Positions 1 through 33,838 of a stretch of DNA of 33,838 nucleotides are shown one piece after another. Under the pieces are notes generated by a model. It saw only the letters and a program-made list of their open reading frames with translations, was not told where the DNA came from and did no database searches. How positions within the stretch are numbered: position 1 is the stretch's first letter; each line of letters starts with the position of its first letter. The stretch comes from a virus. The stretch covers positions 1 through 33,838 of the IMG/VR virus record IMGVR_UViG_3300010354_000302, one strand, 5' to 3'. The translations under genes and the position numbers were made by a program.

Positions 1-1
1 A

Positions 2-373
2 GAAGCACTTGCTCGTGCAGAAGAAGCTAAACGTCAAGAAGAAGAAGCTAAACGTCAAGAAGAATTGGCTAAAATGACTCCGAAAGAACGTGCTACAGCA
101 AATAAAGAACCTTGGATCGCGGTGCTAGATACTAAAGTAAATCCTGAAAATATTAGAAATGGCTTTTTTGAACTTGACTGGAACGAGTATTTTATTGTAC
201 AATTGAAACAAGCTGGATATGGTTTTGATGGTGATCCAGATGAAGAAATTGTTGATCGTTGGTTCCGAGATTTGGCACGAAATATTTTGGCTGAAGAAGG
301 CCAAGATATGAATAGAGGTGCTGGATATATTAATGTTATACCGATTGAGAAAGGTCGCTCAGAAGTTTCATGA
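2..373 (+). CDS. Conserved phage hypothetical protein, 5' end missing
   Basis: The reading frame is open from base 2, so the gene starts outside the window; the TTG at 65 is internal. The visible 123 residues begin with a charged Glu/Ala/Lys/Arg-rich segment containing two copies of a seven-residue unit (EEAKRQE), probably a coiled coil or linker. A compact acidic domain follows, with NPENIRNGFFELDWNEYF and DRWFRDLARNIL. It overlaps the next gene by four bases (ATGA), so the two are probably translationally coupled. I do not recognise a function. It resembles small conserved proteins next to DNA-metabolism genes in marine T4-like phages, which is a memory-based impression only. Confidence 0.8.
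   Translation, partial: EALARAEEAKRQEEEAKRQEELAKMTPKERATANKEPWIAVLDTKVNPENIRNGFFELDWNEYFIVQLKQAGYGFDGDPDEEIVDRWFRDLARNILAEEGQDMNRGAGYINVIPIEKGRSEVS
21..62 (+). repeat. Two exact 21-bp tandem units inside a coding region
   Basis: The unit aagaagctaaacgtcaagaa(g) occurs at 21-41 and again at 42-62 without mismatch. Its length is a multiple of three, so it adds seven residues per copy to the coiled-coil-like N-terminal part of the truncated gene. The identical DNA suggests recent duplication by slippage. Confidence 0.85.
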
Positions 374-1389
374 CTTATATTCTAGTAGATACTGCTAATA
401 CGTTTTTCCGTGCAAGGCACGTTATTCGTGGAGATGCTGATACAAAACTTGGTATGGCTCTACATATTACTTTTAACAGTATAAAAAAAGCTTGGCAAGA
501 TTTTAATGGTAGTCATGTTGTATTCTGCCTCGAAGGTCGCTCATGGCGTAAGGACTTCTATGCTCCGTATAAAGCTAACCGTGCAGAAACTAGAGCAGCT
601 ATGACCGTTAAAGAAGCAGAAGAAGATAAATTATTTTGGGAAACTTTTGATAAATTTAAAGAATTTATAGTAGAAAAAACAAATTGCACAGTACTTCATC
701 ATCCTCAATTGGAAGCAGATGATCTTATTGCAGGATGGATACAAAATCATCCTAATGACGAACACATTATTATCAGTACAGATAGTGATTTTCATCAATT
801 GATTAATACGAATGTAAAACAATATAACGGTGTATCAGAAACTCTTACTACACATGAAGGAATTTTTGATAAAAAAGGAAAACATGTTCTAAATAAAAAA
901 ACTAATCAACCTGAACAAGTTGATCCTGAATATCTTTTATTCGAAAAGTGTATAAGAGGCGATTCAAGTGACAATGTATTTTCTGCGTATCCAGGAGTAC
1001 GTACTAAAGGTAGTAAAAATAAAGTAGGACTAAACGAAGCATTTGAAGATCGTAATAGTAAAGGCTATGCGTGGAACAATCTCATGCTTCAACGTTGGGT
1101 AGATCATCTAGGCAATGAACATCGTGTAATAGATGATTACGAAAGAAATAGGCGTCTTATTGATTTAAGTTATCAACCCGATAATATAAAACAAATTATT
1201 ATCGATACCATACAAAATGAAATATCAAATCCTAAAAACTTAAGTCAAGTCGGTATACGACTAATGAAGTTTTGTCAACTTTATGATATGAATAAAATTA
1301 TGGATAACATTCAGCAATATGCAGATCCATTTCAATCAAAATACAAAAATAAAATGTTAATAGAAAAAAACTTGGAACCACAAGTATAA
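370..1389 (+). CDS. rnh: T4 RNase H-like 5'-3' exonuclease (FEN/PIN family)
   Basis: A 339-residue flap-endonuclease-family nuclease. By family knowledge it removes RNA primers and 5' flaps during lagging-strand synthesis. Metal-binding acidic residues are visible in the expected order: Asp7 in VDTANTFFRARH, EADD at 115-118, STDSD at 136-140 and GDSSDN at 197-202, followed by a PGV helix-hairpin region at 208-210. The EGRSWRKDFYAPYKANR stretch (55-71) matches the substrate-contact region of phage 5' nucleases. Length is close to T4 RNase H (about 305 residues). The ATG overlaps the stop of the upstream gene as ATGA. The assignment to this family rather than the N-terminal nuclease of a DNA polymerase I rests on its stand-alone size. 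Confidence 0.92.
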   Translation: MTYILVDTANTFFRARHVIRGDADTKLGMALHITFNSIKKAWQDFNGSHVVFCLEGRSWRKDFYAPYKANRAETRAAMTVKEAEEDKLFWETFDKFKEFIVEKTNCTVLHHPQLEADDLIAGWIQNHPNDEHIIISTDSDFHQLINTNVKQYNGVSETLTTHEGIFDKKGKHVLNKKTNQPEQVDPEYLLFEKCIRGDSSDNVFSAYPGVRTKGSKNKVGLNEAFEDRNSKGYAWNNLMLQRWVDHLGNEHRVIDDYERNRRLIDLSYQPDNIKQIIIDTIQNEISNPKNLSQVGIRLMKFCQLYDMNKIMDNIQQYADPFQSKYKNKMLIEKNLEPQV

Positions 1390-1408
1390 AAATTGTACAG
1401 AGGAGTAT

Positions 1409-1885
1409 ATGAATATTAAAGCAAAACCAATCGTAGATGGTAAATTTTGGATTATAGAAGAAGATGGAGAACGAATAGGAACTCTTCATAAAAAAGAAAA
1501 TAATAAATTTATGTTAAGTGCCAAAGGATCTGAAAAATATTTTAATAAGAAAGACGAGCTTACTAAAATTTTTGGTAAAGACTTTTGGGAAACTAAAATT
1601 AAATCTACTATTAGTAACAAAGATAATAGAGAAATTTACGGTTATCCAACAAGTTCTTATCCTTATAACCCACTTTTTAATTTGCAAAAAAAATTACCAT
1701 TATTTACAAAATCAGAAAGTAGCAAAAGTTTGTATTGTGCAGGATATTATACAATCAAATTTGATAAAGGATGGGTAAAAAGTTTTTGTCCAAAATTAAT
1801 TACCGTTGAAAGATATGAGTTTAATGGACCATTCAAAACTGAATTAGAAATGAAACAGGCCTTAAGTAATGCCAAATCCAATTAA
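1409..1885 (+). CDS. Conserved phage hypothetical protein
   Basis: 158 residues, with a good ribosome binding site (gaggag) upstream of the ATG. Visible features are an N-terminal beta-rich stretch (IVDGKFWIIEEDGERIGTLHK) and an aromatic, Pro-rich middle (YGYPTSSYPYNPLFNLQKKLP) ending in YCAGYYTIKF. It has no transmembrane segment or signal peptide, and I recognise no catalytic motif. It lies between the RNase H-like gene and another small gene whose start overlaps its end by 17 bases, so it belongs to the same transcript. It resembles conserved hypotheticals of marine T4-like phages; function unknown. Confidence 0.85.
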   Translation: MNIKAKPIVDGKFWIIEEDGERIGTLHKKENNKFMLSAKGSEKYFNKKDELTKIFGKDFWETKIKSTISNKDNREIYGYPTSSYPYNPLFNLQKKLPLFTKSESSKSLYCAGYYTIKFDKGWVKSFCPKLITVERYEFNGPFKTELEMKQALSNAKSN

Positions 1886-2105
1886 TACTTTTCCCATACA
1901 ACAATTTATCCAACAGGTTCGAGCTGCTGAACTATCACAGCAGAAAGAAATAAAATTGGATATAAAAAGTGCTAAAATGCTAAGTTATTGTTTGGCCGAA
2001 GTCAACTCTAAATTATTAGAAGATTATGATGTATTATTACAAAAACTCTTACAAAGTACAGGACAGAGTGTAAACATCCAAATGGATGGTGGAGGATTCA
2101 AGTAA
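1869..2105 (+). CDS. Small conserved hypothetical protein
   Basis: 78 residues, mostly predicted helix (FIQQVRAAELSQQKEIKLDIKSAKMLSYCLAEV) with a Gly-rich tail. It starts inside the 3' end of the preceding gene (17-base overlap), which supports translational coupling. Tail and helix pattern could fit a small DNA- or protein-binding accessory factor, but nothing specific is recognisable. Confidence 0.75.
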   Translation: MPNPINTFPIQQFIQQVRAAELSQQKEIKLDIKSAKMLSYCLAEVNSKLLEDYDVLLQKLLQSTGQSVNIQMDGGGFK

Positions 2106-2111
2106 AATTCT

Positions 2112-2119
2112 GATAAATA
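2112..2119 (+). promoter_or_regulatory. Possible T4-type late promoter element
   Basis: GATAAATA matches the T4 late consensus TATAAATA at seven of eight bases and lies 23 bases upstream of the ATG at 2143. AT-rich sequence produces such matches by chance, so this is weak. Confidence 0.3.
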
Positions 2120-2142
2120 TATACGTACTTTTGGAGACGTAT

Positions 2143-2427
2143 ATGAGTAGGCCCAAACCTAAGATATTACTTGAATATATCAATAAAAAAAATTATAAAA
2201 GTGAACAGGTACTAGTAGCAGATGCAATCTGGGCTGTATTCTATAAGGGTGAACCTTTTAATCTAAAGAGTTCAAATAGTTTAACTAGTTATCCTGGTCC
2301 TAAATACAAAAAAGTAAGTTTCAGCAATCCTGGTCATGCACATAATCTTGCAAAAAAACTAAATCAAATGTTTAACACACAAGATTTTGAAGTTGTAAAA
2401 TTGACTTCTGGCGAAATAATTAAATGA
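2143..2427 (+). CDS. Small basic hypothetical protein
   Basis: 94 residues starting at the ATG at 2143, which is preceded by a ggaga ribosome binding site. The longer in-frame ORF from 2086 lacks one and would begin inside the upstream gene. The protein is Lys-rich with an N-terminal helix (KILLEYINKKNYKSEQVLVADAIW) and a central YPGPKYKKVSFSNPGHAHNLAKKLNQMF segment, which reads like a small nucleic-acid-associated fold. No family recognised. It ends in a four-base ATGA overlap with the next gene. Confidence 0.75.
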   Translation: MSRPKPKILLEYINKKNYKSEQVLVADAIWAVFYKGEPFNLKSSNSLTSYPGPKYKKVSFSNPGHAHNLAKKLNQMFNTQDFEVVKLTSGEIIK

Positions 2428-2825
2428 TTAGTAGAGAAACATTTACTAAAATTTTTTTAAAATATCAAGAAAAAAGTATAGATTATTCAAATGTAAAATT
2501 GCATCTTCATAAATGGTGGCAGAGTCATAGATCTAAAACAGAAGGCGGGCTAAGATTAAGTGAAGAAGGTTTTAACTTTTTAACAACAGAACTTCAACTT
2601 AAAAATTATACAATACCTTTTACTGATCCAATCGATTTGAGTCCGCAAGTTATTATTTTTTTTGATAGACATATGGACTGTCCATATTTTCTTACAAATT
2701 CAGCAATAACTGTTTTTTCTGAAAAGAAAAGTTTCGAACTTTACATGTTTTCGGACGACATTAGAAGATATGGACTGATGAAAGCGATGAATAAACAGAT
2801 CAAAGATAACCAAATTGAAGATTAA
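2424..2825 (+). CDS. Conserved phage hypothetical protein
   Basis: 133 residues. The start overlaps the preceding stop (ATGA). Visible features: a basic HKWWQSHRSK segment near residues 29-38 and a hydrophobic PQVIIFFDRHMDCPYFL strand region that ends with a possible recognition loop. No enzyme motif is obvious. It is the last gene before a new sigma-70 promoter, so it likely ends the left-hand operon. Function unknown. Confidence 0.8.
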   Translation: MISRETFTKIFLKYQEKSIDYSNVKLHLHKWWQSHRSKTEGGLRLSEEGFNFLTTELQLKNYTIPFTDPIDLSPQVIIFFDRHMDCPYFLTNSAITVFSEKKSFELYMFSDDIRRYGLMKAMNKQIKDNQIED

Positions 2826-2838
2826 TTACGAATACTAT

Positions 2839-2867
2839 TTGACAATAAAAGCATTCTTCAGTATAAT
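2839..2867 (+). promoter_or_regulatory. Perfect sigma-70 promoter for the MoxR-type gene
   Basis: TTGACA at 2839-2844 and TATAAT at 2862-2867 are separated by exactly 17 bases. It sits in the 103-base gap before the ATPase gene, leaving a leader of about 55 bases. This is an ideal host-type (early) promoter. Confidence 0.88.
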
Positions 2868-2928
2868 TAGCACTGTAATGAAAACACACACTAAATTCTT
2901 TTTTACATTTTAACAACGAAAGGCAATC

Positions 2929-4020
2929 ATGAGTGATGTAATTAGTCGCCAAGTCGGTCCCCGTGCTGCTAAGAAAGCAGTTAAACGTGCTTTTAAAGCT
3001 AATCGTCCTATCTTTCTATGGGGTCCTCCAGGAATTGGCAAATCTGATATTGTTAAACAAATGGGCGAGGAGTTAGAAGCTCATGTTATAGACATTCGTC
3101 TAAGTTTGTGGGAACCTACTGATATTAAAGGTATTCCTTATTTTGATAGCGATAATGGTAAAATGGCATGGGCTCCACCTATCGAATTGCCCGATGGCGT
3201 AATGTCGAAAAAATATAAACAGATTATTCTGTTTATGGATGAAATGAATTCTGCTGCTCCTGCTGTTCAGGCTGCGGCATATCAGTTAGTACTTAATCGT
3301 CGTGTTGGCACTTATCATTTACCAGACAATGTTTTAATTGTAGCTGCTGGTAACCGTGAAAGCGACAAGGGTGTTACTTATCGTATGCCGGCACCATTAG
3401 CTAATCGTTTCGTACACTTAGAGATGAAAGTAGACTGGGACGATTATTTTGGTTGGGCTACTGAAAATCGAATCCATAAAGATGTGGTTGGTTTTCTTTC
3501 TTTTAGTAAAAAAGACCTTTATGACTTTGATCCGAAAAGCGGCAGCCGTGCTTTTGCTACTCCCCGTAGTTGGAGTTTCGTATCTGAGCTCTTATTTGAT
3601 GAAGAGGAAGATGAAAACACACTCACTGATCTAGTATCAGGTGCTATTGGTGAAGGGCTTGCTGTAAAGTTTATGGCACATAGAAAAATTGCCAGTAAAA
3701 TGCCTAAACCAGAAGATATCCTTAGTGGTAAAGTAACTAAGATGGATTCTAAAGAAATTTCTGCCATGTATTCACTTACCGTTAGCTTGTGCTACGAACT
3801 TAAAGATGCATGTGACAAGAATGATAAAAAATGGAATGATAAAGTTAATAATTTCTTTAACTTTATTATGAACAATTTCGAAACTGAACTTGTAGTTATG
3901 GGCACTAAACTTGCACTTACACAATATCAGCTTCCATTGGATCCGGACGAAATTGAGTGCTTTGATCAATTCCATTCAAAGTATGGCAAATATATTGCTG
4001 CTGCTACAGATCGAAATTGA
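2929..4020 (+). CDS. MoxR-type AAA+ ATPase
   Basis: 363 residues. Walker A is GPPGIGKS (32-39), Walker B LFMDE (101-105), sensor 1 is the Asn of AAGNRES (139-145), a likely arginine finger is Arg160 in APLANRF, and sensor 2 is in TPRSW (211-215). By family knowledge MoxR ATPases work as chaperone-like remodellers of a partner with a VWA domain, and the next gene encodes such a protein. Start chosen at the ATG behind aaagg. It has its own promoter and is followed by a second promoter, so the pair can be expressed both together and separately. Its target in the phage cycle is unknown. Confidence 0.92.
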   Translation: MSDVISRQVGPRAAKKAVKRAFKANRPIFLWGPPGIGKSDIVKQMGEELEAHVIDIRLSLWEPTDIKGIPYFDSDNGKMAWAPPIELPDGVMSKKYKQIILFMDEMNSAAPAVQAAAYQLVLNRRVGTYHLPDNVLIVAAGNRESDKGVTYRMPAPLANRFVHLEMKVDWDDYFGWATENRIHKDVVGFLSFSKKDLYDFDPKSGSRAFATPRSWSFVSELLFDEEEDENTLTDLVSGAIGEGLAVKFMAHRKIASKMPKPEDILSGKVTKMDSKEISAMYSLTVSLCYELKDACDKNDKKWNDKVNNFFNFIMNNFETELVVMGTKLALTQYQLPLDPDEIECFDQFHSKYGKYIAAATDRN

Positions 4021-4031
4021 TTATAATTCGA

Positions 4032-4060
4032 TTGACAGGGCCTACGGGCCCTGTTATAAT
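4032..4060 (+). promoter_or_regulatory. Perfect sigma-70 promoter with a palindrome in its spacer
   Basis: TTGACA at 4032-4037 and TATAAT at 4055-4060 are separated by 17 bases. The spacer is filled by an 8-bp inverted repeat that runs into the -35 box (see the hairpin entry). It drives the VWA-like gene starting at 4089. Confidence 0.88.
4035..4054 (+). other. GC-rich hairpin with UACG tetraloop
   Basis: acagggcc (4035-4042), loop tacg, ggccctgt (4047-4054): a perfect 8-bp stem closed as C(UACG)G, a member of the very stable UNCG loop class. It lies 15 bases after the ATPase stop codon. No U-run follows, so it is not a classic intrinsic terminator. It may stabilise the 3' end of the upstream mRNA, act as an operator for the overlapping promoter, or both. 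Confidence 0.85.
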
Positions 4061-4088
4061 GTAAAGTAATTTTAATTATGGAGCCAAA

Positions 4089-5258
4089 ATGAGTTATTTA
4101 GATCCAGTAGTTGATAAAATTGTTGTAGCAAGAGTAGGCCTACTACTTCGTCATCCATTTTTTGGCAATATGGCTACTCGTCTTAAAATTGTAGATGGTA
4201 GTGATTGGTGTATGACTGCTGCTACCGATGGACGTAGTCTATACTATAATAGAGACTTTTTTGATAAACTTACAAATAAACAAGTCGAGTTTGTAGTAGC
4301 ACATGAAATTTTACACAATGTATTCGATCATATGATGAGAGTGGAAGGCCGTGATCGATTCATTTGGAATGCAGCTGCCGATTATAGTGTGAACGGCCAA
4401 CTAATACGAGATCGTATTGGAGAGGTTCCTCCTGACATTAAAATATTCCATGACACAGATCATTACAATAAAAGCACCGAACAAATTTATGACGAAATCT
4501 TTGAAAAAATGGACGAAGAGCAATTGGCAGCTTTAGGTCAATTACTAGACGAGCATATTGATTGGGAGAAAGAAGGTAAAGGTAATAGACCAGTTTACAC
4601 TAAAGAAGAATTAAAACAAATTCGTGATGAAATAAAAGAAGCAACTATTCAAGCAGCACAAGCAGCAGGTGCAGGAAATACTCCTGCAAGCATACAGCGT
4701 ATGATTAAGGATCTTACTGAACCTAAAATGAACTGGCGTGAAATTTTACGTCAGCAAATTCAAAGTGTCATTAAAAACGATTATACCTTTATGCGTCCTA
4801 GTCGTAAAGCTTGGCATATGAGTGCAATTTTGCCTGGCACACAGTTTGATGAAACTATCGATATATGCTGTTCTATCGATATGTCAGGCAGTATCACTGA
4901 CGAAATGGGTAAAGATTTTATCAGTGAGATTAAAGGCATAATGGAAGAATATAAAGATTACAAAATTAAATTATGGTGTTTCGATACTCGAGTGTATAAT
5001 GAAGCCGACTTTGATGGTTATAACGATGACATCATGGGTTATGAACTTATGGGAGGCGGAGGCACTGACTTTATGTGCAACTGGGAGTATATGAAGGAAC
5101 ACGATATAAATCCCAAAAAATTAATAATGTTTACAGACGGTTATCCTTGGGATAGTTGGGGGGATCCTGATTATTGTGATACTGTGTTTATTATTCACGG
5201 TAACGATAGTATTGTTCCTCCTTTTGGTACTCACGCATATTATGAGTTTAAAAAATAA
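4089..5258 (+). CDS. VWA-like metallopeptidase-domain protein, MoxR partner
   Basis: 389 residues with two domains. The N-terminal part carries a zincin-like HEILH (72-76) with a further His81. The C-terminal part is VWA-like with a MIDAS motif DMSGS (264-268), the Thr of GGGGTD (322-327) and FTDGYP around Asp350. This architecture matches the DUF2201 (metallopeptidase plus VWA-like) family, which is usually paired with MoxR ATPases, as here. A Gly/Ala-rich linker follows a long helical region (160-200). Ribosome binding site ggag precedes the ATG. Whether the HExxH centre is catalytic in phage is not known; the pairing suggests a remodelling complex acting on a host or phage protein. Confidence 0.9.
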   Translation: MSYLDPVVDKIVVARVGLLLRHPFFGNMATRLKIVDGSDWCMTAATDGRSLYYNRDFFDKLTNKQVEFVVAHEILHNVFDHMMRVEGRDRFIWNAAADYSVNGQLIRDRIGEVPPDIKIFHDTDHYNKSTEQIYDEIFEKMDEEQLAALGQLLDEHIDWEKEGKGNRPVYTKEELKQIRDEIKEATIQAAQAAGAGNTPASIQRMIKDLTEPKMNWREILRQQIQSVIKNDYTFMRPSRKAWHMSAILPGTQFDETIDICCSIDMSGSITDEMGKDFISEIKGIMEEYKDYKIKLWCFDTRVYNEADFDGYNDDIMGYELMGGGGTDFMCNWEYMKEHDINPKKLIMFTDGYPWDSWGDPDYCDTVFIIHGNDSIVPPFGTHAYYEFKK

Positions 5259-5523
5259 TAAAATAAATGCACTTAATGTATTAGATATCAGGAAAGTAGA
5301 TTTTCCTGCTTTACACTTTACTTTTGTAAAAATACCCAAATATAATCCAAATTTTCTTAAACAATTAGATTATTGGATATATAATAATCTAAATGGAAGA
5401 TATTACATAGGCAGTGATTTAGATTTGGATAAAACTAATACAATTTGTTATGTAACAAAAATTGGTTTTGAAAACCCTAAAGAAGCTACTTTCTTCAATA
5501 TTGCCTGTCCGTATATCTTATAA
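5242..5523 (+). CDS. Small hypothetical protein
   Basis: 93 residues from the ATG at 5242, which overlaps the end of the VWA-like gene by 17 bases; the longer ORF from 5176 would overlap by over 80 bases and adds only a hydrophobic out-of-frame translation of the VWA gene. The protein contains FPALHFTFVKIP and ends NIACPYIL. It reads as a compact alpha/beta fold without a known motif. Translational coupling to the upstream gene is likely. Function unknown. Confidence 0.7.
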   Translation: MSLKNNKINALNVLDIRKVDFPALHFTFVKIPKYNPNFLKQLDYWIYNNLNGRYYIGSDLDLDKTNTICYVTKIGFENPKEATFFNIACPYIL

Positions 5524-5557
5524 AAGATAATTAATATAACTTAAACAAGGAGTTTTT

Positions 5558-5800
5558 ATGACCGAAACAGTAACAGAAAACAAAGATATGGCGTCTGCGC
5601 CTCAACCAGATGCATCACAACCTGCTCAAGAAAGTAACGATCTAAATGTTAATGACTTAAATGCTATGAAAACAATTATAGATCTTGCAAGTTCCAGAGG
5701 TGCTTTTAAGGCTAGCGAAATGATGGCAGTAGGACAAGTATACAATAAACTTACAAATTTTTTAAATACTGTGGTTAAACAATCAAATCAAGGAGCCTAA
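5558..5800 (+). CDS. Small acidic hypothetical protein
   Basis: 80 residues with a strong aaggag ribosome binding site. The first 30 residues are low-complexity and polar (Gln/Pro/Ala/Asn rich), so probably disordered; residues 33-76 form a likely helical pair (LNAMKTIIDLASSRGAFKASEMMAVGQVYNKLTNFL). It is followed after one base by the next gene. It resembles small conserved proteins of T4-like cyanophages. Function unknown. Confidence 0.8.
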   Translation: MTETVTENKDMASAPQPDASQPAQESNDLNVNDLNAMKTIIDLASSRGAFKASEMMAVGQVYNKLTNFLNTVVKQSNQGA

Positions 5801-5801
5801 A

Positions 5802-6431
5802 ATGCCGGATATTAAACACGTTGGCAGAATTGAAAAAACAGGAAAAAAATGTATAGTAGTGTTTAGAACACTTCCTGGAGATGCCTTTAACGCTTTAATA
5901 GTGCTCACTGAATCGTTAAACGAAAGCTATCATGATGCTCTAATTTCTGTAGTAGACAGCAATGCAGCACAAAACAGTAATGAATTAAGTGAAGTGCTTG
6001 CTAGAGCAGTGTTTCCTGACGGATCTACTATGCTACCTTCATTACATGCTAAAGGGTTACTACAAAAAGTTCCCACGGATTTAATAGAAATGATACCTAA
6101 CAGTAAAATGACTATTAGGTTGAGCGAATTAAATCAGCTAATTGCAGAACAGCAAGGAATTTCTGTGCAAGATCTTGCTATGAAAGATCCTAAAAACAAT
6201 ACAGAAATTAAAGAAATCGCTACAGCTAAAGATATAAGTCCGGAAAATACTAGTGATGATTTAGGTAAAACTTCCTCTTTGTCAGTAAATGAAAACGTAG
6301 ATATTAGTCCAGAAGCATTAGCTAAAAAATATCGCAGCGATGCAGATAGACTTAGTAAGGAAGCCGCACAATTACGTAGATTAGCAGAAGAATTAGTACC
6401 AACTAAGAAAAAGGTAGTAGTAGCAGAGTGA
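5802..6431 (+). CDS. Conserved phage hypothetical protein
   Basis: 209 residues, ribosome binding site aaggag six bases before the ATG. The N-terminal half is folded alpha/beta (VGRIEKTGKKCIVVFRTLPGD, then helices containing HDALISVVDS). Residues 135-170 are polar and probably disordered; the C-terminus is a charged helix (YRSDADRLSKEAAQLRRLAEEL) that is a probable coiled coil. It overlaps the next gene's GTG start. The layout (globular head, linker, coiled coil) suggests a protein-interaction role, but there is no recognised family function. Confidence 0.85.
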   Translation: MPDIKHVGRIEKTGKKCIVVFRTLPGDAFNALIVLTESLNESYHDALISVVDSNAAQNSNELSEVLARAVFPDGSTMLPSLHAKGLLQKVPTDLIEMIPNSKMTIRLSELNQLIAEQQGISVQDLAMKDPKNNTEIKEIATAKDISPENTSDDLGKTSSLSVNENVDISPEALAKKYRSDADRLSKEAAQLRRLAEELVPTKKKVVVAE

Positions 6432-6748
6432 CCTTAAGAAAAAAATTTCCTAAAGATGTTGTAGATCTTTGGCCAGAAGTGTTTTCTGAAATTGATTTAA
6501 ATGTTATTCCTGTTAGATATCTAGATACTATAACTGTAGAATTTACTAATAAAGAAGTCAAAGAAATAAAATTAGCACAAATACATCCTGATGCAGATTG
6601 GATTGAATTTGAAAAACAACTCAAAGTCGTATTGCAAACCTATGAAAAAGAGATTGATAATGTTGATTTTAAATTAGACACAGAAAGACTGAAAAAAGAT
6701 ATTCTACAACAAGTTAATAATTTCTTAAAACAAAGAAAGATTAAATAA
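6428..6748 (+). CDS. Small hypothetical protein with GTG start
   Basis: 106 residues. GTG at 6428 overlaps the previous stop (GTGA), consistent with coupled translation; no internal ATG keeps the conserved-looking N-terminus (RKKFPKDVVDLWPEVFSEIDLNVIPVRYLDT). The C-terminal third is a charged helix. It ends directly before the thyX ATG. It looks like a conserved marine T4-like phage protein placed just ahead of thyX. Function unknown. Confidence 0.8.
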   Translation: MTLRKKFPKDVVDLWPEVFSEIDLNVIPVRYLDTITVEFTNKEVKEIKLAQIHPDADWIEFEKQLKVVLQTYEKEIDNVDFKLDTERLKKDILQQVNNFLKQRKIK

Positions 6749-7417
6749 ATGCATGTTAGACTTTTATCCTACAGTCAACCTACTAGCGAGTTTGCCTCCA
6801 TGGGAATCACAGATTCCCAGGAGCTCATTGCCTTCTGTGCAAGAGTCTCGAACCCGAGTAATCAGTTCAATAACGACACCAGTAGCAAGCTCATCCGGTA
6901 CCTCGTACGACACAAACACTGGAGTCCGCTCGAGATGGTTTCAGCTTGCATGGAAATTACGACGACACGAGATATTGCAAGGCAAATCCTTCGTCACAGA
7001 AGTTTCAGTTTCCAAGAGTTTAGTCAACGATATGCAGACCCTACAAAAGATCTCAACTTTGTATTCCGAGAAGCCAGACTACAGGATACAACTAATCGAC
7101 AAAATAGTATAGTCACAGACGACGAAGATTTGCAAAAAAAGTGGGACAAATATCAAAACAACGTTATCAATGAAGCACGTATGGCCTATAATTGGGCTAT
7201 TGAAAACGGAATCGCTAAAGAGCAAGCTCGTGCTGTTCTACCAGAAGGACTGATAGAAAGTAAAATATATATGAATGGTACCTTACGTAGTTGGGTTCAT
7301 TTTATCGAATTACGTAGTGCGAACGGTACTCAAAAAGAACATCAAGAGGTCGCTAAAGCTTGCGCAGAAGTTATTTCTAAAATATTCCCTTTGTCCTCTG
7401 AATTCGTTTTATCATAA
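6749..7417 (+). CDS. thyX: Flavin-dependent thymidylate synthase ThyX
   Basis: 222 residues, normal for the family. It makes dTMP from dUMP using FAD and methylenetetrahydrofolate. The ThyX signature RHRx7S is present at 82-92 and continues to Arg94 (RHRSFSFQEFSQR), and the substrate-site region LRSWVHFIELR (179-189) is present. Bases about 6780-6960 are about 49% GC with G/C-ending codons, against about 28% in the 60 bases examined upstream (6601-6660), while the 3' half returns to AT-rich codon use. This suggests the 5' half was acquired by recombination. The 3' end overlaps the convergent radical SAM gene by 76 bases. It starts immediately after the previous stop codon. Confidence 0.96.
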   Translation: MHVRLLSYSQPTSEFASMGITDSQELIAFCARVSNPSNQFNNDTSSKLIRYLVRHKHWSPLEMVSACMEITTTRDIARQILRHRSFSFQEFSQRYADPTKDLNFVFREARLQDTTNRQNSIVTDDEDLQKKWDKYQNNVINEARMAYNWAIENGIAKEQARAVLPEGLIESKIYMNGTLRSWVHFIELRSANGTQKEHQEVAKACAEVISKIFPLSSEFVLS

Positions 7418-8574
7418 CTTAAATCTCCAGGAAATAGCGGAAGTTTAGTACCTGGAAATCTTTTTGGTATTTTACTATCGGCGCTACTTACACAACTCGA
7501 TGTTGTGCATACTTTTGGACTATTATATAACTTAAACCCAGTTTCAATATTACCAAGTGGCTCGTCGTGACAACTATAACTTCGTTTAATACTCCCGTCT
7601 GGTTCTCTAATAATTATTCCTCTATAGCCGCTAGAACATTCCCAATTTTCAAACTTATTAAAATTAAATGCATTGAATCTTTCTGCTTGATCCATATACC
7701 AAACTTTTTTATTCTTATCTACAAATTCTACTTGAAAATGTTGCGGAACGTTTGAATTTTCTTCTTTATAGAGTGGGTCAGGAGTTTTATAAAATTTTGG
7801 TTCGGGTCTATTTACTCTCTTAGTTTTAGATGCTTTAACTTCTGTAAATGCTCTTTGAGGCATTCCATTATGGAGTTTTTCTAACATTTCGTCAGTATAC
7901 CCTTTAACAACAAAACTAGCAGTAGGATCGCTTTGCGGTTTTAAAGTCACATTAATACCTTGTTCATGAAAGAATAGTGCGTTATTATAATCTCTTTCAA
8001 ACCAATCAGGAACCATAACCATATTAATAGTTACTTGAACATCATGTTCTTGACACAAAATTAGTTTATCAGCAAATTCTTGCATCTTTTCTTTAGTATT
8101 AACATGTTCTGTGTGTAAACTTGCTGTAATACTAGCACGATGAAAATTGCTTACAGCATGACAATATTTTTTTTCAAACCATTGTAAAGGACGACTCATA
8201 TTAGTAGTCATATGCACACTTGTATAGTTTGTATTTTCTACGTCATTATTTAAATATGATAATATATCTATATACCCTGGATGAAAAGTAGGTTCGCCGC
8301 CACTAAGACTAAAGTGAAAACTATTAAATCCTCTTTCTCTAGCTTGACGTTTTATTTCATCTATGGTTTTTAAACAGAGCTCAGTAGGTCTATGATCTTT
8401 AGTATCGCTTCGAGCATAGGGCCAACAATAACTACAGCGATAATTACAGTATCTTCCTAATAACCAACTAACCGTAAAAAGATCTTTATACAGCATTGTT
8501 CTCTGTCCAACTCTTACTAAGTCTTTAAAAGGTATCTTGGTAAAATCGTACGAACTTGTTTTTAAATCTGTCAT
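7342..8574 (-). CDS. Radical SAM enzyme with C-terminal auxiliary cysteines
   Basis: 410 residues from the ATG at 8574, which forms a TAATG overlap with the upstream stop; a TTG 15 bases earlier is not needed. The radical SAM cluster motif is Cys43-x3-Cys47-x2-Cys50 and the SAM-binding motif is GGEP at 92-95. Four more cysteines near the C-terminus (313, 335, 356, 361) could hold an auxiliary iron-sulfur cluster as in twitch/SPASM proteins. The last gene of the long minus-strand chain, its final 25 codons run convergently into thyX, so the C-terminal tail may be a recent extension. Substrate unknown; neighbours suggest a peptide or sugar modification role. Confidence 0.88.
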   Translation of the reverse strand: MTDLKTSSYDFTKIPFKDLVRVGQRTMLYKDLFTVSWLLGRYCNYRCSYCWPYARSDTKDHRPTELCLKTIDEIKRQARERGFNSFHFSLSGGEPTFHPGYIDILSYLNNDVENTNYTSVHMTTNMSRPLQWFEKKYCHAVSNFHRASITASLHTEHVNTKEKMQEFADKLILCQEHDVQVTINMVMVPDWFERDYNNALFFHEQGINVTLKPQSDPTASFVVKGYTDEMLEKLHNGMPQRAFTEVKASKTKRVNRPEPKFYKTPDPLYKEENSNVPQHFQVEFVDKNKKVWYMDQAERFNAFNFNKFENWECSSGYRGIIIREPDGSIKRSYSCHDEPLGNIETGFKLYNSPKVCTTSSCVSSADSKIPKRFPGTKLPLFPGDLSYDKTNSEDKGNILEITSAQALATS

Positions 8575-9323
8575 TATATAAATGGCCAATAGTGTTTTCT
8601 AAAATAGTGTGCAAAATCTTTTGTAGGTAGAACAAAATCATTTATGTCGAGTTTCACAGGAGCACCTTCTAACATTTCTAATATTTTTCGACTTAAAATA
8701 TAATTATTTTCTTCGCTCATATGACACTTTCTAGCATCAAAACAATCAGGTCTAGTTGCGGGTTTTTGTAAATTAAAATATTTATTTTCCATCATAGATA
8801 TATCAGCTAAATTAGAATAATTATAACCTGGAACACTATTACTCACTACCGGTAGTAATATTGTGTTTTGATGTTTATTTTTTATGTCTTGCACCATTAA
8901 CGGATGCACCAAATTTAAATATTCTCGATCTTCTATCACAGTAAAATACTGCTCAGAAGCATCAAGAAGTTTTTTTTCATAATCAGAATATTGATCTGGA
9001 TTTTTACGTATTTGTTTTTTCCTTTCTATTACTAGTGCAGGATTAATAAAACGGTCTCTACCGTCTTCCATCGATACTACAGAGGTTCTTCCATGTACAA
9101 AGGTAACCACGAATATTATTTTATCATATTTTTTATAATGTTGATCAAAAAGTTTTTTACTATAAAAAAGATCACTGCCCCCCTTACCCCAACTTTCTAT
9201 ATAATAATTTCCGGTTAAGTTTAGGTGTTCTATCCAACTTGGACCAACATCTTGAAATCCGTCCTCTTGCCACATGCAAACTCCATCTGCGAAACTATCT
9301 CCAAAAATACCTAATTTAATCAT
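8574..9323 (-). CDS. SGNH/GDSL hydrolase-like protein, copy 1
   Basis: 249 residues. N-terminus IFGDSFADG (6-14) is the GDS nucleophile block of SGNH hydrolases, and KGGSD (47-51) may be the Gly block. The C-terminus has a family-specific RKCHMSEENN (198-207) whose His could be catalytic. The ATG at 9323 is preceded by ggaaaag and overlaps the previous stop by eight bases; an upstream in-frame start at 9365 would extend it into that gene. By family knowledge such proteins are esterases, often acting on acylated sugars; the block V DxxH is not clearly present, so activity is uncertain. It is one of four tandem paralogues. Confidence 0.8.
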   Translation of the reverse strand: MIKLGIFGDSFADGVCMWQEDGFQDVGPSWIEHLNLTGNYYIESWGKGGSDLFYSKKLFDQHYKKYDKIIFVVTFVHGRTSVVSMEDGRDRFINPALVIERKKQIRKNPDQYSDYEKKLLDASEQYFTVIEDREYLNLVHPLMVQDIKNKHQNTILLPVVSNSVPGYNYSNLADISMMENKYFNLQKPATRPDCFDARKCHMSEENNYILSRKILEMLEGAPVKLDINDFVLPTKDFAHYFRKHYWPFI

Positions 9324-10089
9324 TACTTTTCCAATAACAATCGAATGTATTTTTTGCAGGTGCAAGAAAAATATTTACGTCAATTTCTACTGGTTTCCCC
9401 GCCAACCATTTTTCTATCTCTAAATAAAATAAATAATTATTTTCCTTTGTCATGAAACATTTTCTGTAATCTGAAGCATTAAGTTCTTTTAGATTATCTT
9501 CATATCTGTGTATAAATGGTTCATTAAAAAAAGTCTTAAGTTCTTTATAATTTATATCATACAGTGGTGCAGTCTTAGGTTCACGTTCACTATCAATAAA
9601 ACATGGAATCACAACTGTATTATAGTGAGATTGTTTCATGTTGTCAACGCACAAATATTGTGTATTGTAATCAAATTCTTTGTTCATAATATACATAAAA
9701 TAATTTTCAACTGCCTGAAGTTTATAACTATCAAACCTTATATTATTATCATATTTTATTTTTAATAAATTATCTATATAAGATCTAAGATTTACAGTAT
9801 CATCGAATGATGCAAAATGTTTGTGCCGTAAATTTAAATTTGATAATGAAGGTATATCTATAGTTATGCCGCCGGGACTTGGAATTAAAAAAATACTTTT
9901 ATCAAAATTGTGATATGTGTTACTCCATAATTTATAACAATACCTAAAAGTTGCATTTGGTTCACAAAAATTATGTACATTATATTTTTTAGATAAATGT
10001 TCTACCCACGATAAACCTATATTATCTTCATAATTCAACTCTTTATTAAGTACACCATAATGATTACCAAAAATAGCTATAGTTTTCAT
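9316..10089 (-). CDS. SGNH-like paralogue, copy 2, probably inactive
   Basis: 257 residues, clearly the same family as its neighbours by the GLSWVEHL block, the C-terminal RKCFMTKENN (209-218) and the closing aromatic tail. The GDS block is replaced by FGNHYG (7-12), so the nucleophile Ser is missing, and the conserved His of RKCHM is Phe. Both changes point to a pseudoenzyme or a binding subunit. The frame is intact and not shortened, so it is kept by selection or is a recent loss. Ribosome binding site is aaaggtg, unusually far (14 bases) from the ATG. Confidence 0.78.
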   Translation of the reverse strand: MKTIAIFGNHYGVLNKELNYEDNIGLSWVEHLSKKYNVHNFCEPNATFRYCYKLWSNTYHNFDKSIFLIPSPGGITIDIPSLSNLNLRHKHFASFDDTVNLRSYIDNLLKIKYDNNIRFDSYKLQAVENYFMYIMNKEFDYNTQYLCVDNMKQSHYNTVVIPCFIDSEREPKTAPLYDINYKELKTFFNEPFIHRYEDNLKELNASDYRKCFMTKENNYLFYLEIEKWLAGKPVEIDVNIFLAPAKNTFDCYWKSND

Positions 10090-10128
10090 TTTTAATAATT
10101 TTACACCTTTAATTATTTTAAGAACTTT

Positions 10129-10860
10129 TTATTTTCGTTTTCTGAAATAATGGTTAAAATCTTTAGTAGGGTTGACGAAATCTTCTATCTCAAAGTGAAC
10201 TTTATCTCCTTCTAAGAATCTCTCCATTTTTTTTCCTAAAATTAAATTATTTTCTTCGCACATATGACACTTTCTTGCTTCGTAATAGTCATCATCAGCC
10301 GGCATTTCCACTTCTAAATTCCAAAAACGAGCTTCTTTTCGTACAACTTCAATTAATGGTACGTCATTAAATTTATTTTTAATAAAACATGGAATTATAA
10401 TTATACTAGGAAACTTAATCTGGGCATCTTCTAACCATAAATTATGCAAGTCCGTATCATATTCTTCATCGATGACATACATATAGTAATTTTTAACAGC
10501 TTTTATTATACGTCTTTCTAAAAAATTATATTTTGTAATTTCTTTTTCGTATTTAGGTATACAATGTATATTGAAAAATTGAGAAATTGAAGTACTTTTA
10601 AAATTTCCTAACCCTCTAGTATCTACTCTTCCATAAGGAAAAGTTTCCATCCAGACTATTTTGTCAAATTTATGATAATGTTGATCGAACAATCTTTTAC
10701 TGAAATATGTATTTGTACCGGCTTCAGAAAAATTAGTTATTTCATACTTTCCAGTATTTCTTAAATAATCAATCCAAGAAGGACCAACATCTTTCCATTC
10801 ATTACCCCATAATGATGTATCATCGCCAAAACTGTCTCCGAATATACCTAATTTTACCAT
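10129..10860 (-). CDS. SGNH/GDSL hydrolase-like protein, copy 3
   Basis: 243 residues, with IFGDSFGDD at 6-14, DVGPSWIDYL (24-33) and EARKCHMCEENN in the C-terminal quarter. It is closest to copy 1: both share FDQHYxKxDKI and end in FAHYFRK/FNHYFRK. The start overlaps the upstream stop by seven bases. Predicted esterase or acyl-transfer role is inferred from the fold only; no signal peptide is visible, so it should be cytoplasmic. Confidence 0.8.
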   Translation of the reverse strand: MVKLGIFGDSFGDDTSLWGNEWKDVGPSWIDYLRNTGKYEITNFSEAGTNTYFSKRLFDQHYHKFDKIVWMETFPYGRVDTRGLGNFKSTSISQFFNIHCIPKYEKEITKYNFLERRIIKAVKNYYMYVIDEEYDTDLHNLWLEDAQIKFPSIIIIPCFIKNKFNDVPLIEVVRKEARFWNLEVEMPADDDYYEARKCHMCEENNLILGKKMERFLEGDKVHFEIEDFVNPTKDFNHYFRKRK

Positions 10861-11606
10861 TGATCTTTTCTCCAGTAATGAGATACAGGTTTTGATGGTG
10901 CAACAAATTTGTTAACATTAATGTACACAGGATCTCCATCTAGCCATCTTAACACATCTTGATAAAATATAAAATTATTTTCTTCGCACATATGACACTT
11001 TCGAGCTTCCGTTAATCCTTTCTTGTAAAAATCATTAAAAATATTATGATCAAAATTTTTCCAATTAAAAAGATATTTTAGTTCATTAAATCCAATTTGC
11101 TCCATAGGATGCCCAGATATTGTACGAAAACTATCTTGAAAACAAGGAATTAAAATAGTATCTGGTCTTAATCTTTGAACATGATCGACAAGAGTATATT
11201 GTGCATACTTATCATACTCTATGTCTTGTAAATAAGTATAGTAATCCTCTAATGCCTCAACATATTTCGATGCAATAGGATCATATTGAAAACGCAATTT
11301 AAGTCGATTTACACTTTCTACATTATGATGATGTTGACTAAAAGCATCATCATAATTAGGTATTGGAAGATATCTTCTACCTGGTTTAGTTAAGCAAAAA
11401 ATTATTTTATCATGCTGTTTGTAATGTAGTTTAAAATTTTTATAAGAAAAGTATAAACTGCTACCGCCTTGACATAAATTAGTAACTTGAAAATTAGTAT
11501 GTTGAGCTAATAATTCTGGCCAACCTGGGCCTACATCAGGAAATCGAATTGAATTAAAAGAACTAATCTCTCCAAAACTATCACCTACTATAAGTATCCT
11601 TATCAT
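10854..11606 (-). CDS. SGNH/GDSL hydrolase-like protein, copy 4
   Basis: 250 residues, first translated member of the tandem array. IVGDSFGEI (6-14), FPDVGPGWPELL, GGSS (46-49 region) and EARKCHMCEENN are all present, so the catalytic-looking residues are intact. ATGA overlap with the upstream dehydrogenase-like gene. The shared C-terminal pattern of the four copies (PxxINxFVxPxKxxxHYxRK) is not part of textbook SGNH proteins and may be a binding element specific to this family. Confidence 0.8.
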   Translation of the reverse strand: MIRILIVGDSFGEISSFNSIRFPDVGPGWPELLAQHTNFQVTNLCQGGSSLYFSYKNFKLHYKQHDKIIFCLTKPGRRYLPIPNYDDAFSQHHHNVESVNRLKLRFQYDPIASKYVEALEDYYTYLQDIEYDKYAQYTLVDHVQRLRPDTILIPCFQDSFRTISGHPMEQIGFNELKYLFNWKNFDHNIFNDFYKKGLTEARKCHMCEENNFIFYQDVLRWLDGDPVYINVNKFVAPSKPVSHYWRKDQW

Positions 11607-12151
11607 AATTTTTGTAATGGATCTATACTAATCTCGTTTATACAAATGTTAATTGGTTGATTTATTACCCATTGAATATATCTAGCTGCTTGTTCAATAT
11701 CTAAACAGCTTCTATTTGGATGTTTACTTTGAACATTACTTAAACTACCGAAACTTATAAGAGTAATTTTTGGTGCTTTATCCCATACGCCATTTATTCC
11801 CAAAGTATTACAATAATCTCTTAACGCCTTTTTCTCTGCATTATACAGCCAAGCACCACCTTTTTTTATTCTATCAGTAGTAGACCCAATACATATAATA
11901 TGTGGAGTTTTTTTATGTTCGTATAAAATTTTGTAAATTTGATCTAACAACACTGTTTGATTAAATTTCCATAAAGCAACATTATTTATTATAACATCAA
12001 AGTTTATTGACAAATTTGCAAATTTTATTTGACCATCTTGACTGGTTAGATCAAAACCGTTTACTCTACTTGCAAATGTAGCATCTGGATAAATTTTTTG
12101 TAATTCTCTAGCTATTCCATAATTAGGATTACCTGATATTAAGATTTTCAT
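11603..12151 (-). CDS. Short-chain dehydrogenase/reductase-like protein
   Basis: 182 residues, shorter than typical SDRs (about 250). It keeps a nucleotide-binding start (ISGNPNYGIA, 5-14, in place of TGxxxGIG), the NN pair of an NNAG-like motif (56-57), Ser90 in ICIGSTTD and the catalytic Tyr103-x3-Lys107 (YNAEK). A reduced NAD(P)-dependent oxidoreductase acting on a sugar or similar alcohol is the likeliest role. It overlaps the upstream radical SAM gene by 23 bases and the downstream SGNH gene by four. No Shine-Dalgarno is obvious, consistent with coupling. Confidence 0.75.
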   Translation of the reverse strand: MKILISGNPNYGIARELQKIYPDATFASRVNGFDLTSQDGQIKFANLSINFDVIINNVALWKFNQTVLLDQIYKILYEHKKTPHIICIGSTTDRIKKGGAWLYNAEKKALRDYCNTLGINGVWDKAPKITLISFGSLSNVQSKHPNRSCLDIEQAARYIQWVINQPINICINEISIDPLQKL

Positions 12152-13388
12152 AATTTAATATTTCGTTTAACTCGGGCAGAAGCTCCCAATAATCTTTGTT
12201 TTTTAAATTTCCCTGATCTTGAAAAAATTTTATAGCATCATCAATTTTTTCTTTATATCTTTGTTTACCTAATACGTGCTCCTTTACTCTAATTAAATAC
12301 TGCACTTGTTCTTCTCTAAATGAGCTATCTGGTAATGTTCTCATTACATCAGCCGCTTCATCTAAATATTTAGAATACGATGGAGGGCACAGAGCAGGCA
12401 TTAATTCAAATGGCCAAGTTACTAAGTTAGCTCCTACTTTCCATTTTTTTCCATAATCATTTAAATTATAATGTTGTGATGCTGTTTTAATAATCCATTG
12501 CAAAAGTTCAGGATATACTTTAACGTTTAGATTACTTAAAGTAGGTAGCAGATCTACTCTAAATATACTAGGCTCGGACATTATTAGATTTAAATTTTCT
12601 TCGAATCTTTGAAAATTTAAACCGTCTCTAATTATTTCTCCTTTAGTTCCGACTGCATCAATACTAGCAGTGATACTAAAGTTGTATTTAGAATTTTTTC
12701 TAACTACGTCTAGAAAGTTTTCAATAGTTTTTCGCTTAATATTTAAATTAGTTGTAAATCTAAAATTAACAAAACGTGAACTATTTTCTCCCCATGTTCT
12801 ATCATGTATAGATATTATATTATCTAAAATTTTAAAAATTTCTAAATCAAGAAACGGCTCACCGCCTAAAAAATTATAATTTAAAGGAGTAAAATCGAAT
12901 GTTAATTTACATTCTATATAATCATATAGAGATTTTAATATCGCTTCTTTCCAACTTACATCAATAATTGGAGTTATACCTTTTAATTTAGCCCATTCAC
13001 TACTTACTTCTTCTCTACAATAGATACAAGTTTGATTACATGTAGTACTGAGCATTATTTCTACATTTCTAGTATGATCAGCATCTAATAGACTATTTAA
13101 AGATGATTCTGTCCAATCCCTATATTTCCATTCGTTCCAATTTTGCCATATACTGGAAGGATGTGAATATTTACAATGACTACAAGCATCTGGAAAATCA
13201 TTTTTTTCAATAAAATACTTTTTATCATTCATCAAAAAATCATTTTTGATAAAAACATCTCGACCTAGTCTTTTAATATCATCTGATGTATGTAAAGATG
13301 GTTCTCTTTTACAACAATTTTTTATTTCTTTAGTAGGAATATTTACATTTATATCTGTCCATATTTTACTGCATACTAAATGTTTCAT
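12129..13388 (-). CDS. Radical SAM enzyme with N-terminal cysteine module
   Basis: 419 residues. Cysteines at 6, 25, 26, 69 and 72 precede the radical SAM motif Cys117-x3-Cys121-x2-Cys124; GGEP is at 175-178. The cysteine-first order matches the layout of proteins annotated as twitch-domain radical SAM proteins, where an auxiliary cluster is held before the barrel. Ribosome binding site aggaaaat precedes the ATG, one base after the nitroreductase-like gene. It is the most diverged of the three cysteine-first enzymes here (its cysteines are preceded by CSKIW rather than the CxxPW form). Substrate unknown. Confidence 0.87.
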   Translation of the reverse strand: MKHLVCSKIWTDINVNIPTKEIKNCCKREPSLHTSDDIKRLGRDVFIKNDFLMNDKKYFIEKNDFPDACSHCKYSHPSSIWQNWNEWKYRDWTESSLNSLLDADHTRNVEIMLSTTCNQTCIYCREEVSSEWAKLKGITPIIDVSWKEAILKSLYDYIECKLTFDFTPLNYNFLGGEPFLDLEIFKILDNIISIHDRTWGENSSRFVNFRFTTNLNIKRKTIENFLDVVRKNSKYNFSITASIDAVGTKGEIIRDGLNFQRFEENLNLIMSEPSIFRVDLLPTLSNLNVKVYPELLQWIIKTASQHYNLNDYGKKWKVGANLVTWPFELMPALCPPSYSKYLDEAADVMRTLPDSSFREEQVQYLIRVKEHVLGKQRYKEKIDDAIKFFQDQGNLKNKDYWELLPELNEILNYENLNIR

Positions 13389-13389
13389 A

Positions 13390-14502
13390 TTATTTTCCTA
13401 AATGGTATCTAATGTAGCTAGTTTTTTTAGGTTTTGTATCATAATCTTTATCAGGAATATCCATATAATCGTGGATTAAAGGATTGTAGTATTTTTTAGC
13501 ACCTTCTTTTTTATATCCAATTCCAAGAAATAAAACTAATTCATCTTTAACATTACGCCCTAAAGAGGTAGAGATGCCGTTACGATCTTGTATACATCCA
13601 CAAAAAGCTGTATCAAGTCCTTTACTATGAGCTGATAACATAGCGAACATACTAGCTATACCAATTTCATTTTGCATATATTGTTTAGCCCAATCTGAAT
13701 TTTTTAGATCTTTACTAAGACCAATTTGTTTACTAGTTAAACTTCTCATTGAAAATGCTAATAACCAAGGAGCTAAAACTTGCGGATTCCTAATGTCATT
13801 GTAATCATAGTTACCCTTACGATCAGTTCCTTCAAAAATTTTAAATCTAGTTCGTTTTACTCCTGGTAATGGATCTGCTAAAAGAGGACCGTTTTGTAAG
13901 ATTTCGAGCAAAGTATCTGCACACATTTTGAAATGATCAATAGCGTCATTTTCTACATCTATATCATTTATTAACTTTTGAGTAACTATAGTTTGATTAA
14001 CAGGAGCGTGTTTTTGTTTTAAAATGTAATTACTAACTAAATCTTTAATATAATCATGTGCATCTAATTCTGCAAATTGTCTAACACTTATCTTACCATT
14101 AGGCCAATACTTTTTACCTATTTTCATAATTTGATCATTAGTATCATAGCGTAGATCGTTTATATACCCGTCTACAACATAACCTACGTCTCTAATACAC
14201 TTTGCACTGTCATACTCATAATCTAAGTACTTACCAGATCCTTTATTTTTTAAATTTTTAACATAACTAATTGCTTGTTGTATAATAAAATTCTTGTTTT
14301 CTAATAAAATTAGACAAGCATTAGGTCTAACGTCTGGATCATAATTATCTAAAACATCGATATGAAAAGGAACTTTTCTTTGTTTACTAGGACAATGTGT
14401 ATGTACTTCATCTAGTATTTCATCAATTAAATATTTAGGAGGAACTTTATCATCCCATACAAAAGTTGTTGACCTACGAGTTAACATTTCAGACCATTCC
14501 AT
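13390..14502 (-). CDS. Nitroreductase-like protein with inserted phage structural domain
   Basis: 370 residues from the ATG at 14502, chosen because aaaggag lies six bases upstream and it follows the previous stop by one base; the ATG at 14538 would overlap that gene. Residues 1-60 look like a nitroreductase start (TRRSTTFVWDDKVPP, then FHIDVLDN). Residues 205-370 look like the rest of that FMN fold (NPQVLAPWLLAF; IGIASMFAMLSAHSKGLDTAFCG; VLFLGIGYK). Between them, residues 63-200 carry a pattern I recognise from repeat domains of marine T4-like virion proteins: LLENKNFI, then YDSAKCIRDVGYVVDGYINDL, YW, and AxDYIKDLxSxYI. The domain homology is by pattern recall and needs a profile search. It could oxidise or reduce a product of the radical SAM enzymes. 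Confidence 0.75.
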   Translation of the reverse strand: MEWSEMLTRRSTTFVWDDKVPPKYLIDEILDEVHTHCPSKQRKVPFHIDVLDNYDPDVRPNACLILLENKNFIIQQAISYVKNLKNKGSGKYLDYEYDSAKCIRDVGYVVDGYINDLRYDTNDQIMKIGKKYWPNGKISVRQFAELDAHDYIKDLVSNYILKQKHAPVNQTIVTQKLINDIDVENDAIDHFKMCADTLLEILQNGPLLADPLPGVKRTRFKIFEGTDRKGNYDYNDIRNPQVLAPWLLAFSMRSLTSKQIGLSKDLKNSDWAKQYMQNEIGIASMFAMLSAHSKGLDTAFCGCIQDRNGISTSLGRNVKDELVLFLGIGYKKEGAKKYYNPLIHDYMDIPDKDYDTKPKKTSYIRYHLGK

Positions 14503-14503
14503 T

Positions 14504-15697
14504 TTATTCTCCTTTATATTTTTCCAGTTCTGGAACATAATTAAATATATTTTGATTTCTTAAATCATCAATACTTTTTGTATATTTAAAAAATTCATCT
14601 AAATACTTGCTGTTGTCCTCTGTCATCATATATTTGATAGTTTCTTTTACTTTAGGCCAGTCTTGAAAAGGTTCGAGTCTTTTTGCAGCTATTTCCTTTA
14701 ATTCTTTTGGCAGAACTTGAATATTTAATGATCTAGGGTGATTTAGTATATTTAGGTAAGGTTTTAAATTAGAAATATTTTCAATCCAAGTAAACAATTC
14801 ATGTAAATGTAATATATTATCTACTTGCACTGTACAATGTATTTGAACAAGAACATTAGGCATATTTAAGAATTGATTTGTATTTTTTTCTACTGAGGAC
14901 CAGGCAGTAGGAAATCTTATATATCTATTTAAGTCCCCGAAAGCGTCGATACTTGCGTTAAGCTGTACTTGTTTAAAATTAGACCAATATTCAATCATTT
15001 TCTTAGGAATGTTTGTAAGATTAGTATTATATTTAAGTTTAATGTTTCTAGCTAATCCTTGTTCAATAAGAATGTCAAATAACTTATATTGTTCGATAGC
15101 CAATGTAGGCTCTCCTCCAGTTAAGTATATTTCTTTAATTGTATGCGAAATTTCAGACAAACTATCCCATGTCTTTTTATCTGTAGGCCAATCTAATTGT
15201 TTTAATCTACTTTGTTCATTTTCGTCTATAGGATGATTTGGCACAAGCTCTGCTGTTTTAACTACAGTATTCCATTCCTCTACCCATTGATTACTAGCGT
15301 AAGGATTACACATCCTACATTTTAAATTACATAAATTTCCTAATCTAAGATCTACATATTCGATGTCTAAATCAGATTCTATTTCAAATGTTTTTTCTTG
15401 ATTGAACCATCTTTTATTAAAACTAATTCTAGCAGATTCTACACCTGCATCTTCTTCCTTAAAACATCTTGAACACATTTCGGGTCTTTCACCGTTTAAC
15501 ATTTGTTTTCTAATTGTTTTATAAGTTGGACTATTCCAAACTTCGCTAGGTTTATTCTTATAAATTTTAAGTGGTATATTATTATTGTCTAAAATAACAT
15601 TTTTTCCTGGAGTACTATTGCAACATACTCTGTATACACCGGAGGCATTAGTAGCTATACTGTTCCAAGGGTACATACAAAATGTAGTTGTGTTCAT
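14504..15697 (-). CDS. Twitch-type radical SAM enzyme
   Basis: 397 residues. N-terminal module: Cys7 in FCMYPWNS, Cys25-Cys26, and Cys75-x2-Cys78 (EMCSRCFKEE). The radical SAM core follows with DLRLGNLCNLKCRMC (Cys123-x3-Cys127-x2-Cys130) and GGEP at 174-177. It is a close relative in layout of the enzyme encoded at 16614-18023. The start is an ATGA overlap with the oxygenase-like gene. Cytoplasmic; substrate unknown. Placing two such enzymes around an oxygenase suggests consecutive steps on the same substrate, which is inference. Confidence 0.9.
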   Translation of the reverse strand: MNTTTFCMYPWNSIATNASGVYRVCCNSTPGKNVILDNNNIPLKIYKNKPSEVWNSPTYKTIRKQMLNGERPEMCSRCFKEEDAGVESARISFNKRWFNQEKTFEIESDLDIEYVDLRLGNLCNLKCRMCNPYASNQWVEEWNTVVKTAELVPNHPIDENEQSRLKQLDWPTDKKTWDSLSEISHTIKEIYLTGGEPTLAIEQYKLFDILIEQGLARNIKLKYNTNLTNIPKKMIEYWSNFKQVQLNASIDAFGDLNRYIRFPTAWSSVEKNTNQFLNMPNVLVQIHCTVQVDNILHLHELFTWIENISNLKPYLNILNHPRSLNIQVLPKELKEIAAKRLEPFQDWPKVKETIKYMMTEDNSKYLDEFFKYTKSIDDLRNQNIFNYVPELEKYKGE

Positions 15698-16611
15698 TTA
15701 ATTTCCTTTAAAAATGTTAATAGTAAACCCATCTTAACACTCCATTGTTGACCTGGTATAGTTCCTTTATTAGTTGCATGTAATTGCACTGCATCAAATA
15801 CATAAGGAGCTCCTGGAATCCATTCGGCTGTAATTTCTGGAATAAGGCCAGTGAGTCGTGCTCTAGGAGTATAACTTAAATAAGTTTTATGATGAGCTTC
15901 ATCATAAGGAATAGAATTTAATTCTTTAGGAATAATACTGCCATCATTATCATAAAATTGAACTGTAGAATGATCGCTACAAATAGGATAAGTAGTAGCA
16001 GGCGGTGGCGCACTACTAGCATGGTTGTAAACATGGGCGAAATCGCAATGTCGCTGACGGAAAAAAACACCATGACTAACTGTATCTGGAGTATTTCCTA
16101 TCCACATTGGAATTAACACATTTCGCCACGGTGTGTATCTTCGCATTTCGTTATCTTCAGAAACTTTTCTTAAACTGTTTTCCCAATCAGATCTACGAGT
16201 GCTATCATTATGTAAACCATATTGACTAGGTGTTATTAAAAAATTGCCGCCAACCGCTGGACTTTGACTACATCCAGGAACTATTTTTTCTAACTTATCT
16301 ATAAACTTGGTAGCTGCTATATCTAAATTACCGCTGATAAAAATAGTTCCATTCGCATTATGACGTACATTATGACAGCCGGTAAATGCAAATGAATATA
16401 ACCAAGATAATTCGTTCGCGTCGAACATTACATCATGACATACAGCAGGCTCAAAAATTTTACGCATAAAATTAGTAGCAGTATCAGATGTTAAATCTGG
16501 CATATATGCTTCATATTGTTGATTATTGTTTTTCCAAAGAGATTTTAACTCTTCTACTTCATGTCTAATTGGATTTAAATTTTTTTGATCACCGTGAATT
16601 GAAATATACAT
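15694..16611 (-). CDS. 2-Oxoglutarate/Fe(II) oxygenase-like protein
   Basis: 305 residues. A candidate metal site is His134-x-Asp136 (YGLHNDSTR) with a distal His278 (VQLHAT) near the C-terminus, followed by Lys293 (SVKMGLLLTF) where most of these enzymes have Arg or Lys binding 2-oxoglutarate. Spacing and order fit the double-stranded beta-helix dioxygenases, similar to those often found in marine phages. A hydroxylation step on a sugar, peptide or nucleoside is possible. Start is two bases after the upstream stop; its own stop overlaps the next gene. A cupin-like non-enzymatic fold cannot be excluded. Confidence 0.65.
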   Translation of the reverse strand: MYISIHGDQKNLNPIRHEVEELKSLWKNNNQQYEAYMPDLTSDTATNFMRKIFEPAVCHDVMFDANELSWLYSFAFTGCHNVRHNANGTIFISGNLDIAATKFIDKLEKIVPGCSQSPAVGGNFLITPSQYGLHNDSTRRSDWENSLRKVSEDNEMRRYTPWRNVLIPMWIGNTPDTVSHGVFFRQRHCDFAHVYNHASSAPPPATTYPICSDHSTVQFYDNDGSIIPKELNSIPYDEAHHKTYLSYTPRARLTGLIPEITAEWIPGAPYVFDAVQLHATNKGTIPGQQWSVKMGLLLTFLKEIK

Positions 16612-16613
16612 TA

Positions 16614-18023
16614 TTAAATTCCGTTAAAAATATTTGCCATTTCTGGAAAAGTTTTGTAAAAACTTGTTTGTCTATGTTGATCAATTTTTTCTAAATATTC
16701 TTTCATTTCAGGCAATCTATTACTCCAGCTTTCACTACGCATAAAATTGATCATACCTCTTAAACGTTTTATACCATACTCATTGTTTAACCAAGTTTCC
16801 TTACTGACATTGTTTCTGTCTTTTTCTGAAATACACAACTGCCAATTGCTTTCAAACCAAGGTATAAAATCTTCATACTTTCTATGACATTCTTCTTTAA
16901 ACCAATCTGGTAGAACTTTTACGTTTAAAAAAGCTGGCCAGTAAACAAAATGATAATTTATTCCGCCGGCACCTAATGGCCAAATATTTATTTTTTTAAA
17001 ATTTTGAGACAATTTCCATTGTAAAAAATCTGGAATATAATATATATTAAGGGCTTGCACTGCACATGCTATGGTAACTTCAACATTATCTGAAGTTTTT
17101 TCGTCGAGTTGTCTAAAAACTTCTAAATTTCTATTCCATTTACTAGGATATCTTATATATTCGTTTCTGTGCATTATATCATCTACACTATAATGACATC
17201 TTACTAATTTAAAATGTTTCCATAAATCAAATAAATCCTCACGCCACTCGACTGCATTAGTATTATATCTGATCTCCATTTCCTTAGCATATCCTTGCCT
17301 TATACATTCTTCTAAGATGTCATAATGTTCATCTATTATTAAAGGCTCACCTCCTGCAAAATATAATTGCTTCATATGAGGTATTTGCTCATTAAATTGT
17401 TGCCAAAAGACAGGATTATTTTTATGCCAATTGTAACTGCTACCGTTAATACTTCCTTTATTATTCCAGTTCCATATTTGCTTTACATTATCGTTCTCTA
17501 AAGTGGGATAAACTGCTTGCCAATCTTTAATCCATCCTGAACTATCATGAGGACTACACATAATACATGCTAACTGACATTTAGTTCCAAATCTAAGATC
17601 GATATAATGTAGTTTAGGTTCTACACTGCCATCATTATTTGTATCATTAACTAGATCTTCTACATTTACACGTTTAGACCAATATTCTGTTTCCCATTGC
17701 CTTTTACTTCTGTGACCAGCGGATTCTTCTTTATAACATTTAAGACAACTAGGTGGTTGTTCTCCTTTAAGCATTTGTTGTCTAACATTTTTCATATATG
17801 TGCTATTCCAACTAGACTTAAAATCTGCTACATTTAAATTACTTGGTTTTCCTTCTTCATCCTTTAAGACTCCTACATTACCACCATGCAATTTTTTATT
17901 AGAAGCTGTTACGCTACTTGCATTAGCAGTGCAACATACTCTCATTTGGCCGTCAGGTCTTGTGCTAAGATGTATCCATGGAAGAATACAAAAAGTTTTA
18001 CTAGGAAGTTTATTTTCTATCAT
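16614..18023 (-). CDS. Twitch-type radical SAM enzyme, long form
   Basis: 469 residues. N-terminal module: Cys12 in FCILPWIHLS, Cys30-Cys31, and Cys93-x2-Cys96 (SCLKCYKEE). The core has DLRFGTKCQLACIMC (Cys149-x3-Cys153-x2-Cys156) and GGEP at 224-227. It is about 70 residues longer than the neighbouring paralogue, mainly from an insertion between the cluster motif and GGEP rich in Trp, Asn and Lys (about 165-215) and a longer C-terminal helical part. ATGA overlap with the upstream radical SAM gene. Substrate unknown. Confidence 0.9.
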   Translation of the reverse strand: MIENKLPSKTFCILPWIHLSTRPDGQMRVCCTANASSVTASNKKLHGGNVGVLKDEEGKPSNLNVADFKSSWNSTYMKNVRQQMLKGEQPPSCLKCYKEESAGHRSKRQWETEYWSKRVNVEDLVNDTNNDGSVEPKLHYIDLRFGTKCQLACIMCSPHDSSGWIKDWQAVYPTLENDNVKQIWNWNNKGSINGSSYNWHKNNPVFWQQFNEQIPHMKQLYFAGGEPLIIDEHYDILEECIRQGYAKEMEIRYNTNAVEWREDLFDLWKHFKLVRCHYSVDDIMHRNEYIRYPSKWNRNLEVFRQLDEKTSDNVEVTIACAVQALNIYYIPDFLQWKLSQNFKKINIWPLGAGGINYHFVYWPAFLNVKVLPDWFKEECHRKYEDFIPWFESNWQLCISEKDRNNVSKETWLNNEYGIKRLRGMINFMRSESWSNRLPEMKEYLEKIDQHRQTSFYKTFPEMANIFNGI

Positions 18024-19192
18024 ATAAATTGTTGTTTAAATGCATCGTATTTGGTACCACAAGTTTTGGCACAAATAGCTAATTTTCCTTCTGCACAACT
18101 AGATTGAGTCCAACTATCAGGAATAATTTCTTTAAAATATATACCGTTTACTATATTTTCTAATGAATTAATTTTTGCGTTTATTGAATCTTTGCCGACT
18201 TTGTCTATTGCTTTCCAAATTTGACTTCCTAATGGTTCCCAATACCATACATACATCTGTCCAGCTGTCCAACAACAAGGTTGTACTATTCCTTCTGCAC
18301 TGATATAAACAGATTTTTCTTCTGCAACTTTACATTTTATATCTACTGAATCCCAATATTTTTCCATAGGTTTCTTTTTTACAGGATCTAAAGTAAAGTA
18401 TTGTTTTGTTTGAATCTTTATAGCGTCTTTAGCAGTAGATGGTAAAATTTTAACAGAAGAAGGATCTGCACTAGATATTTTACTCATTTCATCTAAAGCA
18501 CTATTTCTATACTTTGGATTTGTTGGAGGTTGTAATAATGTAGTCAACCCTTTTCTATTTGCTGCTTGATGCATCTCTTTAGTTACACCGCTTACATTAC
18601 TAAAAAATCTTGCACTTTTTTTGTATTGAAAACTTTCGAACCCCATTTTTTTACTTAGAAGTTCCGCTTGTTCTACTTGGTGTTCATTATGGGCAAATAC
18701 TATAAAATCCCAGCGAGCCCTTCCACCTGCATCTATAAATGCTTGTGCATTTTCGATTATTTTAGAGTATACAGTATTTTGTCTATATAAATGATTAGTA
18801 TCTTCTAACCCATCAATACTGAACACAACATAACCTTTGTTTCCTAAAACTTTAGCTAAATTTCTCCACCAATCTGGTTTTTTAGCACTACCATTAGTGT
18901 GCATTGCTAAATTCATATTATTATTATGTTGTCTAAAATAATCAAAAACCTCCAAAGTATCTCTAGCAGCTATAGGGTCACCATAATTCCCGCACATATA
19001 CATTCTGTTAAGTTGTTTAATAAAACTAGGATGAAAAATATTTTTGCAGTCCTGTAAACTTAGTTCTTCATTTGGAAGCTGAGGATTGTCTTCGCCGCCA
19101 TTTATATTTCTTGCACACATTGGACAGGCAGCATTACACTTGTCTGTAATTTCTAAATGCACTGTTTTGATTTGATCGTAATTATAAAGCAT
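18020..19192 (-). CDS. Radical SAM/SPASM-like enzyme
   Basis: 390 residues. The radical SAM motif is near the N-terminus (Cys19-x3-Cys23-x2-Cys26 in KCNAACPMCARN); the usual GGEP is replaced by GNYGDP (68-73). C-terminal cysteines at 277, 296, 297, 356, 364 and 368 fit a SPASM-like auxiliary cluster domain, the type found in peptide-modifying radical SAM enzymes. This differs from the three enzymes with the cysteine module in front. A 52-base gap precedes it and no Shine-Dalgarno is visible, so its translation may be weak or separately controlled. Confidence 0.88.
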   Translation of the reverse strand: MLYNYDQIKTVHLEITDKCNAACPMCARNINGGEDNPQLPNEELSLQDCKNIFHPSFIKQLNRMYMCGNYGDPIAARDTLEVFDYFRQHNNNMNLAMHTNGSAKKPDWWRNLAKVLGNKGYVVFSIDGLEDTNHLYRQNTVYSKIIENAQAFIDAGGRARWDFIVFAHNEHQVEQAELLSKKMGFESFQYKKSARFFSNVSGVTKEMHQAANRKGLTTLLQPPTNPKYRNSALDEMSKISSADPSSVKILPSTAKDAIKIQTKQYFTLDPVKKKPMEKYWDSVDIKCKVAEEKSVYISAEGIVQPCCWTAGQMYVWYWEPLGSQIWKAIDKVGKDSINAKINSLENIVNGIYFKEIIPDSWTQSSCAEGKLAICAKTCGTKYDAFKQQFI

Positions 19193-19244
19193 AGGATATT
19201 TAACTTAATATCTGGTTAGGTATAAAATTTATGTTTTATTACCT

Positions 19245-19469
19245 TTAATCTATAATTAATTTTATATCTTTTGCAGGTCCAATTTTACTTGGTAAATCTC
19301 CATATTCTTTTACATAATAATATATCACTGCCTTATACCAATTTTGACTATTATGATGAGCTTGTTTATTGAACTGATAAATAAAATTATTAGTAGCTTC
19401 ATAAACTGCTAATGCCCTAGCAGCTTCAACTTGTAGTGTTCTAAGATCAAAATTATCTAAATTTGTCAT
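19245..19469 (-). CDS. Small hypothetical protein
   Basis: 74 residues, start overlapping the methyltransferase-like stop (ATGA). It is helical and has no Cys; the middle is NFIYQFNKQAHHNSQNWYKAVIYYYVKEYG. Lying directly before a SPASM-like radical SAM enzyme it invites comparison with precursor or recognition peptides of RiPP systems, but it shows no leader-core layout, and a small accessory subunit is as likely. No function assigned. Confidence 0.7.
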   Translation of the reverse strand: MTNLDNFDLRTLQVEAARALAVYEATNNFIYQFNKQAHHNSQNWYKAVIYYYVKEYGDLPSKIGPAKDIKLIID

Positions 19470-20317
19470 GGTCTTCCAATAAGCATATATCGCTTATAGC
19501 CTGTTAATTGTAACACACCCTCATACAAAAGTCTAGTCATAGGAAACTTTATCTTCATTTCTTCCATGCTGTGAATAGAATTAATGTGATCTTCTACTTT
19601 ATGTAAATTGTTTGATTGAATTACAAACAATGGATCGGTTTCTAGAGGACGATTAACAAATTTATGGTACCACCTTTCGTGAAAATGTTCAGCACTTGTA
19701 TTAATAATCAAATCAGGATTAGTTTTTTCATTAACTAGCATTCCATTAGTATAATTTTTAAGTTTGTATTCGCAACCGGTTCTATAAAGCCAACTCATAT
19801 CATTCAAATCAACTTCTGCAGATTTAATTTGATAATTTTCAATTTTATCTATATTAAAAATTTGATCACTCACTTTACATGCAGTTGGATCAATATCAAA
19901 TATACGTATTTTTCCATAACTAATGTCTGCATGATCCATAAAATATCTCAACTGACCAAACCATCCTGCTAGAAAAAAGACCATATTAAAATCTTTTCTA
20001 ATTTTTGCTAGTTCAGTTACTAGCCAAATTTTACTTTGTACTTGTCCTCTACTAAAAGCATCTTGTAGTAATGTAGGACTATAACCTTCCCTATAGTATT
20101 TGTGAAAAGTGTCCAAAATTTCATTGTGTGCATACTTACGTAACGTACCAATAAACTCAACTATACCCGCATTATCATTAAATTTAATAATAGGATTATC
20201 TGCATAAATCATATGCATTAAAAAGTCTACATATTTTTTTGATTCGACATCGTCGGCAAATGCAAGATAGTCTTCCAAACCGTGTAGCCAGCTTATATTA
20301 CTTGTATTTGTTTCCAT
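19466..20317 (-). CDS. SAM-dependent methyltransferase-like protein
   Basis: 283 residues from the ATG at 20317, preceded by aagga; the upstream in-frame ATG at 20359 would overlap the previous gene by 62 bases instead of 20. A Rossmann-like pattern is visible: VFFLAGWFGQL (113-123) as motif I, an acidic strand end FDIDPTACKV (140-149) as motif II and PDLIINTSAEHF (191-202) as motif IV. The first 100 residues are a helical domain not typical of a minimal methyltransferase. Likely acts on a small molecule, sugar or protein made by this island. Motif I is degenerate (AGWFG), so certainty is moderate. Confidence 0.65.
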   Translation of the reverse strand: METNTSNISWLHGLEDYLAFADDVESKKYVDFLMHMIYADNPIIKFNDNAGIVEFIGTLRKYAHNEILDTFHKYYREGYSPTLLQDAFSRGQVQSKIWLVTELAKIRKDFNMVFFLAGWFGQLRYFMDHADISYGKIRIFDIDPTACKVSDQIFNIDKIENYQIKSAEVDLNDMSWLYRTGCEYKLKNYTNGMLVNEKTNPDLIINTSAEHFHERWYHKFVNRPLETDPLFVIQSNNLHKVEDHINSIHSMEEMKIKFPMTRLLYEGVLQLTGYKRYMLIGRP

Positions 20318-20990
20318 CGTATTCCTTGTCAAATTGTTCTTTGAGCCACAAAAAATCATTAATCATTTTTAATGCTTCAATATTTCCTGTATTTTCTGAT
20401 CCATACACTGCACCAGCCTTTGCTCCTTTTATTGCATATTCACCGAATGGCCTTTCTTCTCCTTTTGAACACCAAATTTTTAATCGTTCATTGGTTTCAT
20501 CAGATTTTTGTCTGTCGATTACTTTACTTGCTAATTTACAACACTCTCTAAAGGCACTTCTCCAAGTACTAAATGCGTCTGTATTAAATGCAGTAATATT
20601 ACTAACTTCAAAAATAGGTTTAAATTTGTCACTGATACTGGTTGTCATATCAGGTTTAGATAAATCCATATTAATAGTTTTTAGTCTTGGAAGTAATTTA
20701 ACTCCACCATATCCATATTCTAAATCGTTAACAGGATTGCGACTTCGCCAAACATAAACATAGTCTTTATCATTAGGAATATAATCAAAATTAAAAGTAT
20801 CTAACACTTCTGCATCTCCATCTACTACATAAAACATTTCTGTTAATGTTTTTTTAGCTGCTTGTATATGAGCGTTGTGAATACCTTTTACCTTATGAAC
20901 CCTTTTAACATACGGAAATCTCCTTACTAATCTTTCATAATTATGATCCGCATTACTTTCGTCATAGCTAATGAATACAATATCAAACAT
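20298..20990 (-). CDS. Glycosyltransferase-like protein with DGD motif
   Basis: 230 residues. The N-terminus has ISYDESNADHNYERL then RFPYVKRVHKVKG, followed by VVDGDAEV in which Asp57-Gly-Asp59 resembles the metal/nucleotide-sugar site of GT-A folds. The C-terminal half has WRSAFRECCKLA and WCSKGEERPFGEYA. It is a paralogue of the next protein upstream. Start overlaps that gene by eight bases. I infer a sugar-transfer role; the family is one I only know as phage putative glycosyltransferases. Confidence 0.65.
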   Translation of the reverse strand: MFDIVFISYDESNADHNYERLVRRFPYVKRVHKVKGIHNAHIQAAKKTLTEMFYVVDGDAEVLDTFNFDYIPNDKDYVYVWRSRNPVNDLEYGYGGVKLLPRLKTINMDLSKPDMTTSISDKFKPIFEVSNITAFNTDAFSTWRSAFRECCKLASKVIDRQKSDETNERLKIWCSKGEERPFGEYAIKGAKAGAVYGSENTGNIEALKMINDFLWLKEQFDKEYDGNKYK

Positions 20991-21909
20991 CTTGAACTAT
21001 TAATTTACTTTTCATCCTAGGCGGATTTATATATACTGTTTTGAAAAAATAACTCTGTTCTTTGTCTAAAATTTTAGGACAAATTATATCTATATTATCT
21101 TTAAGCAAGTCACCGTAAAATTCAATATCTTTTTCTACTTCATTACTATCTAAGTTTACTTTTTGTTTAAATATTTCATTTAAAACAGAAAAATCTCTTA
21201 CATTAACATAATCCCAATCTGTACAATTTGTCATATAACATCCTTGTCTAGCTCCTAAAATTGCATACAGACCATTTTCTATATCTGATCCTACAGTCAT
21301 CCATATAAATAATCTATGTAAGTTTTTCCAATGTATTTGTTTCATTAACGATATTTCTTTACTGGCTTTAGAACCTTCTAACAATCCCATCTTAACACCT
21401 TCACGAAAACCGGCTCTCCAAGCTTGTTGAGGACTGGCATTATTATATACATCACTCATACATTTGTCCATTTGTACATAATTAATATCCCAACAAAAAT
21501 CAACTTGTGTTTTAGAATTATCTGATTCTGCGTTTTCGTGTGTTTTCATATTAAGTACTAATTCGGTAGGCCAACATTTTATTCCTCCATTGCCATAAAT
21601 TAATCCATTAATTACGTTTCTTGCTCCAAAACTAATTACACTATTTTTATCAACTTCTTGATCTACAAACGTAACTTCTTGAGTTAGTAAACCAGGGTAT
21701 ACAATATTATCGCCATCAATAATGATAACTCTGTTTGTTTCTGCCAGTTTAGCACATGCCTTATGCGCAGCATCACTACCATGGACTCCATGCACTCTTT
21801 TAGCATAAGGAATCTTTTTAAGTAAATTATCATAGTTAAAATCCGCATTCGGTTCATCATAACTAAGATATACTACATCATGTTCAGAAAATTTAATCTT
21901 CTTTGTCAT
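20983..21909 (-). CDS. Glycosyltransferase-like protein with DGD motif, longer paralogue
   Basis: 308 residues. LSYDEPNADFNYDNL (15-29), IPYAKRVHGVHG and IIIDGDNIV (Asp65-Gly-Asp67) line up with the shorter neighbour, as do WRAGFREGVKMG and the GNGGIKCWP element (compare GYGGVKLLP). The C-terminal about 70 residues have no counterpart in the neighbour. Start overlaps the previous gene by 17 bases. Together they look like a duplicated pair that has diverged in acceptor or donor choice. Confidence 0.65.
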   Translation of the reverse strand: MTKKIKFSEHDVVYLSYDEPNADFNYDNLLKKIPYAKRVHGVHGSDAAHKACAKLAETNRVIIIDGDNIVYPGLLTQEVTFVDQEVDKNSVISFGARNVINGLIYGNGGIKCWPTELVLNMKTHENAESDNSKTQVDFCWDINYVQMDKCMSDVYNNASPQQAWRAGFREGVKMGLLEGSKASKEISLMKQIHWKNLHRLFIWMTVGSDIENGLYAILGARQGCYMTNCTDWDYVNVRDFSVLNEIFKQKVNLDSNEVEKDIEFYGDLLKDNIDIICPKILDKEQSYFFKTVYINPPRMKSKLIVQDV

Positions 21910-22303
21910 TTTTTATAACCTTTATTAATACATTTTTATCTATATGCTTCATTAAAGAATCTTTATTATCCACTATCATACAATCTACTAAAAAGTTAAT
22001 GTTGTCAGGCATGTGCTCATACAATTTAACTATACATTCATTAAAATCGATCTTTTCAACTATATTGATGTTTAATTTTTCAAGATTAGAAAATTTTAAA
22101 TTATCTAAAAAACTTTTTTCTTGTATATATTGAACATTTTCTTTGGAACATTTTACTATAAAATTATCAAATTTTTTCTTTCCTGTTATAAAATCTCGTA
22201 CATTTTCTTCTACAGATTCAATATAATTACCCTCTATCTTTTTTTCATTCGTAATAGAATAAATTTTTCCTAAAGAATCATAGTAAATGTACCATGTCTG
22301 CAT
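21893..22303 (-). CDS. Hypothetical protein in the glycosyltransferase cluster
   Basis: 136 residues with no recognised motif. It begins MQTWYIYYDSLGKIYSIT and has an alternating charged/hydrophobic pattern that suggests an alpha/beta fold. It overlaps both neighbours (26 bases at its start, 17 at its end). Very Lys/Asn/Ile rich, like its neighbours, so no sign of foreign base composition. Function unknown; position suggests it serves the sugar-transfer proteins on either side. Confidence 0.7.
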   Translation of the reverse strand: MQTWYIYYDSLGKIYSITNEKKIEGNYIESVEENVRDFITGKKKFDNFIVKCSKENVQYIQEKSFLDNLKFSNLEKLNINIVEKIDFNECIVKLYEHMPDNINFLVDCMIVDNKDSLMKHIDKNVLIKVIKNDKED

Positions 22304-23117
22304 ATTTTTTCTCTATTTTATGTATAATATCATTAGTTAAAAAGCTTTCATCTACATAATGAAAAACACCATTTTGTAAAAAATTAGATATTCTTAATTC
22401 TAAGTCTTCAGTAAATTCTATTAGACAAGCTTCATACCAATGATTTGGAACACTTTCCCAAGATTGTAATTCTGTTTTCATATGTGTAAAGTGCAAAGGC
22501 GAAGCCCGCAAATTGATATCTAATAATTTGCAAATTATAGCACTAGATACATCCATACTAACAAATTTTTGTGTATAATAAGGGATATGTTCTTGATAAA
22601 ATTTGATATAATTTCTTGTTATAATTTCTAACCATTTGTAAAATTCGTAGGATTTTTTATCCTTTTTAAAATAATGCACTCCAAAATATACATTTGGCAA
22701 ATAATTATGTATGAAAGGTTTTCTGTTAATTTTGTCATTTATTATATTATGTCGATAATCGTATACTGTAGTAGTAAAAGATAAAGACCTAGATGTTAAA
22801 TAATCCCACCAATAATCATTAGATGACAATAATAACACATCAGTATCATAGACTAAATTATAATCGAATGGAGAACTGTATATTAATTTCCATCTGTTTT
22901 CTATTTTCCAATCGCTTTTACTGGCATCATCGCCCCAAGGAATAGGAACAATATGATCAAAAGCTTTAAGATAATTTACAGGAACAGGATCATTTGTAAT
23001 TAAACAAGTTTTGTTATATCTATTAAAAATTTTAATTGTTAAAGCTGCGACATATGCTTGAGTAACATAATCAATTTTTGACGTATTTTGTGCAAAAAAC
23101 AAATGACCTTTATTCAT
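22278..23117 (-). CDS. Glycosyltransferase-like protein with DTD motif
   Basis: 279 residues from the ATG at 23117, which has aaggtg upstream and forms ATGA with the previous stop; the GTG at 23126 lacks a ribosome binding site. The motif PFDYNLVYDTDVLLL puts Asp91-x-Asp93 at the end of a strand, as in GT-A glycosyltransferases. VTQAYVAALTIKIFN near the N-terminus fits the donor-binding helix. FVSMDVSSAIICKLL and SPLHFTHMKTELQSW follow. A diverged paralogue lies directly upstream. Acceptor unknown. Confidence 0.65.
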   Translation of the reverse strand: MNKGHLFFAQNTSKIDYVTQAYVAALTIKIFNRYNKTCLITNDPVPVNYLKAFDHIVPIPWGDDASKSDWKIENRWKLIYSSPFDYNLVYDTDVLLLSSNDYWWDYLTSRSLSFTTTVYDYRHNIINDKINRKPFIHNYLPNVYFGVHYFKKDKKSYEFYKWLEIITRNYIKFYQEHIPYYTQKFVSMDVSSAIICKLLDINLRASPLHFTHMKTELQSWESVPNHWYEACLIEFTEDLELRISNFLQNGVFHYVDESFLTNDIIHKIEKKYADMVHLL

Positions 23118-23917
23118 GCTAAACACCTTAATAAACTATATTTGTTCATCACATGGACGTCAGTATCGGTTGTTCGGACGATTGAGGAATCGTTTAACAA
23201 ATCTTTGTCTTTAATTTCAAATAAACACCATTTGTCTTGTAGTTCAATTATACTATTTTTATCTGTAACATAATGTAATTTTCCTGGAATACTATAACTT
23301 GTCTCATCAGGAATAAATCCATTTAAGATGTGTAAGGCGATACTGAAAGCAAAATCATTTCTAAATTTATTATCTACTATTTGATACAATTCTTTAAAAT
23401 ATTCCCAATTATCTTTTATATAACGTACATAACTAAAAAATAAATTGTTCTTATTTGTTTTTTTAAAGAAAACTACAGTGGCCCAATAAAACGGAATAGA
23501 AAAATTATTAAGGTATATAAATTCATTAGAGTTCGCGTCAGCAATATCATAAGAATGTTTAAACATTAATAAGTCCTGATTTAATGTAAAACATTTTTTT
23601 AGAAAACTACTTTGTATAACATAATCAACGTCTAGAACTAAAGTGTAATCGTATGGTGATAAATTAAAAACTTCTGATCTGTTAAAATTTTTCCATTGTA
23701 ACTTTTTGCTTTCAACACCGTCTCTAAATGTTTTAAAATTCACAGACAAATCTTCTAATTTTATAACATTATCAAATGAATTATCAGTTATTTCTGTATC
23801 TGTAATTAAAGTTACCGGCAACTCTAAAAAATAATGAATTCGTTTTGCCGCGTCCTTAGCAAGTTTAATGTAATCTATACCATTGTTATAAGCTAATAAT
23901 ACAACACCTTTAGTCAT
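23114..23917 (-). CDS. Glycosyltransferase-like protein with DVD motif
   Basis: 267 residues. SPYDYTLVLDVDYVI carries Asp96-x-Asp98 in the same context as the DTD protein downstream; GVVLLAYNNGIDYIKLAKDAA and the FRNDFAFSIALHILNG helix also align. ATGA overlaps at both ends. It resembles a family of phage GT-A-like proteins; the enzyme activity is inferred from the motif. It is the second gene of the accessory island after the tail-fibre genes. Confidence 0.65.
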   Translation of the reverse strand: MTKGVVLLAYNNGIDYIKLAKDAAKRIHYFLELPVTLITDTEITDNSFDNVIKLEDLSVNFKTFRDGVESKKLQWKNFNRSEVFNLSPYDYTLVLDVDYVIQSSFLKKCFTLNQDLLMFKHSYDIADANSNEFIYLNNFSIPFYWATVVFFKKTNKNNLFFSYVRYIKDNWEYFKELYQIVDNKFRNDFAFSIALHILNGFIPDETSYSIPGKLHYVTDKNSIIELQDKWCLFEIKDKDLLNDSSIVRTTDTDVHVMNKYSLLRCLA

Positions 23918-24258
23918 TTTATTACACTTTCGATTACATTATTGTTGTTTAAGGTTTGGTATTGATAAAATAATCGATTGTTTGCTTGGATATGTCTATC
24001 TACTAAAGATGTTAAGAATACATCTAAATTTTCTATTTTAATTGGAACGTTATTTTCATCTAGTATTATTGCCGAGTCATCGTTGGATAACTCCTTTAAA
24101 CACTTTATATATGAAATAAGTTCTTTTGTAGCTTTGAAAACACCGTTATTTTCAAAATAGAATAAATTTAGATCGTACTCTTCAAAAAGTATTCGTTTTT
24201 GAAGAGCTACCGATGACATTTTTTTAGAAATTTCAAAAAATTTTGATAAATCGTTCAT
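23914..24258 (-). CDS. Conserved small protein downstream of tail fibres
   Basis: 114 residues, strongly helical: MNDLSKFFEISKKMSSVALQKR, FKATKELISYIKCLKEL and a middle strand pair (SAIILDENNVPIKIENLDVFL). The first gene after the tail-fibre block and preceded by a hairpin. Similar small proteins sit next to fibre genes in marine T4-like phages and could be fibre assembly chaperones, but that is a position-based guess. Its stop overlaps the next gene (ATGA). Confidence 0.75.
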   Translation of the reverse strand: MNDLSKFFEISKKMSSVALQKRILFEEYDLNLFYFENNGVFKATKELISYIKCLKELSNDDSAIILDENNVPIKIENLDVFLTSLVDRHIQANNRLFYQYQTLNNNNVIESVIK

Positions 24259-24261
24259 ATA

Positions 24262-24284
24262 AATTACACTGTTATAGTGTAATT
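24262..24284 (-). other. Perfect 9-bp hairpin just before a start codon
   Basis: aattacact (24262-24270), loop gttat, agtgtaatt (24276-24284). On the minus-strand transcript it falls between the last tail-fibre stop (24312) and the ATG at 24258, leaving only three bases before the ATG, so it covers the ribosome binding zone. No U-run follows on either strand, so an intrinsic terminator is unlikely. Candidate translational operator or RNA processing site. Confidence 0.75.
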
Positions 24285-24311
24285 ATTCTATAAAAACTTA
24301 TCCTAAAAATT

Positions 24312-25292
24312 TTATGAAAGAACTGTAGTTGTAAGAGCTGTTTGAGAAAACGATATATTACCAGCAGAGAACGATACATTCGATCCAGAAGGTCTAGCCA
24401 TTGTAGCTACACTGCCTAATGTTCCTGTAACTAATTCATCAACTAACGGTCCATATGGAGGCGGAGGACTTGGGCTAGGACGATCTCCTGTGTCATCATC
24501 TCTAAACTGAAAAGTAAAAATGATTTGAGTGGGTTCTGTACCTGAACCGAACGCTGTGTTTAATCTAGCTCTAATATTATAATCGTTTTCTAAATAGACA
24601 CCTGCCTGCGCTGTTGTAATGAAAATTTGTTGATTAGTAGTTGTTAAATCATAAAAGCCTATACTACTACCTGTTCCTGCCCTTCCTACTGCTGAAGTTC
24701 CTGCCACTGTGCCTGTTTGTGTATAATCAAAAAATATTGTACCCATACCGCTGGGAGAAGTATTATTCCCTAGCATATTGGTCCATTCAGTATCTTTAGT
24801 ATTTGATGCAGTGCCTGTTCTATATGCAGAAAATCTTATTTGACCTCCTGCATTAAAAAAGTAACGTGCCTGTAATGCTGTAGTAAATGAAACAGTTACT
24901 TGATGATATAAAACAGTATTCCAAGATGTAGTACGAGTGCTCGAAATTCCTGCTTCTACAGATCTTTGGTTATCTGCACGTACTCTATTATTAGTAGTAA
25001 TTAAATTTGCCATAGTGTCGTATGCTGCATATACAGTTTCCGATACTGGAGTATTGGATGCTACATTAGTTAAAGATTCGGCTACGCCTGTCTGATGCTG
25101 TCTCGCTCTCAAAAGATCATTTCTTAAATTGTCCATATTGAGTTCATCAATTAACGAATTAGCTGTTTCCGAAACACTGCTTAAATCTGTTTGCCCGTAT
25201 CCAGTAGATCCTGTACCCATAACCAGAACCACTTTATTTCTAATGTTTTCAAAATCTGCAACTTGTATCAGTCCGCCTGCGCCTCTAACCAT
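24312..25292 (-). CDS. Virion structural/tail fibre-like protein
   Basis: 326 residues. N-terminal helical segment with LSSVSETANSLIDELNMDNLRNDLLRARQHQTG, then Thr/Ser/Gly-rich beta material (NAGGQIRFSAYRTG, IFFDYTQTGTVAG, FTFQFRDDDTGD), a Pro-rich linker (PSPSPPPPYGP) and a Ser/Thr-rich end. This composition fits a beta-structured virion or fibre-tip protein; I recall similar proteins in T4-like cyanophages. Ribosome binding site aaagga. It is the last gene of the fibre block. Confidence 0.75.
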   Translation of the reverse strand: MVRGAGGLIQVADFENIRNKVVLVMGTGSTGYGQTDLSSVSETANSLIDELNMDNLRNDLLRARQHQTGVAESLTNVASNTPVSETVYAAYDTMANLITTNNRVRADNQRSVEAGISSTRTTSWNTVLYHQVTVSFTTALQARYFFNAGGQIRFSAYRTGTASNTKDTEWTNMLGNNTSPSGMGTIFFDYTQTGTVAGTSAVGRAGTGSSIGFYDLTTTNQQIFITTAQAGVYLENDYNIRARLNTAFGSGTEPTQIIFTFQFRDDDTGDRPSPSPPPPYGPLVDELVTGTLGSVATMARPSGSNVSFSAGNISFSQTALTTTVLS

Positions 25293-25304
25293 GTCTGTAA
25301 TCCT

Positions 25305-26762
25305 TTAAATAATTGCACATTCAACCAGTTTTATATCTTCCTGATCGATGTTTTCTAAACTTATAGCAAAAACTTCTATGGTATTTACTTGAGAAACAAT
25401 TGCAATACCATCATTTTCGGGAACTAGATAGTCTCCTTTTTTAACAGATCCTTTTACCTTAACAGGAACTCTTCCCTTTAAAGCAACGTAAATTCCGCCT
25501 TCTAATTCGCTGTTCATCATTATTGCAGGGTTTTTGCTGATAACACCAAGTGCTTTTTTCCCCTGTTTACATGCTGTGATTTCTTTTTCTCCGCCTACCA
25601 TAACCACTGTGCCTGGAGAATAATCACTATCGGCATGATATTTTTCAGCTAAGTCAGCAAATCTAGCTGCTGTTGCTGTTCCTCTAAATAATGTTGCATA
25701 TATATCGCCTGCTGTGGTTCTTGCCGCTATAGTTTCTGTCCCTACACTCTCAGATGTAGAAGCACTTCTATAAGATCCATTTAGCAGTAGTGTATTAGAT
25801 TGAGTTGCGGTTCCATTAAATGTAGATGCATAAACAGTATCATATCTTAAAGAATTAGATCCTATATTACTTAATCCTGTTACATTTGGATAAAAGTTTG
25901 GTCCGTCTAAAATAATAGGAGTTTTTGTTCCACTAGAAGTTGTTTGTAAGTATATTTTAGAACCTACAGTGTTTTTAATATATCCAACATCACCAATTAC
26001 TGAAATTTCTAAATCATTACTATCACCTACAGTGAATCCAGGATCTAAAAATCTGGCTACAGCAGTAAATTGAGCAGAATTAGCGGTTACAAAATTATTA
26101 GCAGCCACTCCATCTAATTGTAATGCATTCGAAGCAGTTCCCCAAAATCTATGGGCACTAGAAGTAATACCTGAAGGTCCAGTATTAACTAAAGTTAATC
26201 CTTGTTTTATTTCACTAAATCCTGTAATAGGGTTCACAACCGAATCTAAAGTAAAGGCATCAGCACTGATAATATAAATTACTTCCTCGTCCACTATAGA
26301 CTCGATAATTGCATGAGATATATTTGAAACATCTCTTACACTTCGAGAGCGCATTTGTGTAGTTCCGCTTCCTTGTGCTGCTTGGGGTCCTACTAATATG
26401 AATTCTGAACCGTCCCATGCATACAATTGATCATTTGCTGTATCCCACCAAAAATCCCCTGTAGTCAACCCAGTTGGGGCTACAGCAGCAATTTCGGCTC
26501 CGCCTGTTGTTCTCCATTTGCTTTGATCGTAGAATTTAAGCTTTTTATTAGCACTATCATACCAAATTTGACCACTTAAAGGTCTAGGAGGAGCACTAGG
26601 ACTACTAAAATGCTCCAACATATGTACAAAATTCTCATTTTGAACTTCGCCGTAACCGGCATAATTTTTACCAATAAGTTTAATATCAGTAGTTGTGTCT
26701 ATTGTACCATCCTCAACTACTGCTAGTGTTGTTCCATTGTATCTATCAATACTGTATGGCAT
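25305..26762 (-). CDS. Tail fibre protein with peptidase-G2-like C-terminus
   Basis: 485 residues from the ATG at 26762, preceded by aaagggg; the TTG at 26768 is an unnecessary earlier start. Residues 1-190 share a pattern with the two upstream fibre genes (KLIGKNYAGYGEVQNENFVHMLEHF, then GQIWYD, and a second GDFWWDTANDQLYAWDG unit). The C-terminal about 120 residues (ADLAEKYHAD, GTVVMVGGEKEI, GGIYVALKGRVPVKVKG) resemble the peptidase G2/intramolecular chaperone domain that trims itself from phage fibres. Central region is Gly/Thr/Ser-rich beta. Probable receptor-binding or distal fibre component. Confidence 0.82.
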   Translation of the reverse strand: MPYSIDRYNGTTLAVVEDGTIDTTTDIKLIGKNYAGYGEVQNENFVHMLEHFSSPSAPPRPLSGQIWYDSANKKLKFYDQSKWRTTGGAEIAAVAPTGLTTGDFWWDTANDQLYAWDGSEFILVGPQAAQGSGTTQMRSRSVRDVSNISHAIIESIVDEEVIYIISADAFTLDSVVNPITGFSEIKQGLTLVNTGPSGITSSAHRFWGTASNALQLDGVAANNFVTANSAQFTAVARFLDPGFTVGDSNDLEISVIGDVGYIKNTVGSKIYLQTTSSGTKTPIILDGPNFYPNVTGLSNIGSNSLRYDTVYASTFNGTATQSNTLLLNGSYRSASTSESVGTETIAARTTAGDIYATLFRGTATAARFADLAEKYHADSDYSPGTVVMVGGEKEITACKQGKKALGVISKNPAIMMNSELEGGIYVALKGRVPVKVKGSVKKGDYLVPENDGIAIVSQVNTIEVFAISLENIDQEDIKLVECAII

Positions 26763-26786
26763 TTGCAATACCCCTTTAACTTTGTA

Positions 26787-26794
26787 TATTTATT
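26787..26794 (-). promoter_or_regulatory. Possible late promoter element
   Basis: Read on the minus strand this is AATAAATA, one mismatch to TATAAATA, 24 bases upstream of the fibre gene ATG at 26762 and in one of the few real intergenic gaps of the fibre block. Confidence 0.4.
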
Positions 26795-26816
26795 TGTAAT
26801 TCAACATAGACTTAAA

Positions 26817-28649
26817 TCAAATATTGCCTATAAAAGTCCACTTTGTTGTAGTGCTATCTGTTAATAACCTAAATAATTTATTTGTTCTTGTAACACTGAT
26901 AGTTGCATTACCTAGATCCATATTAGTAGTTGTAAAATCTACTAATACATTTTGATTTTCGCTACCACCTGCTTTATCAACAGTGACAAAAGTTTTTACA
27001 ATTTCACCGTTAGTTAACGGAAAAGTCGAAGAACTTAAGGACACATTTGGATATGTTACTACTTGTTGTGTGCAGTGTATTCTACATTCTGCACCTACGT
27101 CATATTCTGGTTCTGGAGCTATTATAGCTAAAATATCCTCAATATCTGTATCATTCAGACCTGTTATATCCATACTTAAAGTGAGGGTCCTTAATCTTAA
27201 ACTATCATCAACATAATTTTTTGTAGCAGCATCTTGTGGATCAATAGGATCAACTACACCTGCTATTCTAGCATTTGGACCTAATAATCTAATTTTTCCA
27301 GTTCCGTTTACTTCTAATTCTATATCTCCATCTGTGTTTAAAGCAGTTATTCTATTACTATTGAAAAACAGATTATCAACAATTAGTTGATTTAATGTTC
27401 CTAGACTTGTCAAGCTACTTGACACTACTGTTGGGCCTAATCCTGTAGCATTTAAAACAGTTACACTATCTATTTTATAGTCTTTACCTAAAGCTACATC
27501 AAAACTTTCTGTGCTTTTCCAAGATGTATTTGATAAATTCCATATAAGTTTGTGATCAGTAGTGCCTCGCAATATAATTCCGCCTTGATTAGCATAATTA
27601 TCCGACACAGAACTATCTGCATTAGCAGCTAATTCAATTACGTGATCTTCAATAACTAAATTAGTGCTATTAACTGTAGTGGTATTACCTTCTATTAGTA
27701 AATCCCCGCTTATTCTGACATCTCCGTTGATATCTAGTTTGTAAGCAGGATTAGATTGAAAAATTCCTACAGTATTACTGCTACTGTTAATAGTAATAGC
27801 ATCCTGAGTTACACTTGCATTTTTTGTTTTAATTCTAAAAAATTGTCCGGATGTGTTAGAAATAATTTGGAAATTATTGGAATCTGATCTTATTTCAGTA
27901 TTTCCACCTGGTCCTAAAATTAATGGAAGACTATTAGTCAAAGTAACTACACCAGTAGAAGCTGTATTGCTTTCAGTCTTCATGAAACTATCTGAATTAA
28001 ATGATGTTCCTACAGAATTAACAAGAGCATCAGCTTTGCTTGCTGTAATTTTAAATTTTTGCCCTGCTAAGGTACTTTGATTAAATCCTGGTCCTATTGT
28101 TCCTGCGAACTGAGGTATCGCTGTAAGAGGTGTGAATTCAATAATTTCTTTACTAAAAATTCCTAAAAGTGAATTGCCAACATAAAATTTTACAATTGTT
28201 CTAGATATATTATTAGTGTCTAAAATAGTTTCTGTTACTGGTCCAGATATACCCTGTGTACGACCATATAATGGACCGACTAAAAAAATGTCTTGCCCGT
28301 CACTGGCATACATTTGATTTTCATTACTGTTTATCCAGATGTCACCTTGAACCATAGATGGTTGATTTCCGGTAACTATCGGGCCTGCTCCGATTCTAAA
28401 TCCTGTTCCGTCATATACTTTTAATCTATTTTCGGCAGTGTCAAACCATATTTGTCCTACGATAGGGTTACTAGGTGAACTATCATTAGCGAAATTTTCT
28501 AGTAATTTAATAAAATTTTCATTAATATATTCTCCATATCCTGAAACATTTTTTCCAATAATTGTTAGATTAGTGGAAGTTTGATCAATGTTGCTATCAA
28601 CTATTTCTACAAGTAAAGATCCGTCTGTTTTATTAATTTTATAAGCCAT
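26817..28649 (-). CDS. Tail fibre protein, middle paralogue
   Basis: 610 residues. N-terminal about 190 residues match the neighbouring fibres (IIGKNVSGYGEYINENFIKLLENF, VGQIWFDTAENRLKVYDG, DIWINSNENQMYASDG). The remainder is a long beta-rich shaft with a conserved-looking head fragment (VIEDHVIELAANADSS, GGIILRGTTDHKLIW) and a C-terminal domain containing VGAECRIHCTQQVVTYPN. No collar or peptidase motif seen. Ribosome binding site aagga. It lies nine bases after the collar-type fibre. Confidence 0.82.
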   Translation of the reverse strand: MAYKINKTDGSLLVEIVDSNIDQTSTNLTIIGKNVSGYGEYINENFIKLLENFANDSSPSNPIVGQIWFDTAENRLKVYDGTGFRIGAGPIVTGNQPSMVQGDIWINSNENQMYASDGQDIFLVGPLYGRTQGISGPVTETILDTNNISRTIVKFYVGNSLLGIFSKEIIEFTPLTAIPQFAGTIGPGFNQSTLAGQKFKITASKADALVNSVGTSFNSDSFMKTESNTASTGVVTLTNSLPLILGPGGNTEIRSDSNNFQIISNTSGQFFRIKTKNASVTQDAITINSSSNTVGIFQSNPAYKLDINGDVRISGDLLIEGNTTTVNSTNLVIEDHVIELAANADSSVSDNYANQGGIILRGTTDHKLIWNLSNTSWKSTESFDVALGKDYKIDSVTVLNATGLGPTVVSSSLTSLGTLNQLIVDNLFFNSNRITALNTDGDIELEVNGTGKIRLLGPNARIAGVVDPIDPQDAATKNYVDDSLRLRTLTLSMDITGLNDTDIEDILAIIAPEPEYDVGAECRIHCTQQVVTYPNVSLSSSTFPLTNGEIVKTFVTVDKAGGSENQNVLVDFTTTNMDLGNATISVTRTNKLFRLLTDSTTTKWTFIGNI

Positions 28650-28658
28650 TATAAATCC

Positions 28659-30797
28659 TTATGCAAAGCTACCTGTGAAAATAATATAATTTACTGTAAG
28701 ATATGGGTTCATTAGGTTAACTGGGGTGCCTAATACAGGAGCATCTACGCCTCCGCTGTTAGTTAAAAATTGTCCGGTGCCTGCGCTATCAGGACCGTTT
28801 GTAGTGTGAGGCACCACATCTATATCTGTAATTGGATCTGCAGAATTTCTTACTGCATAATACTGATTTCCTTTATTTCCTGTACTTGTAGTTCCTCTTA
28901 AATCATGCTTGTGATCAGGTAGATTTTGTGTAAGTAAAGCATATTCTTCCTCACCATTACCTGATCCAATATTGTCAGCGGTAACATCAGTCACTCTATT
29001 AGCTACGGTATTAGGATTACCGTTTTTATCAATAGAAGTAGTGCCTGTGCCGCCAGCTGCCAATGGCACCAATAATCCGTTTAGCATATTATCTGCACCT
29101 AAGGGGAATCTTCCTCTTAAATCAGGCAAAGCAAAAGTTCCTACTCCTAATAACAATCCAATAGATTTATAAGAATATCCTATAACACTAAACAAATCAG
29201 GATAATCAGCAATAAGAACTTCACTGCCATCGCAAAATAAAAATCCCTCAGGAGCTGTAGCTGCTGCTCCGGCGTAGGGTAATAATGAACCAACTGGTAA
29301 CACACCTGCGGTAGAAAATAAATTAGCTATAGTTATTTTTCTTAAACCTACTGTAGGTCTATGTAAAATTAATGCATCATCTATATTGGTACTATTAACT
29401 GCTGTCTTACTTGTTATAAAATCCGAATTTATAGTGGTTGTAAAAGTAGCCAATCCTCCTAATTGCTGTCCATTAAAACTTACTGAGTTACTTGTAACAT
29501 CTCCTGTTAGACTAAACGATGTTGCACTTGCCAATCTACTAGCTGTACCAGTTACTGATCCTACAAACTGTCCGGTAAAAGTTCCCGTAAAGGTAGTTGC
29601 CGTAACTGAATTTGCAAAAATATTTCTATAAGGATAAGTGCTACTGCCTATATCATAAGAGTTAATAGCCGTTGGTAAGATATTTGTAGTATTAGATGTG
29701 CCTGCTACAGTTAGATTTTGACCAATTTTAATCGACTTAGCAATGCTTGCGCCGCCTAGTGTTTGTAAACTACCAGTGTTTAAATCAGTAGTGTCTAAAG
29801 TATTGGTTATGTTTATACCTTCAGAAACTTTAATTTTACCGACTATATCCAAAGATTCTGTAGGATTAGTTTTATTAATACCTACATTTGTACCACTAAT
29901 AGTGATTACATCTTGACTAGATCCATCTTTATTAGTACGTATAAAGATATTTGAACCTTCTGTTCTATTATAGAATACGGTGGCCCCAGCATCATTGTTT
30001 GTTAAACTAAAAGATAAGTCTGCTCCTAACGTTAAACCTTGATTATTCCTTATACTTAACGGAGCATTAGTAACCGAAGCAATATCTGATCGTAAATAAC
30101 TACTAGATAATTGTCCTCCTAATCTATCACTATCTGAAGATGTTCCAAAATATTTAAATCCTGATGAACTATCAGTTACTCCTGTACTATTAGTATTAAC
30201 TAAATTAGCACCTTTTTTAATTATAGAAAATCCTGCGATAGAAACTTTTGGTGTAAATTCATCACCACTTACTATTATAACAGGAAGATTAGAAATATAG
30301 AAAACTATAATATTATGACTGGTATTAAGAACGTCGAAGACTTGTTCAACTTTAGGTCCTGACAAACTTCCTTCACTAAATTGTGGACCTACTAAAATCC
30401 AGCTTGATCCAGACCAAAGATATAATTGTTGATTAGCTGTATCTGCCCACAAATCTCCAATAACACTATTAGCCGCCAATGGGGCACTAGGTTGTTTTTG
30501 CACATTGCCGGCAGCTGACCAAGTTGTACCATCATAAATTTTTAATTGGGGTTGAGGTTCAGCACTAGTAACATCTGTGTCGTACCACAGTTGTCCAATA
30601 ACAGGATTGACCGGGGCAGTTGCTTTTGCGAAATTTTCAAGAATATGTAAAAAATTTTCTGCGATATATGAAGAATATCCTGGAAAATTTTTGCCTACAA
30701 ATGCAATACTTGTACTTTCCTTATCGTCTACTCTTCCATCATCGACTACAATACTTCCATTATTAGGTTCATCCGTGAATCTAACTGTATAACTCAT
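28659..30797 (-). CDS. Tail fibre protein with phage tail collar domain
   Basis: 712 residues. The first 190 match the two downstream fibres (FVGKNFPGYSSYIAENFLHILENF; GQLWYD; GDLWADTANQQLYLWSG). Around residues 500-630 is a tail collar domain (VGSLLPYAG, GFLFCDGSEV, FALPDLRGRFPLGADN, LPDHKHDLRG), the module found in T4 gp12-type short fibres and many phage fibres, where the His cluster binds metal. The end is NPYLTVNYIIFTGSFA, typical of collar fibres. Ribosome binding site gaggtgg; the start overlaps the upstream gene by four bases. Confidence 0.9.
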   Translation of the reverse strand: MSYTVRFTDEPNNGSIVVDDGRVDDKESTSIAFVGKNFPGYSSYIAENFLHILENFAKATAPVNPVIGQLWYDTDVTSAEPQPQLKIYDGTTWSAAGNVQKQPSAPLAANSVIGDLWADTANQQLYLWSGSSWILVGPQFSEGSLSGPKVEQVFDVLNTSHNIIVFYISNLPVIIVSGDEFTPKVSIAGFSIIKKGANLVNTNSTGVTDSSSGFKYFGTSSDSDRLGGQLSSSYLRSDIASVTNAPLSIRNNQGLTLGADLSFSLTNNDAGATVFYNRTEGSNIFIRTNKDGSSQDVITISGTNVGINKTNPTESLDIVGKIKVSEGINITNTLDTTDLNTGSLQTLGGASIAKSIKIGQNLTVAGTSNTTNILPTAINSYDIGSSTYPYRNIFANSVTATTFTGTFTGQFVGSVTGTASRLASATSFSLTGDVTSNSVSFNGQQLGGLATFTTTINSDFITSKTAVNSTNIDDALILHRPTVGLRKITIANLFSTAGVLPVGSLLPYAGAAATAPEGFLFCDGSEVLIADYPDLFSVIGYSYKSIGLLLGVGTFALPDLRGRFPLGADNMLNGLLVPLAAGGTGTTSIDKNGNPNTVANRVTDVTADNIGSGNGEEEYALLTQNLPDHKHDLRGTTSTGNKGNQYYAVRNSADPITDIDVVPHTTNGPDSAGTGQFLTNSGGVDAPVLGTPVNLMNPYLTVNYIIFTGSFA

Positions 30798-31408
30798 TGT
30801 GCCACCTCATTTAATCCGGTTAGACTTTGGATTCTTACAGTATAATCAATTTGAATTAATCTGTTGAGACTTTTTTGTACAGGATGAAAAATAACATGGG
30901 TCAATAATCTACTTTGATTAGCTGTACTATATGATTTTAATCCTAGCTCATCGAACACAAAATCACTATTATTATTTGCAGTATTATCAAAGGCATCTTG
31001 ACCTGTAGGCTCGCCATAATCTAACAAACAGGTTACAAACAAGTCAGTATAATTTGTACCTGTTAAATGACGTGTTTCTATTTTATTTCTTATTGGATCT
31101 ACATTAGCCACTGCTCTATCGTCTACTACCTTAGAGTAGGTTTGATTGTAAAGACTAGCATTGACACCTGTGCTATTTGGGGTCAAATAAGTGATAATAC
31201 CAGTAGGATCTACAGTGGTTCCTCCATTTCCAAATACCATTTCATAAACAAACCCTTGTCCTGAATTAGCTAACGATTCTGCAAGAGAAATGCTCATATT
31301 TTCATAATGAATGGCGTTTCTTTTATTAATGTAAATCTCTGAGGTTATTGGATCATATATTTTAATATGTCCTTCAATATGTATTCCTGATAGGTCTTTT
31401 CCGTACAT
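30794..31408 (-). CDS. Baseplate/virion structural protein
   Basis: 204 residues. It opens with GKDLSGIHIEGHIKIYDPITSEIYINKRNAIHYENMS, then a beta-rich body (MVFGNGGTTVDPTGIITYL) and ends LIQIDYTVRIQSL. I recognise this as a conserved virion protein of T4-like marine phages placed just before the collar fibre; the precise baseplate part is unknown. An exact late promoter motif sits 20 bases upstream of the ATG. Confidence 0.8.
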   Translation of the reverse strand: MYGKDLSGIHIEGHIKIYDPITSEIYINKRNAIHYENMSISLAESLANSGQGFVYEMVFGNGGTTVDPTGIITYLTPNSTGVNASLYNQTYSKVVDDRAVANVDPIRNKIETRHLTGTNYTDLFVTCLLDYGEPTGQDAFDNTANNNSDFVFDELGLKSYSTANQSRLLTHVIFHPVQKSLNRLIQIDYTVRIQSLTGLNEVAQ

Positions 31409-31428
31409 AATAGTCTCTTTTAATGTAT

Positions 31429-31436
31429 TATTTATA
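31429..31436 (-). promoter_or_regulatory. T4-type late promoter element (exact TATAAATA)
   Basis: The minus strand reads TATAAATA exactly, 20 bases upstream of the ATG at 31408 and in a 53-base intergenic gap. In T4 relatives this box recruits the gp33/gp55-type late sigma apparatus. It would drive the tail-fibre block and, unless terminated, the accessory island. Confidence 0.7.
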
Positions 31437-31461
31437 TTAGAATATAATGTGTTACTTTAAC

Positions 31462-33838
31462 TCAATAAATGGGCCACACCGTTTCGGTATTTTTAATAAA
31501 ATTAGCTATCAAATTGTTAGAATCTGACAAACTCTTATATGTATATCCATTATCCTTACCTACTCCAGTATAAGTAAATGTGACAATACTTTGGGTACTA
31601 TCGAAACTTAAAGAAGTAACTGTAATAGTGATATCATTATCAGGAGTAGTACCTCCTACCAAAATTCCCGATAAAATTATTATATCTCCTATATTATAAC
31701 CAGAGCCTCCAAGTTTTAAACTGACTGTATAAATTCCTTTATTTTTATGAACATCGAACGTAGCATTTCCATATGGGGCAGGAACATTTCTAAAAATTTC
31801 TGGTTCGCTTACTTCGTCTCCCCAAACTTTTCCAATTTTCTTAATTACAACAATTTTACTATTAGGCGGTGCATCTGTGGTTAATCTAACGGAAGCTGTA
31901 CCATTTACAGCAAAATCTGCTTCAATTTGACGATCCCCTTCTGGACTGTCTGGATAATCTAAACTTAAGTCATATAAATCATAACTTGTTTTTTTGAGTC
32001 TATACCCACCTACAAATATATCTAATTCATTAGATTGTTTATAATCGTTAGGAATAGTTTCGGTAAACCAATTAGTATTAGTTACTGTTGGAATGTAATT
32101 TAAGGGTAAAAACTTTGTACTACCATCACTTACAAATGTTTCAACTATGTGTTGATCATTGTAAGGAATTGTTTCAGTTTTTCCAAAATCTATAACTGTA
32201 CTACCTTCTTTGTGTGATTCCGGAATACCCGTTCCTAAAGTACCTCGTCTCAACTGGCTTAAAATGTTGCCATTTTTAACAAAAAATTCAATTCTCTCGC
32301 CGTTTATTTCTATAATTCCTGGTATGTTGGCTGTGACATTAGGATCAGATAATACAGATGCATTTGTGACATGCACTTCTCTATCTTTTTGAAGTAACTG
32401 ACGAGAAAGAGTAGTAGATTTATTCTTATTAATACGCTTGTAATGAGTTCTATTTAAAATATCTTTAAATTGCATGAATCCGTAGGAATTAGATATTTTA
32501 TCATTTGTAAAACAAATAATATCAAATTTGTCAGTAGACAATAAAGGATCTACTAATTTAATGGTTCGATAATCTTCGTCCAGATAATAATCTACACTAT
32601 GAGTCAGTAATTGTTTATTCTTAACTACCCAAACATAATCATCCGCCTGCACAGTTCTAAATAATCTTATAGTGCCACCTTTTAAACGCATGAACTCATA
32701 ATAAGTAGGAGTACCTGATATTATATTAGATGTAAGATCAAATCTTTCACTAGAACGTATAATTTTTTGAGTATCGTTTTGATAGAAACTTATAATTTCT
32801 ATACTATCTGTTGATAAAGGAGTTACTGTAAATTCTATAATATTATTATTAATTTTGTAGTCAGCATCTGCTAGTAATGTTATAGAAAGTTCTCCCCCTT
32901 CTACATACTGTGTTTCTGAAAGACTGACTGTATTTGTTGCTGTATCATATACATAGTAAATTGAATCTAATTTTTCTCCATTAATTACTACTGCTACATC
33001 TGCTGGAGAAATTGTAAATGGTAAAGCTTTATAGGTTGGAATAACATAGTTCAAATTATTGTTTTCTAATTTATAATTTACAGTTTCACCTGGTGAAAGC
33101 ATTTGGCCATTTTTTATCACTAATACATTGTTAGAATACAGTTTATTATTTCCAACATTATTAATCATAGTAAAAGAACTAGTACTACCATCTACATTTA
33201 CAATTTCTGATTTTACTAAACTTAAAGAAATGTTAGAATCTCCTGTTAAAATATAATTTATTAAACTTCCCGATACAGGAGGTGCTCCAAATCTAATTCC
33301 TATTTTATTATATTGATTTCCAATGTGTTTGTAAATTTCATAAGTTGTAGTGTTCCCATCAACTAGCACTAACGCTCCTAATCTATTAATAGCATCTTGA
33401 TCTTGTAAATCATTAGATAAACTAGGCCAAGGAGCACTAGTAACAAATTCTAAAGTTGTACCATCTGCGGTAATAGTATTAAAATCTAATAAATTTTCAG
33501 AAGCTATGCTAAAACTAATTACAGATAAAATTTTACCGTTAGCAGGAGGAATATTAAGGGTAACAGTTTTACTCACGAAATCATAAGTGTAATCTGTGAT
33601 ATTTTGTAAAATTATATTGTCTAACTTTACTATAACAGATTCGTAGGATTGCAAAAATTGTCCTATATCAAAAACTGTTTGAATGCCATTGCAAACATAA
33701 TTTTTATATAGGATTTTACTTGCTCCAGAATTTGGAAGTCTAAAAACTTTAATTGCTAAAGTGTCACTAATATGTCCTGGGACTATTTCTTCTGGTGCGT
33801 AACTATGGGCAGGTGTAATAAATCCTTCACCATCTAAA
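31462..33838 (-). CDS. Large virion structural protein, 5' end missing
   Basis: At least 791 residues; the frame is open to the right edge, so a TTG at 33654 is not its start. The visible N-terminal end reads FITPAHSYAPEEIVPGH, a stretch I know from large structural/baseplate-fibre proteins of T4-like cyanophages. Repeated beta modules follow (KLDNIILQNITDYTYDF; VIKNGQMLSPGETVNY; VVKNKQLLTHSVDYYLDED; IFVGGYRLKKTSYDLYD), then GGSGYNIGDIIILSG near the C-terminus. Several modules share a 'vxVNgxxLxxxxxYxxD' pattern, suggesting internal duplication of a beta unit. Role is probably baseplate or fibre attachment. Confidence 0.85.
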   Translation of the reverse strand, partial: LDGEGFITPAHSYAPEEIVPGHISDTLAIKVFRLPNSGASKILYKNYVCNGIQTVFDIGQFLQSYESVIVKLDNIILQNITDYTYDFVSKTVTLNIPPANGKILSVISFSIASENLLDFNTITADGTTLEFVTSAPWPSLSNDLQDQDAINRLGALVLVDGNTTTYEIYKHIGNQYNKIGIRFGAPPVSGSLINYILTGDSNISLSLVKSEIVNVDGSTSSFTMINNVGNNKLYSNNVLVIKNGQMLSPGETVNYKLENNNLNYVIPTYKALPFTISPADVAVVINGEKLDSIYYVYDTATNTVSLSETQYVEGGELSITLLADADYKINNNIIEFTVTPLSTDSIEIISFYQNDTQKIIRSSERFDLTSNIISGTPTYYEFMRLKGGTIRLFRTVQADDYVWVVKNKQLLTHSVDYYLDEDYRTIKLVDPLLSTDKFDIICFTNDKISNSYGFMQFKDILNRTHYKRINKNKSTTLSRQLLQKDREVHVTNASVLSDPNVTANIPGIIEINGERIEFFVKNGNILSQLRRGTLGTGIPESHKEGSTVIDFGKTETIPYNDQHIVETFVSDGSTKFLPLNYIPTVTNTNWFTETIPNDYKQSNELDIFVGGYRLKKTSYDLYDLSLDYPDSPEGDRQIEADFAVNGTASVRLTTDAPPNSKIVVIKKIGKVWGDEVSEPEIFRNVPAPYGNATFDVHKNKGIYTVSLKLGGSGYNIGDIIILSGILVGGTTPDNDITITVTSLSFDSTQSIVTFTYTGVGKDNGYTYKSLSDSNNLIANFIKNTETVWPIY

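Follow-up and report, generated by a model that had tools for sequence, protein, structure and literature searches.

The window, i.e., the whole stretch of 33,838 nt that was analysed (IMG/VR record IMGVR_UViG_3300010354_000302, positions 1-33,838), contains six fibre genes that are immediately followed by an island of enzyme genes (7342-24258). The gene inventory and same-strand order after the fibre genes given in the initial annotation were borne out, with correct coordinates and strand: five radical SAM (rSAM), four SGNH-like (one degenerate) and four glycosyltransferase-like genes, together with SDR-, nitroreductase-, oxygenase- and methyltransferase-like genes. Within the island, 15 of the 19 junctions overlap, two are gaps of 1-2 nt, and the only real gaps measure 39 nt and 52 nt; the spacing between FIB1 and the island is 53 nt.

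RS1, 7342..8589, minus strand: rSAM whose C-terminal region is Cys-rich (twitch/SPASM-like); a conserved anchor that marks the island's far end
SG1, 8574..9365, minus strand: SGNH-like, GDSF and KCHM motifs, no Pfam match
SG2, 9316..10089, minus strand: degenerate SGNH-like (GNH, KCF)
SG3, 10129..10860, minus strand: SGNH-like by motif
SG4, 10854..11606, minus strand: SGNH-like by motif
SDR, 11603..12151, minus strand: short SDR-like protein, YxxxK
RS2, 12129..13388, minus strand: N-terminal-twitch rSAM, variable cassette
NTR, 13390..14538, minus strand: nitroreductase with an inserted domain known from giant cyanophage fibre proteins
RS3, 14504..15697, minus strand: N_Twi rSAM
OXY, 15694..16611, minus strand: candidate Fe(II)/2-oxoglutarate oxygenase, no family match
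RS4, 16614..18023, minus strand: N_Twi rSAM, core
RS5, 18020..19192, minus strand: rSAM/SPASM, core
u74, 19245..19469, minus strand: small three-helix protein
MT, 19466..20359, minus strand: methyltransferase-like
GT1, 20298..20990, minus strand: GT-A-like glycosyltransferase, core, conserved D57/D59
GT2, 20983..21909, minus strand: GT-A glycosyltransferase (AlphaFold and Foldseek), core
x (u136), 21893..22303, minus strand: between GT3 and GT2, about 190 aa in relatives
GT3, 22278..23126, minus strand: GT8-like glycosyltransferase
GT4, 23114..23917, minus strand: glycosyltransferase-like, DxD motif only
u114, 23914..24258, minus strand: first gene of the enzyme operon
Hairpin, 24254..24294, minus strand: over the u114 start codon, -10.2 kcal/mol, z -2.34
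FIB1, 24312..25292, minus strand: last fibre gene, candidate acceptor
FIB2, 25305..26768, minus strand: fibre with Peptidase_G2-type C-terminal domain
FIB3, 26817..28649, minus strand: fibre/baseplate-like, relatives in jumbo phages, e.g., Atu_ph07
FIB4, 28659..30797, minus strand: tail-collar fibre (PF07484)
FIB5, 30794..31408, minus strand: structural-type (phrog_11259, E 2e-69)
TATAAATA, 31429..31436, minus strand: late-promoter-type motif, 20 nt upstream of FIB5
FIB6, 31462..33837, minus strand: large structural-type protein by position and size, no family match, cut by the window end

The island recurs in more than 100 uncultured T4-like contigs of up to 400 kb, and it is not a chance assembly, since the same arrangement is found in many divergent phages. 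The T4 portal (PF07230) was detected in 12 of 20 long island-carrying records, including those of 400, 383 and 243 kb; the window itself lacks the portal region. Three layers can be distinguished: a near-invariant FIB1-u114-GT4-GT3-x-GT2 block, the trio RS1, RS4 and RS5 together with GT1, GT2 and MT, and a variable cassette of further rSAM, SGNH, oxygenase and nitroreductase genes. The conserved set behind the FIB1-glycosyltransferase block comprises GT1, MT, u74, RS5, RS4, SDR and RS1, joined by the cassette, and up to 24 rSAM domains are encoded per record.

The linkage to FIB1 was scanned independently of the enzymes in the 79-80 loci nearest to the window's FIB1, beyond which distant FIB1-like proteins without glycosyltransferases may exist. 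Among loci with room, u114 is present in 75 of 77, GT4 in 74 of 76, GT3 in 72 of 74 and GT2 in 62 of 64; an rSAM gene follows in 42 of the 47 loci having at least 7.5 kb, and the loci L301 and L310 are without the u114-glycosyltransferase block. A scan with GT1 gave 22 full loci, of which 17 contain FIB1 and 19 contain RS5. Co-occurrence with fibre genes in other T4-like phages, proposed earlier as a check, takes the form of a nearly fixed gene order, which supports the suggested fibre link together with the fusion of a nitroreductase to a fibre-type domain. The latter came from a domain survey: nitroreductase fusions occur in two architectures, and the partner domain is present in repeated copies in a giant cyanophage protein. 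NTR itself barely exceeds the Pfam PF00881 cut-off (23.8 against 23.5 bits) and has PHROG tail-fibre matches besides its nitroreductase domain.

The predicted structure of GT2 (pLDDT 87.6) matches GT-A glycosyltransferases in Foldseek, unlike the T4 DNA glucosyltransferases, which are GT-B; one weak structural match is a glycosyltransferase of mycobacteriophage Che8, whose virion is reportedly glycosylated. GT1 is a paralogue of GT2, and the two are fused in L096, where the GT1 half is over the Pfam Glycos_transf_2 cut-off. The GT3 profile matches glycogenin (GT8; E 4e-4). No nucleotide-sugar biosynthesis gene, membrane flippase or O-acetylase was recognised in the island.

All five rSAM open reading frames contain CxxxCxxC. 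PF04055 is above cut-off in RS1 (52.7 bits), RS3 and RS5 (35.6 bits), borderline in RS4 (29.4 against 29.5 bits) and weak in RS2 (E 0.028), while the 170-bit cut-off of NCBIfam NF033640 (N_Twi_rSAM) is passed by RS4 (428) and RS3 (392), just missed by RS2 (160), whose rSAM label rests on this match, and not reached by RS5 (53) or RS1 (40). RS4 has 130 relatives in viral contigs, and the RS5 family is found in most RS4 loci. Assignment to the antiviral viperins (pVip) was rejected (best score 39.6 bits against an NCBIfam cut-off of 180; PADLOC 38.3).

The SGNH label of the four paralogues is based on the motifs GDSF and KCHM.EENN; Pfam gave no SGNH/GDSL profile match up to E 0.1, and a PDB profile search was negative. 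Block I GDS and block V His both occur in SG1, SG3 and SG4, and neither occurs in SG2, which is probably inactive. SDR has a sub-threshold NCBIfam match (E 0.008) and is present in 27 of 80 RS4 loci (median identity 67%), in other phages often directly before RS1. MT, with a sub-threshold match to Spermine_synth (E 0.013), and u74 are present in 56 and 41 of these 80 loci, respectively. The oxygenase label of OXY follows from an invariant HxD...H motif (H134, D136, H278). As the AlphaFold model of u74 (pLDDT 91.6) consists of three helices without the beta strands of an RRE and has no PDB match, u74 was rejected as an RRE. Inspection of the island by eye revealed no RiPP precursor peptide.

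The fibre genes carry T4-late-type promoters. TATAAATA is depleted (10.3 exact copies expected in the window, two present) and located at the fibre genes, and this late motif was rejected as the driver of the whole island. Across 98 gaps of relatives there is a hairpin signal over the ribosome site, and in 51 of the 98 (1.9 expected) a separate sigma70 promoter serves the enzyme operon; this promoter lies inside the hairpin. The ribosome sites of the T4 genes e and soc are likewise hidden by hairpins with an internal promoter, such that the proper transcript alone is translated; here, however, the promoter is mostly of the sigma70 type, and silencing would affect late read-through mRNA, not the early transcript. 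This layout suggests that the enzyme operon is probably made early in most relatives and, set against the late-type fibre promoters, argues against a simple 'tail operon'.

The close chromosomal relatives found for the rSAM trio with GT1, GT2 and MT belong to the Bdellovibrionota. On one Bdellovibrionales chromosome the FIB1-u114-GT4-GT3-x-GT2 block is present whole, beside RS1, RS4 and a GT2::GT1 fusion and with housekeeping neighbours. Of 20 bacterial genomes with the trio and GT1/GT2, 19 lack FIB1, which again speaks against a simple 'tail operon', and FIB1 was rejected as a general Bdellovibrionota partner (1 of 20). The initial annotation had listed an independent occurrence elsewhere among unrelated neighbours as one of the observations that would refute its reading; such an occurrence is found for the trio in bacteria and not for the FIB1-glycosyltransferase block. 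Near the bacterial trio, Pfam Glycos_transf_2 enzymes are frequent and sugar-nucleotide enzymes are present at some loci; by eye, prepilin-like proteins adjoin it in L098, L102 and L106, and a Tad/Flp-type pilus cluster lies near it in L100.

We interpret the island as a phage-encoded decoration system that builds and tailors a variable glycan on FIB1 as candidate acceptor, with a probability of roughly 45%; that it encodes a multi-step pathway, as initially annotated, is plausible. GT3 and GT4 would start a short glycan on FIB1 and GT2 and GT1 extend it, after which the core rSAM, SDR and methyltransferase-like enzymes may alter sugar carbons by oxidation, epimerisation, dehydration or C-methylation. 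The cassette (more rSAMs, SGNH esterase or acyltransferase, oxygenase, nitroreductase) would make the product differ between phages, much as the central part of an O-antigen locus varies. The enzymes of most relatives would be made early from the sigma70 promoter, the ribosome-site hairpin silencing late read-through mRNA, and the fibres later from late promoters, so that a donor or enzyme pool could be ready once FIB1 appears. The decoration might tune adsorption or shield the fibre, and Bdellovibrionota may apply the same core to their own surface structures. The near-fixed order of FIB1 and the glycosyltransferases, the folds of the latter, the block on the Bdellovibrionales chromosome and the nitroreductase-fibre domain fusions argue for fibre decoration, and the Glycos_transf_2 and sugar-nucleotide enzymes near the bacterial trio favour a fibre glycan. 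Against it stand the bacterial genomes with the trio and GT1/GT2 but no FIB1, the missing nucleotide-sugar gene, the two FIB1 loci without the block, and the probable early expression, with which host modification agrees equally well or better. A broader proposal, which we consider doubtful, is that rSAM-based combinatorial tailoring of fibre glycans (or fibre peptides) is common to large T4-like phages and predatory-type Bdellovibrionota, cassette exchange changing fibre chemistry and not protein sequence.

The main rival, unlikely but to be taken seriously, is that the early enzymes modify the host envelope (O-antigen, capsule or a surface filament) for superinfection exclusion or receptor masking, FIB1 being a mere neighbour or a co-evolving adhesin. 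Host-envelope modification was already proposed for pelagimyophage glycosyltransferases (PMC7029224), and it agrees with the separate sigma70 promoter, a hairpin expected to prevent late translation, and the location of core genes on Bdellovibrionota chromosomes, where Glycos_transf_2 enzymes are often close by. The near-absolute linkage to FIB1, which moved as a block with the enzymes, and the lack of a recognised flippase or O-acetylase count against it. Improbable, in our view, is that the core modifies protein filaments, i.e., the phage fibre and the predator's pilin or phage-like adhesive fibre, with its rSAM enzymes acting on peptide residues and not on sugars. Peptides are often the substrate of twitch/SPASM rSAMs, and the prepilin-like and pilus neighbours fit; yet no precursor peptide was seen, the association with pilins does not hold generally, and u74, the best small-partner candidate, lacks the RRE fold. 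Bdellovibrio, from the same bacterial group that holds the island's core genes, does use phage-like MAT fibres (PMC10769870), in a paper whose text, when searched, makes no mention of rSAM or glycosyl modification. That infected cells make a natural product, either a small molecule or a peptide, is more improbable still: the mix of rSAM, methyltransferase-like, nitroreductase and SDR genes is typical of biosynthetic clusters, but no scaffold enzyme, precursor or exporter was recognised and the glycosyltransferases are locked to the fibre. DNA hypermodification is very improbable, although sugar-modified DNA is known among T4-like phages (PMC6024577) and the island has glycosyltransferases in a T4-type phage, because it sits with the fibres, has a chromosomal counterpart in bacteria, and GT2, the sole enzyme tested, is GT-A.

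Among 50,697 deposited phage records, a megablast of the island gave no match, nor did tblastn of RS1, GT1, GT3, FIB1 and a relative's GT4 and x, and RS4 and NTR had remote matches only. Fibre decoration would resemble mycobacteriophage virion glycosylation in that a phage-encoded glycosyltransferase acts on virion proteins; there, capsid and tail-tube rather than fibre are reportedly decorated, and we know of no rSAM tailoring. The initial annotation knew of no described system of this kind; two papers nevertheless report rSAM cassettes near fibre regions of pelagimyophages (PMC7029224) and Campylobacter phage rSAM clusters (PMC2853527), both without established function. The pelagimyophage host recognition cluster, as far as that source describes it, is likewise variable and found in T4-like aquatic phages, with fibres, several glycosyltransferases (GT8 commonest) and rSAM cassettes; it lies between VrlC and gp14, whereas the window stops inside FIB6, and the available text does not describe the fixed FIB1-glycosyltransferase unit, Bdellovibrionota counterpart or promoter-hairpin found here (PMC7029224). 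Campylobacter phages CP220 and CPt10, T4-like as are the island carriers, have 11-12 rSAMs, fewer than the maximum here, with an exchangeable block of five and an amidinotransferase per block, and no link to fibres or glycosyltransferases in the part available (PMC2853527). The text of the Moraphage-lineage paper does not mention radical SAM (PMC12619734).

Host range is usually attributed to fibre sequence; if phage-enzyme chemistry also sets it, a layer is missing from sequence-based prediction. For uncharacterised rSAM enzymes the island offers a natural source that is both dense and diverse, and FIB1, as a named candidate substrate, makes their function directly testable. The findings also suggest the Bdellovibrionota, predators with few known phages, as likely hosts or gene partners of this widespread uncultured phage lineage. 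RS1 shares 75-85% identity with its counterparts in many phages and 54-66% with those of Bdellovibrionota. Judged by their genes and their place in the tree, relatives binned in Rickettsiales, Gammaproteobacteria, Chloroflexi and Acidimicrobiaceae MAGs look like phage contigs. That RS1 was recently captured from a bacterium was not supported, as window-type phage RS1 groups with five phage-like binned contigs in a single clade (SH-aLRT 100); in this quick tree with long branches, the clade stands apart from the Bdellovibrionota copies, and a second, more distant phage group is present.

The window, a virus record of 33.8 kb, has the following layout:

Up to 7417, + strand: RNase H/5'-exonuclease, MoxR-type ATPase, DUF2201 metallopeptidase/VWA protein and ThyX
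On the - strand: FIB6 to FIB1, six genes of fibre or structural type, then twenty genes, the last convergent with ThyX

The gene inventory of the initial annotation was right, with five radical SAM (rSAM) proteins, RS1 to RS5, all containing CxxxCxxC. RS3 and RS4 belong to NCBIfam N_Twi_rSAM, and RS2 falls just below the cut-off. The labels SGNH, SDR, oxygenase, methyltransferase (MT) and GT4 derive from motifs or sub-threshold matches; in one of the SGNH copies both catalytic motifs are gone. Among the glycosyltransferase-like proteins (GT1 to GT4), GT3 resembles glycogenin; for GT1, a fused homologue from a bacterium passes the Pfam Glycos_transf_2 cut-off in its GT1 half; and GT2 is, as modelled, a GT-A enzyme, although an additional helical region holds its overall TM-scores to only ~0.3. 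The PHROG name of the DUF2201 protein (4089-5258), HNH endonuclease, is probably wrong.

The 130 viral relatives obtained from the RS4 scan share a common frame, FIB2-FIB1-u114-GT4-GT3-x-GT2-GT1-MT-u74-RS5-[variable]-RS4-[variable]-SDR-RS1, where u114 opens the enzyme operon, x is a small gene and u74 a small three-helix protein; its RS1 end often faces ThyX-u106-u209-vWA, as in the window. Scans begun at GT1, RS1 and FIB1 removed the bias of the RS4 start. With GT1, RS5 and GT3 were each present in 19/22 full loci, FIB1 in 17/22 and RS4 in 15/22, and with RS1, 33 of 50 full loci had RS4, 26 had SDR and 23 had RS5. From FIB1, where contig room allowed, u114 (75/77), GT4 (74/76), GT3 (72/74) and GT2 (62/64) were found, with an rSAM downstream in 42/47; each scan covered the nearest 80 loci, and these fractions hold for this lineage rather than for phages at large. 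RS1, GT1, GT3 and FIB1 had no match in deposited phages at the thresholds used. Further rSAMs crowd the variable parts, at 4–24 PF04055 domains per record (40 records), including 23 in one of 243 kb and 18 in one of 172 kb, both with a T4 portal, and 24 in one 76-kb fragment. CP220/CPt10, with 11–12 rSAMs, have been described as highly unusual (PMC2853527). The richest loci (up to 24 domains, 76-kb; 23, 243-kb) are L034/L035 (G020, G037) and L074 (G003), and some single ORFs of ~850 aa (L015 and L017 records) hold two rSAM domains.

We read the island as placing a variable glycan on FIB1 (24312..25292), with a probability of roughly 0.45. FIB1 would be the acceptor or partner because the FIB1-GT block is near-fixed, the end product would vary because conserved ends enclose a variable middle, and sugar chemistry is indicated by glycosyltransferase surroundings in both phage and bacterium; the rSAM chemistry, step order, sugar identity and function we infer.

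The gaps between these genes carry distinct signals, for which expectations come from mononucleotide shuffles and counts are inflated by kinship of the sequences. The T4-late-type motif ATAAATA occurs in 52/68 distinct FIB3>FIB2 gaps (2.8 expected), 14/35 FIB2>FIB1 gaps (1.5 expected) and 19/98 FIB1>u114 gaps (3.3 expected), and a sigma70 promoter matching at least 10/12 positions in 51/98 of the latter (1.9 expected). A hairpin stands out strongly in the FIB1>u114 gap only (mean z -2.47 vs 0.2 to 0.4 elsewhere), with the predicted start point between the arms in 49/51. The hairpin would cover the ribosome site. The window's own gap has it (24254-24294, z -2.34) but no recognisable TTGACA; in some relatives, such as L337, L339 and L340, a T4-late motif stands in for the sigma70 promoter. 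Where a Shine-Dalgarno was present, it lay within the hairpin 3' arm in 64/76 gaps, where shuffling the upstream sequence gives an expectation of 50; this makes sequestration suggestive, not overwhelming. The enzymes may thus be made early and the fibres late, with late read-through mRNA of the enzyme genes silenced; alternatively, instead of an RNA switch, the dyad could be an operator covering the -10 box. Across 1.4 Mb of viral loci (L005-L084), TATAAATA is ~3.5-fold rarer than expected (80 vs 281, first-order model), consistent with late-promoter use. Early expression of the enzymes would favour modification of the host envelope, which the initial annotation had proposed beside multi-step modification of tail fibres; given the near-fixed FIB1-GT block, we consider it less likely than a glycan on FIB1, though the main alternative to it.

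The window nitroreductase contains an insert (~residues 72-190) that matches tail-fibre PHROGs and recurs in at least three copies in one giant cyanophage protein. Across the relatives the fibre-type domain is either inserted (window, L114, L009, L057) or placed at the N-terminus (in L224 and L212), and many nitroreductases do without it; its gain in two architectures suggests docking towards fibres.

Three of the elements are already known singly: glycosylated phage virions, clusters of rSAM genes in T4-like phages, and host-recognition islands that contain glycosyltransferases. No report joining them to a fibre gene locked in place, a nitroreductase fused to a fibre domain, a counterpart in Bdellovibrionota and a hairpin with a promoter came up in the literature searched, a set with few subscription papers or preprints.

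The genome scan with RS1, based on short exact peptide patterns that may miss other bacterial holders, gave 25 loci, 20 of them in genomes nearly all labelled Bdellovibrionota (one, titled just 'bacterium', groups with them), several on 200-937 kb contigs among ordinary bacterial genes. RS4 and/or RS5 lie nearby in all except three, on short contigs, often with GT1, GT2 or MT homologues; their neighbours include Pfam Glycos_transf_2 enzymes, joined at some loci by sugar-nucleotide dehydratases. On a Bdellovibrionales chromosome (L096:6891-18972), a GT2::GT1 fusion, RS1 and RS4 precede FIB1-u114-GT4-GT3-x-GT2 in phage order, near genes read as rnhB, rplS, trmD, rimM, pheS and pheT. Since this is the only one of 20 bacterial genomes with FIB1, that block seems to have travelled as a unit between phage and bacterium. 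A quickly built tree puts window-type phage RS1 in one clade, separate from the Bdellovibrionota copies, and RS1 exchange, in either direction, would be old; Bdellovibrionota as phage hosts are a lead, not a result. Beside the bacterial rSAM trio (RS1, RS4, RS5), a Glycos_transf_2-type protein cluster recurs at nine loci (L103:11278-13368, L107:12180-14102, L091:11675-13273 and others), and pilus-type genes or prepilin-like proteins were seen by eye (L100:1-5375, L098:8614-9135, L102:14141-15772, L106:13805-15823). A transposase-like gene (L088:12290-13171) separates RS5 and RS4 and is absent from the near-identical L089 locus, and at two Bdellovibrionales loci (L103:10826-11275, L105:4726-5562) MT adjoins a protein with repeats FWLPNEVRKL..YKYGRKFYVYVL.
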